Below, piece after piece: positions 1 to 64,000 of a DNA stretch of 64,000 nucleotides. Made by a program: the position numbers and the translations under genes. Source of the DNA: Pontibacter qinzhouensis (GTDB lineage Bacteria; Bacteroidota; Bacteroidia; Cytophagales; Hymenobacteraceae). The notes under the pieces were generated by a model. It searched no databases, was not told the DNA's origin, and saw only the letters and a list, made by a program, of their open reading frames with translations. Every line of letters begins with the position of its first letter. The first letter of the stretch is position 1. The stretch is from contig NZ_VRTY01000024.1 of NCBI RefSeq assembly GCF_008017455.1, positions 1 through 64,000 of the forward strand, in the 5' to 3' direction.

Positions 1-340
1 GAAAGTTTGCCTCTATGTCGCCTTTTATAACGTTGTGGAGGTTAGCCTTCTCCTGTAGTATCTTGAACTTGGTATAGCAGAGCGTGCGTAACTTATCTTC
101 AGCCGACTCCAGTTTGTCTACTTCCTGCTTTACACTACAGAAAACATCTTCAATTTCGCGGCAGACTACTTCATCAAAAATCTCGTCTTTGCTCTTGTAA
201 TAGTAGTAGAGGGTGCTTTTTCCTTTTCCGGCAGCCTTGGCGATGTCCTCCATGGTAGTTTTGGTACAGCCATATTGCCTGAAAAGCTTTTGCGCTTCTT
301 TCAGTATCTCCTGCTTTACAAGTTCATCCTTTTCACTCAT
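1..340 (-). CDS. TetR/AcrR family transcriptional regulator (partial, C-terminus outside window)
   Basis: The gene reads from an ATG at 340 leftwards and runs off the window edge, so only about 113 N-terminal residues are visible. They carry the TetR-type helix-turn-helix: roughly residues 8-55 contain KTTMEDIAKAAGKGKSTLYY, the usual recognition-helix signature of the family, followed by YYKSKDEIF. TetR proteins are cytoplasmic dimeric repressors that respond to a small ligand through the C-terminal domain, which is not visible here, so the ligand cannot be inferred. The nearest visible gene is the RND pump far upstream on the same strand. Control of that operon is possible, but the pump has its own two-component system. 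GACCGAAA half-sites just upstream may be an autoregulatory operator. Confidence 0.93.
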   Translation of the reverse strand, partial: MSEKDELVKQEILKEAQKLFRQYGCTKTTMEDIAKAAGKGKSTLYYYYKSKDEIFDEVVCREIEDVFCSVKQEVDKLESAEDKLRTLCYTKFKILQEKANLHNVIKGDIEANF

Positions 341-348
341 ACCCTTCT

Positions 349-412
349 AGACCGAAATCGTTTTCTGGTCCAAAGATAAAGATTAAATTTAGATTAAGCT
401 TTATTTCGGTCT
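349..412. promoter_or_regulatory. Inverted repeat upstream of the tetR-like gene, candidate operator
   Basis: AGACCGAAAT (349-358) is matched by its reverse complement ATTTCGGTCT (403-412). A second GACC/GGTC pair lies at 350-370, and a T-tract follows the right arm. The position directly in front of the TetR-family start codon suggests autoregulation, because such repressors usually bind palindromes near their own promoter. The long spacer means this may instead be two half-operators or a hairpin. Confidence 0.4.
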
Positions 413-424
413 TTTTTTTACCGA

Positions 425-481
425 ACCCTTGGCAACTTTTTTCTAAAATTGCTTCTGGAGGCCATTTTCATTTGAATAATT
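425..481 (-). repeat. 57-bp dispersed element, copy 1 (full length)
   Basis: Read on the minus strand it starts AATTATTCAAATGAAAA, continues with GCCTCCAGAAG and ends GCCAAGGGT, exactly 57 bp. It lies between the tetR start and the end of the RND pump gene and faces copy 2 as an inverted partner. The 341-980 gap holds this, copy 2 and the tetR operator candidate; nothing else was recognised in it. Confidence 0.85.
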
Positions 482-766
482 GACCTGCTGATCAGCTTTA
501 TAGGCTGCGTCTTACCTTTTAGGTATCATAAAATGCCAGACCCTGAAAAATACGGCACACATAGCATAATTCACGACACTCGGTTTTCATGATTTATATG
601 CATAGTTTATCAGACGTAAGAAGCCGGATATTTACCTGCTACACAGGGCTTCTTTCAGATTTAAAAGATGAACAGGTTACAGCCATGCCTATAGCTGCAT
701 GCTTTTCGCCTACAAGATCTGAAGTTAACCATAAAACAATTTATCATCCAACAGCGAACTAGCAGC

Positions 767-823
767 AATTATTTAAATAAAAATGCCCTTCAGAAGGTAT
801 TTAATAGATTTTTTGTCAAGGGT
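767..823 (+). repeat. 57-bp dispersed element, copy 2 (full length)
   Basis: It starts AATTATTTAAATAAAAA, has the core GCCCTTCAGAAGG and ends GTCAAGGGT, exactly 57 bp. It lies 157 bp beyond the stop of the minus-strand RND pump gene, in the polarity seen at other gene 3' ends. Confidence 0.88.
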
Positions 824-980
824 ATGAAGTGGCTTGCGAACAGAGAAACCTTACGACACACAAAACTGCCACCCAGACAAGACCTTGATTTTCTAATAGC
901 TCAGGAAAGGTCTCGTCCAGATGGCAGACAGTAAAAGATAGTATTTACCTTTTAGTTTTTAAACAAGTGTGCTCGTTGCA

Positions 981-3900
981 TTACCTGGTAACATGTTTCT
1001 TTCTGTAGGCTAAGTAATACACCTGCGGAAGCACAATCAGGGAAAGCACCATACAGATCATTAAGCCACCTACTATCATAATAGCCAGTGGTTTTTGTAT
1101 TTCGGAGCCCATGCCTGTGGAGAGTGCCGCTGGCAGAAGCCCGGCAGAGCCCATAATCGCAATCATAAACACAGGCCTGATACGGCTGAACACACCTTCT
1201 GAAATTGCCTGTTGCAGTGGCAGGCCCTTCCGCAGATAATCTTTCATAACGGCAATTAATATGATGCCATCTATGGTGCCTACGCCAAACAAGATAATAA
1301 ACCCGATACCAGCCGATATGCCAAAGGTAGTGCCGGTAAGCCACAACGACAGGAACCCGCCTATAAAGGCAAACGGAATGGTTAACAATGAGATGAGCGT
1401 ATCTTTTAAGCTGCCGAAATTTACGTAGAGCAGGAAAAAGATCATCAGTAGCGAAATAGGCACAATGTAACTGAGCCGCTTTGTCGCCCTTTCTTTGTTC
1501 TCGAACTCACCTGCCCACGAAAGGCGGTAACTCTCCGGCAGCTGCACCTGCGCTTCTACTTTGCGTTGCGCCTCTACTACCGTACTGCCCAGGTCGCGCC
1601 CCCTGATAGAGAAACCCACCGCAATATAGCGGCTGCTGCCTTCGCGGTAGATAAAGGCTGGCCCGGTAAAGGAGCCCACATCGGCTATTTCGTACAACGG
1701 AATCATAGAACCGCTGTTGGCCGGCACCAGAATATTCCGGATCTCTGCTTCTGACTTCCTGAAAGGCTCCGCATACCGGATACGCACATCAAAAATGCGT
1801 TCGTCTTCATAAAAGGAAGTAGCTGCCTTCCCGCCAATCGCCATTTCAATAACGGCTTGTGCATCGGCCATACTTACGCCGTATCGTGCCATGCGGGTTT
1901 CCTCTAGTTTAATCCGGAGTTCGGGCAAGCCGATGTTCCGGTAAATAGTCAGGTCTTGTATGCCCTCTACATCTTTAATGGCCTCTGCTACCTGGTCTGC
2001 GGCACTCTCCAGCTGAAACAGGTCATCTCCGAACACCTTCACCACCAGCGAGCTCTTCACACCCGACACGTACTCCTCCACATTATCCATGATAGGTTGG
2101 CTAAAACCAAACGTGATGCCGGGGTAAACTCCCAGCGATTGCTCCATTTCGGTTAGCAGCTCTGCTTTAGATACAGGACGCGACCAGTCGCCTTCATCCT
2201 TCAGCTGCACATGAAATTCGATGTTGAAGAAGCCGGTAGGGTCTGTGCCATCGTTTGGCCGGCCTGTTTGGGTGAGCACAAACTGCACTTCATCAAACTC
2301 CCGGAACTTGGCTTTCATTTCTTTCGTCAGCTTCACCGACTCCTCCAGGCTGATGCTGTTGGGGAGCGTAGCCCGCACATAAAGCGCGCCTTCGTTCAGC
2401 TGTGGTATAAACTCTGTGCCCAACTGGCTGAAACCGATGCCGCAGGCTATTAACAAGCCGGCAAAGAGACCTATTGTTAGCTTTTTAGAGGCCGCCCCCA
2501 ATTGGTAGAGCTTAAACATGCCGCCCCGAATAAAGTTGGTGATCGGGTTTTCGCGGTCTACCACGTTTTTGTTCAGGAGCACTTTGCACATGGCCGGCAC
2601 ATAGGTTAAGCTAAGCAACACAGCCCCTATTAGAGCATACCCTAAGGTAAAGGCAAGCGGAGAGAACATTTTGCCTTCCACTTTCTGGAACGTGAAGATA
2701 GGCATCAGGGCCACGATCAGGATTATCTGGGCAAAGAAAATAGACTTGGCAACAGACCGTGTCTGGTTCTTGATAATACCCAGTTTCGAGATTTGGTTAA
2801 ACCGTGGCATTCCGAGTTCTTTTGCCCGCTTGTCAAGCCCCACAAACACATGTTCTACCACCACCATGGTGCCCTCCAGGAGCAGGCCAAAATCTACCGC
2901 ACCAATAGAAATAAGGTTGGCAGGAAGCCCCTGTATGCGTAGCATCATAATGGCAAACAAAAAGGCCAGCGGTATAACAGAGGCTACAATAACGGTAGTC
3001 CGCCAGTTAAACAGGAACACGAACACCAGCACCGACACCAGTATAATCCCCTCGAGCAGGTTGTGCGTAACGGTATTTACTGTGTTATCTACGAGTACAG
3101 TACGGTCGTGAAAAGGCACGATTTTAACGTCTGAAGGCAGGATGCGGGTATTCAGCTCCTCGATCTTATCTTTCAGGCGGGTAATTACTTCGCTGGGGTT
3201 TTCGCCCCGGAGCATAATTACAATGCCCTGTACCAGGTCATCGTCGTCGCCTAGTCCTACCTGGCCTAAACGTGGCTTGGCAGCTATCTTTACATCCGCC
3301 ACATGTTTTACCAGCACAGGTGTTCCGTTCACGTTATCGATCAGGATGTTCTCGATATCGCGCACGCTCTCCAGCAAACCAACGCCGCGCACCACATAAG
3401 CCTGGTCGCCGTGGTTAATTACATCGCCCCCCACGTTAATGTTACTGTTTCCTACAGCCTCATACACATCGAGCGGCGACAGGTTATAGTTAGCCAGTTC
3501 TACCGGGTTAACCTGTATTTCATAAATTTTCTCTTCACCGCCAAAACTCACTACTTCTGCAATACCCGGCACACCTACCAGTTCGCGCTCTACCACCCAC
3601 TCGTGTATAGCCGTTAAATCGCTGATCTCCCTCGATTTGCTCTGCAGCACATAACGGAATATTTCGCCGGTTGCGCCGGAAGGTGGCTCTATCTCGGCCT
3701 CTGCCCCTTCTGGTAGTTCTATGCTTTGCAAACGGTTGGAGGCATACTGCTGCGCATAAAAATCATCTACATTCTCATCGAACAGCACCGTTACCACCGA
3801 CAGACCGAAAAGCGATGTTGACCGCACCTGGGCCTTCCGCGGAATGGTGTTCATTTGCCGGGTAATGGGCAGGGTAATAAATTTCTCTATCTCCTCGGCA

Positions 3901-4079
3901 CTGCGGCCAGGCCATTGTGTAATAATCCGGGCCCTGGTATTGGTTACATCCGGAAATGCTTCAATAGGCGTATTTATATAACTTATAACACCTGCTGCAA
4001 CCAGCAATGCCGTCAGGAAAAAGATGATGATGTGGTTTTTTAGAGAGAACGATACTAAACTCTGAACAAATTTATCCAT
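981..4079 (-). CDS. CusA/CzcA-family heavy-metal RND efflux transporter
   Basis: This 1032-residue inner-membrane proton/metal antiporter is the usual length for the HME branch of RND pumps. The first transmembrane helix is near residues 12-32, followed by the large periplasmic loops and a second set of helices. The TM4 signature reads DFGLLLEGTMVVVEH, with D396, E402 and E409 at the spacing of the proton-relay residues D402/D408/E415 of CzcA; the middle Asp is a Glu here. It is the last gene of a TolC-adaptor-pump operon that follows a two-component system. Family knowledge points to Cu/Ag or Co/Zn/Cd export from periplasm or cytoplasm to the outside. The substrate cannot be read from the sequence with confidence. 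Confidence 0.95.
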   Translation of the reverse strand: MDKFVQSLVSFSLKNHIIIFFLTALLVAAGVISYINTPIEAFPDVTNTRARIITQWPGRSAEEIEKFITLPITRQMNTIPRKAQVRSTSLFGLSVVTVLFDENVDDFYAQQYASNRLQSIELPEGAEAEIEPPSGATGEIFRYVLQSKSREISDLTAIHEWVVERELVGVPGIAEVVSFGGEEKIYEIQVNPVELANYNLSPLDVYEAVGNSNINVGGDVINHGDQAYVVRGVGLLESVRDIENILIDNVNGTPVLVKHVADVKIAAKPRLGQVGLGDDDDLVQGIVIMLRGENPSEVITRLKDKIEELNTRILPSDVKIVPFHDRTVLVDNTVNTVTHNLLEGIILVSVLVFVFLFNWRTTVIVASVIPLAFLFAIMMLRIQGLPANLISIGAVDFGLLLEGTMVVVEHVFVGLDKRAKELGMPRFNQISKLGIIKNQTRSVAKSIFFAQIILIVALMPIFTFQKVEGKMFSPLAFTLGYALIGAVLLSLTYVPAMCKVLLNKNVVDRENPITNFIRGGMFKLYQLGAASKKLTIGLFAGLLIACGIGFSQLGTEFIPQLNEGALYVRATLPNSISLEESVKLTKEMKAKFREFDEVQFVLTQTGRPNDGTDPTGFFNIEFHVQLKDEGDWSRPVSKAELLTEMEQSLGVYPGITFGFSQPIMDNVEEYVSGVKSSLVVKVFGDDLFQLESAADQVAEAIKDVEGIQDLTIYRNIGLPELRIKLEETRMARYGVSMADAQAVIEMAIGGKAATSFYEDERIFDVRIRYAEPFRKSEAEIRNILVPANSGSMIPLYEIADVGSFTGPAFIYREGSSRYIAVGFSIRGRDLGSTVVEAQRKVEAQVQLPESYRLSWAGEFENKERATKRLSYIVPISLLMIFFLLYVNFGSLKDTLISLLTIPFAFIGGFLSLWLTGTTFGISAGIGFIILFGVGTIDGIILIAVMKDYLRKGLPLQQAISEGVFSRIRPVFMIAIMGSAGLLPAALSTGMGSEIQKPLAIMIVGGLMICMVLSLIVLPQVYYLAYRKKHVTR

Positions 4080-4103
4080 GTTGTCTTCCTATGTCCCTTC
4101 CTG

Positions 4104-5234
4104 TTATTTCTGGATTTGATTGTAGATGAGCAGGTGGTTTTCTGTCACTACTTTGTCTCCTTCTTTTAACCCATCTCTTATCATAATGGCATCGTCTGTT
4201 TGGTAAACAGGTTCCAGCTGCACAATATCGAAATGGCAGCTATCGCGGTAAACCACCACCTGGTGCCTGGAGTTAGTAAAAATCATGGCCTTGGAAGGCA
4301 ATGAGAGCAGTCTTTCTTCTGTCGGTTTCTGAACCTCCTTCTTCAGGTTCACGGTCACATTCACGAACATTTCCGGTTTCAGGAGCAGGTCGCGGTTTTT
4401 AAGGCGTATGCGGGCCTTCAGCACACGTTCCTGCGAGTCGAATGTATTTGAGAGGCGGTCTATTTCGCCTTCAAACACCTGGTCGGGGTAGGAGCTTGCT
4501 TTTACCTGTACCTTCATGCCCTGCTGCACACTGCTCAGGCTGCCGGCATAAATATTGGCCATTACCCAAACTTCTTCCAGGTCTGTTATGGCAAAAAGTG
4601 GCTCCTCACCGGCTTCTATCTGCTGCCCGCTCACCACTTCTTTCGATAGTACGTAGCCACTGAAAGGTGCCCGCACAAGCAACACGCCTCTTTCGAGGCT
4701 ACCGCCGTAAATTCCCAGGTTTTCCTGCACTTTCTTTATCTCCAGCTGGGCCACCTCTACATCCTGCTGCGCTTCCAACAGGTCTCTTTCAGAGGCCACA
4801 CCATCGGCGTACATTTCTTTTGCAGCCGATAATTGTCGCTGGGCCAGCTTTAGCTGTACCTGCCCGGTGCGCAGTTCTGCATTCAGGCTGCTGAGTTCCG
4901 GGCTTCGTATTTCGAGTAGCACCGTACCTTTTTGTATGTAGTCTCCGAGCGCAAAATTCACCTTCGAAACTACACCATCTAAAAGCGGGATAAACCTAAA
5001 ATACTTTTCGGGGTTGCTCACCACTCTGCCTGTCAGCTGTATGCTGTTGTTAGCTGTAGCCAGTGTTACATCGGCTGTTTTTAAGCTGCTGGCCATGTGC
5101 GCGGGCATGCAATACCCTTCGGAGCTGGCAACTTGTGCTGTATTATCCTGGCTACTGCAGGCTACTAGAAGAAGACAGAAGGTTGCGGCAGAAGCCAGAT
5201 AGATTAGCTTTTTTAAAATTGCTGCGTTTATCAT
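4104..5234 (-). CDS. RND efflux periplasmic adaptor (CusB/CzcB-type membrane fusion protein), lipoprotein
   Basis: This 376-residue adaptor would link the inner-membrane pump to the TolC-like channel. The N-terminus is a lipoprotein signal with lipobox LLVAC (Cys26). Next come a barrel-sandwich half (around 75-110), a coiled-coil hairpin (about 110-170, with ELRTGQVQLKLAQRQL), the second lipoyl half (RAPFSGYVLSKEVVSGQQIE) and beta-barrel domains. CMPAH shortly after the lipobox might bind metal, but this is only an inference. Its ATG overlaps the stop of the upstream TolC-like gene by 4 nt (ATGA), so translation is probably coupled, and the pump gene starts 24 bp after its end. Confidence 0.94.
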   Translation of the reverse strand: MINAAILKKLIYLASAATFCLLLVACSSQDNTAQVASSEGYCMPAHMASSLKTADVTLATANNSIQLTGRVVSNPEKYFRFIPLLDGVVSKVNFALGDYIQKGTVLLEIRSPELSSLNAELRTGQVQLKLAQRQLSAAKEMYADGVASERDLLEAQQDVEVAQLEIKKVQENLGIYGGSLERGVLLVRAPFSGYVLSKEVVSGQQIEAGEEPLFAITDLEEVWVMANIYAGSLSSVQQGMKVQVKASSYPDQVFEGEIDRLSNTFDSQERVLKARIRLKNRDLLLKPEMFVNVTVNLKKEVQKPTEERLLSLPSKAMIFTNSRHQVVVYRDSCHFDIVQLEPVYQTDDAIMIRDGLKEGDKVVTENHLLIYNQIQK

Positions 5235-6547
5235 AAGTCGGTTCCTGTTATATAATTGAGATCTTCTTTTTTTGATTCTATGCTCCTGATGGTGTCGAAA
5301 TACAGGAGTTTATTCTCCTTAAAAGCGTCGAAGAAATCGAGAAACTCCAGCAGGCCAATGTTTCTGCGTTGGAAGTTGCGACTTACCCCTGCCAGCACCT
5401 GGTCCAGGTCGTTTATGTAAGTCTCGTCGATAGATTGGTAGAGGGTAACAAGCTGACTGAAATCCGAGAAGGTTTTTACAACCTCATTCCGAACCTCGTT
5501 TACCTGAAGTTCGTGCACATGCCTGCTCTGCTGTACCCGGATGTTAGCGGCCTGTATGTTTCCTTTGTTACGGTCGAAAAAAGGCAGGTCGAGCGTTACA
5601 CCGAATCCTATAAAGTTAAGCAGTATGTTACCGCCCCGGTCGTAGTTGGTGTTAAAGGCAAGATCCGGAACACGCATAGCGCGCTCCAGCGTGTGCTCCG
5701 CCTGGCTTACCCGAATACCCGATTCAGCTACACGAACCGCCGGGTTATTGCTCTCTGCCAGCACCAGCAGGTTATCGAGCGTCCGGTTCAGGAGCAGGTT
5801 CTGGCCCTGAATCGGGGAAGGCTCGTTCAGGAAAAGCGTCTGCTGAGAGGGAACTAATAACAACGTTTTCAGGTTTTTCTGCACCTCGTTGCTTTCCTGC
5901 ACGGCCTGGCTTAGCTCTGCGCGCAACGACAGATCCAGTGCCCGGATGCGGTAAAAATCGGCTTTAGAGATGTTGCCGTTATTTAGCTGTGCCTCCTGCG
6001 CCCGAATAAGTGGCGTGAGCACCTGCTGCTGCTGTCGCAGTAAGGCAATGTTGTTCTGGTGGTAGAGCAGGTCCGACAGCAGGTTTCTGAATTCTGCTTT
6101 AAGAGACAGCAGGAAATCGGTGTATGCTGCCTGCGCTAAATCGCGGTTCGCTACCTGAAGCGATATGTTTTTCTTACGCTTCCGGGCAGTTTGCACCAGT
6201 TGCTCCAACTGCACCGATAGCTGCCTGTTCTCCCCGAAACCATTGCGGAAAAGCGGTGGATTACCATCGCCGTTGGCTACCTGGTGGGGTGTGGCCCAGA
6301 AGTTAACTTCGCTTATTTCAAGTTCGGGGTTCGGCCATGCCTTCGCCTGCAGAATCTGGGCATCTGCCTGGGCAATGTTGAGTTGTTCGGAGATTAGAGC
6401 AAGGTTCCGCTGCAGAAAAAGAGCTTCTGCCTCTGCCCTTGTGAAAGATACCGTATCGGCTGGCTGGTGCTGCGCCTGCACCTGCACCAGAGGTAACACA
6501 AGTAGTAGCAGAAGCCAGACAGTATGCTGGAATAGTTTTAATGTCAT
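5231..6547 (-). CDS. TolC-family outer-membrane efflux protein (CusC/CzcC-like)
   Basis: This 438-residue protein has a signal peptide (hydrophobic run LLLLLVLPLVQVQAQ) and two long alpha-helical repeats typical of outer-membrane efflux channels (OEP domains about 45-230 and 245-430), rich in Q, L, N and A heptads. It would form the trimeric outer-membrane exit duct of the RND complex. It is the first structural gene of the efflux operon, about 105 bp downstream of the sensor kinase gene, and its stop overlaps the adaptor start by 4 nt. Family assignment is firm; the cargo metal is inferred from its neighbours. Confidence 0.94.
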   Translation of the reverse strand: MTLKLFQHTVWLLLLLVLPLVQVQAQHQPADTVSFTRAEAEALFLQRNLALISEQLNIAQADAQILQAKAWPNPELEISEVNFWATPHQVANGDGNPPLFRNGFGENRQLSVQLEQLVQTARKRKKNISLQVANRDLAQAAYTDFLLSLKAEFRNLLSDLLYHQNNIALLRQQQQVLTPLIRAQEAQLNNGNISKADFYRIRALDLSLRAELSQAVQESNEVQKNLKTLLLVPSQQTLFLNEPSPIQGQNLLLNRTLDNLLVLAESNNPAVRVAESGIRVSQAEHTLERAMRVPDLAFNTNYDRGGNILLNFIGFGVTLDLPFFDRNKGNIQAANIRVQQSRHVHELQVNEVRNEVVKTFSDFSQLVTLYQSIDETYINDLDQVLAGVSRNFQRRNIGLLEFLDFFDAFKENKLLYFDTIRSIESKKEDLNYITGTDL

Positions 6548-6652
6548 AGGTTGCCTGAGTAGCTTTGTAAGTGAACAACAAAGCTACTTCAGCAACATTA
6601 CAGGCTTCTGTGGCCTACATTAGAATACAATTAGAACCCAGTTAACTTTAGA

Positions 6653-8020
6653 TTAAACTGCCGGAAATACCAGTTGAACCTCTGTTCCGTGGTTGGCGCT
6701 GGAACTGATCGAGAACCCAATATGACAGAAATCTACAATATGCTTCGTTAATGAAAGGCCTATGCCGTGGCCAGGTCTTTGATATTTAGAATTAGAACCT
6801 CTGTAGAACAGCTCAAAAACCTTATCCAGTTCATTCTCCTGAATACCATACCCTTTATCTTTTACAAGCAGTGCCACCTGCCCGTTTTCGGCTTGCCTGA
6901 TGTTGATGGTAATGGTCTGGTCGAACGAGAATTTAATGGCATTGTCTATAATGTTGGTCATGGCGGTGGCCACTAACTCGGGGTGCGATTTAAGCTGCAG
7001 CAGGTCGCTGTCTTCTATCTCCAGCAAGGTGTTTACTTCAGCTTCAGGAAACTTAAACTTAAGCCGCTCCAGCACTTCCCAGAGCAGCTCATCTAAACGA
7101 AACTCCCGGCGATCGGGTACAAAATTAGCGTTTTTGAGCCCACTGATGAGCAGCAACCCCTCCACCATCGAGTTAAGTTCAACAGAGTTCTTCAGTATTT
7201 TCTGCATCACCTGCCTGTACTCCTCCGAACTGCGCTCTTTGTCTAAGCTCAGTTCGGTTTCGCCTATAATGGCAGCCAAAGGTGTTTTTAACTCATGAGA
7301 AACATTTTTCAGAAACTGTTTCTGGTTATTTACACCAGACTCGAGCCGGTTCAGGAACATGTTCAGAGTAGAAATAAGATCGTTGAGCTCATCGTTTGAA
7401 TTATCTTTCTGAGGCAGGCGCGAATTCAGGTTTTCGGTAGAGATGGTGTTTACTTTCTGCAGGATAGACGAGAAGGGACGAAACGTTTTTTTTGCCAGTA
7501 TCACATTCAGCACATAATTAATAAGGATGCCAACTACAAAAAGCAACGACAGAATAAGGGCCAGGTTGTAGAGTCTGTCGCGGCCTGTTACGTCTTCGCC
7601 GGTGCTGATGATGACAAAATCCCCCTGGTTGTCTTCGTAATAAATACCGGCATACTGCTGTCCGTTTACCTTAAAGTTTTCAATGCCACGCTTCCTGATG
7701 CGCAGCAGCAAAGCACTGTTTACCGGAAAAGAACCGACTTCGGGCACAAAGTCTACCTGGTCGGCTTCGTTATAAATCTGGATGGTTTCGTTGTCGAGCC
7801 TATTGAGGTACTTGCTTTCGTACTCGCGGTATTTCTGTTTGTTAAGCTCATCTTTCTCCAGGTAAATAATAGCCGATAGCAGCGCCCTATCCTCCAGCTT
7901 GTTATAAAAATACTTGATGGTGTAATTTCTGTAAAAGTAAAACGTGCACCCAAATACCAGCAGCAGTGTAACGGCACAAACAAAGGTAGAGCGCAGCGCC
8001 AGTTTCTGTTTAAGATTCAT
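6653..8020 (-). CDS. Sensor histidine kinase (HAMP, HisKA, HATPase) next to the efflux operon
   Basis: This 455-residue membrane kinase has TM1 near residues 12-30, a periplasmic sensor region to about 145, TM2 near 150-172 and a HAMP linker. The H-box is NVSHELKTPLAAIIG with the phosphorylated His at 242. It is followed by an N-box (IIDNAIKF), a G1 box (KDKGYGI) and a G2 box (GHGIGLSLTKHIV). The start codon lies 11 nt inside the preceding response-regulator gene, so the pair is co-transcribed and probably translationally coupled. By analogy with CusRS/CzcRS it would sense periplasmic metal and induce the efflux genes directly downstream. Confidence 0.95.
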   Translation of the reverse strand: MNLKQKLALRSTFVCAVTLLLVFGCTFYFYRNYTIKYFYNKLEDRALLSAIIYLEKDELNKQKYREYESKYLNRLDNETIQIYNEADQVDFVPEVGSFPVNSALLLRIRKRGIENFKVNGQQYAGIYYEDNQGDFVIISTGEDVTGRDRLYNLALILSLLFVVGILINYVLNVILAKKTFRPFSSILQKVNTISTENLNSRLPQKDNSNDELNDLISTLNMFLNRLESGVNNQKQFLKNVSHELKTPLAAIIGETELSLDKERSSEEYRQVMQKILKNSVELNSMVEGLLLISGLKNANFVPDRREFRLDELLWEVLERLKFKFPEAEVNTLLEIEDSDLLQLKSHPELVATAMTNIIDNAIKFSFDQTITINIRQAENGQVALLVKDKGYGIQENELDKVFELFYRGSNSKYQRPGHGIGLSLTKHIVDFCHIGFSISSSANHGTEVQLVFPAV

Positions 8021-8702
8021 TCGATTTGTCTGCTAACTGGTACCCGCGCCCTTTAATGGTATGAATAAGTTTGGTAGAAAAATTTTTGTCTATTTTGTTG
8101 CGCAGGTAATTAATGTACACATCTACTACATTGGTATTCGTACTGAAATGAATATCCCAGACAGCCTGCGATATCTCTATCCGCGACAACACCTTTTCTC
8201 TGTTTCTGAGCAGAAAGAGCAATAAATTAAACTCTTTGGGCGTGAGCAAAATGTCGGTTCCTGCTCTTTTTACAGAGTTCTGCTCTACGTTTACTTCCAG
8301 GTCAGCGTACTTATCTGCCTCAAAAATACCTTGTTCCAGTTGCTTGCGCCTTAGGTGCGCGTTTATACGGGCCAGCAGTTCTCTGAAATGAAAAGGTTTC
8401 GACATAAAATCGTCGGCTCCGGCTTCCAGGCCTTTAATTTTCTCTTCGTGGTTGCCCAGGGCACTCAGTATAATTATAATAGATTTTACGTTTCGCCGCC
8501 TTGTAATTTTGCAAACCTCAAAACCATCTATGCTCGGTATCATAATATCCAGAATTACGATATCGTAGTCGTTGCGGCTAATGAGGTCGGAGGCTTCAAA
8601 ACCATCGGTTACCAGCTGCACCTGGTAGCCTTTATCTGTTAAACCTTCTTTTATGAATGATGCCATACTTGGGTCATCTTCAACTAAAAGACATTTTATC
8701 AT
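8010..8702 (-). CDS. OmpR/PhoB-family response regulator of the efflux operon
   Basis: This 230-residue regulator has a receiver domain at residues 1-120: acidic pair EDD near position 8, phospho-acceptor D52 in VILDIMIPSIDG, and the conserved Lys in MSKPFHF. A winged-helix DNA-binding domain (about 130-225) includes LTPKEFNLLLFLLRN and the C-terminal IKGRGYQL. It is the first gene of the five-gene minus-strand set regulator-kinase-TolC-adaptor-pump. The region upstream (8703-8915) contains the terminator of the preceding gene and should contain the operon promoter. Confidence 0.96.
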   Translation of the reverse strand: MIKCLLVEDDPSMASFIKEGLTDKGYQVQLVTDGFEASDLISRNDYDIVILDIMIPSIDGFEVCKITRRRNVKSIIIILSALGNHEEKIKGLEAGADDFMSKPFHFRELLARINAHLRRKQLEQGIFEADKYADLEVNVEQNSVKRAGTDILLTPKEFNLLLFLLRNREKVLSRIEISQAVWDIHFSTNTNVVDVYINYLRNKIDKNFSTKLIHTIKGRGYQLADKSNES

Positions 8703-8827
8703 AGAGAGTTGTTGTAAGGAAGGGTCAAAATTAATAAAAACAAGTAGTGGCTATCCAATAAATTATAAAACGTAAGCAAATGGCAGCTGTTTTACCACCT
8801 GTATGCAGTAACATCAGTTAAACAAAA

Positions 8828-8892
8828 AGGCCTTTGTTGCCAGTTAGAGGAAAGCTGCTAAACATCGTTCCTTTAACCGGCAACAAAGGCCT
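8828..8892 (-). terminator. Rho-independent terminator of the PepSY-like gene
   Basis: A perfect 14-bp inverted repeat (AGGCCTTTGTTGCC at 8828-8841, complement at 8879-8892) is extended inwards with few mismatches. On the minus strand it is followed by TTTTTG. It starts 24 bp after the stop of the PepSY-like gene and insulates it from the two-component/efflux operon. Confidence 0.88.
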
Positions 8893-8915
8893 GGCACTAC
8901 TGCAGGAGCAGTTAG

Positions 8916-9368
8916 TTAGTCGTCAACTCGCAAGAAGTTGTTGTTCAGGTCGAATTTAAGTTCAACACCGTTAGTGAGCTTTACTTCCTGGTCGTTTTTC
9001 TCCAGCTCCCAGGCCCGCACCTCGTATGGGCTGTAGTTGGTGGTAACGTAATCTCGAATCTCAGCAGGAACTACACTATCAGGTAACTTAGCCGCCGACT
9101 CTATGCTGGTGCAAGTACCTGCGCTGGTAAATTCTAGTTTAGTGCTATCAGTTAGCTTTACATCGTACGAAACATCTGCACGCTCTTTCTCTTCTACTAC
9201 CTGCGCTATAGTTTGCCCTGCAAAATGAGTGGCTATAAAACTAAGGGCCTGAGCAGGAAGCTCGCTCTCCGGCACCACCGTATCGCTGTCTTTATCGCAT
9301 CCGGAAAAGATTGCCAGAGTAGCCAGAAGTGGCAGAAAAGAGAAGAAATGTTTGATTTGCTTGTTCAT
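8916..9368 (-). CDS. Small PepSY-like lipoprotein
   Basis: This 150-residue protein has a lipoprotein signal peptide (IFSGC lipobox) and two PepSY-like (DUF2874-type) units of about 60 residues. Each follows the pattern of a short helix (LPAQALSFIATHFAGQTI; VPAEIRDYVTTNYSPYEV) and a strand pair (YDVKLTDSTKLEFTSAG; QEVKLTNGVELKFDLNNN). Such proteins are periplasmic or surface lipoproteins, often next to two-component systems in Bacteroidota, and their function is unknown. It is a single-gene unit with its own strong terminator, just before the metal-efflux two-component system. A role in envelope or metal sensing is only an inference from position. Confidence 0.88.
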   Translation of the reverse strand: MNKQIKHFFSFLPLLATLAIFSGCDKDSDTVVPESELPAQALSFIATHFAGQTIAQVVEEKERADVSYDVKLTDSTKLEFTSAGTCTSIESAAKLPDSVVPAEIRDYVTTNYSPYEVRAWELEKNDQEVKLTNGVELKFDLNNNFLRVDD

Positions 9369-9420
9369 GGTAAAAAAATTTAGTTAAAAAATAAGTAAAA
9401 GGGGTAAGCACTTAAATTGA

Positions 9421-9457
9421 TTTTTGCCTTCTGAAGGCCTTTTTTATTTAAATAATT
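9421..9457 (-). repeat. 57-bp dispersed element, copy 3 (partial)
   Basis: Only the AATTATT-side half is recognisable: on the minus strand AATTATTTAAATAAAAAA followed by GGCCTTCAGAAGGC. The CAAGGGT end is not recognisable. It lies between the PAP2 gene stop and the PepSY-like gene start. Confidence 0.65.
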
Positions 9458-9531
9458 GGCTGCTGAAAGGTTAGCTGCTCCATTTTGAATAAGAGGATGA
9501 ATGATGGATTGAATAATGCTGCACCGGGGGG

Positions 9532-10374
9532 TTAAAAAGCGAGGGCGGCGCAAAGGCCCGCCGTGTTGGGTTCGAGCATAGGCACGATGTATAGCTTCTG
9601 CCTCCTATCGTCGAGCCTTTTTTCTGCATACTGGTATAACAGGCCAATGCCCTTTGCACTAAGGTAACCGACTGCTGCACCAGCCAGCACATCGGTAGCC
9701 CAATGAGCGTTATCATAAATTCTGGATAAGCCCACAAGTGTAGCTACGCCATAAGCAACAGGCGGCACTACTTTGTGGTGCTGGTACACGGTGGCCAACG
9801 AAGTAGCAAAGGCAAAAGCCGTAGAGGTATGCGACGAAGGCAGCGAAGAATGATGCGATTTTTTAGTGATGCCGTCGAACTGGTTGTTTTCGGTAGTTGC
9901 GCTTGGCCTGTGCCTCCTCATGGCGTTTTTCAGGGCACCGGTAACCACAGCGTTGGTGAGTGTGCTGCCCAGCGCAAGTGTTCCGAACTGCTGCAACTTT
10001 CTGTCTTTCAACAACCAGCCGCTCACCAGCACAGCTCCAGACACGGAGGCCATATATTTTTGCCTGCCAAGCGGCTCTACTACACTTGCTGCAAAATCTG
10101 CTACCGCAGTGGTATTGGTTTGAGTAAACTGCTGCAGCGGCTCATCTACAAAAACGTACGTCAGGGTCCAGGCACCTGTGCCTGCAACTACCAGGGCAAC
10201 TGGCTTCACAAACCGCAAGGCATTGGTGTAGGCCTGTGGCTGCAGTTGATACTGCTCCTGTAAACTGTCTGCCCGCTGAGGCACCTGTGCCTGCACCCCT
10301 GAACACATGCACAACACCACCAATAGCAGCAGCATTTTGCCGTAAACCACCTGAAACAGTCTGACGGTTTTCAT
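9532..10374 (-). CDS. PAP2-superfamily membrane-associated phosphatase
   Basis: This 280-residue protein is counted from ATG 10374, chosen because it has GGGAG a few bases upstream and begins a clean signal peptide (LLLLVVLCMCSGVQAQ). The open frame extends 27 codons further upstream without such support. Acid-phosphatase motifs are complete: K-x6-RP in KNAMRRHRP, the PSxH motif as PSSHTSTAFAFA, and SR-x5-H-x3-D in SRIYDNAHWATD. PAP2 enzymes dephosphorylate lipid phosphates such as undecaprenyl pyrophosphate or phosphatidate in the periplasm. It lies downstream of the PepSY-SdiA-type lipoprotein and a two-component system on the same strand, but gaps of more than 300 bp argue for separate promoters. 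Confidence 0.93.
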   Translation of the reverse strand: MKTVRLFQVVYGKMLLLLVVLCMCSGVQAQVPQRADSLQEQYQLQPQAYTNALRFVKPVALVVAGTGAWTLTYVFVDEPLQQFTQTNTTAVADFAASVVEPLGRQKYMASVSGAVLVSGWLLKDRKLQQFGTLALGSTLTNAVVTGALKNAMRRHRPSATTENNQFDGITKKSHHSSLPSSHTSTAFAFATSLATVYQHHKVVPPVAYGVATLVGLSRIYDNAHWATDVLAGAAVGYLSAKGIGLLYQYAEKRLDDRRQKLYIVPMLEPNTAGLCAALAF

Positions 10375-10616
10375 TGGTGCTCCCGCTTTATTCTGGCACC
10401 AGGCAGCTCCTTCTGCCTTACCTGAATTCCGTGATTTCTTTAACCAGCATATCATAATAAACTCGTTTGCTTTAAACCCGCTTTACAAACCAATACTAGC
10501 ACCAGATCCTGAAGAAAATTTGTAGTTAGGATACTCTCCTGATGAAATATTAGAAAACTTTACCGCTATGCTGCTACTGCCGCAACGTCTGGCATCTGTA
10601 ACCAGGTCGGGTGTTG

Positions 10617-10673
10617 AATTATTTACATGAAACTGGCCTCCAGAAGGCTTTTCGTCAAAAGACTGTCAAGGGT
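10617..10673 (+). repeat. 57-bp dispersed element, copy 4 (full length)
   Basis: It starts AATTATTTACATGAAA, has core GGCCTCCAGAAGGC and ends GTCAAGGGT, exactly 57 bp. It lies 72 bp beyond the stop of the minus-strand PepSY-SdiA-type gene. The rest of the 10375-10745 gap shows no gene. Confidence 0.86.
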
Positions 10674-10745
10674 CTAACTTGTTTGGTATGGGCATACACC
10701 TGGCAACCTGCCTCTACCGGTAAAGCTTCTGAACGAGAGGAGCCG

Positions 10746-11996
10746 TTAGAGCAGTGGCGTTTCAAATTTCAGCAGGACACCTTTTCCTTTTTTGCTGCCT
10801 TCGCTGGCTATGTAGAACTCGCCCTGGTTGCCAAAGGCCAGGCCTTCGGGCTGCCTCAGCAGTTCTTTATCCAGGTTCAGGAGGTGCAGTACTTCGCCTT
10901 TTTCTGAAATGCGCAGCAGGCGCTTGTTTGGTGAGTCGAGCACGAAAAGTGCGCCTGTACCCGGATGCAACTCCAGGGAAGAAGCCTGCAGCAAATCGGA
11001 GATGGTCTTGGGCTGCTGGCCGCTCCTCTGCAGAACCGGCTGTTTTAGAGGAATGGTGATAACGGGAGTTTGCAACATTTTTTTCGTGGAGAGAGAGAAG
11101 GCGTAAATTCCTTTATCTTCGGTTAGTTTTTTGTCCTCGCCTTTGTACCCGATGAGCAGGCGCTTGTTAGCCCTGTCGTACGTAAGCCCTTCTGTGTCTA
11201 AAGTGGCGGGTAATTCGGAGGGGTAATAAACGGCTTTCTGCTTGCCTGTTGTAAAATCAGGCACTTCGAAAAGAGCACCATCACTGCGCAGCACGTAGGC
11301 CGTATCGCTAACAAGGGCTATGCCTTCGTAGTCGCCGGGGCCGGCAAAAGGTATTTTTTGTACCACTGTGCTTTTCTCCAGATCAAAAAGGTAAATAGCT
11401 CCCTCCTCGTCCTGCACACAGGCCATCAGATTCTCCCGAACCAGCGCAATACCCGATACCTCCCGTAGCTCTTCCGGAAGTTCCCATTGTCTGCTTGGCT
11501 TTCCGAGAGATTCAGGATCCGCTGATTTTCCCTGTTTCGATACAAAGCCTGCTTCATATGGCTCCGGCTGCAGCATGTAGCCGTCTGCATCAAAAACAAG
11601 GGTAACATCTTGTTGGTGCTTCTGCTTAAGCTCTACCTGGTACACTGTTTTGTTCTGTTGATTTACACGGGTAGCTTCTGCTACCTTGTAGGCCGCAAAG
11701 TTTGTATTCAGCTCCTCCAGCGCTATGTGTGGCAGGTACTGCTCCTCAATTTCCTCGCTATATGTTACCAGTTGGCCGGCAGGGCTGAACTGCGCCACAC
11801 GCTCCCGCCCGCTTATCTCAAACTCCGCTTCATAGAGCCCATCCTCGTCATCCCACTCCACCTTGTTTACGGTAGGGTATAGTTTAGCGAACTGCTGCTG
11901 CACACTTTCCGGCACGCTCACCTTGTGGTCCGGCAGGTCGCAGGCACCAAGACCGGTAGCACAGGCTACTACAGCTATCTGAATTAACTTTCTCAT
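10746..11996 (-). CDS. Lipoprotein with PepSY-like N-terminus and SdiA-regulated-type beta-propeller
   Basis: This 416-residue protein has a lipoprotein signal (TGLGAC lipobox, Cys19). Residues about 25-130 form two PepSY-like units (FAKLYPTVNKVEWDDEDGLY and the unit around YKVAEATRVNQQNK). Residues about 160-416 match the SdiA-regulated/YjiK-type six-bladed propeller, with SGIALVRENLMACVQDEEG, GDYEGIALVSDTAYVLRSDG, LDTEGLTYDRANKRLLIGYK and PEGLAFGNQGEFYIASEG marking successive blades. It is a surface or periplasmic lipoprotein of unknown function, possibly a calcium-binding or esterase-like propeller. It sits directly downstream of a two-component kinase gene with a 73-bp gap, so it may be a target of, or input to, that system. 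Confidence 0.88.
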   Translation of the reverse strand: MRKLIQIAVVACATGLGACDLPDHKVSVPESVQQQFAKLYPTVNKVEWDDEDGLYEAEFEISGRERVAQFSPAGQLVTYSEEIEEQYLPHIALEELNTNFAAYKVAEATRVNQQNKTVYQVELKQKHQQDVTLVFDADGYMLQPEPYEAGFVSKQGKSADPESLGKPSRQWELPEELREVSGIALVRENLMACVQDEEGAIYLFDLEKSTVVQKIPFAGPGDYEGIALVSDTAYVLRSDGALFEVPDFTTGKQKAVYYPSELPATLDTEGLTYDRANKRLLIGYKGEDKKLTEDKGIYAFSLSTKKMLQTPVITIPLKQPVLQRSGQQPKTISDLLQASSLELHPGTGALFVLDSPNKRLLRISEKGEVLHLLNLDKELLRQPEGLAFGNQGEFYIASEGSKKGKGVLLKFETPLL

Positions 11997-12069
11997 GCTT
12001 GTTTCATTTTATAAGTTCACAAGAATAAGAAAGCAATCTGAAGGAAATCTGAAGAGAGTAGCCGGGTAT

Positions 12070-13341
12070 TTAAGCAGCCGGGAAAGAAACCACAAGCTGG
12101 TGCTGGTGCTCGTTGTAGGTGTACCGGAGCCGGAGGTGGTACAGGTCGCAGATTCTTTTTACCAGCGCAAGACCAATACCCATAGAGCCGGACGACCTGC
12201 TGCTGCTCACGAAGCGCCCCATTAGCTGGTCGGGCGGTGCTGCCAGGGCTTCTCCGGTGTTGCAGATCTTCAGCTCCCGTTGTGTTAGTTGCAGGCCGAT
12301 GGTGCCTCCCTGGTGGTTGTGCCGGATAGCGTTGAGCAGCAGGTTCGAGACCATTACCTCTGCCAGGCCCCTGTTCATGACCAGCCACACTGGCTCCAGT
12401 ACTACAGGCGGCTCAAGTGAGAGGCCTATGAGGTCCATCATTTCCTGCAGCTGCTCCAGTTGCTCCTGCAATAGTTCGTGTAGCGGCACCCGCTCCTGCT
12501 CCTGAAACTCCTGGTTCTCGATGCGCGTGAGCAAAATCAGCGATTTATTCAGGCGTGCCAACCTGCTTACCGAGCCTGCCATTTCTTCGAGCATGCGTGC
12601 CTGCTGCTGCGTCAGGTTATCGGCTTGCATAAAGAGCTCCAGTTTGTTGTTAACAATAGCCAATGGTGTCTGAATTTCGTGCGAGGCGTTTTCTGTAAAC
12701 TCCTTCAGGTTCAGGTAATCGTTGTAAATTTTATCGGTCATGGAGAGCAGCACCTCATTCAGTTCCTGAAACTCAGTGGTGTTGGCGTGCTTAAGCTGTA
12801 GTGGTGTGTATTTTGTGAGGCTGTAGTGTTTTATTTTATGCAACGTATCGTAAAAATGGCGCCACGTAAACCTGTTGATAATGTAATTTACCGAGACCAG
12901 CCCTAGCAGCAACATCAGAAAAATCCAGGCCATGGCTATAAAAGTGCTTTCAAACAGGTCCTGGAAATCAGTCAGCGATTTTAGAATAGTGTACTGGTAT
13001 GGCTTATTATTCTGGTAAGCTGTAAACGTGAGCCGCCTGAACGGGATATACTCTTCGTCGTAGTTGCTGTAGATCAGGGTATCGCCCAGTTCCTCTAACA
13101 CCAGGTCGGCGTGCTGTGCCTCCCGCACCAATATGGCTTCCGAAATACCCGAGGTCACGCTAGGCAGCCGGTTATTCTCTCTGATGTACTGAATAATGTT
13201 TTCTTTATCGGTAAAGAGCTGATCGTCTACTTCGTCGTAAATCTCGTTTTGCAGTTGCTTGTAAAACAAGAGGCTCCCGGCCAGAAACACAACAACCGAG
13301 ACCAGCAGGTAATAAAGGCTAGTTTTAGTGAGTATGCGCAT
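12070..13341 (-). CDS. Sensor histidine kinase of second OmpR-type system
   Basis: This 423-residue membrane kinase has TM1 at about residues 9-28 (YYLLVSVVVFLAGSLLF), a periplasmic domain to about 125 and TM2 at about 130-152. The H-box is NASHEIQTPLAIVNNKLELF with His221. The N-box (SNLLLNAIRHN) and G2 box (GSMGIGLALVKRI) follow. The ligand is unknown. Its ATG shares one base with the TGA of the upstream response regulator (TGATG junction), a tight translational coupling. The next gene downstream is the PepSY-SdiA lipoprotein. Confidence 0.94.
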   Translation of the reverse strand: MRILTKTSLYYLLVSVVVFLAGSLLFYKQLQNEIYDEVDDQLFTDKENIIQYIRENNRLPSVTSGISEAILVREAQHADLVLEELGDTLIYSNYDEEYIPFRRLTFTAYQNNKPYQYTILKSLTDFQDLFESTFIAMAWIFLMLLLGLVSVNYIINRFTWRHFYDTLHKIKHYSLTKYTPLQLKHANTTEFQELNEVLLSMTDKIYNDYLNLKEFTENASHEIQTPLAIVNNKLELFMQADNLTQQQARMLEEMAGSVSRLARLNKSLILLTRIENQEFQEQERVPLHELLQEQLEQLQEMMDLIGLSLEPPVVLEPVWLVMNRGLAEVMVSNLLLNAIRHNHQGGTIGLQLTQRELKICNTGEALAAPPDQLMGRFVSSSRSSGSMGIGLALVKRICDLYHLRLRYTYNEHQHQLVVSFPAA

Positions 13342-14015
13342 CAGATACTGAATTTATAGCCCAGGCCGTACACTGTCTGAATATAATCTTCGCCGCAGGA
13401 ATCGAGCAGCTTACGGCGCAGGTTTTTGATGTGCGTGTAAATAAAATCAAGGGAATCCAGCCCATCCATGTGGTCGCCCCACAGGTGTTCGGCTATAGAA
13501 TCTTTGGTAAGTACGCGGTTGCGGTTCGACAGAAAGTACAGTAGCAGGTAGTATTCTTTTTTTGTCAGGACGAGTTTGGCCCCATCTGCCAGCACTTCTG
13601 CCGAATCGGTAAACACCTCCAGGCAACCGGCCCGTATTGTTTTCTGGCCGTTAAAATTTCTGCGCCTGATCACCGATTTTAGCCGGGCATTAAGCTCCGC
13701 CAGGTGGAATGGCTTAGTCAGGTAATCGTCTGCTCCCATTTCCAGGCCCTTTAGTTTATCGTCGAGCGCATTTTTTGCTGAAATAATAATGATGCCGGTT
13801 TCGGGGTTGTTCTCTTTTAGTGTCCGCACAATCTCGAGCCCGTTCCCGCCGGGTAAGGTCAGGTCTACAATCAGGCAGGCATAGCTGAAGTCTGCGGCCT
13901 TTTGTATGCCTGCCCTGAGTTCACCGGCATGTTCGCACACGTACCCTTCCTGCTGAAGATAGGTGACAATAGACTCCCGTAATGCGTGTTCGTCTTCAAC
14001 AATTAAAATTTTCAT
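13341..14015 (-). CDS. OmpR-family response regulator of second system
   Basis: This 224-residue protein is counted from ATG 14015, where MKILIVEDEHALRESI gives a standard receiver N-terminus. The frame stays open to 14228, but that extension would run into a 57-bp repeat copy and has no homology-like content. Receiver domain: ED near residues 7-8, phospho-acceptor D51 in LIVDLTLPGGNG, Lys in LTKPFHL. The C-terminal winged helix includes LTKKEYYLLLYFLSNRN and QTVYGLGYKFSI. It forms a one-base-overlap pair with the downstream kinase. Divergent from it, over 500 bp away, is tRNA-Ser. Confidence 0.95.
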   Translation of the reverse strand: MKILIVEDEHALRESIVTYLQQEGYVCEHAGELRAGIQKAADFSYACLIVDLTLPGGNGLEIVRTLKENNPETGIIIISAKNALDDKLKGLEMGADDYLTKPFHLAELNARLKSVIRRRNFNGQKTIRAGCLEVFTDSAEVLADGAKLVLTKKEYYLLLYFLSNRNRVLTKDSIAEHLWGDHMDGLDSLDFIYTHIKNLRRKLLDSCGEDYIQTVYGLGYKFSI

Positions 14016-14200
14016 AAAACTCGTTCCTGTTGCAGCAAGGTAACTTTCAAATCTGAAGTAATTCTGTGTGAGCTTCAGGCAAGTTATTCCCAGGCTGTGC
14101 GGTAGCCTCTCCTTTACAATGTGGTGTATACTACGTAATTGCTGCAGCCATGCATGCCTAGGAACAGGTTCTGCCCCCGAATGTTTGCCAGGTTGATTCG

Positions 14201-14257
14201 AATTATTTGAATGAAAACAGCCTTCCAAAGCAAATTCTGCATTTTTACCTCAAGGGT
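14201..14257 (+). repeat. 57-bp dispersed element, copy 5 (full length)
   Basis: It starts AATTATTTGAATGAAAAC, has core AGCCTTCCAAAG and ends CTCAAGGGT, exactly 57 bp. It lies in the divergent region between the response regulator and tRNA-Ser. The remainder of that gap up to the tRNA holds nothing recognised. Confidence 0.86.
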
Positions 14258-14526
14258 AGAACAGCATGGCTGCTCTAACAGCGTAGATTACCAGAAACTG
14301 GAGCGGCTTTTTACACCATCTGCGGCTACCTGGCAAGCATACTTCCTATATTTCGCTGCTATTATAGCTCACCTGCAACAGAAACTGGCGCTAACCCAGA
14401 AAAATTTCTCATTCATAATCAGCTAATTACTTATTTTTACTTAAAAAAGGGCGTATTTTTTCGGTATGTGTTTTGAAAGTTCGAATACGTAGTATACTTT
14501 TGTGCACGATTACTTTACATCATCAC

Positions 14527-14611
14527 AGAGAGGTGGCAGAGTGGTCGAATGCGGCGGTCTTGAAAACCGTTGACTGTTACAGGTCCGGGGGTTCGAATCC
14601 CTCCCTCTCTG
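14527..14611 (+). tRNA. tRNA-Ser (anticodon TGA)
   Basis: The 85-nt cloverleaf has acceptor arm AGAGAGG (14527-14533) paired with CCTCTCT (14604-14610) and discriminator G at 14611. The D-arm begins TGGCAGAGTGG. The anticodon loop CTTGAAA contains TGA at 14561-14563. A long variable arm typical of tRNA-Ser and the T-loop GGTTCGAATCC are present. The CCA end is not encoded. It is followed at once by a terminator hairpin. Confidence 0.96.
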
Positions 14612-14624
14612 CAAGTAAGATTAA

Positions 14625-14657
14625 AAAAGGGCATCTACAAATCGTAGATGCCCTTTT
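14625..14657 (+). terminator. Rho-independent terminator after tRNA-Ser
   Basis: The perfect 10-bp stem GGGCATCTAC / GTAGATGCCC has a 5-nt loop and is flanked by an A-run before and TTTT after. It starts 13 bp after the tRNA. Confidence 0.9.
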
Positions 14658-14705
14658 CCGTTTTTCAGGTGTAACACCGGTTAAAACATTAGAAATTTTT
14701 AATTC

Positions 14706-14740
14706 AAAAGCCCGAAATTATTAGGATTTCGGGCTTTTTT
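14706..14740. terminator. Bidirectional terminator
   Basis: The stem AAAAGCCCGAAAT / ATTTCGGGCTTTT has a 6-nt loop, with T-runs on both strands. It serves as a second stop for the tRNA transcript and lies about 136 bp beyond the stop of the minus-strand HA-repeat gene, so it can terminate both. Confidence 0.85.
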
Positions 14741-14876
14741 GTTTTTCCCCTCCCGCTAAAACTTGTATCAAACTAGGTTCGGGTTGCAGATTTATATTTC
14801 TCACAATGAGACTACTGAAAATGGAGAAGCCGGTTTTCGCTACTATATCAGGGAGAAATGGCTGAGCGTGAAGGTA

Positions 14877-16559
14877 TCAGCTTTTCATAATTTTTGAGTA
14901 AGGGCGACAGCTCCAATCGAAGCCAATTTTATCTAAAAGGTTGATTCGTTCCAGTGCTAAAACTTCCTTTTCTTGCCGCATCCGGCTAACCCATTTCCCC
15001 AGTTTGAGGTCGTTCTGGTACTCTGCCGGAACTCTGGTGTTTCCGTGCTCCTGCTTATATGCCACAAGCCGATTATACATAGCCTCCCACGTAACAAAGG
15101 TCCTTCTACTCAGTGACCAGTCGAAACACAGCTGGTTCAGAAGCTCAACTTTCTGAGGCTCAACCTCGCTTTTATTTGCTTTCAGCCTATAGACCCAGGC
15201 AGCAAGCTTAGGATTTGGAGCCCATTGAAAGGGTACCCGCGTATGCCCAAACTTTGCTTTGTAATCAGACAAGGCTTCATACATCTTTTCCCAGTATCCG
15301 TCTGGGCCATTCCATGAAAACCCTATTGCATTGAGTTTATCAATTCGGCTATCTGACAGTTTGCCCATGAAAAACATTTTACGTTGCCAACTAATCCACC
15401 GCTGGAGTGCCGGGTTTATGTTAATAGAAACCTGATAAGTGCCATGTACTTCTTGGTAGGCAATCAGCTTGCTTAAATTAACTAACCAGTTCTTATCGGC
15501 AATGGAGGTTAACTCTTTTTTCGTGTTCCTGCTCCACACAAAATTCACTTCTTCTAATTTCCTCCTTCTGGCTTCCTGCAACTCCCCACGCGCCTCCAGA
15601 AACCTTTGTGTGGCCACCCAATTGCCTAATGCTTTACTTTCTTTATAGGTAACAGGAACAAAACAATGACCGTGTTCACGCTTAAAAGCCAGTAGTTGTC
15701 TGTAGCTTTTCTCCCAACTCTCTATTTTAGCGTCTTCAAAACCCCAAATAAAACCTAGCTCGGTTAATTTACTTTCACGTTCCGGAGCCAGCAGGTTTTT
15801 CTTTTTGGAAATTCTTTGTCGCTCTATCCAGCTTACCAGCTTTTTATGGGTACCAGGCACATTACAATGTCCGAACCTGCTACAGAAGGCAACGAGCTGC
15901 TGGTAATACGACTCCCACTGCCACTCATAAACATCCTGTATGCTCCATATAAAATGTAACTCCCGAAGCTTTTGCTCCCGATCTTCGTTTAATTTCCCGT
16001 GGGCATATTTTCTTCGCTGTATTTTTACCCAATGGCTCAGCTGTTTATCCTTTTCCCAGGATTGTGGCACTCTGCTGTGGCCAAACGTCAGGAAAAAATC
16101 CTGTAACCTTCTATACATCTGGTCCCACCGCTGCTCCCTGGTCAGGGAGGTTTCCCAGTCAACTCCCACATTGTTTAACTTCTGGAGTTGATTCGCTGTC
16201 AGGTACTTTTTATGGATCACCTGCCTTACCAGCCAGTCTTTCAGGTCCTCATGTTCTTTGTCTGGTGGCAGGTAGGTATGGCCGTATTTTTTATAAAAGG
16301 AACAGAGCTGCCTATATCGGTTTTCCCAGGTGTTTTGGATAGCCTTGAAATCGAAGTTGAGTGTACCAAGCTTTTCTTTTAGTACCGGGGGCAACATGTG
16401 CCTGATTTGCCGTTGAATATTTACCCACAACTCCAGTTCTTCATCAATACCATCAAACACAAGCTCCTCCTGCCTGACATGCGCTTCCAGTTTCGCATAA
16501 CTTCTATGCCACCTCTCTAAGAAATCTTTACTGAATAAATTGGCCTGTACATTTTCCAT
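14877..16559 (-). CDS. Helicase-associated (HA) repeat protein without helicase domain
   Basis: This 560-residue protein is composed almost entirely of seven clear helicase-associated repeats (PF03457 style) of about 68 residues, plus a degenerate first one. Each repeat runs W-x3-Y-x2-L, then F/Y-x4-G-H/N-x3-VP, then L-x2-WV-x2-QR, then L-x5-GF-x-W. Examples are WEKSYRQLLAFKREHGHCFV and WEAMYNRLVAYKQEHGNTRV. No signal peptide, membrane segment or nuclease/helicase motif is visible. HA domains usually occur C-terminal to SNF2 helicases and are suspected to bind nucleic acid. This stand-alone array is therefore probably cytoplasmic and of unknown function. It is a single-gene unit next to tRNA-Ser. 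Confidence 0.88.
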   Translation of the reverse strand: MENVQANLFSKDFLERWHRSYAKLEAHVRQEELVFDGIDEELELWVNIQRQIRHMLPPVLKEKLGTLNFDFKAIQNTWENRYRQLCSFYKKYGHTYLPPDKEHEDLKDWLVRQVIHKKYLTANQLQKLNNVGVDWETSLTREQRWDQMYRRLQDFFLTFGHSRVPQSWEKDKQLSHWVKIQRRKYAHGKLNEDREQKLRELHFIWSIQDVYEWQWESYYQQLVAFCSRFGHCNVPGTHKKLVSWIERQRISKKKNLLAPERESKLTELGFIWGFEDAKIESWEKSYRQLLAFKREHGHCFVPVTYKESKALGNWVATQRFLEARGELQEARRRKLEEVNFVWSRNTKKELTSIADKNWLVNLSKLIAYQEVHGTYQVSININPALQRWISWQRKMFFMGKLSDSRIDKLNAIGFSWNGPDGYWEKMYEALSDYKAKFGHTRVPFQWAPNPKLAAWVYRLKANKSEVEPQKVELLNQLCFDWSLSRRTFVTWEAMYNRLVAYKQEHGNTRVPAEYQNDLKLGKWVSRMRQEKEVLALERINLLDKIGFDWSCRPYSKIMKS

Positions 16560-16905
16560 ATCCTAATTAGAAGAACCAGATAATAACCTTCAGAGCATTT
16601 ATAAATTGTTAGACAGCGTTCTTGCCAACGTGCTAATTCATTTGAATCAGAAATTGCGTCACCTTAATAAAAACGACACACGTATCACGTTACACAACTT
16701 TTATAGTGTGTATAAAAGTGAACCTTTTCAGATAAGCTGTGCCGGCGACTATACAACTTTCCTTACACTTCAGCTATTCTATCCGCAGCTATCATCTTCG
16801 GCTGAAAAGATTTCTATGGCGGCATACCCAGGATCAAGAATCTTACTCTCCTTCAGATGCCCTTCTGTAAATTCTCACCTTGAGCCAAGATGGATTCTGA
16901 CACTC

Positions 16906-16962
16906 AATTATTTGAATGAAAACAGCCTTCCGAAGGTTTTTAGCTCTACTTTGGCCAAGGGT
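16906..16962 (+). repeat. 57-bp dispersed element, copy 6 (full length)
   Basis: It starts AATTATTTGAATGAAAAC, has core AGCCTTCCGAAGG and ends GCCAAGGGT, exactly 57 bp, only 16 bp past the stop of the large acetylesterase gene. The rest of 16560-16978 shows no gene. Confidence 0.9.
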
Positions 16963-16978
16963 AACCGAGTACTCTAAG

Positions 16979-18925
16979 CTACTTGTCAGTTCGGAAAGGA
17001 GAGGCGGGCAGCTGCTCTTTGTTATACAGGTTGGCACCAAACGGATTATCGGCCCAGGCGTAGCGAACATACTTCGGCAGCGGCACCTCCTCGCTCCACA
17101 CTACTACCTTGTCTCCTTCAATTCTGGCTTTGGCCCAGACAAACTTCTTATCCTCGCCTGCTATGGCAAACCAGGTAAGTTCTTCGTCATCTATGGCTAC
17201 CAGGCCACTGCCTGTATTTGTAAAGCTGATCCGAATTTTATCTCCCTCTACCTGAGCAGACTGATAAAGCGGCCCCGACGCAACAAGGTTCTTTTCGCCA
17301 TACACAAGCTTTTGGGCAGCCAGCGCCAACCTCAGGCCAACGTCTTTTTTATTGTCCGGGTGAATGTCATTCCACTCTCCCAGGTCGATGGTGACGGCCA
17401 TGGCGGTGTTAGGTACTGCTAACGTCTCTAAGGCAGCCTCCCGCATCAGGGCCCAATTGCTTTCTGAAGGCAGATAGTTCACGTCCATAAAGTTGGGCAG
17501 CTGCACATACAGAAAGGGCAGATTGCTTTGCTGCCACTTGCCGCGCCAGTCGTTTATGAGGGCCGGAAGCAGTTTTTTGTAGGCAGCAGGGTTTCCGGCA
17601 TTGCTCTCGCCCTGGTACCAGAGTACTCCTTTAACAGCATAGTTAACAGCAGGTGCCACCATGGCATTGTACAAGGCGGTTGGCTGGTTTTGGGCATTTA
17701 AGCCGCCTCCTCCTCCACCGGTTGCAGGCTGGTACACCTCACCAACCTTATACTGCCAGGTTCCTTTCAGATCGAGTGTTTGCCCGTTCGCTTCTATGAA
17801 ATAAGGTTTGTCCGGAATAAAGCCCCCTTTTCCTCCTGTGTTCAGCACCCGCACCACCAGCACATTTTTACCAGGTTTCAGTACACTGGCAGGCAAGCTG
17901 TACCTCCGTTGCGGATACTGATAAGACGTGTGGCCGACTTGTTTTCCGTTGATGTACAAAAAATCAGCATCTACTATTCTCCCCAGATGCACTTTTGCCG
18001 GTACGCCAGCCATGGCAGCGGGCACCTCTATTTCGCGGCGATACCATACCGAGCCGTTCAGGTCTCTGATCCCCTGGTCTTCCCAATAGCCCGGCACATT
18101 TATATTTTGCCAGCCCTTCGGAACATACGCTGTATCGAACCATTTAACAGAGCCTGTAACGCCTTTGTCCTGCTCCGGTTTTTGCCTGTTGCTGGCGGCA
18201 GCGGCAAAGGCTTTCCGGTTTAAGCCGTTCACGTAGCTTGTGTCTCTGTTCCTGTTGATGGCGGTAATGGCATCAGGAAAATCCTGCAGACTATTTTCAC
18301 TCATCCAGGCTTCTATTGGCGTGCCTCCCACACTGGCGTTTATCAGCCCGATCGGGATACGGTATTGCAAGTGTACTTTGCGGGCGAAAAAATAGGCTAC
18401 GGCCGAAAATTCATTTACATCCTTTGGATTGGCTGTTTTCCAGGTGCCGGCCGGCAGATCTCTGGCCGGGCCTTGCAGGTTGGTGGTAGTAGGAATCCAG
18501 AAATGCCTGATCTGGGGGTAGTTTGCATTCGCAATATCTTCGGCGTATGTTATGTTGTGGAGCGATAGCTGGTGCACCATGTTCGACTGCCCCGAGCAGA
18601 ACCACACATCGCCAACCAAAACATCTTTCAGGGTAACGGTGTTCTTGCCTTTGAGTACCATGGTGTAGGGGCCGCCTGCTTTCGTAGCGGGCAAGGTGGC
18701 TCGCCATTTACCATCAGCAGCCGTGGTGGCACTTGCCCGTTTGCCATTAAACGTGATGTTAATTTTTTCACCGGGCGATGCCCAGCCCCATACGTTCAGT
18801 CTGGCATCACGCTGCAGCACCATACCGTCCTGAATGAGGCTGGGCAATGTAATTTGAGCAAAAGCAGGGGTCTGCAGCAACACAAAGAGCAACAAAAACC
18901 TGGGAAATACTTTTATTAGCTTCAT
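16979..18925 (-). CDS. Sialate O-acetylesterase-type SGNH hydrolase with inserted carbohydrate-binding domain
   Basis: This 648-residue secreted esterase is counted from ATG 18925, which begins the signal peptide FPRFLLLFVLLQTPAFAQ; the frame is open 11 codons further. SGNH signatures are a nucleophile in FCSGQSNMVHQ, the oxyanion region WYQGESNAGN and a catalytic His in WNDIHPDNKKD. A beta-sandwich of GH2-N type (about 275-400, including SVWYRREIEVP) is inserted between them, as is usual in this family. Such enzymes de-acetylate sialic acids or, in plant-polysaccharide loci, acetylated xylan or xyloglucan. Here, as the last gene of the xylan locus on the minus strand, an acetylxylan or oligosaccharide acetylesterase role is inferred. 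Confidence 0.9.
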   Translation of the reverse strand: MKLIKVFPRFLLLFVLLQTPAFAQITLPSLIQDGMVLQRDARLNVWGWASPGEKINITFNGKRASATTAADGKWRATLPATKAGGPYTMVLKGKNTVTLKDVLVGDVWFCSGQSNMVHQLSLHNITYAEDIANANYPQIRHFWIPTTTNLQGPARDLPAGTWKTANPKDVNEFSAVAYFFARKVHLQYRIPIGLINASVGGTPIEAWMSENSLQDFPDAITAINRNRDTSYVNGLNRKAFAAAASNRQKPEQDKGVTGSVKWFDTAYVPKGWQNINVPGYWEDQGIRDLNGSVWYRREIEVPAAMAGVPAKVHLGRIVDADFLYINGKQVGHTSYQYPQRRYSLPASVLKPGKNVLVVRVLNTGGKGGFIPDKPYFIEANGQTLDLKGTWQYKVGEVYQPATGGGGGGLNAQNQPTALYNAMVAPAVNYAVKGVLWYQGESNAGNPAAYKKLLPALINDWRGKWQQSNLPFLYVQLPNFMDVNYLPSESNWALMREAALETLAVPNTAMAVTIDLGEWNDIHPDNKKDVGLRLALAAQKLVYGEKNLVASGPLYQSAQVEGDKIRISFTNTGSGLVAIDDEELTWFAIAGEDKKFVWAKARIEGDKVVVWSEEVPLPKYVRYAWADNPFGANLYNKEQLPASPFRTDK

Positions 18926-19061
18926 CAAAATTTCGATAAGGTGGTAAGGCACGTACATCTAACTTGCATTAGGTTTTGCATCTTCATTGGAAACGATTGC
19001 GCTCCCGAAGAAACAGCCATATTTTTACCTCTGAAGGTATTAGGCTTTTATTATAAGAAAT

Positions 19062-19093
19062 ACCTCTGGAAGGCCATTTTCATTAGAATAATT
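19062..19093 (-). repeat. 57-bp dispersed element, copy 7 (partial)
   Basis: On the minus strand AATTATTCTAATGAAAATGG followed by CCTTCCAGAGG is clear; the CAAGGGT half has decayed or is absent. It lies in the 18926-19345 gap between the acetylesterase start and the GH2 stop, which otherwise holds no gene. Confidence 0.65.
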
Positions 19094-19345
19094 GGATTGC
19101 ATACCATATCAAGAGGTTTCAGTATTCAGATTAACAGGCCTGCTGCCGCAAGCTTTCAGCTCGTGGTTTCTCTTAGTGGCGAATTTTTACTCGCGGAAAC
19201 AGGCGTAAAGGTAGTCTTTCTACATCCAGATTTATGGAGTGAAATATCTTCTCCGAGATCACAGATACACCTACCTGGCGGAAATCCTAATTTTAAATTT
19301 CTAATTTTTAATTTGGCGAAGCTCCTGGTACTTGTGTGCATTTAC

Positions 19346-22174
19346 TTATTTTCCATTGATGGTTTTCAAAGTAATAGTAGCTGCTTCCAATTCATCAGAT
19401 TCCGCTTTTAGTTTGATTGTGCCTTTCTGACCAGGCTTTGCACGAACTATTACAAGACAGAGGCCATGGAAGGCATCGCGCTCATGAGACGGGAACGGGA
19501 CCAGATTCGTCGGATCGCCGTTGTCTGTTGCCACAATCTCTCCTGGCCCTTCAACAAAAAACCGCAGTGTGTTATTCGCATTCGGCACCATCAAACCTTT
19601 TTTATCGGTTACACGCACCGTAACAAACGACAGGTCCTGCCCGTCAGCCTGAAAGGCAGCCCGATCTGCTGCTAATTGAAGTTTATGAGCCTCCCCCGTA
19701 GTCTTGACGGTATTCTCGGCCCATTTTCTTCCATTTTTATAGGCAACTACCTTCAGCTCTCCCGGCGTATATTTCACGTCATCCCAGCGCAGACGGTACT
19801 CATGCTGCCCTAATTTTTTCCGACCGAGCGACTGGCCGTTCAGGAACAGTTCGGCTTCATCGCCGGAGGTAAACACATGCACCGGCGTAACCTCCCCAGC
19901 CCGATCAGACCAGTTCCAGTGCGGCAGGATATGGGCCATCGGTAAACCTGGGCGCCATTGCGACTGGTAGAGGTAAAAGCGGTCTTTCTTAAAACCGGCC
20001 AGGTCAATAATCCCGAAGTAAGAGCTGCGGGCAAGGTAGTAGGGCGTAGGTTCGCCAAGGTAATCCCAGCCACTCCACACAAAGCCTCCTGCCACATAGG
20101 GGTGCCTGGCCAAAGAGGCAAACACCTTATCGGCGGAGGAGCCAAAGTCTACTGAATATAATTCGTAGGCACTGACCTGCAGGCTTTTGGGATCACCGCC
20201 CAACCCATCTTTTACCGGTGCGCTGATACCGTCTGTAACAGGAAACAGATAGGCTCCCCTGGAGCTGACAGCTGCTGCGTTTTCGCTGCTAAGAATGACC
20301 TTGTCGGGAAACTTCTCGTGAAAAGCAGGGTAGAGCGGGGATGTACGGATACCCTGCAGCCCGGCATAAGCTGGCGCATCGCGAATACCCTCGCCCTGGT
20401 AATTGAGGCTAATGATATCTACCACGGCCGGTAGTGGCATATGCGGCTTGGCATAGTTTATCGAGACAGTTGTGGGGCGGGTGGCATCCTCTTCTTTTAC
20501 AATCGCATTTAATCGTTTGGCTACTTGCGCGCCTTCTTCTCCGGTATATTGCTCGCCTACTTCGTTGCCAAAGCTCCACATAATAACACTGGGGTTGTTC
20601 CGGTCCCGGCGAATGAGTGTGCGCAGGTCCTGCTCATGCCAGTCCGGGAAAATGAGATGAAAATCGAGGGGCGGCTTTTTCAGTTCCCAGGCATCAAAAA
20701 TCTCATTCACAACCAGGAAACCCATACGGTCGGTCAGTTCCAGCAATTCGGGTGCTGGCGGGTTGTGAGCCATCCGGATCGCGTTACAGCCCATCTCACG
20801 AAGTATTTCTAACTGACGTTCTGCGGCCCGCACATTAAACGCTGCTCCTAATGCGCCGAGGTCATGGTGTTGGTTCACCCCCTTGATATAGATGCGTTCC
20901 TCATTTACAAATATTCCTTCGTTGGCATCGAAACGCAAAGAGCGAATACCAAAAGGTGTCTCGTAGGCATCTAAGTTCTTGCCCTGTGCCGAAACCGTGG
21001 TTACTGCAACATAACGGTTAGGCTTTTGGTTTGGCAGTGGCCCCCACAATTTAGGGTTAGAGATGCTGACAGAACCCGAAACAGTTTCACTACTTTCTGC
21101 CTTAATTGCCAGTGTTACAGGTGCTATTCTGGCAACTGGTTTACCCATTTTCTTCCCTTTGCCATCCAGCGCATAGATCTCCGTAGCAATTTCATACTTC
21201 TCATTAACTGTTGACTTATTATCAACAGTAACTTTTAAATCTATGGTCGCAATGGCCTTGGAAACATTACCGGTTGTGACGGAAGTGCCCCACTGCCCCA
21301 CATGTACAGGGCTTGTTTTGGTCAGCCAGACATTGCGGTAGATACCGGCTCCGGGGTACCAGCGGGAGGAGCTTGGAGGATTGTCCAGCCGGATGGCCAG
21401 TTGGTTCTCTCCTCCCGGAACCAGATAAGGCGTGAGGTCAACGCGCCAGGAAGAGTAGCCATTCGGCCAGCCGCCCACCAAATTACCGTTCAGCCAAACC
21501 ATGGCGTAAGACATAGCTCCATCTACCTCCAGGAACACTGATTTTCCAGCATCGGAAGCAGGTATATCCAGCTTCCTCCGGTACCATGCTACTCCCTGAA
21601 TGGGCAGGCGACCCATACCCCCTCCTATTTCAGTGTTCCAACCTTTGTAGAATGGCCCTTTTATAGCCCAGTCGTGTGGCAGGTTCACGCTTTCCCAGGC
21701 ATCATCGTTAAAATTTCTCTGAACAAAGGAGAAATTACCTCCAGGATTTCCGGCCGGTCGGGTATGCCACCTGGCGGGGTCTTTGATAAAGGCATTGCCT
21801 GTTGGCAATATCCATGGCTTTAACACCGCTCTTTTGGCTGCAATCTCCGCGGCCTCTGTTGGTCTCTCGTCAGCCGGCCGGCCGTCCCTATCCTCCCTTA
21901 CCTCCGGCCGCAAATCATAGATCAGGGTGTCAGCTTCTGCTAGCGAGCTATACTTATAAAACTTCCAGCCCTCATTTATTAAAATGCGCTCGCGGGTTGT
22001 AGAGTTTGCACTTATGCCCTTGGTTTGTGTACGTTCCGGTATGCCGGCACCTATACTATTCCTGTTTAAGGCTATTTTTTTTCCCTGCGCAAAAAGATGG
22101 TATGGCTGGAGAAGCAACATACATAACAAAAAGCGTACTGCTACCGGGAGTTGACCTGATTCTTTAAACTTCAT
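19346..22174 (-). CDS. Glycoside hydrolase family 2 (beta-galactosidase-like, DUF4982-containing)
   Basis: This 942-residue secreted enzyme has a signal peptide with FLLCMLLLQPYHLFAQ. Domain order is an N-terminal jelly roll (about 135-290, including VNLPHDWAIKGPFYKG), an Ig-like sandwich (300-410), a TIM barrel (415-720), DUF4982 (about 745-830) and a C-terminal Ig-like domain. The acid/base is E538 in MWSFGNEVGEQ and the nucleophile E631 in VILSSENAAAV, both present. Family 2 enzymes of this architecture cleave terminal beta-galactosides or related sugars in the periplasm. In a xylan locus it probably removes terminal galactose from complex glucurono-arabinoxylan side chains. It lies 74 bp downstream of a GH43 gene, so is probably in the same transcript. 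Confidence 0.93.
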   Translation of the reverse strand: MKFKESGQLPVAVRFLLCMLLLQPYHLFAQGKKIALNRNSIGAGIPERTQTKGISANSTTRERILINEGWKFYKYSSLAEADTLIYDLRPEVREDRDGRPADERPTEAAEIAAKRAVLKPWILPTGNAFIKDPARWHTRPAGNPGGNFSFVQRNFNDDAWESVNLPHDWAIKGPFYKGWNTEIGGGMGRLPIQGVAWYRRKLDIPASDAGKSVFLEVDGAMSYAMVWLNGNLVGGWPNGYSSWRVDLTPYLVPGGENQLAIRLDNPPSSSRWYPGAGIYRNVWLTKTSPVHVGQWGTSVTTGNVSKAIATIDLKVTVDNKSTVNEKYEIATEIYALDGKGKKMGKPVARIAPVTLAIKAESSETVSGSVSISNPKLWGPLPNQKPNRYVAVTTVSAQGKNLDAYETPFGIRSLRFDANEGIFVNEERIYIKGVNQHHDLGALGAAFNVRAAERQLEILREMGCNAIRMAHNPPAPELLELTDRMGFLVVNEIFDAWELKKPPLDFHLIFPDWHEQDLRTLIRRDRNNPSVIMWSFGNEVGEQYTGEEGAQVAKRLNAIVKEEDATRPTTVSINYAKPHMPLPAVVDIISLNYQGEGIRDAPAYAGLQGIRTSPLYPAFHEKFPDKVILSSENAAAVSSRGAYLFPVTDGISAPVKDGLGGDPKSLQVSAYELYSVDFGSSADKVFASLARHPYVAGGFVWSGWDYLGEPTPYYLARSSYFGIIDLAGFKKDRFYLYQSQWRPGLPMAHILPHWNWSDRAGEVTPVHVFTSGDEAELFLNGQSLGRKKLGQHEYRLRWDDVKYTPGELKVVAYKNGRKWAENTVKTTGEAHKLQLAADRAAFQADGQDLSFVTVRVTDKKGLMVPNANNTLRFFVEGPGEIVATDNGDPTNLVPFPSHERDAFHGLCLVIVRAKPGQKGTIKLKAESDELEAATITLKTINGK

Positions 22175-22248
22175 CCTGCTGGTTACTTACCTGTTCTCTG
22201 GTTACTGTTTTCCATCTGTACTCCTATAGTACCTTTCACAGCCTTTGT

Positions 22249-23973
22249 CTAATACACCGGGTCGTTGCCCTGGTAATCAAACCAGTCGAAGGATGCTTTT
22301 CCGGTGGAAGGCTTGCCTTGTGAGGTAGCATACATACCCAGCGTTACGCCTACAAAACCACCTGCCGTACGCGTGCTCAGGAAGGTTCCGTCTACGTTGT
22401 CCTGCAGCAGTGTCCAGTCGCCTTCTTTGGACCCAAAATAGAAGGCGTACTTGCCGGCTCTGAAATCTATTTTCAGAAAGAGGGGCTTTTTACTGTCTTT
22501 CTTTTTTAAAGGTGCAGCTGCCAGTACCGTAGTTTCCGGGCTGCCTTCGGTCGCTTTCTCTGATTTGCGCAACTGCACTACTTCTTTGCCATTAACCAGT
22601 GTTTTACCCAGTGCATAATAATGCGTCTCGTTCTGGAAGGCAACTATACCGGCAAACTCATCTGAAGACGCTGGTTTGAAATCCATTTTAGCACTTGCAT
22701 TTCCGTAGATATGCTGCTGCCGTCGGGCCAGGAACGAAGGGTTGGCATCTCCGGATATGGTCTCCGGCCGTACATCCAGGGTCAGGCTTCCGGCCGGTTT
22801 GCTCAGGCTGTACCACGCCGTACGCGGTGTGCGGAGCATGAGCCAATGCATGGGGAGTTCTCTTTCCTTAAAATCTTCGCGGTAGGTAAAGTTACCATTC
22901 AGCGGAAGTTTTGGTGTCTTCCCTGCCGGCAGGTTAGGCCGATTGTACGCATACTGCACCTCCTCAAAATCCGGATTGATAATGGGCCAGCCATCTTTCC
23001 AGGTTACCGGGGCCAGAAACGTTTCGCGGCCAATGTTGTAGTGGTCCTGCTCTGTATAGGGGCGGGTGGCCAGGAACACGGCCCACCACTCTCCGTTCTG
23101 CGTCTGCACCAGGTCGGCGTGGCCGGTGGCGGAAACCGGGTTTGGCCTGTTGGCAGGCAGGTGGCGCTGCGTCAGGATAGGGTTGTTCGGATTCGGCACA
23201 TAGTCTCCGTTTACTTTTTTGCTTCGGAGTATTACTTCGGAGTGGTTCACACTGGTACCTCCCTCTGCCGCCATCAGGTAATAGTAGCCATCTTTTTTGT
23301 AGATGTGCGGTCCTTCAATCCAGACAGGCTTTTTAGAGATGTCTACACCGCCGTTCACCAAAATAACTGGTGCGGATGTGGTTTTCAGGTTTTTATGGTC
23401 AAATTCCTGCATTTTGATGGTGCGGTGCCCGTCGTACAGCGGCTTATTATCCGGTGCATCGCTGTTATAGATAATATAGGCTTTCCCGTCTTCATCAAAA
23501 AACAGAGAAGGGTCTATTCCATGAACATCCTTCAACCAGACAGGCTCTGACCATGGCCCGGCAGGATTCGTGGCCGTAACCACAAAGTTTCCGCCTCTGT
23601 CGATCAGCGTGGTTACCATGTAAAACATGCCCTCATGATAGGAAAGCGTTGGCGCAAAAATGCCTCTCGACACGCCATGCTTATCCAGGTTCAGTTGCTC
23701 TGGCCTGTCCAGTATGTTGCCTATCTGGTTCCAGTTCACCAGGTCTTTGCTATGAAAAACAGGAACTCCCGGGAAGTAGGCAAAAGAAGAGAGGATAACA
23801 TAATAGTCATCGCCTACACGGCAGATGGCAGGGTCTGGGTAAAAACCTGCCATAATAGGGTTCAGAAACTTTTTATTGTCCTGAGCAAAAGTTCCTGTAT
23901 GGAACAGGCAAAAGCAACAGGCAATTAACAGCAACGCCTTTTTCAAAAACCGATTTTTGTCATTCATGTACAT
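22249..23973 (-). CDS. GH43 beta-xylosidase/alpha-L-arabinofuranosidase with C-terminal beta-sandwich
   Basis: The 574-residue secreted enzyme has signal peptide LLLIACCFCLFHTGTFAQ; an alternative start is Met3 at 23967. The five-bladed GH43 propeller covers about residues 36-350. Catalytic residues are base D47 (GFYPDPAI), pKa modulator D154 (GIDPSLFFDEDG) and acid E220 (WIEGPHIYK). The C-terminal concanavalin-like domain (about 375-570) is the GH43_C2/DUF1349 type. Expected activity is release of xylose or arabinose from xylo-oligosaccharides in the periplasm. It is closely similar in layout to the GH43 at 27488-29257, probably a paralogue, and is followed by the GH2 gene. Confidence 0.94.
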   Translation of the reverse strand: MYMNDKNRFLKKALLLIACCFCLFHTGTFAQDNKKFLNPIMAGFYPDPAICRVGDDYYVILSSFAYFPGVPVFHSKDLVNWNQIGNILDRPEQLNLDKHGVSRGIFAPTLSYHEGMFYMVTTLIDRGGNFVVTATNPAGPWSEPVWLKDVHGIDPSLFFDEDGKAYIIYNSDAPDNKPLYDGHRTIKMQEFDHKNLKTTSAPVILVNGGVDISKKPVWIEGPHIYKKDGYYYLMAAEGGTSVNHSEVILRSKKVNGDYVPNPNNPILTQRHLPANRPNPVSATGHADLVQTQNGEWWAVFLATRPYTEQDHYNIGRETFLAPVTWKDGWPIINPDFEEVQYAYNRPNLPAGKTPKLPLNGNFTYREDFKERELPMHWLMLRTPRTAWYSLSKPAGSLTLDVRPETISGDANPSFLARRQQHIYGNASAKMDFKPASSDEFAGIVAFQNETHYYALGKTLVNGKEVVQLRKSEKATEGSPETTVLAAAPLKKKDSKKPLFLKIDFRAGKYAFYFGSKEGDWTLLQDNVDGTFLSTRTAGGFVGVTLGMYATSQGKPSTGKASFDWFDYQGNDPVY

Positions 23974-24072
23974 CTTACTAAACTTGAAAATTTATATGAG
24001 TTTATCCCCGCTGCTATTTTGCAGCATGCACGAATCAGCTAAGATCAGCATCTTGGGGTGCATCAGGTTTTA

Positions 24073-24129
24073 AATTATTCTAATCAAATAACCCTTCGAA
24101 AGGAATTTTAGCTCAAACTAGTCAAGGGT
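24073..24129 (+). repeat. 57-bp dispersed element, copy 8 (full length)
   Basis: It starts AATTATTCTAATCAAA, has core ACCCTTCGAAAGG and ends GTCAAGGGT, exactly 57 bp. It is the first of three copies in 360 bp between the GH3 and GH43 genes. Confidence 0.85.
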
Positions 24130-24191
24130 CCTCGCTTCAAATCTTTCTTGCAGGCACTTTGTGCAGCCTACAAGTTTAGTTGCCGCGTTAA

Positions 24192-24248
24192 ACCCTTGGC
24201 TTGGTTTTGCTCTTTTTTCTTCGGAAGGCTCAATTCATTAGAATAATC
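24192..24248 (-). repeat. 57-bp dispersed element, copy 9 (full length)
   Basis: It is inverted relative to copies 8 and 10. On the minus strand it starts GATTATTCTAATGAATT, has GCCTTCCGAAG and ends GCCAAGGGT, exactly 57 bp. It forms a head-to-head pair with copy 8, their CAAGGGT ends 62 bp apart. Confidence 0.82.
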
Positions 24249-24376
24249 AGCGACTGCCCCGGTTATTTTATCTTTTGTGGAGGAATAAGGACCTCATATT
24301 TCGTTTTGTTAAATAATGCTTTCCAACCACTTTTTTAACTGCCTTGGCAATGGGCCCGGCACGGAACCAGCGTATA

Positions 24377-24433
24377 AATTATGCTAATCAAAATGGCCTT
24401 CAGAAGATATTTTACCAGAATATTGCCAAGGGT
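24377..24433 (+). repeat. 57-bp dispersed element, copy 10 (full length)
   Basis: It starts AATTATGCTAATCAAAAT, has core GGCCTTCAGAAG and ends GCCAAGGGT, exactly 57 bp, 23 bp beyond the GH3 stop. The 23974-24456 gap is mostly made of copies 8-10 and holds no gene. Confidence 0.86.
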
Positions 24434-24456
24434 TTGATCCAAAACTTTTACTGTAC

Positions 24457-27087
24457 TTAGTTTAGAGCGATTACTCCTTCCACTGTCTTTTTAATCTTTT
24501 TGGTACTGGCATCGGGCTGGCTGCCACCTACACTAAATAGGATCGTACCTGGCACGTGCCTGGCATTGCCGCTTTCATCTATAACAGTCAGGTCCTGCGG
24601 GCGCAGCGTAAAAGTAACTACTTTGCTCTCGCCCTTTTTGAGTGCAATGCGCTGAAAACCTTTCAGGGCTCTGATTGGTGTTTTGAAACCTGCTGCCTGG
24701 CGGCTGGTGTAGAGCTGCACTACTTCTTCGCCATCCATTTTACCGCTGTTGGTTACCCGCACGCTTACTGTTACAGGGCTGTTCACTTTACCGCTGGTAG
24801 GTATTTTCAGCTGGTCGTAGGTAAAGGTGGTATAACTCAGGCCGTGCCCGAAACCATACAAGGGCTGGCCTTTAAAGTATTTGTAGGTACGCCCCTCCAT
24901 AGTATAATCTCCGAAAGGCGGCAAGTCCTGATCGCTTTTGTAGAAGGTAACCGGCAAGCGACCAGCCGGGTTATAATCACCGAACAGCACATCGGCTATG
25001 GCCGTACCTGCCGACTGGCCGGCATACCAGGCATTCACGATGGCAGGCACGTTCTCTGCTTCCCACGGAATGGCGATGGCGCTACCGGTCATCATGACAA
25101 ACACTACTGGTTTACCAGTCGCTTTCAGAGCTTTCATCAGGTCGGTTTGGACCTTTGGCAGCAGGATGGTGGTGCGGTCGCCGCCGGCAAAGCCAGGCTC
25201 GTCCACTTTCATTTCCTCGCCTTCGAGTTGCGGAGAAATACCTCCTACATACACAATGGCATCAGCGTCTTTTACCCGGTTTGCCAGCGCCTTAAAGTCT
25301 GTTCTGGCAAAATTGCCGGCCCGCAAATGCACCGATGCCTTGCCTTCGCCCTGGTAATATTCCAGCACCAGTCTGTAGGTCTTATTTTGCTGCGTAGGCA
25401 GTTTATAGCTCCTGGCACCCCATCGGTTACGGGTCCAGGCATTAAGCTGCTCCTTGCCATCTACCAGCAGTCGGTACCCATCGTCGCCTTCCACCTCCAG
25501 GGTAATAGAGCCATTGCTGGTGGCGGTGAAGTCGGTGGTATAGCGGGCCGAAAAGTTATAGGCTTTCATGCTGCCGATTACGGTTTCGCCTTCCTGCCAG
25601 TTGTGCGATATGCCAGGTTCCTGCCGCACCGCCACTGGCTGGCCCTGCAGCTCCTTATTATTGAAATACTCAGCCTGTACGCCTGGCTTACCGTTGAAGG
25701 TCAGTTGCTTACTGATGTCGGTGTACGCCAGCAGCGTGTCTTTGGTAAAGGTGGAGGCCCGCTCGTAAACTACCTCTGTGTTGCTGCCTACTTTGTTCCG
25801 GATGCCCTGCAGCGCCGTCACAATCTCGGAGGGTGTTCCGTTGTAGTTGCCCAGCACCGCTATCGGGTTATCTGCGTTAGGGCCGATAACGGCAATCTTC
25901 TTCAGGTTTTTGCGTAGCGGCAGCGTGTTCTTCTCGTTCTTCAGGAGCACCATCGACTGTTGCGCCATCTTTAATGCGTGTGCCTTGTGCGGAGCGCTTT
26001 CCAGCACGCTGGCTGGTGTCTGGGCATATTTCACCATAGCAACCGGGTCGAACATGCCTAATTTGAAGCGGATTGTGAACAGCCGTTTCACCGACAGGTC
26101 TATCTGCCGCTCTGTTATTTTGCCTTCTTTCACGGCCTGTACCAGCGATTTATAGGCGTCGGTGCCACAGTCAATGTCGGTGCCGTGCATAACGGCATCG
26201 GCAGAGGCACTGGCAGCATCGGGGTGGGTTTTGTGGTTTTTGAAGAAGTCGTCGATGGCCCAGCAGTCGGAGGTAACATAGCCGGTAAACTGCCACTGGT
26301 TGCGCAGAATGTCGTTCATCAGGATATCGGAACCGCAGCAGGGCTGCCCTCGGAAGGCATTGTAGGCACACATCACGCCGGCTACTTTCGCGTTTACAAC
26401 CAGTTCTTCAAAAGCAGGCAGGTAGGTATCCCAAAGATCGTAGTTGGAGGCGGTGGCATTGAACACGTGCCGTTCGGGCTCGGGGCCGCTATGCACGGCG
26501 TAGTGTTTGGCACAGGCAGCTGCTTTCATGTACTTCGGGTCTTCGCCCTGCAGCCCGCGCACAAAGGCTCTTCCCAACATGGCCGTCAGAAAAGGATCTT
26601 CGCCATAGGTCTCCTGGCCCCTTCCCCAGCGCGGGTCCCGGAAAATGTTGATGTTGGGAGTCCAGTAGGTAAGGCCCACGTAGCGCTGCCCTGATTTTCC
26701 TTCTTCAATGGCTTTGTTATAGATTGCTCTCCCTTCCAGTGCTGAAAAATCGGCCATGTGGTAAAGCGAAGTAGTATCGAAGGTGGCGGCCATACCAATT
26801 GCCTGCGGATACACCGTTACTTTGTAAGGCGTACGCGCCACACCGTGCAGCACCTCGTTCCACCAGTCGTACGACGGAATGCCCAGGCGCTCAATGGCCG
26901 GAGCCGCGTTCAGCATCTGCGCTACTTTTTCTTCCAACGTCAGGCGCGATACCAGGTCATTTACCCGGGCCTCGAATGAGAGCGAAGGGTTCTGGAACGG
27001 GTAGTCATAATCTTCCTCCTGCCTGAGGGTAAACGCTGCAGTTCCCAGCAGTACAGCCATTACTAAAAATAACAGAGTAGCTTTCAT
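24457..27087 (-). CDS. GH3 beta-xylosidase/beta-glucosidase with PA14 domain
   Basis: This 876-residue exported enzyme has an N-terminal hydrophobic signal (LLFLVMAVLLGTAAF). The GH3 N-terminal barrel covers about residues 45-370, with nucleophile D274 in GYVTSDCWAIDDF. The GH3 C-terminal domain is interrupted by a PA14 domain at about 455-600 (GVQAEYFNNKELQG to SVHLRAGNF). The fibronectin-III-like tail is at about 770-860. PA14-containing GH3 enzymes of xylan loci usually act as 1,4-beta-xylosidases on imported xylo-oligosaccharides, but glucosidase activity cannot be excluded. It stands alone between 400-bp and 480-bp gaps, so it probably has its own promoter; a 20-bp palindrome lies 131 bp upstream of the ATG. 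Confidence 0.94.
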   Translation of the reverse strand: MKATLLFLVMAVLLGTAAFTLRQEEDYDYPFQNPSLSFEARVNDLVSRLTLEEKVAQMLNAAPAIERLGIPSYDWWNEVLHGVARTPYKVTVYPQAIGMAATFDTTSLYHMADFSALEGRAIYNKAIEEGKSGQRYVGLTYWTPNINIFRDPRWGRGQETYGEDPFLTAMLGRAFVRGLQGEDPKYMKAAACAKHYAVHSGPEPERHVFNATASNYDLWDTYLPAFEELVVNAKVAGVMCAYNAFRGQPCCGSDILMNDILRNQWQFTGYVTSDCWAIDDFFKNHKTHPDAASASADAVMHGTDIDCGTDAYKSLVQAVKEGKITERQIDLSVKRLFTIRFKLGMFDPVAMVKYAQTPASVLESAPHKAHALKMAQQSMVLLKNEKNTLPLRKNLKKIAVIGPNADNPIAVLGNYNGTPSEIVTALQGIRNKVGSNTEVVYERASTFTKDTLLAYTDISKQLTFNGKPGVQAEYFNNKELQGQPVAVRQEPGISHNWQEGETVIGSMKAYNFSARYTTDFTATSNGSITLEVEGDDGYRLLVDGKEQLNAWTRNRWGARSYKLPTQQNKTYRLVLEYYQGEGKASVHLRAGNFARTDFKALANRVKDADAIVYVGGISPQLEGEEMKVDEPGFAGGDRTTILLPKVQTDLMKALKATGKPVVFVMMTGSAIAIPWEAENVPAIVNAWYAGQSAGTAIADVLFGDYNPAGRLPVTFYKSDQDLPPFGDYTMEGRTYKYFKGQPLYGFGHGLSYTTFTYDQLKIPTSGKVNSPVTVSVRVTNSGKMDGEEVVQLYTSRQAAGFKTPIRALKGFQRIALKKGESKVVTFTLRPQDLTVIDESGNARHVPGTILFSVGGSQPDASTKKIKKTVEGVIALN

Positions 27088-27217
27088 TATTCATTTAAAA
27101 TTTGTTTGTCAGATGTTGGGTGAGTGCAGCTTAGCAGGTAATCATTCATACAAAAACAACAGTACCTGCTTTGCCGGATGCGTTACAGGTGGAGGCACAA
27201 GTGCTAAAATTCATATT

Positions 27218-27237
27218 CTATGCCAACGTTGGCATAG
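27218..27237. promoter_or_regulatory. Perfect 20-bp palindrome upstream of GH3, LacI-type operator candidate
   Basis: CTATGCCAACGTTGGCATAG is identical to its own reverse complement, with a central CG as in many LacI-family operators. It lies 131 bp upstream of the GH3 start and was seen only once in the window. No LacI-family gene is in the window, so the regulator would be encoded elsewhere. Confidence 0.6.
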
Positions 27238-27341
27238 TTACTTATTTCTTCTCTTATTCACAAGCATTAGTCATTTTTTAAAATAAAATCGGGCTTACTA
27301 TTATATTGAAAATCTGGTTTGCCCGGCTCAGGAACTTCAGC

Positions 27342-27410
27342 AACTTGTAAAACAAATGAAACTTGCTCCTATCACAGTAATAGAAACAGATTTCATCTGA
27401 TTTACAAGTT
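27342..27410. repeat. Imperfect 22-bp inverted repeat between GH43 stop and GH3 promoter
   Basis: CTTGTAAAACAAATGAAA (from 27342) is matched in inverted orientation by a copy ending at 27410 with about 18 of 22 positions identical; the outer 11 bp are perfect. No T-tract follows, so an intrinsic terminator is uncertain. It could be an RNA hairpin in the GH43 3' UTR or a protein-binding site. Confidence 0.5.
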
Positions 27411-27487
27411 GAGTGTATTGACTTGTTCTGATGCCTGGACTGAACAACCTGCCCAATAGCTATAGTGGCTACAGCAGCTTACTCAAA

Positions 27488-29257
27488 TTATTGAACCAAA
27501 TTCTGAGGATGCGCATCGTTTGCAGAAGTGGCGTATAAGCCAATCATGGCACCCGTGAAACCTCCTGCCACATTGGTGGAGAGAATATCGCCCGAAACGG
27601 TTTCGCCCACATTCACAAAGTCGGTTCCACTTGTCGAATAGCTAAACTGATAGTTATCGCCGTCTGCTTTTACCCGAAGCTGGATGGGCTTCTTGTTATC
27701 TACTTTTTTGCTCGCGATAATTCTGGATGCACCTTTCTCTGTTCTTTCCAGTACTACATAAAAGTCTTTGTCTTTCCTGGTCAGGCCGTACACATAGTTG
27801 AATTTTTCGCTTTGCAGTAGCACGATACCTGCCAGTTCCTTCTCTGAAGCTGGCTTGAAATTAAGGGTGGTGGTGTAAGAAAAGTTGTTGTGCTGTTGCC
27901 TGAGGAAGAGCGTTGAAGTGGGTTTCACCTCCTTTATATTGACCGGTAAGGGGTTTACCTGCAACCCCTGCTTTGAAGTAGAAATGAATGCTTCGCGGGG
28001 TCCTCTTAAACTAACCCAGCGGTAATCCAGTTTCTCAGAAGTAAAGTTATCGGTAAACGTAAAATTGCCGTTGGGGAAAAAGCCTTCTTTTCCGGTATTA
28101 TTGGCTACTCCTGCAGGCACTTTCAGCTTCGGTTCCATTGGCACCAGGCCATTTGTAAAAACCGGGAATTCACCAGTCCAATCGACAGGCAGAATAAAGG
28201 TTTCGCGGCCAATGTTTACGCGATTTTTCTCGTTCGGGCGGATACCCAGAAAAACGCCATAATAGTTGCCATCGGGGCCTTCTACTAAATCGGCATGACC
28301 GGCCCAGTCTACTTTGTTGGTCCTGTTCGGGTTCAGGTGCCTTTGCGACAGGATGGGATTGTTCGGAGCAGGCGTGTAAGGGCCTCTCGGGTTGTCGCTT
28401 ACAAAAATAACTTCGCTATGGTTACCCCCCGTACCGCCTTCGGCACACATTAAATAATAGCGGCCGTTCTTTTTGTAGATGTGCGGAGCCTCGATCCAGA
28501 TGGGTTTTTTAGCGAGGTCAACGCCGCCATCTACAATAATTTTATCGGTGCCTGCAATTACCTGGTCTTTCTCAACATCATAATCCCATACCTTTATCAC
28601 GCGGTGTCCTTGGTATAGTTCTTTTCCTTTATCAGGCGCATCGTTGTGCACGACATAGGCTTTCCCGTTATCGTCGAAGAAAAGGGAAGGATCTATACCA
28701 TCGAACTTTAACTTAACCGGATCGCTCCAGCCTTTCAAGGGGTCTTTCGTTTTCACCACTATATTGCCAAAACCACCTGCAAACTGGGTGGTAATCATGT
28801 AAAAGGTGTCGTTGTTGGCATTGTATTTTATATCCGGTGCATAAACGCCGGCACTTATGCCGGTATCGTGCACTTTCAGCTGCGACGGCCTGTCTAACAC
28901 ATGGCCAATTTGGGTCCAGTTCACCAGGTCTTTGGAATGGAAAATGGGTACCCCTGGAAAAATGGCAAAAGAGGAGTGCACCATATAATAATCGTCGCCT
29001 TTGCGGGTGATAGCCGGATCTGGATAAGCGCCTTGCAAAATGGGGTTGTAGAATTCACCCACCTTTAGCGGATTGTCGTTGTAAATTTTATCGTTGCCTA
29101 CGTACACAGAATTAGAAAATACAGGGGCATTTTTGGGCACATTTAAATTCTGGCTGTTTCCGCTTAATCTCATTAAAGAAAACATGCCTACAAAAACACA
29201 TAGCAAAGCTATTCTTCTGTTTTTCGATAGCGTAAATCCGACTTGTAATCGTTTCAT
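27488..29257 (-). CDS. GH43 beta-xylosidase/alpha-L-arabinofuranosidase, paralogue with C-terminal beta-sandwich
   Basis: The 589-residue exported enzyme has a hydrophobic N-terminal signal (IALLCVFVGMFSLMRLSG). The propeller (about 68-385) has all three catalytic carboxylates: D80 (GAYPDPAI), D189 (GIDPSLFFDDNG) and E256 (WIEAPHIYK). The C-terminal sandwich (about 400-585) matches that of the GH43 at 22249-23973. Motif layout is nearly the same in both, which suggests duplication followed by divergence. Compared with that paralogue it has about 30 extra residues between signal peptide and propeller. It would act in the periplasm on xylo-oligosaccharides decorated with arabinose or on their xylose ends. 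It has 244-400 bp gaps on both sides. Confidence 0.94.
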   Translation of the reverse strand: MKRLQVGFTLSKNRRIALLCVFVGMFSLMRLSGNSQNLNVPKNAPVFSNSVYVGNDKIYNDNPLKVGEFYNPILQGAYPDPAITRKGDDYYMVHSSFAIFPGVPIFHSKDLVNWTQIGHVLDRPSQLKVHDTGISAGVYAPDIKYNANNDTFYMITTQFAGGFGNIVVKTKDPLKGWSDPVKLKFDGIDPSLFFDDNGKAYVVHNDAPDKGKELYQGHRVIKVWDYDVEKDQVIAGTDKIIVDGGVDLAKKPIWIEAPHIYKKNGRYYLMCAEGGTGGNHSEVIFVSDNPRGPYTPAPNNPILSQRHLNPNRTNKVDWAGHADLVEGPDGNYYGVFLGIRPNEKNRVNIGRETFILPVDWTGEFPVFTNGLVPMEPKLKVPAGVANNTGKEGFFPNGNFTFTDNFTSEKLDYRWVSLRGPREAFISTSKQGLQVNPLPVNIKEVKPTSTLFLRQQHNNFSYTTTLNFKPASEKELAGIVLLQSEKFNYVYGLTRKDKDFYVVLERTEKGASRIIASKKVDNKKPIQLRVKADGDNYQFSYSTSGTDFVNVGETVSGDILSTNVAGGFTGAMIGLYATSANDAHPQNLVQ

Positions 29258-29387
29258 TTTATATGTTATTAACTGATAAATTGTTCGTGTTATGGTTCCT
29301 GACCTTACGCCTGTTTTAGAAGCGCACGATAGCGCTTTCGTTCGCTATCAACGGCGTTACAGTGCAGCAGCACCAGGAGCCACGGCA

Positions 29388-29418
29388 ACCCTGAAAGGCT
29401 ACTTTCATTTAAATAATT
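29388..29418 (-). repeat. 57-bp dispersed element, copy 11 (partial)
   Basis: On the minus strand AATTATTTAAATGAAAGTAG is followed by CCTTTCAGGG. The far CAAGGGT end is missing. It lies between two GH43 genes. A separate short hairpin (GATAGCG at 29328-29334, complement 29343-29349) is nearby. Confidence 0.55.
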
Positions 29419-29501
29419 GCCTCAAGAATTACATTGACCAAAGTGCCTAACAGTAGTTATTTACATGCTCTTAGAGCTAGTAATTGATCATTTAGTACCG
29501 G

Positions 29502-31088
29502 TCATAATTGTTCTTTAGCCGTATCAGTAATCCGATCATCTATGCGAAAATAATCGAAATCTACAGAGCCGCCCGGTGTTTTGGTGGCATAGTTGAACAG
29601 CCCGAAACGGTACCCCATAAAGTGCGGTATGGTATAGGCCATCTTCAGCTGTGAACCAATCTTCGTCCAGGTTTTGCCATCGAGGCTATAATAGAAGGTG
29701 GCTACATCACGGCGATCGTTAAAATCTGCTTCTGCTTTCAGATACACTTTTTTCTGTTTGAGCGGTATACTTTCTTCTACAACCGGAGCCCCTGATTCGG
29801 CTTTTACCATAACAATGGATTTAACGCCATTCTCAAATTTAACCCCAACCAGCCCGTATCTTTGCTGCAGCATGGCAAGACCGGCAAAATCGCCTTCCTT
29901 CATTTTTGAAACATCAATGGCTGTAGAACCAGCACTTTCAGGGCCGATTGTCCGTTGTGTCAAGGTGTTTCTGGCCAATAAAAAGTCATTATCTACACGC
30001 CCCGTTGTTAACCGCAGGTGGCCTTTCCGCTGGTTCAACGACCATAGCGCATTATCCGGGTTGTGGTTCCACTGCCACACCAGCGGCAAGGCTGGTTCTC
30101 CCTTCTTTCGGGTGAAATCATCGGAGGCCACTATGTGTGGCATCAGGCCTTTGCTGGCAGGCAGGCTTAACTCGTCGGGCACCTTACCGTCTTCACCCAA
30201 TACCGGCCAGCCAGCCTCCCATTTTACCGGAACCAGGTACGGTATGCGACCGACTGCTCCAAAATCGCGGAAGAGGTACGCGTACCACTCGCCATTGGGT
30301 GTATCAATAAGTCCGCCCTGTGCTACGCCTTTGTCCTGTAATACAACCTTGCCCTCGTAGGGGCCTGTAATGTTGTCGGCACGGTGAACGATAACAGTAC
30401 GCATGCCGCCTTTGGGCCAGGCAATATTAAAGAGGTAGTATTTCCCGTTCACTTTAAAGAGTTGAGAGCCTTCGGCTGGCAGGCCTACGTTAGGCCCAGC
30501 CGGTGCTGTTGCATTTTCGATGAGCACACGCTCAGTACCCGGTTTGGTACCCGACAAATCTTCGTTGAGCTCTACCATGCTCAGTTTGCCAGCGCCCCAG
30601 ATCATGTACACACGGCCGTCATCATCGAAAAACAGGGTGTGGTCATGCAAAGAGGGTTTAAAAGACGTAGCTTTCCAGGGACCTTTTTCAATGTCGGTTG
30701 TAGTATACACATGCGTTTTTCCGGTTGTCTGGGCAAAGGTGGTAACATAGTAGGTACCCTTGTGGAACCGCAGGCTGCTGGCCCAGGAGCCTCTGCCGTA
30801 GGTGCTTTTCCCATTGGTCAGCGTCAGCTCATCCACCTCCTCCAGCACATCGTAGGCATAACTTACCAGTTCCCAGTTTACCAGGTCCTTCGATTTCATA
30901 ATCGGTACGCCGGGGCTCATGTGCATGGTGGTGCTGCTCATATAGTAGTTGTCGCCTACCCGGATTATGGCAATATCAGGCACATCAGCATAAATTATCG
31001 GGTTCTTTGCGCCCTGGCCTACTGCAGGCAGGGTTATGAAAATATAAACGATTGCAAGCGCAAGGAGCCGTGAAAGTAAATTTTTCAT
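29502..31088 (-). CDS. GH43 family enzyme, distinct subfamily
   Basis: This 528-residue protein has signal peptide LALAIVYIFITLPAVGQ. The propeller starts with YADVPDIAIIRVGDNYY (catalytic Asp in VPD rather than YPD). The second carboxylate is in LHDHTLFFDDDG and the acid in GLPAEGSQLFK, which differ clearly from the two other GH43 enzymes in the locus. A C-terminal sandwich (about 325-520) includes DFAGLAMLQQRYG and YRFGLFNYATKTPGGSVDFD. It probably acts on another linkage or on longer chains; typical activities are beta-xylosidase or arabinofuranosidase. It begins 60 bp downstream of the GH8 gene, so both are likely in one transcript. Confidence 0.93.
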   Translation of the reverse strand: MKNLLSRLLALAIVYIFITLPAVGQGAKNPIIYADVPDIAIIRVGDNYYMSSTTMHMSPGVPIMKSKDLVNWELVSYAYDVLEEVDELTLTNGKSTYGRGSWASSLRFHKGTYYVTTFAQTTGKTHVYTTTDIEKGPWKATSFKPSLHDHTLFFDDDGRVYMIWGAGKLSMVELNEDLSGTKPGTERVLIENATAPAGPNVGLPAEGSQLFKVNGKYYLFNIAWPKGGMRTVIVHRADNITGPYEGKVVLQDKGVAQGGLIDTPNGEWYAYLFRDFGAVGRIPYLVPVKWEAGWPVLGEDGKVPDELSLPASKGLMPHIVASDDFTRKKGEPALPLVWQWNHNPDNALWSLNQRKGHLRLTTGRVDNDFLLARNTLTQRTIGPESAGSTAIDVSKMKEGDFAGLAMLQQRYGLVGVKFENGVKSIVMVKAESGAPVVEESIPLKQKKVYLKAEADFNDRRDVATFYYSLDGKTWTKIGSQLKMAYTIPHFMGYRFGLFNYATKTPGGSVDFDYFRIDDRITDTAKEQL

Positions 31089-31148
31089 TTTCGTTTTTTC
31101 AATTGGGTGAGTTCAGCCTCCCTGAAGAGGTGGTGAAGAGTAGCAACC

Positions 31149-32465
31149 TTAACCTGCCTGGCCCGGTGTGATAATCTTGTAATTTCCGCTCAGGTGCATC
31201 AGGCTGAACAGGTACAACAAACCGTCGTAATACGGGTCGAAGTATCCATCCTCGTAAGGCTCCAGTTTAGCGTTCCAAACCTCATCCACAAATTTCCAGC
31301 TTTTAGCTTGGGTGCCCATAATAGAGGCTGCCCCGGCAGTAGATACCAGGCCCAGTGAGTGGCGTAATTTCTGGAAACCTCCCGCCTGCAGAATCCACTC
31401 CGGGCGTGACCCGTCGATGTTGTATTGGTCGTCGTAGGTTTCGATTCCCTGGCTATAGAGGAAGTTCTGAATGCGGCTCCCATACTCCTGCTGCCACTTT
31501 TTGTCTTTGGCATACCAGCTGTAATCCATGGCGATGTTCATGGGCACGCGCCAGGAATCGTAGCGGAAAGCATCGCCCATGCGGCCTCTGCTATGGGGGG
31601 CACCGCTGAACTCAGAGTAATCTGGTGTAAGGCCAGTTTGGGGGTGAGTAGCCCGGTGCAGGAATACACGAGCCGTATCTGCACAATCTCTGTAGAACTG
31701 TTCCCGGCCATCTTTCGCGTATTCGGCCCATACTTCGAAAAATGCCGGTACGTGGTACGATGGGTTGGTCCAGTCATACATGTCGCCTTCAGGCACAAAG
31801 TTGATCTGCTTGTGCTCCACATTCAGTACATTTTTGATTCCCATGGTGCCGTCTTTGCTCCACATCGCATCCAGAATTCTTCTTCCTTCGGCATAATAGT
31901 TTATACCAGTATCGTTGCCCCACCTGTTCGAAGCGAATAACAGGGAGGTCACAAAATACAACTCGCCATCGGAGGCCGAACCATCTGAATTGCGTTTACC
32001 TGTTTTCGGATCTACACTCCAGGCAAAGTAAGCATCGCGGGGTCCGCCCTGGTGTTGCATGTATTTTTTGGTCCAGCGCCAGAGCCGGTCAAACACTTCT
32101 TTTTTGTCTAGCTGCACGGCCACCATAAGCCCATAGGAAAGACCTTCTGTACGTGCATCCTTGTTCTTTATATCCGATACATAGGCCATCGAATCGCCCA
32201 CTTCAAAATAGACTTTGTCGGGTCCTTCGAAGAGGTCGTGATAGGCTTTTGCCAGTTTTGCATCGATTTCAGCCTGCGGATAACCTGCTTCCAGGAATAC
32301 ATTCCGGTACTTGCCGGTTTCCCAGGCTCCGGCTTCCCAGGGCTTCATTTTTCCGCGCGGGTCTTTTACCTCTTCTCCTCCCTGCTTAGCAGTCGAACAT
32401 CCTGCTACTAAAACCAAACTGATTAGCGTAAATGCCAATGCTGTTACACAAATGTGTTTTTTCAT
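31149..32465 (-). CDS. GH8 reducing-end xylose-releasing exo-oligoxylanase (Rex)-like lipoprotein
   Basis: This 438-residue protein has a lipoprotein signal with lipobox LVAGC (Cys23). The (alpha/alpha)6 GH8 fold is indicated by GAWETGKYRNVFLEAGY, with general acid E49. Other markers are TEGLSYGLMVAVQL, YFAWSVDPKTGKRNSDGSAS and FRYDSWRVPMNIAMDYSWY, the last carrying the expected catalytic Asp. In xylan loci this subtype is the Rex enzyme, an inverting hydrolase that removes xylose from the reducing end of xylo-oligosaccharides. It is 18 bp downstream of the small acetylesterase gene, so de-acetylation and trimming are likely co-expressed. Confidence 0.93.
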   Translation of the reverse strand: MKKHICVTALAFTLISLVLVAGCSTAKQGGEEVKDPRGKMKPWEAGAWETGKYRNVFLEAGYPQAEIDAKLAKAYHDLFEGPDKVYFEVGDSMAYVSDIKNKDARTEGLSYGLMVAVQLDKKEVFDRLWRWTKKYMQHQGGPRDAYFAWSVDPKTGKRNSDGSASDGELYFVTSLLFASNRWGNDTGINYYAEGRRILDAMWSKDGTMGIKNVLNVEHKQINFVPEGDMYDWTNPSYHVPAFFEVWAEYAKDGREQFYRDCADTARVFLHRATHPQTGLTPDYSEFSGAPHSRGRMGDAFRYDSWRVPMNIAMDYSWYAKDKKWQQEYGSRIQNFLYSQGIETYDDQYNIDGSRPEWILQAGGFQKLRHSLGLVSTAGAASIMGTQAKSWKFVDEVWNAKLEPYEDGYFDPYYDGLLYLFSLMHLSGNYKIITPGQAG

Positions 32466-32483
32466 TTGATTCCCTTTATTAAA

Positions 32484-33365
<882 letters not shown>

Positions 33366-33407
33366 TCAGATTATGGCCTACAAAAGATTGTTTATCGATT
33401 TTGCGGT

Positions 33408-33464
33408 AATTATTCGAATGAAAATGCCCTTCAGAAGGTATTTTAACATTTTAGTCTCAAGGGT
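33408..33464 (+). repeat. 57-bp dispersed element, copy 12 (full length)
   Basis: It starts AATTATTCGAATGAAAAT, has core GCCCTTCAGAAGG and ends CTCAAGGGT, exactly 57 bp. It lies in the gap between the GH97 stop and the acetylesterase start. Confidence 0.9.
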
Positions 33465-33565
33465 ATAATCTTCACAACAAAGCATTGCCAGTTAAAAGCT
33501 TCGCGCCGACTACAGCACCTATCGGGTCTACTTTATAACTACCACTAATCAGTAGTAAACAACTG

Positions 33566-33622
33566 AATTTTTCTAATGAAAACAGCCTTCAGAAGCTATT
33601 TTTCCGGAATAGTGCCAAGGGT
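33566..33622 (+). repeat. 57-bp dispersed element, copy 13 (full length)
   Basis: It starts AATTTTTCTAATGAAAAC, has core AGCCTTCAGAAG and ends GCCAAGGGT, exactly 57 bp. It is in direct orientation with copy 12 (158 bp offset) and 153 bp beyond the GH97 stop. The 33339-33775 gap has no gene. Confidence 0.88.
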
Positions 33623-33775
33623 GTCCGGGCTTTTTCCAGGGGCATGCACCACCAGCACAGTATTTTTGTGCCCTCTGCATTGTATAACTCTTTGCCATTA
33701 AGACCTGTCTCTGCAGCTGTCTCCCTTCTGTTTCCCGTTAAGTTGAATGGTCGGAATATTTTGTTAAGAAGACAG

Positions 33776-35734
33776 CTATTGCACCAACACAAGTCCGCCG
33801 TTGGGCTGTATGGTTATTTTCAGTTCTCCTTTTTTGTTGACTGTTGCACTTCTGGTGTAGCTGGTTCTGTCTTTATTGTCGCCGTAAAGCATTACCTTTT
33901 GCCCCGCCAGCATGGGCAACTTCAGGTTTAACTCAACCGGTTCTGCAAGGGCATTCACTCCTGCCACGTACCATGTGTTAACATGTCGGCGGGCTACGAT
34001 GCTGTACTTCCCGGGGTACCCATCTATAAATTTTGTTTCGTTCCAGGTGGTAGGCACCGCCTTCATAAAATCGATGGTGAAAGCGGGTGCATCGTGCAGG
34101 TTATTAGGCGTGAGGGCAAAAAACTGTACCGGGTTCTGAAAAAGCACAGCAGTAGCCAACTGAAATACATCTGTTGTTTTCCTGTGATTCCCGCCATCAT
34201 TGTTTCTGTTGTAGCGTTTGTTTAAAACCACACCACCAAACTCCATGCTGGCCACAGCGTTTCTGATAAAAGGATGCAGGGTTGCGTTAAAAGCTTCGAC
34301 ATCATTGGCGTGCTGGCTGAACATTAGATTCTCGGAAGCCAGCACCGCTTCGCTCCCAACAAAATTCGGAAACATCCGCTCCCAGCCTCTTGGTAGGGTT
34401 GTACCATGGAAAACAACCATCAAACCATAATCATTGGCATCCGATAAAAGGTCTTCGTAGAGGCGCATGGTTTCCTGCTTGTCTCCACCAAAAAAATCTA
34501 CTTTGATGCCTTTCACTCCATTTTGCTTCATCCACTGCATTTCCTTTTTCCGGGCAATGGCCGTGTTCATTTTATTGATGGGCGTTTGAGGGGCATCATT
34601 AAAAGAACCGTTGGAATTGTACCACAGAAATACCCCCACTCCTTTCGAAGCAGCGTATTTAATTAACTCCTCCATGCGCTCGTAGCCGATACGCTGGTCC
34701 CACAAAGCATCTATCAAAATAAACTGGTAACCTAACTGGTGCGCCAGGTCTATGTACTTTACCTGGTCGTCATACGTCATGCTATTGTCTTGCCACATAA
34801 TCCAGCTCCAGGTTCCTTTGCCGTGCGTATACTTAACAGAAGGCTCGTATAGCGGCTCTACCACATCATACGCAATGGTGGTTTCTACAATTGGTTTCAG
34901 ACCCTGGCTAACTGTAATGGTTCGCCAGGGAGTAGTTGCCGGTAAACCTATGGCTGCTCCGGTACTTCCGAACCCGTTATTTTCGGTCTGGTCCGGAAAA
35001 GCTATCGTGTAGGTTCCGTCGGGTGTAGGGTCGCTTAAGTGGGAGCCACAGTAAAGGCCCCTGACACCGGTTTCTGAAACAAGGGCCCATTTTTCTCCCA
35101 TCCGAAAAAGACACGGAAACGTATATCCAAGCCCATTTGCCGACTTGGCAGCAATGTCCTTTTCAACCTGATAGCCTTCTTCGTAACTCGGCTTGGTTCT
35201 GGCAAAACCCACCATAGATTTGGACTGCGGTGTTAAAAACCCTTTGGCATGCTGTGGGAAATTAAAACCGGTCGCCTCTTTTTCTACTACAAGCGCTCTC
35301 GGGTCTCCTGATTCGGGTATGTGGTACCTAAAGGCAATATCATTATTACTTACTCTGAAAACCACATTCAAAACCTTTTTGTCTTTGTTGGCAAACGAGC
35401 ATACCAGCTCATTGGCGAGGTAGTGAATTTCAGATTGCTTTATTTTATCCTGGCTATACTTCTGATCGATTGCATTTTGCTTACTTTCCACCAGGGTCAT
35501 TTCACTGGAAAGATCAATAAGATTAGTCTGTAACCCTAGAGGCGAATTTTCCAGAATTGTTTCGCCGGCAAACGTTACCCGGTATTGCGGCTTGCCGTTT
35601 TGCGTAAATACTTCTACCTGTACCTTCTTATCAGGGCTGCTAACGTTAGCCTGCTGGGCCTGGGCCAGCACAGGAAAAAGTACTAATAAATAAATGATGT
35701 AGTTAAATACTCTGTTTCCGCTTTTTCTTTTCAT
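33776..35734 (-). CDS. GH97 glycoside hydrolase (retaining-type, alpha-galactosidase-like)
   Basis: This 652-residue secreted enzyme has a signal peptide with IIYLLVLFPVLAQAQ. The GH97 N-terminal sandwich covers about 30-280, the TIM barrel 285-560 (including SWIMWQDNSMTYDDQVKYID) and the C-terminal sandwich the rest. D413 in GVKGIKVDFFGGD sits at the position of the nucleophile of retaining GH97 alpha-galactosidases (D415 in the Bacteroides enzyme). This argues against the inverting SusB-type alpha-glucosidase, although I could not align the base Glu residues. Its first 32 nt overlap the end of the GH10 gene, so translation is probably coupled. An alpha-galactosidase would suit galactosylated heteroxylan side chains. 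Confidence 0.92.
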   Translation of the reverse strand: MKRKSGNRVFNYIIYLLVLFPVLAQAQQANVSSPDKKVQVEVFTQNGKPQYRVTFAGETILENSPLGLQTNLIDLSSEMTLVESKQNAIDQKYSQDKIKQSEIHYLANELVCSFANKDKKVLNVVFRVSNNDIAFRYHIPESGDPRALVVEKEATGFNFPQHAKGFLTPQSKSMVGFARTKPSYEEGYQVEKDIAAKSANGLGYTFPCLFRMGEKWALVSETGVRGLYCGSHLSDPTPDGTYTIAFPDQTENNGFGSTGAAIGLPATTPWRTITVSQGLKPIVETTIAYDVVEPLYEPSVKYTHGKGTWSWIMWQDNSMTYDDQVKYIDLAHQLGYQFILIDALWDQRIGYERMEELIKYAASKGVGVFLWYNSNGSFNDAPQTPINKMNTAIARKKEMQWMKQNGVKGIKVDFFGGDKQETMRLYEDLLSDANDYGLMVVFHGTTLPRGWERMFPNFVGSEAVLASENLMFSQHANDVEAFNATLHPFIRNAVASMEFGGVVLNKRYNRNNDGGNHRKTTDVFQLATAVLFQNPVQFFALTPNNLHDAPAFTIDFMKAVPTTWNETKFIDGYPGKYSIVARRHVNTWYVAGVNALAEPVELNLKLPMLAGQKVMLYGDNKDRTSYTRSATVNKKGELKITIQPNGGLVLVQ

Positions 35735-36890
35735 CAGAATGTGGTTGTTGTGCTGCCTGTATAATCGATTTTACAACAGGCTTTGCCCTGTTCTCCCTAT
35801 CAAAAAGTAAGGTATAATCTGTTCGGCCTTTTATAGGCCAGTTGTTTTTCCAGGACTGTCCGTCATTAACTCCCCAAAGCGTTACTCTGTCTATCTTCTC
35901 CTGGTGCTTTAAAAAAAGTTTAAAAAAGTCGAGGTAGCGCTCCTGAAAGACATTGTCAACAGAATCGGGCAGGCCAGCCGCATAAGGATTCATTTTCTGC
36001 TGATATTCGAAGTTAGCAGACACATCGGCTCCTGTGTTCTCCCAGGGAGATGGAAGCACCGAGAGGTCCAGCTCTGTAATCATTACTTTAACCCCCAGGT
36101 CAGAGTAAGCCAATATGCTTTTTTCAAATTCATCAATGGCCGGATACTGTAAGCCAATGTGCCCCTGCATTCCGATGCCGTCTATTTGCACCCCCTGCTG
36201 CTGAAGTTTCTTCACCATAGCCACCACACCTTTTCTTTTACCAGGTAGCGCCATAGAGAAATCGTTGTACATCAGTTTGGCACCAGGGTCGGCTTCATGG
36301 GCAAATTGAAACGCGAGTTTCACAAAGTCTTCGCCAATAATCTCGTAAAACTTACTTTTCCTCCAGGAGCCATCATCCAGAATCGCTTCGTTTACAACAT
36401 CCCAGGTATGGATGCGGCCTTTGTAGCGGCCAACCACTGTGTAGATATGGTCTTTCATGCGCTGCACCAGCACCTCCCGAGACACATCATTTCCCTGATC
36501 ATCTTTAAAAAACCAACGTGGTGCCTGCGAATGCCAGATGAGGGTGTGGCCGTTAATATGCATGTTGTTTTGTTCGCCGAACTCCACAAACCGGTCTGCC
36601 AGCTCAAAACGGAATTCGCCCTCTACAGGTTGGAGCATGCCGCTTTTCATGCAATTTTCGGCTACCACGGCATTGAAGTTCTCCTTCACTACTTGAATAG
36701 CAGCAGCATCATGGCCCATAATCTGCCGCTCATTAAGAGCAGTACCGATGTAAAACTTGTTTTTATAAGCATCCTTCAGTGCTAATTCACCAGTATCTGG
36801 GCTTATAACTTTACAGGCAACACTAAACACGCTTATAACAAGTATTGCTACTCCTGTACCGGATAAATATCTTATATTTTTCATTTTCAT
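35703..36890 (-). CDS. GH10 endo-1,4-beta-xylanase, lipoprotein
   Basis: The 395-residue protein has a lipoprotein signal (VISVFSVAC). Met1 and Met3 are both possible starts. It is a single-domain GH10 barrel with complete catalysis: acid/base E168 in WDVVNEAILDDG, nucleophile E273 in VMITELDLSVLP, and typical markers HTLIWHSQAPRWFF, KLMYNDFSM, IDGIGMQGHIG and LWGVNDGQSWKNNWP. It would cut xylan or long xylo-oligosaccharides at the periplasmic or cell-surface membrane. It is the first gene after promoter A, with an untranslated leader of roughly 100 nt, and is coupled to GH97 by a 32-nt overlap. Confidence 0.96.
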   Translation of the reverse strand: MKMKNIRYLSGTGVAILVISVFSVACKVISPDTGELALKDAYKNKFYIGTALNERQIMGHDAAAIQVVKENFNAVVAENCMKSGMLQPVEGEFRFELADRFVEFGEQNNMHINGHTLIWHSQAPRWFFKDDQGNDVSREVLVQRMKDHIYTVVGRYKGRIHTWDVVNEAILDDGSWRKSKFYEIIGEDFVKLAFQFAHEADPGAKLMYNDFSMALPGKRKGVVAMVKKLQQQGVQIDGIGMQGHIGLQYPAIDEFEKSILAYSDLGVKVMITELDLSVLPSPWENTGADVSANFEYQQKMNPYAAGLPDSVDNVFQERYLDFFKLFLKHQEKIDRVTLWGVNDGQSWKNNWPIKGRTDYTLLFDRENRAKPVVKSIIQAAQQPHSDEKKKRKQSI

Positions 36891-36992
36891 ACTTTTTCAA
36901 CTCAAAACCAGGCAAGAAATTAACGACCTATAGCGCCATCCCTCTAACTGATAAATACTATTTATACTGAGAATCCTATGTTAGTGATAATA

Positions 36993-37126
36993 CAAACATT
37001 CGTTCAACTACCGATATACAAATCTATTTAACTCCAGAGTAAAGGGAGCATCTTTACATTACAGGTCTTTCCTGCTATGTTACATAAATGAATCTGGCTG
37101 TAACATACATTTAACCTGGCGTAACA
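36993..37126 (-). promoter_or_regulatory. Promoter A with four-box 21-bp-spaced HTCS operator candidate
   Basis: Four heptamers begin at 37057 (CATTACA), 37078 (TGTTACA), 37099 (TGTAACA) and 37120 (CGTAACA), each exactly 21 bp apart. On the minus strand, 35 bp further downstream, come TTTG (37022-37019), a 19-nt spacer and ATGTTTG (36999-36993), a fit to the Bacteroidota -33/-7 promoter. The same array, spacing and promoter recur at 52724-52857. Boxes placed upstream of -33 suit an activator. The 36891-37502 gap holds no gene. Confidence 0.75.
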
Positions 37127-37502
37127 TTATGTCCGTATTTCAATAGAAAACCCTTTTCCTGAGAAAACGGAGTGCCTCGCCAATGAAAAATTTATGCTAG
37201 CGCGAGCGTCCTCGTTCATGACTTTTATTGCTGGGCCTCTGGCCGCTTTGATCCTATGCAGCCACACTGTTTTTTAATAATAAAGTGAGACAAGCCCAAG
37301 TGAGCCTCGAAGAGTTGCCTGTTTTAGTTAGAGGCAATTCTTCAAATCAAAACGTCCCTCCGGAAATCACTTCCTCTGCTGCTGCTATCAAGCCGACAAT
37401 CAACTTTGATATGGGAAAAACCTGGTTCTGGTATTATGAGCGCTTTGCTACATTCCTGTAGCTTGCCCCGAATACTTAACGCATCCATTATGAGAGTTGC
37501 AA

Positions 37503-38411
37503 CTATTCTGCAGATCTGCCTGTAGTGGTGGCGGGTACTCCCAGAACAGTGTATTCAGAAAATTTGGATGCATCTACAGGCTTGAATAACAGCTGTGCAA
37601 ACATGTATAAGTCATTTTTCCAGACGTTAAAATCGTGGCCGCCTGGCTCTACATAAAAGATGTGCGGCACCTGGTTACTGGTAAGGTAATCGTGCGTGCG
37701 TGTACTTATTCTCATCAGGTTATCCTCTTTTCCGCACGAAACCCAAAGCAGTAGCAGCTTCTTTTTAGCTTCTGCCGGATCAGGAAGCAGTTCCTGGGGT
37801 GCTTTCGTATTGGGTGCAGAAGAAAACCCACCTACCCAGGCAAACTTATCCAGGTTTCCAAGGCCGAAATTCAACGACTGCCCTCCTCCCATCGATAAGC
37901 CTGCAATAGCACGACGCTTCTGATCTTTATAGACAGGATATTTCTGTTCGATAAATGGAATCAGATCATGGAGCAGATCCTTTTCAAAGGTGGCAAAGGC
38001 CTGTACTTTGGTACTGTCGAAGACGTTTCCTTCCGCTCTGTCATTTGGCATGGCCCGGCCATTTGGTAGCACCACAATCATGGGTTCTACTTTACCCTGC
38101 GCATACAGGTTATCCAGAATGATCTGAGGCTGACCATTCCGTAGCCACTCATACTCATCGCCGCCAATTCCGTGCAACAGGTATAACACAGGATATTTCT
38201 TTTTCTCTGAATAGCCGGGCGGGGTATACACCAATGCTTTCCGTTTTACGCCAACTGTTTTCGAATCGTAGGTCACCGTGTCAACTTTCCCATGCCTGAT
38301 ATTAGCCTGATGTTGATCAAAACCCTGTGGGGCCATTTTTTCAATAGATTGTGCCCAGGACAAAAATGTAGATAAGAATACATAGAAAACTGTAAATGCA
38401 AGTTTTTTCAT
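37503..38411 (-). CDS. CE1-type esterase (feruloyl/acetylxylan esterase-like alpha/beta hydrolase)
   Basis: This 302-residue secreted hydrolase has signal peptide FTVFYVFLSTFLSWAQ. Esterase-D-like motifs are YPVLYLLHGIGGDEYEW, nucleophile S173 in IAGLSMGGGQSLNFG, an acid in SCGKEDNL and H259 in PGGHDFNVWKNDLY. CE1 enzymes of this kind remove feruloyl or acetyl groups from arabinoxylan. It follows the GH10-CBM gene by 279 bp with no obvious promoter of the HTCS type, so it may be the tail of the xus operon. Promoter A lies between it and the next GH10 gene. Confidence 0.92.
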   Translation of the reverse strand: MKKLAFTVFYVFLSTFLSWAQSIEKMAPQGFDQHQANIRHGKVDTVTYDSKTVGVKRKALVYTPPGYSEKKKYPVLYLLHGIGGDEYEWLRNGQPQIILDNLYAQGKVEPMIVVLPNGRAMPNDRAEGNVFDSTKVQAFATFEKDLLHDLIPFIEQKYPVYKDQKRRAIAGLSMGGGQSLNFGLGNLDKFAWVGGFSSAPNTKAPQELLPDPAEAKKKLLLLWVSCGKEDNLMRISTRTHDYLTSNQVPHIFYVEPGGHDFNVWKNDLYMFAQLLFKPVDASKFSEYTVLGVPATTTGRSAE

Positions 38412-38690
38412 AGCCTCAGTTGTAAGTTACTTGTTTAACTCCGTCTTTAAATCATTCTCCGTTATCATGACTTCTGTAGTTATAGTTTTGAGCACTTAAT
38501 TACATCAAAACGGTCTTTCTAGGCCTGCTTTTATGCTGATGAAAAACATTAGCCTGAATCTTAATTTCACAGATACGATTTTAGTATCCATTTACGGTAT
38601 ATTAACTCCTATCCAATTAAATGTTAGCAATAAGATTCTCCTGTCCTGCTCGAAGCTTTTCTTATTGCCAACATTTTTTATCATAACTAT

Positions 38691-40802
38691 TTATTTAGAT
38701 CCATCCAGCGCATCAGCGAAGCCTGAGTAAGCAGGCTTGCGGTTCAGGCCCGATGTCCAGAGGCCGGTCGGGTCTGCGGTCGGGCTCCAGGCAGTAATTC
38801 CGTAGCGTTTACCTGCAGGAATAATCTCCATATATTTTTCTACCACATATTTATACATCTCTTTCTGAGCGGTATAGTGAGCTTCAGTGGCTGCGTTCGC
38901 AGCAACACCTAAAGCAACCTCAAATTCAGATATTCTAACGTGTTTACCGGTAGCAGCAAGTAATTCCAACATCTCTCTGATACCGTCTTTATTTGTGTCG
39001 ATGCTGATGCGCATTTGTGTTCCTATGCCGTCCACTTTGGCACCCTGGCTTTCCAGGTACTCTACATACTTTATAAGCTCGCTGCACTTGTTCAGGTTGC
39101 TATGCAGGTTGTTGTCGCTTATAAAGAGCAAAGCATTTGCATCGCCGTGTTCCTTTGCCAGTTTAAAGGCTTGCACGCCATAGTCCCGCCCCATATACTC
39201 CTGCCAGTAAAATTCATCGGCAGCCAGATTAGCTTTACCTGCTCCTGTTCTTAGCTCAGCAGGATTTGCATCATCGAGCGGCTCTTTTACCACATTCCAG
39301 GCATTTACATAAGGCGATAAGTTTTTCACCATACCAGAAATCCAGTGCTCCATGTGGCCCGAAAGAATGGCCTTTTTCTCTTGAGGTGTTTTCTCAACCA
39401 CTGTAGTTTCGCCACCGGTTGTTGCACCTTCCATGGTCAGCACAATTTTATCCAGATACACTGTGCCAGCAAACTCCCCGTAACTAATTACAAAGCGGCT
39501 TCTGGTTGCTGCGTTAATAGTTGTGGCAAGTTGCACATGCTTCCATTCGGTTGTTACATTTACCTGCCCAAAGCCGTTTGAGCTATAATCGGAGCTTTGC
39601 ATTTCTGGCCTGATAACGCCTTCTGTCGTACCTTTTACCCAAAAACTCAGGTTATAGACTTTACCGTTCTGCAAAGGTCCTCCGGGCAACTCATAAAGTG
39701 TCTGAACTTCCCAGAAGCCACCGGTTTTTGTTGGGTTTGTTACCCAAAAGGCCTTTCCGCCCTGTACTCCCATGCCTGCTTCGGTAACGCCCCTTGTAGA
39801 GCCGTTACCCCAGCCTCCAAATCCTGCTCCTGTCTCAAAATCACCATCGGGCACCAGGTTGTTCACAATGCGTTCGCCTTGGGTGTCATAAACATAAAAG
39901 TTCTTGGCATCCAGTAAATAGGTCACGTCGGGGCTATAGCCTAAATCAAAATGGAGTTTTATCTTATCGCTTTGAAAATCACGGATTCTGAACTTGATTT
40001 CCTTCCAACCGGGGCCGGTGGCAAAAGTTGCCATTGCCCTGCCGGTATTCATCCAATCAACTTCAGGTGTATTGTTATTTAATCCTTCAAAAGCTATACG
40101 CCCCTCTCCAGGCTTATCAGACTTAATATAACAGATCACTTCATATTCTTTACCGGGCACAACCGTAATCTCCGGGCTCACCAGTTGCAGGTCCTGCGGT
40201 TGCGAAGCGCCGTTGCCAGAAACAAGTTTCACTGCTTTTCCTCCACCCATTCCTTCATTTTCAACTACAGAAACACCATTGGTAGCGGTCCACCCCTGAA
40301 GCGTTCCTGAAGCTAAGCCGGAAAGGTTTAAAGAATTTACATAGGCAGGCGATTCTACGATCAGCGGCGTAAGCAATCCCTTCAGGTAAGCAGCATTCTG
40401 GTTTAAATGCCAGGTAAGCGACTGGCCATAAACAGCGCCACCGCCAGCTTTAACGGTAGAAAGCAAAAGTTCTGCGTTGCCCAGGCTTAGACTTCCGTTT
40501 GATTGCACAATGGCTCCGTGGTTCAATTCAGTGCGTGGCGTAACTTCATCAAAATTTCTGTTGATAAGCCTGTACATAACCCCTTTTGCCATATAATCGG
40601 CTGACGCAATACCCGCTCCTAACTTAAATGCAGGATTAGCTTCTCTGTTGATATAGGTTTTCAGGTCAGCATACGCATCAATCTCTTCCTGTGCTTCGAA
40701 ACTCAACGGTTTCTCCACATGATACTCGAGAGGCTCGTGCTCACAGGCAGTTGCCATTACCAGACCTGTAACGCAAAGCCAGATTTTATATAAATGTTTC
40801 AT
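38691..40802 (-). CDS. xyn10C: GH10 xylanase interrupted by CBM module(s), surface lipoprotein (Xyn10C-like)
   Basis: The 703-residue lipoprotein has lipobox MATAC. The GH10 barrel is split: its N-terminal part is at about 40-145, then an insertion of carbohydrate-binding beta-sandwiches (about 150-465, two CBM4/22-like units, one with LSGLASGTLQGWTATNG and one with LVPDGDFETGAGFGGWGNG), then the rest of the barrel. This split layout is known from Xyn10C of Prevotella and Bacteroides xylan loci. The nucleophile E626 (VRISEFEVALG) is present. The acid/base segment reads AWNVVKEPLDD with E507, but the nearly invariant Asn before it is K506. It lies directly after the SGBP gene, as in the xus core. 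It is expected to be surface-exposed. Confidence 0.93.
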   Translation of the reverse strand: MKHLYKIWLCVTGLVMATACEHEPLEYHVEKPLSFEAQEEIDAYADLKTYINREANPAFKLGAGIASADYMAKGVMYRLINRNFDEVTPRTELNHGAIVQSNGSLSLGNAELLLSTVKAGGGAVYGQSLTWHLNQNAAYLKGLLTPLIVESPAYVNSLNLSGLASGTLQGWTATNGVSVVENEGMGGGKAVKLVSGNGASQPQDLQLVSPEITVVPGKEYEVICYIKSDKPGEGRIAFEGLNNNTPEVDWMNTGRAMATFATGPGWKEIKFRIRDFQSDKIKLHFDLGYSPDVTYLLDAKNFYVYDTQGERIVNNLVPDGDFETGAGFGGWGNGSTRGVTEAGMGVQGGKAFWVTNPTKTGGFWEVQTLYELPGGPLQNGKVYNLSFWVKGTTEGVIRPEMQSSDYSSNGFGQVNVTTEWKHVQLATTINAATRSRFVISYGEFAGTVYLDKIVLTMEGATTGGETTVVEKTPQEKKAILSGHMEHWISGMVKNLSPYVNAWNVVKEPLDDANPAELRTGAGKANLAADEFYWQEYMGRDYGVQAFKLAKEHGDANALLFISDNNLHSNLNKCSELIKYVEYLESQGAKVDGIGTQMRISIDTNKDGIREMLELLAATGKHVRISEFEVALGVAANAATEAHYTAQKEMYKYVVEKYMEIIPAGKRYGITAWSPTADPTGLWTSGLNRKPAYSGFADALDGSK

Positions 40803-40828
40803 ATCCTTCTAAATAACAGATCTAAATA

Positions 40829-41857
40829 TTATTTGAGCACGGGAGAAAATGTCTCTATGGCAACCCCACGGTTCCTCATTACCAAAACATCGGTAGAGGT
40901 TATTTGCATTTGATCAAAATCAACTTTATAATCCAAGTAGAGAGCATCGCGATCGGTATTACCCCAACTGTTCTTTTCTCCTTTTTTCACGAACTTGCCG
41001 CTACCGGTAACGGTGTATGCAGTAGAAGCGGAAGAAACCGTGCAATTGCCCTGCTCATCAAATGTCAGAATTAGATTAACCTCGATATTTCTGCCTTCGC
41101 TGTCTTTGTAGATCACCGGATACGCTATCTGGCTCAGCGACTGTGTGGTTAGCTTAACCACTTCATCGTTCTCCACATATTGCTGTTCCCGTACAATGGT
41201 TTGGTTAAGCGCAGTATTTCCGTTTTTGCCTGCAACAACATCCTTACCCCTACGCAGGTAAAATCCATGCCATGGGTTAATATACTTTACCGCATACAAC
41301 ACGAAATCTTTGGGAGCCACACCCCAATCACCTGCCACCACTCTGTTTGGGTTCACGACCAATGGTGTACCAGATAAAATAGAATCTGCATTCTCCACGC
41401 TGGTCATGCGCATCGGGATAACATAGGTGTTCTTTAAGGCCAGCGGGTCCGCAAAAAACGCAGGAGTAAGCTCTACTTCAACACCACCTATCAATTTGCC
41501 CCGCGGAATCACAATCTTGTCTGATACCAACTTGTAGTAGTTTCCGGGCATAGCCTGTATTCCAGTGCCATTTGGATTAAACAACAGATTATTACTAAGG
41601 CTGTTATCTACTGTTACACCAACCGTAATATCTTTTTTATTGTCATATACCCCCCCTGTAGTGGCCATAATCTGAAATTTGTACTGGTTATCAAGTGAAG
41701 TGTCAAACACATCTTCACCCAGTGTTATGGTTCTTACAGGATACTGATAGGCGAAATAGGTAGTCTGGTATTCATAATCCGGGTACACCCATTCCTGATT
41801 GTCGCATGAAGTCAGGATGGCAAGTAAGACTACAAGCTTAAAACATATATTTTTCAT
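40829..41857 (-). CDS. xusE: Surface glycan-binding-type lipoprotein (DUF1735/DUF5627-like, XusE position)
   Basis: The 342-residue lipoprotein has lipobox LAILTSC. Residues about 30-165 look like DUF1735 (YPVRTITLGEDVFDTSLDNQ, PAFFADPLALKNTYVIPMRM). Residues 185-340 look like the DUF5627-type beta domain (NPWHGFYLRRGKDV, NSWGNTDRDALYLDYKVDFD). Such proteins are encoded after SusCD pairs and are thought to bind polysaccharide at the cell surface. The fold assignment is from memory of the families. The symbol follows from its position between XusD and Xyn10C homologues rather than from sequence comparison. It lies 26 bp before the GH10-CBM gene. Confidence 0.86.
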   Translation of the reverse strand: MKNICFKLVVLLAILTSCDNQEWVYPDYEYQTTYFAYQYPVRTITLGEDVFDTSLDNQYKFQIMATTGGVYDNKKDITVGVTVDNSLSNNLLFNPNGTGIQAMPGNYYKLVSDKIVIPRGKLIGGVEVELTPAFFADPLALKNTYVIPMRMTSVENADSILSGTPLVVNPNRVVAGDWGVAPKDFVLYAVKYINPWHGFYLRRGKDVVAGKNGNTALNQTIVREQQYVENDEVVKLTTQSLSQIAYPVIYKDSEGRNIEVNLILTFDEQGNCTVSSASTAYTVTGSGKFVKKGEKNSWGNTDRDALYLDYKVDFDQMQITSTDVLVMRNRGVAIETFSPVLK

Positions 41858-41914
41858 CTTTTATATATTTCGTTATATAACTGTTTAGGTAGAAGTAACA
41901 GGCTTTATAAACCC

Positions 41915-43684
41915 TTACCATCCGTTATTTTGTGATAAAGCATTAAACTTTAATATCTCGCTGTATGGAACAGGACCATGCATCATAAATTCATTGAAAA
42001 TCCTGTCCTCCACATGAATTGTCTGATGATTTCCAGCTACAATCTCAACACCTCGGGCCGGCTCGTTTATAGTTGACTTCCACCGACGTAGATCCCAGAA
42101 ACGGAAACCTTCAAAGCTCAACTCTAAACGACGCTCATTCTTAATTAACTCGCGCATGGCATTTTGATCAGACCTGATCGACTCCAGGTAATTGTCTGGC
42201 TGGGTAATGCCGGCGCGTCTTCTGATATTGGAGATCACATCGTAGGCAGAGAACCCGAAAGCGCCGGTTCCCGAAGGCCCCCAGGCTTCATTTGCAGCTT
42301 CGGCATAGGCAAGGTATAGTTCCGTATACCGGATACGGGGCTGATAGCGAGGCTGGGTGTTGGTCGACTGTGGGTTAAGGTTAACATCCTGACGGAGCAG
42401 TTTCTTTAAATAGTACCCTGTGCGTGTAGAGGTCTCCACCCTTCTGAAGGCATCATTGGTAGTACCATCTGCTGCCGTTACCACTGTAGTATTGTTAACG
42501 CCGGCTGTGCCTCCGTTTACCAGGATATACCGTGATAAACGTGGGTCGCGGTTGGCATAAGGTGCCGCAGGGTTAAAATTGCTTGAGGCATGTGTGATCG
42601 GGAAGCCGTTGCTCATCGGAAATGCGTCTACCAGATTCTGCGTAGGATTTAACCGGCCACTGCCGAAAAGAGTGGGAGGAAAATGCTGTTGCTCCAGCGT
42701 ATTACTTTGGCCAAGGTCGGTCCTCCACAGAATCTCCCGCGGATTAGCACCCGATGCCAGCGCTGCAATCTCTGCTGTTTCGGCATACCAGGTTCCACCC
42801 TTAGGGTCCAGCCCGTTTATACCTCCATTCAGCTGCAACACTTCGCCGGCATATCTGGCAGCAACCTCCCAGGTAGTGGTGTTGCCGGTGCTATAGGCAG
42901 GGCTAGCGGCCAGCAGGGCAGCCTGAGCTTTAATACCCTTTGCAATACGGGCTGTCATACGCTGCCGGGCAAATTCACCAAACACACGATCGTACCTGTC
43001 TATAACATCTACCTCGTTACCAATACGATATTTTTCAGGAACCTGAGAGATGCTGGTTATCCTGGTATAATCTAAAGGAAGGAGTTCCTCGGCTTGCTTC
43101 AGATCGCTGTAAATCTGCTGCATACAAGCCTCGAATGTATCGCGTGGTTTATTGAAATCAGAATCCTTGTCCTCAGGCTCCAGTACGATAGGAACCCCAA
43201 GCAACGTACCGCCACTCCATCCGGCATGGTTCTGCAGTAAATGATACATAAAAAGTGCCCGAAGTCCGTATGCTTCACCTTTCATCCGGTCTCTAAACAA
43301 CATACTTACATTCGGATCGTTGGCCCACTGCACCTTATCAACCTCCCTCAGCATGATGTTGAGGTACTGAATGGCTGCTTTAGCGTTTGTCCACTGGTTA
43401 AACGGGTCCATGTTTGCTGCCCACTGCCCGGTAGCTGCTCTTAAGTAATTATTGTTAACATCGTTACTTACCGCATCATCAGTTGCCACATCATTAAAGG
43501 AGTATCCGTTAGTCGGGATACGGGCGTATCCGTTCAGCAGGATTCCCTGCGCAAAAATAGGTTCTCCATGCATGGCATCAATCTCCCGTATGTTCTGGTT
43601 GGCAGGTTCGAACATATCCTCACAGCTACTAAAGGTAAAGGCTAGTGCTAAAAAGAATAATAATTTCCTTTTCATATCTTTCAA
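41915..43684 (-). CDS. xusD: SusD-family outer-membrane glycan-binding lipoprotein (second pair)
   Basis: The 589-residue lipoprotein has lipobox TFSSC; Met4 is an equally good start. SusD/RagB features are helical TPR-like repeats (KAAIQYLNIMLREVDKVQ, RMKGEAYGLRALFMYHLLQN) and a C-terminal SusD module with YTELYLAYAEAANEAWGP, NIRRRAGITQP and ELIKNERRLELSFEGFRFWD. It would sit as a lid on the SusC channel encoded 14 bp upstream and capture xylo-oligosaccharides at the surface. The pair is the second of two tandem SusC/SusD pairs. Confidence 0.95.
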   Translation of the reverse strand: MKDMKRKLLFFLALAFTFSSCEDMFEPANQNIREIDAMHGEPIFAQGILLNGYARIPTNGYSFNDVATDDAVSNDVNNNYLRAATGQWAANMDPFNQWTNAKAAIQYLNIMLREVDKVQWANDPNVSMLFRDRMKGEAYGLRALFMYHLLQNHAGWSGGTLLGVPIVLEPEDKDSDFNKPRDTFEACMQQIYSDLKQAEELLPLDYTRITSISQVPEKYRIGNEVDVIDRYDRVFGEFARQRMTARIAKGIKAQAALLAASPAYSTGNTTTWEVAARYAGEVLQLNGGINGLDPKGGTWYAETAEIAALASGANPREILWRTDLGQSNTLEQQHFPPTLFGSGRLNPTQNLVDAFPMSNGFPITHASSNFNPAAPYANRDPRLSRYILVNGGTAGVNNTTVVTAADGTTNDAFRRVETSTRTGYYLKKLLRQDVNLNPQSTNTQPRYQPRIRYTELYLAYAEAANEAWGPSGTGAFGFSAYDVISNIRRRAGITQPDNYLESIRSDQNAMRELIKNERRLELSFEGFRFWDLRRWKSTINEPARGVEIVAGNHQTIHVEDRIFNEFMMHGPVPYSEILKFNALSQNNGW

Positions 43685-43698
43685 ATTTTAAATTCTTA

Positions 43699-46600
43699 TT
43701 AGAATGATGCTTTCACACCTACATTATAGAAGCGGGTTTGAGGAGCATTGCCTACATTCATCTCCATTAATTCACGCTCTTTAGAGACTGTGAGTAAATT
43801 GAAGCCACTGGCATATACACCCAATTCACGAATAAATGAGTTGCCTAATACGCTTTGAGGCAAGTCATATGAAATCTGCACTTTAGGCAGATCAAATCTG
43901 TTGCTCTTATAAAGCCAGAAGTCTGAATTTCGGAAATTGTTGTTTCTGCCTAATGTGGTCAGTCGCGGATAGGTGGCGGTAGCTTTTGTTTCCTCTGTCC
44001 AGCGCTCACGTGCTACCTCTGAATATTTGTCTTCGCCAGCCATCCAGAAATAAGAGTTGTTTTTCATGGCGTGAGCACCGTAGCGGCCAAGTCCTAAGGC
44101 AAAAAAGGTAAAGTTTTTCCATTTAGCTGTCAGGTTCAGGCCCAAGGTAAGAGGAGCGCCGTACCAACCGCCCCGTCCCAGGAAAACTTCATCCTGCGCA
44201 TTAATAAGGCCATCGCCATTCTGATCTTTGTATTTAAGATCACCTGGTCTTACCTGACCAAAAGTCTGTGTTGGGGAGTTGGCTATGTCTTCATCATCCA
44301 TAAAGAACCCTTCGCTTTGTAATCCCCAGATGGCATCCAGCGGTTTGCCCTGTCTGTTCTGATAGTCATCTTCGTACAGCTCGGCCCGCCTGGTGGCTTT
44401 GGTTTTATAGTAACTTCCTACAAACCCTACCGTCCAGGCTACTCCTCCGAGTTGCTTGTTCAGGTTCATGTTGAAATCGAAACCTACCCTGCGGTCGTTG
44501 TTATAGTTAACATAGGGAATAAAGGAAGAATTAGGCCAGCCTGTAGTGAAGTAACTCGGGTATAAAGCAGATGCCTGTACCACATTTCCGGTCATTTCGT
44601 TGGCGAAAAATGTCCCTTCCATGGTTAGCAAACCCCTGAACAAAGACGCTTCGGCCCCTACATTCACTTCGTCTCTCCTGGCAAATGTTAAGTCGGGGTT
44701 AGATCCTCGTCTTGAGTCGGTGGTCCTGTTAAGGGAACCGTCTCTCCAGCTATACCATGCGCCGTCAGTCTGCGTGTAGGCATCTGTGTAGAGGTAATAG
44801 TCTGAAATATTCAGGTCGGTATGTAACCTGCCCGCTGACACAAACAGTTTCAGATTATCTACCACAGAGGAACCTCGCAGAAAATCCTCTTCGCTGATGC
44901 GCCAGCCCAAAGAGACAGTAGGTGAAAAGGCCTGGCGGTTAGCCTCCGGTAGCCTGGCAGAGTGAACAACCGCACCGTTAAAATCGGCATAGTACCTGTT
45001 TCTGAAATTGTAACCCAGGTGAAGCCCCAGGTTGGCATTACTTGTTTTGTGATACTCTCCTGAAGTGGCCTGTTGGAACCCGTTGGCAACCAGCATGGCT
45101 GAAATGTTGTGGTTGTCGTTTACCGTGTTCAGGTAATTAAGCTGCCCCGTTAAAGCTAATGTCTGCCTGTAGGCGCTACCAGATATATTCTGGTTGCCAG
45201 ACCTGGCATCTACGCCATATTGGGTTAAACTACTAATCTGGTCGTATCCGGCATAGTTATTCCAGCTCGCCTGAAATACGGCATAATTGTTATCAAAAGA
45301 CTGGTTATAGGAGGTGGCGTAATCTACTCCGAAGGTGGATTCAAAACTTAAGCCTTTTACAAAATTGTTTAAATCTGCACCAACTGCTGTATTAAACTGA
45401 AACTGGCGGCTGGTGTACTGGTTGCTGCCACCGGCATAAATGGCTGCAAACGGGTTTGTCTGGTCTAATTGTGTACCACCTAAAACATATTTGCCATCTA
45501 CTATATTTCTGGTATTGTTTACCATCTGCCACGAAGCTTCATCGTTTTCTTCGATCATGCTGAGAGGAATAAGCGGAGAAAATCTGTAAGGACGAAGTGT
45601 AGACGCACTTTGCCAGTAATTTGTATTCACTCCCCGTCCATTATAATAAATAGCAGAAGCATCTACTTTAGCATAAATAAAATCAGTTATATCCACATCA
45701 ACATTTCCGCGAACATTAAAACGATCCGAATTATTATTGTCAACTGCTTCGCCGAAGTTCAGTAAAGAGCCTGCTGTATTGAACCCGACATTTGTATAGT
45801 AGCGGGCTTGTTTGTTACCTCCGCTTATCTCCACCGTACCGTCGTATCGGTTATAGGACTTTTTCAGGTACTCCGATGAGAAATAATCTACATCAGGGTA
45901 TCGGTAAGGATTTACACCGGAAGCATGATTATAAATGGTGTTCTCTGTGTATAGTTCACTTAACCCGTCGTTTCGGCGAGCCTCATTATACAGGGTCATA
46001 TACTCAGCTGAACCAAGGTACCTGGGGTAGCTTTTTGGCACATGCACGCCACTGTTTACCCTGGCCCTGATCTGAAGCTCTTTTGCCTCGCCTCTTTTTG
46101 TAGTAATGTATACTACACCTTTGGCACCACGACTACCGTAAAGAGCAACCGCTGACACACCTTTCAGAAAAGTAATCTGTTCGATTTCGGTGGGCATGAC
46201 ACTTCCCGGATCACGAGGCACTCCGTCTACTAATACTAAATAACTATCCATACCCCAGATATTGCCATGGAAGCCATTAACCATACCTTCCATATTCTCC
46301 AGACTTGAGATCGTATAGTTTTTTTCCAGCATTTCAGCCACGTTAATAACTGAAATGTCTCCCTGCAGATCTTTTCTGGCGACTTGGCGATGGGCAACCT
46401 GCACCGGCCTGGAATTCTGGTCCAGGTCCATAGTAATTTCGCCTAGTTCTGAAGTGGCAACAACAGAGGTTGATTTGTACCCGGAGGCGCCCACTGTCAG
46501 GATAGTATTTGGCAATGTGCTAATGGTAAACGCGCCTAAAGAATCTGTAACTACTGCAATATTATTTTCCAGTTCATTTTTAACCACAACCCCACGAAGC

Positions 46601-46725
46601 GGCTTTCCACTGGCGTCACGAACGGTTGCCTTAACATTAATCTTATCAGAGGTTTGGGCATGCAGCATCACTGGCAATACTGTGATGAGAGCACCTAGTA
46701 CCACTTTTTTATATAAGTATTTCAT
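43699..46725 (-). CDS. xusC: SusC-family TonB-dependent outer-membrane transporter (second pair)
   Basis: The 1008-residue protein has signal peptide GALITVLPVMLHAQ. A carboxypeptidase-regulatory-like domain (about 28-105) comes first, then the plug (about 118-215, with YLVLVDGVPRDPGSVMPTEI and ALYGSRGAKGVVYITTKRG) and a 22-strand barrel ending in RFYNVGVKASF, a terminal-Phe barrel signature. SusC proteins import oligosaccharides with energy from TonB-ExbBD, which is not encoded in this window. The plug entry (DISVINVAEMLEKNYTIS) differs from that of the upstream SusC, consistent with an old divergence of the two pairs rather than a recent duplication. Confidence 0.96.
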   Translation of the reverse strand: MKYLYKKVVLGALITVLPVMLHAQTSDKINVKATVRDASGKPLRGVVVKNELENNIAVVTDSLGAFTISTLPNTILTVGASGYKSTSVVATSELGEITMDLDQNSRPVQVAHRQVARKDLQGDISVINVAEMLEKNYTISSLENMEGMVNGFHGNIWGMDSYLVLVDGVPRDPGSVMPTEIEQITFLKGVSAVALYGSRGAKGVVYITTKRGEAKELQIRARVNSGVHVPKSYPRYLGSAEYMTLYNEARRNDGLSELYTENTIYNHASGVNPYRYPDVDYFSSEYLKKSYNRYDGTVEISGGNKQARYYTNVGFNTAGSLLNFGEAVDNNNSDRFNVRGNVDVDITDFIYAKVDASAIYYNGRGVNTNYWQSASTLRPYRFSPLIPLSMIEENDEASWQMVNNTRNIVDGKYVLGGTQLDQTNPFAAIYAGGSNQYTSRQFQFNTAVGADLNNFVKGLSFESTFGVDYATSYNQSFDNNYAVFQASWNNYAGYDQISSLTQYGVDARSGNQNISGSAYRQTLALTGQLNYLNTVNDNHNISAMLVANGFQQATSGEYHKTSNANLGLHLGYNFRNRYYADFNGAVVHSARLPEANRQAFSPTVSLGWRISEEDFLRGSSVVDNLKLFVSAGRLHTDLNISDYYLYTDAYTQTDGAWYSWRDGSLNRTTDSRRGSNPDLTFARRDEVNVGAEASLFRGLLTMEGTFFANEMTGNVVQASALYPSYFTTGWPNSSFIPYVNYNNDRRVGFDFNMNLNKQLGGVAWTVGFVGSYYKTKATRRAELYEDDYQNRQGKPLDAIWGLQSEGFFMDDEDIANSPTQTFGQVRPGDLKYKDQNGDGLINAQDEVFLGRGGWYGAPLTLGLNLTAKWKNFTFFALGLGRYGAHAMKNNSYFWMAGEDKYSEVARERWTEETKATATYPRLTTLGRNNNFRNSDFWLYKSNRFDLPKVQISYDLPQSVLGNSFIRELGVYASGFNLLTVSKERELMEMNVGNAPQTRFYNVGVKASF

Positions 46726-46767
46726 ATGTTCAGTTTTAAACTTTTTAAATGCATACTATCACTGGGT

Positions 46768-48663
46768 TTACCAACCCGGATTCTGACCGAATTCCGGATA
46801 CATGTTTACCTCATTGTTCTTTAGTGGCAACCAGTAGTGTTTTTCACTGAACTTGCGTTCCAATATGACCGTCTCTCTTAAGTTGGCTACCTTGTTCTGT
46901 TTAGGGTCCTGGGTATTAAACTCACCTACCCGGTCAAACTCAACCGACTTTTTAAGAGTGTAAGGGCTGTCTATTAACAATAACCAGCGGCGAAGGTCAT
47001 TAAAGCGGTGCCCTTCAAAAGAGAGTTCCACTGCGCGTTCGCGTCTTAATTCAGCCATAAATGCATCTGCTGAACCCAGAAACTTGCCAGCTACCTGACC
47101 TACGCCGGCCCTGTCGCGAAGCACATTAACCGCCTCAACTGCATTCTTACTGTAGCCAGGAGTTTTGCCGGTTGGGGAGCCATATGCCTGCACAGCAGCT
47201 TCTGCATACATAAGGTAGATATCTGCTAAGCGCATGTAGGGAATTTTAATATGCAGGTTATTGCCGTAATCAAAACCACCATCGTACCTGTTAGCCGTTA
47301 TGGGAATAAATTTGTACAGCAGGTATCCGGTACGGCTGCCAGTAGCTACATTCCTGTAATTTCCGCCGGTGTAGAGGTTCGCATATCGGATAGAAGCATC
47401 TGTACCTGCAGGTAAGCTTCCCTGAACTGTTTTTATACCATCGTACACAATGTCATGGTAAAACCGTGGGTCCCGGCCACGCCAAGGATATTCAGGATCG
47501 TAACCAGATTCCGGATCAGCCTTTGTTATATCCTCGATAGGCAACCCGTTTGCCATGCCATAATAGTTTACATAATTAGATGTTGGCAGGAAACTAATTG
47601 TTTCATCGGTTAATAGCGGTGAGGGCTGATACTGCTTACTTGTATTCCAGTTCGATCCGTTTGCACCCCACGTTGGCGCCCGGAAAATGGCTTCCGTGCC
47701 TCCAGGCATCCGCCAGTTCTGCCCTGTGGTATAAAAGTTACTCGAATACTGGGCAAAAGGGACTAATGCGTAAGGAGTTTGTCCGCTCTCAACCAATGTT
47801 AGTAACTCACCGAATGCCTCTGCAGCTTTCTTGCTGAACTCCTGGTCATAGGTCTTGTTTCCTTTCGATACATGATTCATCAGGGGGCTTGCCGCCCAGA
47901 GATAATTCTTCCCTAAATAACCCAGTGCCATAATCTTATTGATGCGTAGGTCATTCTTGCCGAGTGTCCTTCTGCCTGCAGTGGTATTGTCCCAGTTAGT
48001 AGGCAGTAACTCTGCAGCTTCTTTAAAATCCTTAGCCGCTCTTTCTGCGCATTCCTGATAACTAAGCCGGGCCAGTCTTAAAGGCTGATCGGAAGGGAGT
48101 ACATAATCTATGTAAGGTAGCCCTCCAAAATACTGCATGAACTGAAAATGGAACCAGGCCCTGAAGAATAGCAGCTGTCCTTTAATAAGCTTTTTCTCTT
48201 CTTCGGTGGCATCTGTCATTTTATCGAGGTTCTCGAGGCCAATATTGGCTTTGCGTATGCCATACCAGCCGAGCGGCCACAGTCTTCTATGCATCCGGTC
48301 ATTTGATGTTGTAGTGGCATTTCCGCCACCATCCATCCATCCGGCGCCCCAGCCATCGTGCTGCCGCTGCCATCCCCAAAAATCTCCGTTCTCTATTTTA
48401 ACTATAAAATGGAAAGTCTGGGAGGTAGACTGAATTTCGTCGTCTCCCCAGTTCCAGGAGTTGGTCCAGTAGGCATTGGTAAAGTCAGGAACGCAGTGGT
48501 AAAGCTCTTCCGTAAAACCCTGAAAATTAACAAAGTTCCGAAAGGCATCGTCTTGAGACACAACAGAATCAGGTGTTCTTTCCAGGTAATCTTCGCAAGA
48601 GGCAAATAAGATTAAACTCAGAGCAAAACTTCCTCTTACAATATATTTCAAAAACTTCTTCAT
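46768..48663 (-). CDS. xusB: SusD-family outer-membrane glycan-binding lipoprotein (first pair)
   Basis: The 631-residue lipoprotein has lipobox ILFASC. Typical SusD elements are LIKGQLLFFRAWFHFQFMQY, YMRLADIYLMYAEAAVQAYG, VLRDRAGVGQV and ELRRERAVELSFEGHRFNDL. An aromatic-rich stretch at about 65-120 (TNSWNWGDDE, FWGWQRQHDGWGAGW) may be part of the sugar-binding face; that is an inference. It lies 12 bp downstream of the first SusC gene and 42 bp before the second SusC gene, so all are probably one transcript. Confidence 0.95.
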   Translation of the reverse strand: MKKFLKYIVRGSFALSLILFASCEDYLERTPDSVVSQDDAFRNFVNFQGFTEELYHCVPDFTNAYWTNSWNWGDDEIQSTSQTFHFIVKIENGDFWGWQRQHDGWGAGWMDGGGNATTTSNDRMHRRLWPLGWYGIRKANIGLENLDKMTDATEEEKKLIKGQLLFFRAWFHFQFMQYFGGLPYIDYVLPSDQPLRLARLSYQECAERAAKDFKEAAELLPTNWDNTTAGRRTLGKNDLRINKIMALGYLGKNYLWAASPLMNHVSKGNKTYDQEFSKKAAEAFGELLTLVESGQTPYALVPFAQYSSNFYTTGQNWRMPGGTEAIFRAPTWGANGSNWNTSKQYQPSPLLTDETISFLPTSNYVNYYGMANGLPIEDITKADPESGYDPEYPWRGRDPRFYHDIVYDGIKTVQGSLPAGTDASIRYANLYTGGNYRNVATGSRTGYLLYKFIPITANRYDGGFDYGNNLHIKIPYMRLADIYLMYAEAAVQAYGSPTGKTPGYSKNAVEAVNVLRDRAGVGQVAGKFLGSADAFMAELRRERAVELSFEGHRFNDLRRWLLLIDSPYTLKKSVEFDRVGEFNTQDPKQNKVANLRETVILERKFSEKHYWLPLKNNEVNMYPEFGQNPGW

Positions 48664-48674
48664 GATAGTTTAAT

Positions 48675-51600
48675 TTAGAAAGTAATGTTAGCGCCCAGGT
48701 TGTACCTTTTAACAGTTGGGTAAGCTCCCTGAGAAGCCCATCCTGTTCCTGCAAAATTAGATTCTCTATCGTCAGGCATCTTTGTCCATAAGAGCAGGTT
48801 ATTGCCGTTCAGGAAAATCCTCATATTGCTCACTCCTAAGCTTTTTACAAATTTGGATTCCAGGGTATAGGCGAGCTCCAGGTTTTTCAGACGGATATAG
48901 GACCCATCGAACATATATTGATTTCCTCTGTAATAACTGGCTGGCGTAGAGATCCAGCGTGGCAGCGGGGTATCGGCATTCATATTGTCTTTAGACCAGT
49001 AGCTACCTTCGTCGTACACCACGTTATTCTGGGATCCGAAGCTACCGAATACCACCTGCCGCGTTACGTTATTTACACCGTAGAACTGGACAAAGCCACT
49101 AAAGCCTTTCCACTCAAAGCCTAGTGTAGTGTTATAAGTGTTTTCGGGGTTTCCGGAAAATCCATAGGGAATATTGTCTTGTGCGTCAATCACACCGTTA
49201 CCATCAAAGTCTATGATATGGTAATTCCCAGGTATCTTCTGACCATCGTTCTGGTTATGGATAGTACTTGCGTACAGCTCATCCCAGGTATTATAATAAC
49301 TGTGGTTTACATGAGAAAAAGCCTGCCCAATTCGTTTTTCTTCTCTTTTCTGATAGTCGGGAAGCAATTGCGGGTCGTCAGCATAAATCACTTTGTTTCT
49401 GGCATGCGTCATGTTTATGTTAGACCACAGGCGCAATCCATTTCCGAACCTATAATTCAGGTTTAATTCATACTCAAAACCCTGGTTTTGTACTTCCCCA
49501 AGGTTGGCTGTCGGGGCTTGTGTACCGTAGTAAGACGGTATGGCGCGGCTGCCACCAGGTAATAAAATCTCCTTGCGCCTGTCGTTGAAGTAATCTACGC
49601 TACCCTTTACAAAGCCTTTTAAAAACTCAAATTCTATCCCTACGTTTCCTTTTGTCACCGTTTCCCAATGAACATCCGGGTTTCCTACATCGGTTTCTCT
49701 ATACCAGGTATAGGGGCTTAGTTCTCCGCCCTCCCCAATTACACCCAACTGAGCGCGTCCTGCATAAGCCCAGTTCGTCATAAAGAGCCATCGCCCCTGC
49801 ACATTGTCATCCCCGATCTGCCCGTAGTTGGCCCTGATTTTCAGGTAGTCCAGGAAGGAGATGTCTTTCATGAAATTCTCATTGGAGATCATCCAGCCGA
49901 TGCCACCTGATTGGAAGAAGGCAAAACGGTTCTCTTTGCTGAATTTCTCCGAGCCTGTGTAGGCCCCGTTGTACTCAAACATATACCTGCCGTCGTAATT
50001 GTAGGTAGCACGATACACCCAGTCCTCCCGAACACGTGGAACTTCGCTACCGGTAGCATATTCGTTGCGGTTAACCAGGCCCATGGATGTGATGTTGTGT
50101 TTCTGCCCGATTGTAGTGGCATAACTAAGCTGAGCCTGGTAGAAAAGCCTGCGTTGTGAGTATCTGTTATCAACAGCGCCGGCAGTAGTGGTCCAGGCTA
50201 CCGGCTCCTGAAAATCAAACCTATTATTGGTGTCAAAAGCTTCCCTGTAATACACCTGGCCTGTGGCAGGATCGATCCACTTTTGCTGGGTAGCATTGTT
50301 AGCGTCGTTAATTCCTCGGTTGGCTTCTACAAATGTATTATCGAAGGCAAGAGTACCGGCAAGCTTGAGGCCTTTAGTAATAACATCCAGGTTCTGCTCC
50401 AGGGTAAAATCTGTATTAAGGCGTGCCGTTGTGGTAATTCTGGTTCCAGTGGTAGCCATTACCCGCATAGAGTTTTCTGCTCTACTGGCAATAGGCGCAT
50501 AATAACCCCAGGAACCATCTGAATATCTTGGATAAAATACGTCGGGCGCATTGTTGTAGGCAGCAATCCATGCATTATATTCATTCACCTCTATTCTTGG
50601 CCTTTGCTGCACTCCGTAAGAACCGGAAAGATTACTTTTTAAAACAGTGGTGGGCGTTAACCGGAAGTCCAGGTTGCTCCTAACGTTCATGCGATTAAAG
50701 CCATAACCACCCTGATACCCTCTGTTATTGTCGTTAACTTTAAAAAGGTCGTTTTCCTGCAGATAGTCTAAACTGGTGAAGTACTTTACGAGTTTGGTTC
50801 CTCCGCTTACATTGAGGCTGGCATTATAAGACATGGCGTAGTCCTTAAACAACTCATTTTGCCAGTCTATATTCGGATATCGCTCCAGTTCTTCGGCATT
50901 GGCCGGGTTCCGGTATTTTTCGATTACTGCCTGTGGCACATAGTTTGCCCAGGATTCCGGCCTCAAAGATAGCTCGTTCTCTATTACCCTATTTCGGACC
51001 TGGTACGTGTCATACGCATCGGCCTTACCTGGCAATCTGGAAGGTGACTTTAAAGTGCTTTGCACCCTGGCCCTGATCAGGGCTTTGCCTTCGCTACCTC
51101 TTTTGGTGGTGATCAGGATTACGCCATTGGCTCCTCTTACCCCATATACAGCAGTAGCCGAGGCATCTTTGAGCACAGACACAGACTCAACCGAACTGAT
51201 GTCTACACTATTCATCGGGCGTTCAATGCCATCCACCAGAATGAGCGGCGATGCGTTATTCCAGGTGCTGCTACCACGAATCAGAATCTGGGGATCTTCC
51301 TCACCAGGCATGCCGCTACTCGCCATGGTAACCACACCCGGCACGTTGCCTGTTAAGGCTGCTCCAATACTTTGTACCCCACCGGCCCGTTCCAGAACCT
51401 CCCCTTTAGTTTGAGATATAGCGGCAATAACGCTTTCTTTCTTCTGTTCGCCGTACCCAACTACTACAACTTCACTCAACGTTCTGGAGTCAGCCATCAG
51501 AGTTACGTTAATCACACGCTGAGTTCCAACAACTACTTCTTGTGTTATATAACCAATATAACTAAAGGCCAGTATCGATTCCGAGGACGGCACCTCTAAT

Positions 51601-51908
51601 GTAAAGTTACCATCTATATCAGTAGCCGTCCCCGCACTAGCTCCTTTTACATACACACTTACACCAGGAACACCCTGCTTTTCATCATTTAATATTACTT
51701 TGCCTGTAACTGTCCTGCTTTGTTGTGGAGTGGTCTGTTCATTGGCTGCTACCACCAATTCATCAGCAAACAGGTAAACATGATCATTGCTGTTTAGTCG
51801 GAAAGTGCTTTCAGATGCCCATGATACTCCAACTAAAAAACATTGAACAGAAACCCCAATAAAGGCATATTTGACCATATGCAGGTTTTGTCGTAGTAAT
51901 TTTTTCAT
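48675..51908 (-). CDS. xusA: SusC-family TonB-dependent outer-membrane transporter (first pair)
   Basis: This 1077-residue protein is counted from ATG 51908, chosen because it starts MKKLLRQNLHMVKYAFIGVS with a proper signal peptide; the frame is open 16 codons upstream. A carboxypeptidase-like domain (about 65-150, TVTGKVILNDEKQGVPGVSV) is followed by the SusC plug with VVVVGYGEQKKESVIAAIS, PLILVDGIERPM and YGVRGANGVILITTKRG, then the barrel ending KRYNLGANITF. It is the first gene of the xusABCDE-xyn10C core order and would import xylo-oligosaccharides. Its best promoter (B) is about 815 nt upstream, leaving a very long leader. Confidence 0.96.
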   Translation of the reverse strand: MKKLLRQNLHMVKYAFIGVSVQCFLVGVSWASESTFRLNSNDHVYLFADELVVAANEQTTPQQSRTVTGKVILNDEKQGVPGVSVYVKGASAGTATDIDGNFTLEVPSSESILAFSYIGYITQEVVVGTQRVINVTLMADSRTLSEVVVVGYGEQKKESVIAAISQTKGEVLERAGGVQSIGAALTGNVPGVVTMASSGMPGEEDPQILIRGSSTWNNASPLILVDGIERPMNSVDISSVESVSVLKDASATAVYGVRGANGVILITTKRGSEGKALIRARVQSTLKSPSRLPGKADAYDTYQVRNRVIENELSLRPESWANYVPQAVIEKYRNPANAEELERYPNIDWQNELFKDYAMSYNASLNVSGGTKLVKYFTSLDYLQENDLFKVNDNNRGYQGGYGFNRMNVRSNLDFRLTPTTVLKSNLSGSYGVQQRPRIEVNEYNAWIAAYNNAPDVFYPRYSDGSWGYYAPIASRAENSMRVMATTGTRITTTARLNTDFTLEQNLDVITKGLKLAGTLAFDNTFVEANRGINDANNATQQKWIDPATGQVYYREAFDTNNRFDFQEPVAWTTTAGAVDNRYSQRRLFYQAQLSYATTIGQKHNITSMGLVNRNEYATGSEVPRVREDWVYRATYNYDGRYMFEYNGAYTGSEKFSKENRFAFFQSGGIGWMISNENFMKDISFLDYLKIRANYGQIGDDNVQGRWLFMTNWAYAGRAQLGVIGEGGELSPYTWYRETDVGNPDVHWETVTKGNVGIEFEFLKGFVKGSVDYFNDRRKEILLPGGSRAIPSYYGTQAPTANLGEVQNQGFEYELNLNYRFGNGLRLWSNINMTHARNKVIYADDPQLLPDYQKREEKRIGQAFSHVNHSYYNTWDELYASTIHNQNDGQKIPGNYHIIDFDGNGVIDAQDNIPYGFSGNPENTYNTTLGFEWKGFSGFVQFYGVNNVTRQVVFGSFGSQNNVVYDEGSYWSKDNMNADTPLPRWISTPASYYRGNQYMFDGSYIRLKNLELAYTLESKFVKSLGVSNMRIFLNGNNLLLWTKMPDDRESNFAGTGWASQGAYPTVKRYNLGANITF

Positions 51909-52723
51909 ATAATCATTTTTTATTTTAACTACTTGAATGGTCCTTTTAATTAACAAACACCACTAACTGAAAATCAATTAGTTAACCAACAAAATCATCT
52001 AAGGCAGCACTAATACGTTATTCCCGATTTATTCTAACTAGTATCGATTCCCATGTTCACGGTAATTTGGTTTGATGGAATTTTTACTTCATTTCACCTT
52101 TTCTAAAAGTTGCTTTGTGACGTACATCGCTATATCGTCGCTGGCAAAGCCGAAGGAGCCACTCTGTTCTAAGCCATATATTAACTTTTACCTTTTAGCA
52201 CACGGTGTCTTTATTTTAAGCGCCTTTAGCTCAACACACCCGTTGTTATATACTATTCTGGCTGTTTAAGCTAAAATCAGACTTGTTTCAAAAAGCTAGT
52301 TAAAACAACATATAATCCTATTCATTTTTCATGGACGTTATGTAAGCAAGTATCTCCGTTAAGTATTTAATTCTTAATTGAAGAATAGGTCCTGACTGGT
52401 AATCGTATCCAGTTGTTTACTCTATATATTGAGCCTGTCTTGCACTGGATTTAATCCGGCCTACTTAGCCTTGCAGCAAAGGTTTAAATTGGCTGTAACC
52501 AACCTTTACATCTGATCATCCCGCTTTCAAATCAACTAAAATTGCCTGCTGAAAAAATTATTTAATGAGCCTGTATCTATCTTCTCTATTCAGAAAGCCT
52601 CCTGTTTAAGACTGCTTGTAGCGGCTAACACTTCTTTTTATGGCTACACACGCGAGCTATTGCTTGGCATGGCGAATAAGCCATTATTCTTATAATAAAA
52701 CACTTAACACCTTAATGACTTAA
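51909..52723 (-). other. Long non-coding leader region of the xus operon
   Basis: This is about 815 bp between promoter B and the SusC start with no credible ORF on either strand; open frames there are short and without recognisable content. It is AT-rich, with small hairpins such as AACTAA/TTAGTT near 51965-51985. Either the operon has an exceptionally long 5' UTR or a second promoter closer to the gene is present. I could not identify one. Confidence 0.5.
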
Positions 52724-52857
52724 CAAACATTAGTTTCTTTATCCAGAAGCAAATATATTCTATCAAAGGAAACGGCGAACAAATTCATGTTACACACCTT
52801 TCGTGTTATGTTACATCCACAAAAAACAATGTTACACATGTTTGTTCCACTGTAACA
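52724..52857 (-). promoter_or_regulatory. Promoter B with four-box 21-bp-spaced HTCS operator candidate
   Basis: Heptamers TGTTACA, TGTTACA, TGTTACA and TGTAACA start at 52788, 52809, 52830 and 52851, exactly 21 bp apart (two helical turns). On the minus strand TTTG (52753-52750) lies 35 bp beyond the first box, followed by a 19-nt spacer and ATGTTTG (52730-52724). The box spacing, box-to-promoter distance and promoter spacing are all identical to promoter A. TATG followed by YCCGWATT next to the last box is also shared. The adjacent divergent HTCS gene is the obvious candidate regulator. Confidence 0.8.
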
Positions 52858-53030
52858 TTATGCCCGAATTATACTGGAAAGACAGTTTTTACACCTAAAG
52901 AATATCGATTTAGAAATAAGATGGGCTAAACAAACTGGTAACAAATGTATTACTCTGTAGAGGGCGTGTAATAGCCTGTAAGAACATTTCAGCCTATGTA
53001 CACTTATGTAACACAGGGGCTGGCATGATA

Positions 53031-53061
53031 AATTATTCTAATGAAAACGTACCTCCTGAAG
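53031..53061 (+). repeat. 57-bp dispersed element, copy 14 (partial)
   Basis: AATTATTCTAATGAAAAC is followed by CCTCCTGAAG; the CAAGGGT half is not recognisable. It forms an inverted pair with copy 15: 21 bp (53029-53049) are perfectly repeated in inverse at 53285-53305. Confidence 0.65.
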
Positions 53062-53270
53062 TTCTCCTGCTCCTGATGCAGCCATGACACAAACTGCTGA
53101 GGTTATAAAGGCTCAACAAGTGGCTATGCTAAAGCTTCTGCTGTTGCCTCTCGCTACCAAGATCCTTTCAGGAGGACAAAACCGGGTGGCGGAAATAGAA
53201 ACAATTCCTTCCTGGCGCTGCATAAAGCTTACAATGTGTGTTTGTGTACAGCAGCAGTAGTAGTATAAAA

Positions 53271-53303
53271 TACTGCTGGAGGGGCGTTTTCATTAGAATA
53301 ATT
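53271..53303 (-). repeat. 57-bp dispersed element, copy 15 (partial)
   Basis: On the minus strand AATTATTCTAATGAAAAC is followed by GCCCCTCCAGCAG; the other end is missing. It is the inverted partner of copy 14, lying upstream of the HTCS gene. The rest of 52858-53582 holds no gene. Confidence 0.65.
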
Positions 53304-53582
53304 TACCTGAAGCCAACAAAGAACTGTTAACTAACAATAGTTTTTATTTGAGCCAACATTTATATTGAATTTAGCTACGATAGTGCTAATTTTATTGCAG
53401 GAATTTGTTTACAACCTGTATTATAACAGTAAACTGTTTAGAATTCATTTTTTACAATTGCCTGGTTATTTTAATTTTAGTAGACAAACTAAACCTGACA
53501 ACCGGATGTTGACATAGTTAATAAGTCCTGAACAGAGTTTTTATAATCGGTTAAGTCTCCTGCACCTAATAAATATTTTGCA

Positions 53583-56500
53583 TTGAAAAAATTTTACAAG
53601 CTTTTTTTGCTGTTCTTCTGGATATCTAGTTTTGCCTGCGCACAGTCCGGGAAACTGTTTTCTGTGGATATGGAGCTCTCTAACAGCCTCATTTACCAGG
53701 TGTACCAGGATAGTAAGCAGATTATTTGGGTTGCCACTGAAGATGGCCTGAACCGGTACGATGGCTCTAAGTTCACTATTTATAAACACGATCAGCGAAA
53801 CCCACAATCTATACTGAGCAACTACGTACGCCTCCTGTTCGAAGACAAAAAAGGGCATCTATTGGTAGGGTATTTTAATGGTTTGCAGTTATACGATCAT
53901 GCTACGGATTCATTTAAGCAAATACGGCTTTTACAGGGTAGCAACGATAACCATGATGCTCATGTACTCAGCATAATTGAACGGAAAAATGGAGAGATCC
54001 TGATTGGGACTGCTGGCTTTGGAGTGTTTTCGCTACGATTTGAGGGGAGCGAACCTAAAGTGCAACAAATACAACAACAGGTTCCAGCCTATTTTATCGA
54101 CAACCTTTTTGAGGACAAATATCAGCATCTTTGGGTATCCACCCAAGACAAAGGCCTCTTCCGGATTGGCAACGATGGTAAAATAAAGTACTTCCTCGCC
54201 TCCAAGGAATTGCCCAGAAACACAGTTGCCAGTTTTTGCCAGGACAAAGCGGGCAACATGTACCTGGCTAATCTGAGCAATGGGCTTTTTATCCACAATA
54301 AAGCTACCGACGACTTTACCCAGATCCCCTATCCTCCCTCTCCAAATTTAGCCATCAGAACAGTGCACCTAAGCAAAGAGGGTGAGCTGTATCTGGGAAC
54401 CGATGGCGAAGGAGTGAAGATCTATGATCCGAAGAAAAAAATAATTACGGATGGAAATTTTAATGTGGCGACCTTCAATTTCGAAAAATCGAAAGTGCAC
54501 TCCATTCTTCAAGATCATGCCGGGAATCTTTGGTTAGGCATTTACCAAAAGGGCGTAATGCTCCTGCCCGCCAGCGCCAGTAACTTTAAGTACATTGGGT
54601 ATAAATCCATAAACAACAACGTAATCGGCTCTAATGCCATACTCTCTATTTTCGAAGACCATGAGGGCACACGCTGGATTGGTACAGATAGCGACGGCCT
54701 TTACGGAATTGATACGAAGGGTGAACAAAAAGCTCATTTCAGCCATACAGATGATCCCGCCTCTGTTCCCTCCTCCATTATGAGCATTTACGAAGATTCA
54801 GACCAAAACCTTTGGCTGGGTTCGTACTTGCAAGGCTTGGCGAAAGTTAACCGCAAAACAGGAAAATGCGAATTCTTAACTATGGTTCGGGATCAGAACA
54901 ACGATCAGGTAGAGCGAATATTCAGTCTGGTAGAAGACCGGCAAAAGACCCTCTGGATAGGCAGTATGGGAGCCGGCCTTTTCTCTATGGACTTGCAATC
55001 GCAGAAAATCACACAATACGTTGCTCCTTCAGGGTTTAATAATGAGAATGAAAAGAACTTCCTCCATAACCGCTGGATCACCTCCCTCCTGCACACAAGC
55101 AAGAATAAACTTTATATCGGCACCTACGATGGCCTGAGTTGCCTGGACCTGAAAACCAAAAGTTTTGTATCTACGCACGGCACCAATAATTTGCTGCACG
55201 GCAATATTGTATACTCCTTGCACGAAGACCAAGCAGGCAACATCTGGATTGGTACCTCAAAGGGGCTGATGCATTTAGACAGCAAGACAAGTGAGATAAA
55301 GGCCTATACTATGGACGACGGCCTGCCCAGTAATGTTATATGTGCTATTAAAGGAGACGAAGCCGGCAATATTTGGCTTAGCACGAACTACGGCATCACC
55401 AAGTTAAACCCCAAAAGCAAAAGCTTTATCAGTTACTATGCCAACGATGGCTTACAGGGAAATGAATTCAGCAAAGGAGCAGCGTTCGTTAACGGCGAAG
55501 GACAAATCTTCTTTGGCGGGATAAACGGCATTACCTACTTCAACCCTGCTGAAATCCCTGCTATTATCTCCAGTCCCGGAAAAAAGCTGGAAGTTCGCAT
55601 CACAGGCTTTTATCTGCATAACCAGACCGTGATAAAAGGCATGAAATCGGGCATGTTTGAAATTATAGATACCGCTGTAATGGATGCTTCTGACTTCCAC
55701 CTCTCGCACAACGACAACTCCTTCAGCATAGAGCTGTCTGCCATGGCCTTTGCCAATCCGGAGCGGATCACCTACCAGTACTCCCTGCAGGATGGAGATT
55801 GGATTAGCCTTCGCCCGGGAACAAACACTGTTAACTTTACAGATCTGGCTCCCGGCACTTATCGCTATAAGTTTAGGGCAAAAGATTACAGCCATTACTC
55901 TGATATAGAAGAAATTACAGTGCTTATTTCGCCGGCCTGGTATTTTTCTGCCTGGGCTAAATCTGCTTATATGCTATTAGCGGCAATCGTGTTCCTGCTG
56001 GTAGTACAGCAAATACTTCACCGGCAGCGTACACGGCAGAAGATGCGGGAGCACATGCATGCCAAGCAGATTAATGATGCCAAGCTGCAGTTCTTCATTA
56101 ATATCTCCCATGAGATTCGTACTCCTATGACCTTGATCATCAGCCCCCTGAAAAAACTGATGTCGCAGGACAAGGACCGGGAGCGCCAGAAAACTTATGC
56201 CACCATGCATCGGAATTCTGAACGTATTCTGCACCTCATTAACCAACTAATGGATATCCGCAAGATAGACAAGGGACAAATGCAGCTGAAATTCCAGGAA
56301 ACAGAAATCGTTGGTTTTCTAGGAGAGCTGTGTGCTATGTTCGACGAACAGTGCCTTTCTAAAAAAATCGACTTACGTTTTCACCACAAGATAGAGCAGC
56401 TACCGGTCTGGGTAGATCCTAACCATTTCGATAAGGTCATCCTTAATGTGCTGTCTAACGCATTTAAATTTACGCCCGAAAACGGCAAAATCGACATTTA

Positions 56501-57692
56501 CCTCCATACCGGGGAAGATACGCGTGCGACAAATGAGTTGCGCCAATATTTTGAGATTATTATTGCAGATAGTGGCATCGGCCTTGCAGAAAGCGAGCAG
56601 GAAAAGGTTTTTGAGTGTTTTTACCAGGTCCAGTCTACCCATAATCATTTTGTAGGAGGCACAGGCATTGGCTTAAACCTAACCCGGTCCATTGTAGATC
56701 TCCATTACGGCGACATCAGGGCAGAAAGCAACAAAAATGGCCAAGGGTGCCGCTTTATTGTACGCCTGCCCTTAGGCAAGAACCACCTGGAGGCAGAAGA
56801 ACTGGTGGCCAACACACTACCTGTCAGGCAGAAATCAGATCCTGCCGTTCTCGCTTTACCAGCAGAAGATGCAGAAGAGGTTAAAGTACGATCAAGATCA
56901 AAAAGCCATGTGCTTGTTGTAGATGATGATGATGAAATCCGGAAGTATATCTGTCAGGAATTTGCCGCAGCGTACCACATGACAGCCTGTAGCAATGGAA
57001 AAGAAGCGCTTTCCATTTTATTGAATAAAACACCTGACTTAATTATCAGCGATGTAATGATGCCTGAAATGGATGGCATTACGCTCTGCCGAAAAATTAA
57101 ACAAAATGTGAATATTAATCACATTCCAATTGTTCTTTTAACAGCCAAATCGGAAGAGGAAGACAACTTAGAGGGTTTGGGTATTGGAGCTGATGCCTAT
57201 ATGGTAAAACCATTCAATATCGAGATTTTAAAAAAGACAGTTCAGAACATCATCAGGAACCGGGAGATGCTCAAAAACAATTTTGGGGGCAATCAACACC
57301 AGCAGGATAAAGTTCAGAAAGTTGCTGTAAAGTCGGCAGATGAAAAATTGCTGAATAAGCTCTTCGACATTATCAATCGGAACATCGACAATCCTGCCTT
57401 AAGCGTTGAAATGATAGCCAGTGAAATTGGCATCAGTCGCGTGCATTTACATCGCAAGATGAAAGAACTAACCAACCAGTCCACACGTGATTTTATTCGA
57501 AACATCCGCCTGAAGCAAGCGGCAGATCTACTCTCCAGCAAACATCTTAATATTTCTGAGGTAGCCTTTGCAGTAGGGTTTACAAACCTCGCCTCTTTTT
57601 CGACTGCCTTCAAGGAGCTTTATGGAGTACCTCCAACGGCTTATATGGAAGCGCATGTAAGTCAAGAAAACAACATAATGACTATTTCATAA
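53583..57692 (+). CDS. Hybrid two-component system sensor/regulator (HTCS) of the xylan locus
   Basis: The 1369-residue protein starts at TTG 53583, inferred because no ATG gives the signal peptide FLLFFWISSFACAQ. A two-component-type propeller (about 20-700, repeats such as ILQDHAGNLWLGIY and LHEDQAGNIWIGTS) is followed by a Y_Y_Y domain (about 715-785) and TM at 793-812. HisKA has H843 in INISHEIRTPMTLI and HATPase covers 945-1062. The receiver (about 1108-1220) has phospho-acceptor D1157 in ISDVMMPEMDG. AraC-type HTH is at about 1262-1360. HTCS proteins bind an oligosaccharide in the periplasm and activate PUL promoters from the inner membrane. Its divergent position and the paired 21-bp operators make it the probable activator of the xylan genes. 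Confidence 0.96.
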   Translation: MKKFYKLFLLFFWISSFACAQSGKLFSVDMELSNSLIYQVYQDSKQIIWVATEDGLNRYDGSKFTIYKHDQRNPQSILSNYVRLLFEDKKGHLLVGYFNGLQLYDHATDSFKQIRLLQGSNDNHDAHVLSIIERKNGEILIGTAGFGVFSLRFEGSEPKVQQIQQQVPAYFIDNLFEDKYQHLWVSTQDKGLFRIGNDGKIKYFLASKELPRNTVASFCQDKAGNMYLANLSNGLFIHNKATDDFTQIPYPPSPNLAIRTVHLSKEGELYLGTDGEGVKIYDPKKKIITDGNFNVATFNFEKSKVHSILQDHAGNLWLGIYQKGVMLLPASASNFKYIGYKSINNNVIGSNAILSIFEDHEGTRWIGTDSDGLYGIDTKGEQKAHFSHTDDPASVPSSIMSIYEDSDQNLWLGSYLQGLAKVNRKTGKCEFLTMVRDQNNDQVERIFSLVEDRQKTLWIGSMGAGLFSMDLQSQKITQYVAPSGFNNENEKNFLHNRWITSLLHTSKNKLYIGTYDGLSCLDLKTKSFVSTHGTNNLLHGNIVYSLHEDQAGNIWIGTSKGLMHLDSKTSEIKAYTMDDGLPSNVICAIKGDEAGNIWLSTNYGITKLNPKSKSFISYYANDGLQGNEFSKGAAFVNGEGQIFFGGINGITYFNPAEIPAIISSPGKKLEVRITGFYLHNQTVIKGMKSGMFEIIDTAVMDASDFHLSHNDNSFSIELSAMAFANPERITYQYSLQDGDWISLRPGTNTVNFTDLAPGTYRYKFRAKDYSHYSDIEEITVLISPAWYFSAWAKSAYMLLAAIVFLLVVQQILHRQRTRQKMREHMHAKQINDAKLQFFINISHEIRTPMTLIISPLKKLMSQDKDRERQKTYATMHRNSERILHLINQLMDIRKIDKGQMQLKFQETEIVGFLGELCAMFDEQCLSKKIDLRFHHKIEQLPVWVDPNHFDKVILNVLSNAFKFTPENGKIDIYLHTGEDTRATNELRQYFEIIIADSGIGLAESEQEKVFECFYQVQSTHNHFVGGTGIGLNLTRSIVDLHYGDIRAESNKNGQGCRFIVRLPLGKNHLEAEELVANTLPVRQKSDPAVLALPAEDAEEVKVRSRSKSHVLVVDDDDEIRKYICQEFAAAYHMTACSNGKEALSILLNKTPDLIISDVMMPEMDGITLCRKIKQNVNINHIPIVLLTAKSEEEDNLEGLGIGADAYMVKPFNIEILKKTVQNIIRNREMLKNNFGGNQHQQDKVQKVAVKSADEKLLNKLFDIINRNIDNPALSVEMIASEIGISRVHLHRKMKELTNQSTRDFIRNIRLKQAADLLSSKHLNISEVAFAVGFTNLASFSTAFKELYGVPPTAYMEAHVSQENNIMTIS

Positions 57693-57803
57693 AATCGGAC
57701 AAGTTGCTCTCTTTAAACCGGTAATAAACCATTGCAAAAGCTACGATTATCATATTTTATCTCGGTAAGGTAAGGTTATCGCTGTTTAAGCATATAGAAA
57801 TCA

Positions 57804-57841
57804 TGCAATACTTATTTTCCGCGAGAAAAATAAGTATTGCA
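57804..57841. terminator. Perfect 15-bp stem-loop after the HTCS gene
   Basis: TGCAATACTTATTTT (57804-57818) is followed by an 8-nt loop and its exact complement (57827-57841). It lies 111 bp after the HTCS stop and 140 bp before the esterase start. No T-tract follows on the plus strand, so it may be a processed 3' end or an operator rather than a classic terminator. Confidence 0.5.
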
Positions 57842-57981
57842 CTCACTCAAAGTCTTAGCAAGTTTATGAACCAAGATGGAAAGTTTGGATCAGTAACTTC
57901 CGCTATGCCTCATTCAGAGCCTTTACAAAGCGTAGCATGTTATATAGGAGCAAAAAGAAAAACGAATTTGAAATAAGCCAG

Positions 57982-58851
57982 ATGAGAAAAATATTGATAC
58001 TAATTCAGGTAGTGTGGTTTACAATGCAGGTAAGTTATGCCCAAATAACAAATACCAAGATTATCGACAATGGAAGCAAGGGAGACTACAAATCCATTGC
58101 CGTAACGGAAAAATCGCTTCCTGATTTTGTTGTGTACCGTCCTCAAAATATAAAAGAAGCTGTTAAAAAGGAAGGAATGCTACCTGTTATAGTCTGGGCA
58201 AATGGCGGATGCATGAATTCATCTATCCATCACGAACGTCTGCTCTCGGAAGTTGCCTCTCATGGGTACATTATTGTAGCCATTGGCGAACTACAAATGG
58301 CCGTGGAAGAACGAGTACATGCGCACACTACAGACACGGAACTTTTAAAAGGTATCAACTGGATTTCTGAACAGGCGAAGACGAAGGGCAATGACTATTA
58401 TAATAATGTAGACCTAAGTAAAATTGCTGTAGGCGGGCAGTCTTGCGGTGGAGCGCAAGTGATGCGAATTGCGGATGACAAGCGAATAAAAACCTACATG
58501 ATGTTTAACTCCGGCATGGGCGATATGACGATGGCTGGAGCCAGCAAAGAATCTTTAAAAGCATTGCACGGTAAGATCATTTATTTAGAAGGTGGAGAAT
58601 CGGATGTTGCTTATAAAAACGCCCTCCTCGATTACGACCGAATAGATCATGTTCCTATAGTCTTTGCCAACCATTTAACAGCCGGACACGGAGGAACTTT
58701 TGCAGATGAGAATGGAGGATCCTTCGCCAGCATGACACTCGATTGGCTTGACTGGCAGTTCAAAGCCAAAGATAACTCCCACATTTTCCTTCAGAATGAC
58801 TTGACAGCTTATCCGGGCTGGACAGTAAAATCAAAGAACTTCAGTAAGTAG
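57982..58851 (+). CDS. Secreted alpha/beta-hydrolase (esterase-like) of the xylan locus
   Basis: The 289-residue protein is counted from ATG 57982, which starts signal peptide ILILIQVVWFTMQVSYAQ; the frame is open 15 codons upstream. Catalytic triad candidates are S154 in AVGGQSCGGAQV, D208 in EGGESDVAY and H236 in TAGHGGTF, all with normal spacing. The early motif PVIVWANGGCMNSS fits an oxyanion-hole loop. Substrate is unknown; related proteins in polysaccharide loci are annotated as dienelactone-hydrolase-like or acetylxylan esterases. It is on the same strand as the HTCS, 289 bp downstream, so may be separately controlled. Confidence 0.85.
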   Translation: MRKILILIQVVWFTMQVSYAQITNTKIIDNGSKGDYKSIAVTEKSLPDFVVYRPQNIKEAVKKEGMLPVIVWANGGCMNSSIHHERLLSEVASHGYIIVAIGELQMAVEERVHAHTTDTELLKGINWISEQAKTKGNDYYNNVDLSKIAVGGQSCGGAQVMRIADDKRIKTYMMFNSGMGDMTMAGASKESLKALHGKIIYLEGGESDVAYKNALLDYDRIDHVPIVFANHLTAGHGGTFADENGGSFASMTLDWLDWQFKAKDNSHIFLQNDLTAYPGWTVKSKNFSK

Positions 58852-58864
58852 TTAAGTCTGAAAA

Positions 58865-58951
58865 ATGAAAAGTCGGATTTTAAGAGCGTTCCTCATCTCG
58901 ATCTTATTCTTCACTATTTCCTGTTCAGAAAAAGACCCGGCTCCCGCTTGA
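58865..58951 (+). pseudogene. Truncated lipoprotein gene remnant (signal peptide and lipobox only)
   Basis: A 28-codon frame from ATG 58865 encodes MKSRILRAFLIS, a hydrophobic ILFFTISC lipobox and SEKDPAPA, then TGA. This is a textbook Bacteroidota lipoprotein export signal with almost no mature protein. It starts 13 bp after the esterase stop, as an operon partner would. A 57-bp element begins 41 bp after the premature end. I read it as the 5' relic of a deleted lipoprotein gene; a genuine tiny lipopeptide is possible. Confidence 0.55.
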
Positions 58952-58992
58952 ACGTTAGAATTAAGTACATGCATAGTAGTTTTCCCTGGAAG

Positions 58993-59049
58993 ACCCTTGG
59001 CGGAATTTGGATGCAAACCCTTCTGGAGGCTGTTTTCATTCGAATAATT
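58993..59049 (-). repeat. 57-bp dispersed element, copy 16 (full length)
   Basis: On the minus strand it starts AATTATTCGAATGAAAAC, has core AGCCTCCAGAAGG and ends GCCAAGGGT, exactly 57 bp. It lies 3' of plus-strand genes in the mirrored orientation, so polarity relative to the upstream gene is the same as for minus-strand genes. The rest of 58852-59278 holds the lipoprotein remnant and no intact gene. Confidence 0.9.
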
Positions 59050-59278
59050 CAGAAGCAAACACTGAAGTAAGTTGATCTATCTGACAGAACTTTCTAGTTT
59101 GTACTTAGTGCTCCTCCAATTTAATGATCAGACAACGCGGAGGTGCTCAAATTTGTTTTTATTTCTTCAGGAAGTATGCTGTCAGAGAGCAGCGTAAGGA
59201 GGATTAAAACGATTTGCTTAACTTAATTGGTCTAACAAGAATTTTTCAGTTCCATACTCAACGTAAAAGAGCTTCAAA

Positions 59279-59842
59279 ATGAATGCATTATATTCTTGCA
59301 TATCACACTACCATCCTATTTCTTCAGGAGCGTGGGAGGCTCTTTCCAAAACATTGAAACAGGTAGAAATTCCAAGAAATTCTTTTTTGATACAGGAAGG
59401 AATGGTGTGTAACAACTTATACTTTCTGGAACAAGGCTGTCTGCGTGGATACTATACCCTCGATGGGAAGGAAATAACCTACTGGTTCGGCTTCGAAAAC
59501 AATTTCATTACTTCTTTTTATAGCTTTATTTCCCGAAAGCCGGGCATAGAAAACATACAGGTTCTGGAAGACTCTACCTTATGGAGTATTAGTTTTGATG
59601 CTTTAAACAAGCTGTTTGATTTTCATCAAGACCTTGAGCGCCTTGTTCGCATCATAAATGAGCAGTATTATATAAGATTGGAAGAGCGGCTAATGGCTAA
59701 GCAATTCAAAACGGCGCGGGAGCGGTATGAGCAGCTAATGGAAACCTCACCCCATATTCTTCAACGAATTTCCCTCGGGCAAATAGCTTCTTACCTGGGT
59801 ATTAGCCAGGAAACGCTGAGCAGGATACGAAGCAACGTGTAA
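59279..59842 (+). CDS. Crp/Fnr-family transcriptional regulator
   Basis: The 187-residue protein has a cyclic-nucleotide-binding-like beta-roll at about 12-115 (LIQEGMVCNNLYFLEQGCLR, YWFGFENNFITSFYSFIS) and a C-terminal helix-turn-helix (SLGQIASYLGISQETLSRIR). It lacks Fnr-type cysteine clusters. Such short Crp-like proteins in Bacteroidota act as cytoplasmic activators or repressors of small nearby genes. The YiaA/B-like gene follows 82 bp downstream, and a perfect TTGAC-N4-GTCAA site lies between them, so local control of that gene is likely. Confidence 0.92.
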   Translation: MNALYSCISHYHPISSGAWEALSKTLKQVEIPRNSFLIQEGMVCNNLYFLEQGCLRGYYTLDGKEITYWFGFENNFITSFYSFISRKPGIENIQVLEDSTLWSISFDALNKLFDFHQDLERLVRIINEQYYIRLEERLMAKQFKTARERYEQLMETSPHILQRISLGQIASYLGISQETLSRIRSNV

Positions 59843-59853
59843 GATTCTTCCTT

Positions 59854-59871
59854 TTTTGACAATTGTCAAAA
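59854..59871. promoter_or_regulatory. Perfect palindromic Crp/Fnr-type site
   Basis: TTTTGACAATTGTCAAAA is an exact 18-bp palindrome containing TTGAC-N4-GTCAA, the half-site layout used by Crp/Fnr-family regulators. It lies 11 bp after the regulator gene and 53 bp before the YiaA/B-like start. Confidence 0.7.
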
Positions 59872-59924
59872 GAAAGGATTAAGTACTGCTATACCTTTGA
59901 TTCATCATTTAAAGAAAGACAAAA

Positions 59925-60344
59925 ATGAATCAGAAACCATCTAACGCTTTTATCGCTGCCTCTTGGGCTACTTTACTTACGGGAATTACAGCTTACATAA
60001 TCGGGCTGTGGAATGCCGACATGTTACTGAACGAAAAAGGCTACTATTTTACCATACTCATGTATGGCTTATTCTCAGCTATCTCTCTTCAGAAAAGTGT
60101 GCGCGACCAACTGGATGGTATCCCTGTTACTAATATCTATTATGGCCTTAGTTGGTTTTCTACTATTATGGCGGTAGTGTTGCTGACAGTGGGGCTTTGG
60201 AATGCCGACTTGCTCCTGAGTGAAAAGGGGTTTTATGCTATGTCGTTTCTGCTAAGCCTGTTTGCTGCTATTGCCGTTCAGAAAAATACCAGAGACAGTT
60301 TAGCAATAGAAGTGCCCGCTAAGGATAAGGTTGAAATGTATTAA
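59925..60344 (+). CDS. YiaA/YiaB two-helix family inner-membrane protein
   Basis: The 139-residue protein has four transmembrane segments arranged as two copies of the YiaA/B module. The first (about 8-60) contains GLWNADMLLNEKGYYFTIL and the second (about 75-125) GLWNADLLLSEKGFYAMSF. Each is followed by a short QK-x-RD motif (QKSVRD, QKNTRD). The internal duplication is plain. The function of the family is unknown. It is probably controlled by the adjacent Crp-like regulator through the palindrome in front of it. Confidence 0.93.
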   Translation: MNQKPSNAFIAASWATLLTGITAYIIGLWNADMLLNEKGYYFTILMYGLFSAISLQKSVRDQLDGIPVTNIYYGLSWFSTIMAVVLLTVGLWNADLLLSEKGFYAMSFLLSLFAAIAVQKNTRDSLAIEVPAKDKVEMY

Positions 60345-60984
60345 CTGTGAGGCAAAAGTTTGTATTGCCGTTAAAAAATAAGGCGCTGCCCTATTACACA
60401 TTCAGAGGTTAACTCCTCCTACCGGATTGACAGCACCCGCGTTGAAAGTATACTGCTCATAAAATAACCTAAAATTAAACATTGGCTAGCTTCAGGTATG
60501 CGTTAAGTTCGACCCAAGATCTTGCCGCGTAAGTTAAGTTGTTGACATAAATTCACTTCTTTTCCTCATGCTTAAAAGTGGTTTAGTCGCTGGTTACGGT
60601 GCCGCTGTATTCATCAGTGAGCTGCTTTTGCTAAGGGCGAACTCAACAGGCTAAAGTATGCAATTCTGGTCTTCCATTACTAGCGACCTTCCCGCCTCAG
60701 AAATTTGGGTGCAATGGAGCTTAATTAATTGTACTATACAAATAAATCCGTAGAATTATAAAAAATTAGTTGAATTATTCCGCTAAACATGGAATCAATA
60801 CTGTCGCCTTTGTGTCTATCTTTTAACTTTTAGCCAAAGTTGATTCTTATAATCTTAGATTCTTTTTTAGTCGGTATGATAGGGTAGTCTGTGGCTACCC
60901 TTTTCCTTTTCAGAACCTGCCGCAAAAGCCTCTTTACTCCATGTCCTTTTGCCAGACAATACAATGTAAGGCAGCCAATCCCGG
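60345..60984. other. Intergenic region without recognised gene
   Basis: No CDS longer than about 28 codons looks credible. The only structure seen is a short hairpin at 60882-60900 (GGGTAG/CTACCC) followed by TTTTCCTTTT on the plus strand, which could be a weak terminator, though no plus-strand gene ends nearby. No 57-bp element copy was found here. Confidence 0.5.
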
Positions 60985-62058
60985 TTATCTGAAGTATATG
61001 GTAAAAGTGGTCCCTTCCCCCACCTTGCTCTCCACCTCAATCGTGCCGCCCATGTCTTCTACCATACCTTTTACAATGAAGAGACCTACACCGGTGCCTT
61101 CTACATTGTCATGCAGTCTGGTGTAGCGGTTAAAGATTGCCTGTTGCTTGTCTTCCGCTATACCCACCCCGTTATCGCAAACTCTCAGCAAAATGTATTC
61201 TCCTGACTTCTCTGTTGTAATGGTAATCGCAGGCTCTACAGTTGGCTTTCTGTACTTGATGGCGTTTGAGAGCAGATTGTAGAGAATACTTCTGACATTC
61301 TTTCGGGAGAAGCGTATCTCAGCTTCCCTGATCCGGGTGCTGATCGTTGCCCGGGTCTCCGCTATCTTATCACGGAGGGCCAGCTTGGCGTCTTCGATCA
61401 CATTCTCAAAGTTCACACGCTCAGGCTCCCTGGCAAACTCCGTGTCGTTCTCTATATCAGCGAGCTCTTCCACTGTTCTGCGCAGGTTAACCACCGACTC
61501 GCTCAGCATATGAAAAATCTGCCTGTTGTCCTCCTCACTCTTTGAAGTCTCACTTAATATCCTGATCAGGCCCTCTATGTTGGAGAGCGGCCCTTTGATG
61601 TCGTGGGAGATGGAATGGATGATGTTCTCGTAGTTCCTGTTCAGCTTCTCGTACCCCTTCAGTATCTGGATACGGTCGTTAATATCGATGAAGGTGATGA
61701 TGACACCGTTTGTCCTGTTCTCCTTCTTGATGATGTAGGGCAGGATGTTCATCTGGTACCAGACCTTATCGGTGGTCTGGATCTCCTTCTCCAGATCTTT
61801 GCTGCTCCCGATCACCTCAGAGATGTTCTCCACGATGGTCGGGAAGCGGATATTGTTGGACACTTCTTCTATATGCCTGCCCACATCGCTGTCCGAGAGT
61901 TTGAAGTGCTTCATGGCGGCAGGTGTGAATTTGCGCAGGATCAGGTTGGCATCTACGAATAGCTGCGGTATGATGGTGTTGTTGAAGTAGTTCTCAAGTT
62001 CATCGTTCAGCTCAATAAGCTTCTCAAGTTTACCTGCCTTATTAGATGGGTCTCCCAT
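60985..62058 (-). CDS. PAS-domain sensor histidine kinase
   Basis: This 357-residue protein has no transmembrane segment, so it is probably cytoplasmic. A PAS domain (about 25-125) starts IIPQLFVDANLILRKFTPAA and ends with GVIITFIDINDR. HisKA follows with H152 in IIHSISHDIKGPLSNIEGLI. The HATPase domain has the N-box LLSNAIKYRKP, G1 VCDNGVGIAED and G2 GTGVGLFIVKGMVEDMGG. PAS domains of this style resemble those linked to CheR-type proteins. No response regulator is adjacent, so it is an orphan kinase in this window; its signal is unknown. Confidence 0.93.
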   Translation of the reverse strand: MGDPSNKAGKLEKLIELNDELENYFNNTIIPQLFVDANLILRKFTPAAMKHFKLSDSDVGRHIEEVSNNIRFPTIVENISEVIGSSKDLEKEIQTTDKVWYQMNILPYIIKKENRTNGVIITFIDINDRIQILKGYEKLNRNYENIIHSISHDIKGPLSNIEGLIRILSETSKSEEDNRQIFHMLSESVVNLRRTVEELADIENDTEFAREPERVNFENVIEDAKLALRDKIAETRATISTRIREAEIRFSRKNVRSILYNLLSNAIKYRKPTVEPAITITTEKSGEYILLRVCDNGVGIAEDKQQAIFNRYTRLHDNVEGTGVGLFIVKGMVEDMGGTIEVESKVGEGTTFTIYFR

Positions 62059-62313
62059 TACGAATGACTTTTTGTCTGGTTTACTTACGTAAAGGTACCA
62101 ATTCAGGAGTACTATTTACTTATTATCTGAACAGGTGCTTATACACAGTGGTTTTAACAAATAGGAGGTAACCTGAACAGGTAAACATATCAAATTCACT
62201 TGCCCTTTACTGTGAAAGCTGATTCGGACAATGTAGTTCAGGTGAAATAAGGTGAAATTAGAAATCCAGGATAAAGATGTAACTATACCTTATTTCATTT
62301 GTTGTCAGTTACG

Positions 62314-62679
62314 TTATGGCGTTCTCAAAATCTTTTCCATCTTACGTCCTTTTGCTAATTCATCTACCAGCTTATCGAGGTACCGTACACGTTGCGTTAA
62401 CGGATTTTCTATTTCTTCTACACGATAGCCACAAATTACACCCGTAATCAGGTGAGCTTTGTCGTTCAGTTTAGCATTCTGAAAGAATTGCTCAAAGGTC
62501 AGGTTCTCCTCCATCAGCATTTGCAACTTGCCTCCGGCATAACCTGTTAACCACTCTATAACTTGATGCAATTCTTCCTGCGTCCTGCCCTTCTTTTCAA
62601 CTTTTGCCAGGTAATGCGGGTAGACCGATGCAAACGTCATTTTAGCGATTCGCTCGTCATGGTTATTTGCTTTACTCAT
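62314..62679 (-). CDS. DUF2200 domain-containing protein
   Basis: The 121-residue soluble protein matches the small DUF2200 family along its whole length, with landmarks AKMTFASVYPHYLAKVEKKG, IEWLTGYAGGKLQ, LITGVICGYRVEEIENPL and VRYLDKLVDELAKG. The function is unknown. It is a single-gene unit flanked by about 250-bp gaps without recognised features. Confidence 0.88.
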   Translation of the reverse strand: MSKANNHDERIAKMTFASVYPHYLAKVEKKGRTQEELHQVIEWLTGYAGGKLQMLMEENLTFEQFFQNAKLNDKAHLITGVICGYRVEEIENPLTQRVRYLDKLVDELAKGRKMEKILRTP

Positions 62680-62909
62680 TTCTTTAACTTATTACAATAA
62701 AGCTATTTATCATTTATTTTTTGCTATAGTGAGTAGCCTAGCTGAACTTATCCGGATCGCTTTCGTCGTTTTTAAGGTCAGAACACATATCATCAAATCT
62801 CTTACATACTTGAAATAACTCGCAGATGCAGGGTTTTCAGATATAAGTCATTCAGCTACTTGTACTTATGAGAGCCTCAGTTTGTCGGTAGTAACTGTAC
62901 TTATTTTTT

Positions 62910-63260
62910 CTAGGCTGTCTTTATCACAAAAGCCTTTAATTCAGCCATCTTACCGTCGCGAAATCGCCAGACGTCGCAATAGGTGTATTCGGCAGTTTCT
63001 CCTGCTTCATCCTTTAATTTAATTTTACCGAGGGCTGTCACATAATCACCTCCGGCTATCAGGTTTTCGACCATGAATTTTGGCGGCTCCAGGTAAGCAG
63101 TTGCCATCCACTGCCGAACGGCTTCCTTACCTTGCAAGGCCGTATCGCCAATAAATGTCCATACCGTGTCGTCGGTGCAGAAAGACAAAAACCCTTCGTT
63201 ATCACCCTTTGTAACAGCCGCGTTTGCCTTTTCCAGTATTGCTATATTGTCCTCTATCAT
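62910..63260 (-). CDS. SnoaL-like/NTF2-fold protein
   Basis: The 116-residue protein has the cone-shaped NTF2 fold pattern: an N-terminal helix (IAILEKANAAVTKGD), FLSFCTDDTVWTFIGDTALQ, GKEAVRQWMATAYL and C-terminal strands (YTYCDVWRFRDGKMAELKAF). This places it in the SnoaL-like/ketosteroid-isomerase-like superfamily. No catalytic assignment can be made from sequence alone. No partner gene is visible. Confidence 0.88.
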   Translation of the reverse strand: MIEDNIAILEKANAAVTKGDNEGFLSFCTDDTVWTFIGDTALQGKEAVRQWMATAYLEPPKFMVENLIAGGDYVTALGKIKLKDEAGETAEYTYCDVWRFRDGKMAELKAFVIKTA

Positions 63261-63588
63261 ACTCCGGTTTATTTAACCTTAAGTTATAGAAATCGCCTTT
63301 GCCAAGCAAATTCCTGCCTGCTACAGATAATTCTCAGAAATTAACATGTTATTCTCATTTTAGCTATTATAGCCTGTCCTACAGGAAATACGGCAGAAAC
63401 TCATACCTTGAATCTGGAACAACGGCACCAGAAAGTGTAAAAAACCTGCGAAATAATTTATTGGTTCAGGATAGTTTACAGGTGAAACACGTGTATGGTG
63501 CAGACAGCAGAAACAGCTTGGCGAGGCACCAGGCACAGGCAAATAATCTTACAAGCTTTATTACACCTGTTTTCAGTTTTAGCTTCCA

Positions 63589-63645
63589 AATTATTCAAAT
63601 AAAAACAGCCTCCAGAAGGTTTTTTAGCAGAATTTTGTCAAGGGT
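63589..63645 (+). repeat. 57-bp dispersed element, copy 17 (full length)
   Basis: It starts AATTATTCAAATAAAAAC, has core AGCCTCCAGAAGG and ends GTCAAGGGT, exactly 57 bp. It lies in the divergent gap 63261-63863, 124 bp before copy 18 and in the same direction. Confidence 0.9.
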
Positions 63646-63712
63646 TTACCAGACATCTTTTTGGTACATGTACTGTGTGTTGCACAAAATTTTACCTGTC
63701 GGGTTATTTTCA

Positions 63713-63769
63713 AATTATTCTAATGAAACTGGCCTTCCAAAGAAGAAACGAGCGAAATTAGTCAAGGGT
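63713..63769 (+). repeat. 57-bp dispersed element, copy 18 (full length)
   Basis: It starts AATTATTCTAATGAAAC, has core GGCCTTCCAAAG and ends GTCAAGGGT, exactly 57 bp. Nothing else was recognised in this gap. Confidence 0.88.
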
Positions 63770-63863
63770 TTAAACTCAACTATAAGGCGTTTCTGCAATA
63801 CCGGATTTGCTTTTTAACTGAAGTGAGCACTACCGTAATCACACAACAACAACATCCGAAAGT

Positions 63864-64000
63864 ATGAAAGTAAACAGAATATCAAAAAGCCAGGCACTGA
63901 CAGGTATGGTAAGCTTGATAACAGCAGTGATCTTGTTTCATGGGTTAATTATTACAGGTGTACTGCCCTACGAAATTGTGTGGGCCGGAAAATTAAATTC
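63864..64000 (+). CDS. Partial CDS, probable membrane protein N-terminus
   Basis: An open frame from ATG 63864 continues to the window end (45 codons). It starts MKVNRISKSQALTGMVSLIT, followed by a hydrophobic segment AVILFHGLIITGVLPYEIVW that is a probable first transmembrane helix. Too little is visible to name a family. Confidence 0.6.
   Translation, partial: MKVNRISKSQALTGMVSLITAVILFHGLIITGVLPYEIVWAGKLN

Follow-up and report, generated by a model that had tools for sequence, protein, structure and literature searches.

The genome of Pontibacter qinzhouensis (6.2 Mb; G000) carries about 1,570-1,600 copies of an intergenic-looking element, nearly all of them 57 or 58 bp long, in which strong left and right modules stand at fixed spacing on either side of a physically constrained middle. 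The element was noticed in a 64,000-nucleotide stretch of contig NZ_VRTY01000024.1 (the window), for which a first-pass annotation had offered a two-part binding site as one of several readings, and this is the reading that our analysis favours. We rate it as roughly an even call that the copies are lineage-specific sites for DNA recognition, maintained by selection, with a right half that changed in place between species. Binding by a putative protein, selection at each site and a docking function are what we infer from the patterns described below.

Copies in the window and across the genome

All 13 full copies named by the first-pass annotation were recovered where it had placed them, each 57 bp long with the end motifs it had described; they align gap-free, ten on the forward strand and three (425, 24192 and 58993) on the reverse strand. 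The partial copies it reported are also real. A length of 57 bp was assumed for their coordinates, and their left modules start the stretches 9401-9457, 19037-19093, 29362-29418, 37336-37392, 53031-53087 and 53247-53303. The copies in the window are as follows (C22 positions refer to the sister species Pontibacter beigongshangensis, G026).

425..481, reverse: full 57-bp element, CAAGGGT type
767..823, forward: full 57-bp element, CAAGGGT type
9401..9457, reverse: intact left module, degenerate right end
10617..10673, forward: full 57-bp element
14201..14257, forward: full 57-bp element
16906..16962, forward: full 57-bp element
19037..19093, reverse: intact left module, degenerate right end; G026 element C22:7417 at the matching place (3 bp off), same orientation
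24073..24129, forward: full 57-bp element; G026 element at the matching place in opposite orientation
24192..24248, reverse: full 57-bp element
24377..24433, forward: full 57-bp element
29362..29418, reverse: sister-type copy, CTG-rich right half; likely counterpart G026 C22:15038 (alignment)
33408..33464, forward: full 57-bp element; G026 C22:20404, with a CTG-type right half, lies in the same orientation at most 3 bp from the projected place
33566..33622, forward: full 57-bp element; no counterpart seen in G026
37336..37392, forward: sister-type copy, CTG-rich right half
38494..38550, forward: decayed copy, less well preserved than its counterpart G026 C22:26858
53031..53087, forward: sister-type copy; likely counterpart G026 C22:41392 (order and orientation; outside the 15-bp test)
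53247..53303, reverse: sister-type copy; counterpart G026 C22:41698
58993..59049, reverse: full 57-bp element within a longer MITE-like repeat
63589..63645, forward: full 57-bp element within a longer MITE-like repeat
63713..63769, forward: full 57-bp element

Across the 6.2-Mb genome, the pattern AATTATTNNAATN{15,45}CAAGGGT gave 755 exact matches and the same pattern read backwards gave none. A sample of 1,198,263 bp of G000 was analysed in detail, with at most 7 mismatches in 30 allowed in the left module and at most 2 in the right end. It contained 364 left-module matches, 302 of them with a right end, and these two-ended copies measured 57 bp (230), 58 bp (68) or some other length (4). The indel-free 57 bp claimed by the annotation is therefore fixed in the window yet two-valued genome-wide, 57 or 58 bp in nearly all copies. 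Left-module scores were bimodal (356 places scoring at least 5 and 339 at least 28; one in a reversed control), and the element boundaries are sharp in base composition. By eye, the left 31 bp contain two imperfect dyads, TTATT-YN-AATRA and CCTYC-n-RAAGG. A coding origin of the left half, suggested by a wobble-like pattern (NYSNENxLxK) read by eye, was dropped because no single frame can run through the middle of both 57- and 58-bp copies and because the sites appear to lie between genes.

Among 390 genomes of the order, the left half was present in bulk only in the window's species and in P. beigongshangensis. Nearest-neighbour distances were near block-shuffled values (10.34 vs 10.57; 12.74 vs 12.74), and a search of phage and plasmid collections with one element copy returned no match at E 0.01. 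No named family emerged from an Rfam scan of the window, in which the only family was a tRNA, or among the papers listed in literature searches on this repeat and on Pontibacter repeats.

Middle, flanks and gene context

In the middle of the element, tracts of A or T are spaced by about 10 bp, and columns 43-44 favour AA or TT (AT, TA, GC, CG, GT or TG in a fraction of 0.14 of copies vs 0.46 expected). Beyond the right end, the frequency of A/T dinucleotides oscillates with a period of 10.25-10.5 bp when pooled and 10.0-11.0 bp across length classes. This rhythm was reached by 0 of 500 row rotations for the 57-mers (n=230) and the 58-mers (n=68) each, persisted without the copies resembling the MITE arm (0 of 300 rotations at each of three cuts), is strand-neutral and extends 30-40 bp beyond the element. 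Next to 86 YCAAGGG sites that belong to no element it was absent (280 of 300 rotations reach it), as it was in the left flank of all 298 G000 copies (p 0.09). The data support a variable middle that is constrained physically rather than base-specifically, and the phased tracts together with the flank rhythm of about 10.5 bp suggest DNA bent or wrapped on a putative protein. Against the recognition-site reading, the G026 right flank (n=127) has no significant rhythm (73 and 36 of 300 rotations reach it) and its left flank has one (2 of 300), on the side where G000 has none. A mirror centre of the phased composition was weak (r=0.50).

The copies look intergenic, as the annotation had noted; by naive gene calls, 13 of 167 full copies in 611 kb fall inside ORFs of 93-297 aa that were not checked singly. 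Window copies inside such ORFs are those at 16906, 63589 and 63713; a response-regulator ORF with a TTG start shares only its 5' end with the copy at 14201-14257, and its first domain begins at residue 74. Sides facing a stop codon lay within 100 bp of it in 80 of 172 cases, compared with 26 of 126 for sides facing a start, and divergent gaps held 15 copies where about 33 were expected by length. This bias toward gene 3' ends could be mere promoter avoidance, which weakens its value for the recognition-site reading.

A structured RNA, also raised by the annotation, found no backing: RNAalifold gave 0 pairs in the 13 window copies, and the 230 copies showed no strong long-range covariation, the 27 strongest mutual-information pairs joining columns at most 2 apart. 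A terminator hairpin was rejected, as its stem lacked strong covariation with extensions and gave weak signals only at (21,31) and (21,32); pairing of the two A/T tracts was likewise rejected as weak (82 T-A, 49 T-T, 14 A-T, 10 A-A). A transcription terminator or mRNA 3'-end element working as RNA is highly improbable: the 3'-end bias, the opposite orientation of element and gene in 55 of 80 near-stop cases and CCTTCnGAAGG followed by T's in some copies speak for it, and against it stand the lack of a consensus fold or strong long-range covariation, the use of both orientations and the strand-neutral rhythm running past the element.

Sister-species comparison and mobility

Among 82 G000 elements in or near blocks conserved with G026, 28 had a G026 element in the same orientation at the matching place and 3 had one in the opposite orientation. 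Of the 28, 21 lay beside blocks, 6 lay inside them and 1 was judged a coding chance match; for the beside-block test, to which the controls apply, 200 shift controls gave a mean of 4.0 and a maximum of 10. In 16 of the 27 kept pairs, one or both flanks were similar above the 99% level. Within these pairs, CAAGGGT with at most 2 mismatches was found in 24 of 27 G000 members and 4 of 27 G026 members, and at least four CTG-type words in 4 and 21, respectively.

Counterparts agreed at seven variable left positions slightly more than random pairs did (0.598 vs 0.484; 24 of 2,000; 16 flank-supported pairs), and over a wider set of positions they were no closer than random (27 pairs, 409 of 2,000; 11 pairs, 286 of 1,000). 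The resemblance is little above random, so individual sites may, but need not, be continuous between the two species. An alignment with the elements masked lent no support to shared places (7 of 21 same-orientation overlaps, plus 1 opposite, vs a 28% null), and both results count against the recognition-site reading. So does the turnover of sites, which are also gained or lost between the two species: an element was present in G000 only in 2 gaps, in G026 only in 3, in both species in 15 and in neither in 19. A first reading of 19 gene pairs, which had indicated non-shared positions, was overturned by the later block-distance comparison of the two genomes.

A non-autonomous mobile element of REP-, REPIN- or MITE-like kind, in which a putative transposase needs the ends and the middle drifts, is possible but on balance unlikely. 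It would account for the high copy number in only two sister species of the sets searched, the sharp ends and the information content far above chance, and a 13-kb G000 stretch without an aligned G026 block holds six good and one weak left-module matches. The annotation's version, ends recognised together by an enzyme, is not supported, given repeats of their own at the three RAYT-like loci read, no near-identical copies among those compared and many sites common to the sister species. All five Y1_Tnp loci of G000 (L064-L068) were scanned: the L065 gene has a 57-mer some 900 bp away, the L064 gene a weak left-module match next to it and L066 a weaker one, with no match at L067 and L068. The three loci read (L064, L065 and L067) are each flanked by their own, different repeats, and a RAYT link was rejected, as element copies do not flank the RAYT genes there.

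With 19% of the genome sampled, 0 of 26,335 pairs differed at 3 positions or fewer. Pairs with at most 8 differences numbered 52 vs 19.6 under shuffling, an excess that tells against the recognition-site reading, and those listed belong mostly to a MITE-like subfamily. The annotation had treated the similarity as ending at 57 bp; beyond that length it was traced in register in this one subfamily, whose 11 copies in 1.2 Mb sit in a longer MITE-like repeat with TIR-like ends (read by eye) and favour mobility. Flanks of 300 bp resembled another copy's flank in 143 (left) and 87 (right) of 298 copies, a resemblance that in the best 40 pairs inspected per side partly reflects overlapping neighbours and low-complexity arrays. 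Mobility is further disfavoured by ends that are neither complementary nor inverted repeats, by the small number of decayed copies, by places and orientation that often match the sister species and by the lack of a clean empty site among the matches listed, one set of which was crowded by self-hits.

Proposed function and relation to known systems

Under the recognition-site reading, the element would be a double-stranded DNA site, neither RNA nor an actively moving repeat, of which a conserved putative DNA-binding protein reads the left 31 bp and the CAAGGGT end. The DNA between and beyond the modules would be bent or wrapped, so that the middle and the first 30-40 bp rightward need only helically phased A/T tracts. 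The sites would once have spread by copying, since 1,570 occurrences of a 65.6-bit sequence cannot be due to chance. Purifying selection may now keep them where they are, in many cases close to the 3' ends of genes, where they would dock a putative nucleoid-organising or topoisomerase-like complex. The sister species would have kept the left half and altered the right half without moving the sites, which is what one would expect from a change in the partner contacting the right half. Against this reading, the element carries 65.6 bits, far more than the 13 that would suffice to locate the sites, and so unusually strong a consensus is described as untypical for sites of regulatory binding (PMC1626085).

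We put forward, as a speculative and rather unlikely extension, a genome-wide marking with dialects: the 57-bp site of two modules that the window's species has, its left module joined to a CTG right half in P. beigongshangensis, the unrelated CTGCCACCACAGCC element of a third species and the octamer AAGTATAA of several others would be marks read by a putative trans-acting wrapping or uptake complex, a shift in specificity rewriting over a thousand sites in place. To our knowledge, nucleoid organisation and DNA uptake signals have been little studied in the phylum. If the recognition-site reading is right, the element would represent a class of high-copy sites in bacterial DNA outside both current mobile elements and structured RNAs, one that often stays put from species to species with half of its sequence changing in concert. 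It would offer a natural experiment on the coevolution of a DNA-wrapping protein with roughly 1,500 sites.

It is improbable that the element is a USS/DUS-like signal for DNA uptake that has species dialects and persists through biased uptake and recombination. USS also have thousands of copies, a strong consensus, stable places and clade dialects, with A/T tracts centred 12 positions apart (PMC1626085), DUS dialects are reported (PMC3630211), and several other Pontibacter have AAGTATAA very frequently in their DNA (its frequency is close to expectation in G000, in G026 and in the small amount of G028 DNA examined). However, 65% of H. influenzae USS lie in genes (PMC1626085), whereas coding DNA here is nearly without sites scoring at least 5 (9 in 908 kb of G000, counting ORFs of 150 aa or more, and 4 in 687 kb of G026). 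Most component words occur about as often as expected (largest G000 ratio 1.55), and 57 bp far exceeds the reported cores of 9-10 bp.

The evidence does not place the element in the REP, MITE, uptake-sequence or gyrase-site families. With USS/DUS it has in common a very high copy number, a strong consensus, dialects that differ by clade and A/T tracts separated by about one helical turn (PMC1626085, PMC3630211), but it differs in its length, its rarity in coding DNA and the near absence of intermediate matches. Like REP/BIME (with RAYT), it is high-copy, intergenic, species-limited and often near gene ends; unlike them, it has no consensus stem-loop, ends in AATTATT and CAAGGGT in place of the REP tag GTAG or CGTC (PMC3733652), does not flank RAYT genes in the loci read, and is 57-58 bp long with dissimilar ends, often at places shared between species. 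REPINs share its conserved ends, variable spacer and set spacing (PMC3116915), which also speaks for mobility, but their ends are inverted REP copies that fold into a hairpin, whereas those of the element differ, do not pair and lack the terminal inverted repeats of MITEs and REPINs. Gyrase cleavage sites are overrepresented in BIME-2, and strong gyrase sites and the 130-bp gyrase motif show phased A/T vs G/C with a period of about 10-11 bp, often downstream of genes (PMC6379681). The element is like them in both respects and is set apart by its strong base-specific left module and a G000 rhythm on the right side only, the E. coli gyrase motif being symmetric and degenerate.

Copies, lengths and distribution of the element

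All 13 full copies that the first-pass annotation had placed in the window were confirmed at their left coordinates, each 57 bp long. The invariant length claimed for them holds for these 13 and does not extend to the genome as a whole, since among the 302 full copies in 1.198 Mb of the Pontibacter qinzhouensis assembly (G000; 6.2 Mb in 220 contigs) 230 were 57 bp, 68 were 58 bp and 4 had other lengths. These 302 belonged to 364 matches of the left module, and extrapolation from this sample gave approximately 1,570 elements in total. The pattern AATTATT..AAT...CAAGGGT had 755 exact matches in G000 (392 on the forward and 363 on the reverse strand), and the same pattern read backwards, used as a control, had 0. 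The consensus was AATTATTYNAATGAAAAYRGCCTYCMRAAGG, then the variable middle, then GYCAAGGGT, with sharp element boundaries.

The full pattern was matched in 4 of 59 genomes: G000 itself, the sister species (G026, taken as Pontibacter beigongshangensis; one true 57-mer) and two genomes with one chance-like match apiece (G004, G038). For the left module alone, whose variable-length gap allows one place to be counted twice, there were 832 pattern matches in G000 and 1,266 in G026 (730 in G026 with a fixed gap); 16 of 390 genomes, own included, had any match, with at most 2 each outside these two. A stricter pattern searched against one genome per species (84,980 species) was found, own genome aside, only in P. 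beigongshangensis T6-1 (family Hymenobacteraceae; 41 stretches). Among 49 other genomes of the genus, G026 came closest to G000 at the single 3.3-kb locus compared (75-79% DNA identity, versus 64-74% over long matches for the remainder). Its copies, approximately 1,900 by extrapolation from 136 in 408 kb, consist of a G000-type left module and an A/T tract, followed by a CTG-rich stretch at about 37-56 replacing CAAGGGT.

Other high-copy words were seen in the genus. Another genome, G028, carries its own high-copy element around CTGCCACCACAGCC (L321, L322; contig C36:200001-240000), with 369 exact copies across that genome; none of 49 further genomes of the genus had more than 3. The octamer AAGTATAA occurred 132 times in 172 kb of pooled other-Pontibacter DNA (L331, L332 and others; orthologous loci plus a single outgroup locus and a single one from G028, with zero in some loci), approximately 20-fold over base-composition expectation. 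Stretches of 10 kb from G001 and G020 had 9 and 6 occurrences, and 36 kb of G025 had 6; counts were near expectation in G000 (56 versus 53.7), G026 (33 versus 24.7) and 40 kb of G028 (1 versus 1.1).

Matching places and the history of the copies

An initial comparison of 19 gene pairs had suggested unrelated element positions in G000 and G026, which was overturned by a 41-kb syntenic stretch (window 17-57.7 kb versus G026 contig C22) with sites in common. The copy at 33408 has its counterpart at most 3 bp from the projected position, that at 38494 is the decayed counterpart of a C22 element, and those at 53031 and 53303 agree with C22 elements in order and orientation. We then considered the 82 G000 elements inside a conserved block or at most 450 bp away (tolerance: 15 bp beside, 30 bp inside). 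A G026 element lay at the matching place in the same orientation for 28 and in the opposite orientation for 3. The 28 comprised 21 beside blocks (200 shift controls: mean 4.0, maximum 10; opposite-orientation mean 1.6), 6 inside and 1 judged a coding chance match. Flank similarity exceeded the 99% level on one or both sides in 16 of the 27 kept pairs. A masked alignment did not support shared places (7/21 versus a 28% null), and variable left positions of counterparts were slightly more alike than, or no more alike than, random pairs, depending on the positions chosen. CAAGGGT (at most 2 mismatches) was present at 24/27 paired sites in G000 and 4/27 in G026, so that the right half tracks the species; its alteration at shared places points to a change between species in a putative partner contacting that half. 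G000 contig C29 (L148, 15.6 kb) had 98.2% identity to G026 along its whole length, which indicates recent transfer or contamination; it was excluded from the masked-alignment and shared-place counts and included in the 1.198-Mb element count.

The element holds 65.6 bits of information versus 13 needed, from which we infer that elements spread by copying at some time. No recent copying was seen in the 1.198 Mb sampled: nearest-neighbour distances were close to those of block-shuffled copies (57-mers 10.34 versus 10.57; 58-mers 12.74 versus 12.74), and no pair among 230 copies had 3 or fewer differences. Pairs with at most 8 differences exceeded shuffling (52 versus 19.6), and nearly all of the 25 closest pairs listed came from one subfamily that forms part of a longer repeat whose ends are TIR-like. 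Decayed copies were scarce, the left-module matrix scoring at least 5 at 356 places and at least 28 at 339. Saturated middles, few decayed left modules and shared places together point to probable later selection on every site.

The longer repeat is MITE-like and approximately 140 bp in length; its ends, GTACATGCA, look TIR-like by eye and enclose the 57-mer, and 11 copies passed the threshold applied to 1.2 Mb. Those in the window are:

around 58993-59049, with flanks: MITE-like repeat containing a 57-mer
around 63589-63645, with flanks: MITE-like repeat containing a 57-mer

G000 has 5 Y1_Tnp genes. Three of their loci were inspected (L064, L065 and L067), and there the RAYT-like (Y1_Tnp) genes all had their own REP-type repeats on their flanks (at L067, e.g. 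CGCGAGCTTTCAGCTCGTGG).

Gene context and RNA structure

Gene context was assessed in 611 kb with naive gene calls. Of the 167 copies there, 96 lay between tandem genes, 38 between convergent and 15 between divergent ones, while 13 were within ORFs and 5 at edges. Stop-facing sides lay within 100 bp of the stop in 80/172 cases and start-facing sides within 100 bp of the start in 26/126; near stops, 55/80 elements were antiparallel to the gene. Drive by uptake signals would account for the dialects and the strong consensus, but fails to account for the near-absence of the element from genes.

Left modules were fused to long low-complexity intergenic arrays at L056:2264-2500 and 3700-3900 (TTAGATGCTAGA..., AACAATCAGCAACTAAC...), and words of the AACAATCAGCAACTAAC kind (at least 3 in 60 bp) stood left of 43/298 copies and right of 2/298. 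A 560-aa protein (window 14877-16559) matched the Helicase-associated (HA) domain seven times and no further Pfam family at E 1e-5.

The evidence speaks against a structured RNA. RNAalifold predicted no fold for the window's 13 copies; across the 230 57-mers, the top 27 pairs by APC-corrected mutual information were at most 2 columns apart, and the next pair (21,32) and a few other long-range pairs were weak (z 3-5).

A/T rhythm and possible DNA bending

Among 230 copies, 177 had only A/T in columns 33-36 and 197 had only A/T in columns 43-45, and the A/T tracts of the middle preferred AA or TT to mixed steps. To the right of the element, the frequency of A/T dinucleotides rose and fell every 10.25-10.5 bp when copies were pooled (every 10.0-11.0 bp in the separate length classes), with peaks at approximately +12 and +21.5, and at +31 in 58-mers. 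In the first 40 bp and in the first 70 bp this rhythm was matched by 0/500 rotations in both length classes; from +40 to +120 it was significant only when pooled (p 0.002; by class p 0.082 and 0.116). It persisted after removal of copies with MITE-like arms (0/300), and no such rhythm was found beside 86 non-element YCAAGGG sites. Left of the element a rhythm of this type was not found when all 298 copies were taken together (p 0.09); the 57-mers alone had a 12.25-bp peak there (p 0.002).

Such phased tracts point to DNA that may be bent on a protein. We regard it as an evenly balanced question whether the element is a recognition site of bent or wrapped DNA, read by protein and kept by selection. 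For E. coli gyrase, a 130-bp motif with G/C content phased at 10.75 bp is reported, and gyrase cleavage sites are reported to be overrepresented in BIME-2 repeats (PMC6379681; see also PMC12393610). The comparison with the element is to be read as analogy only.
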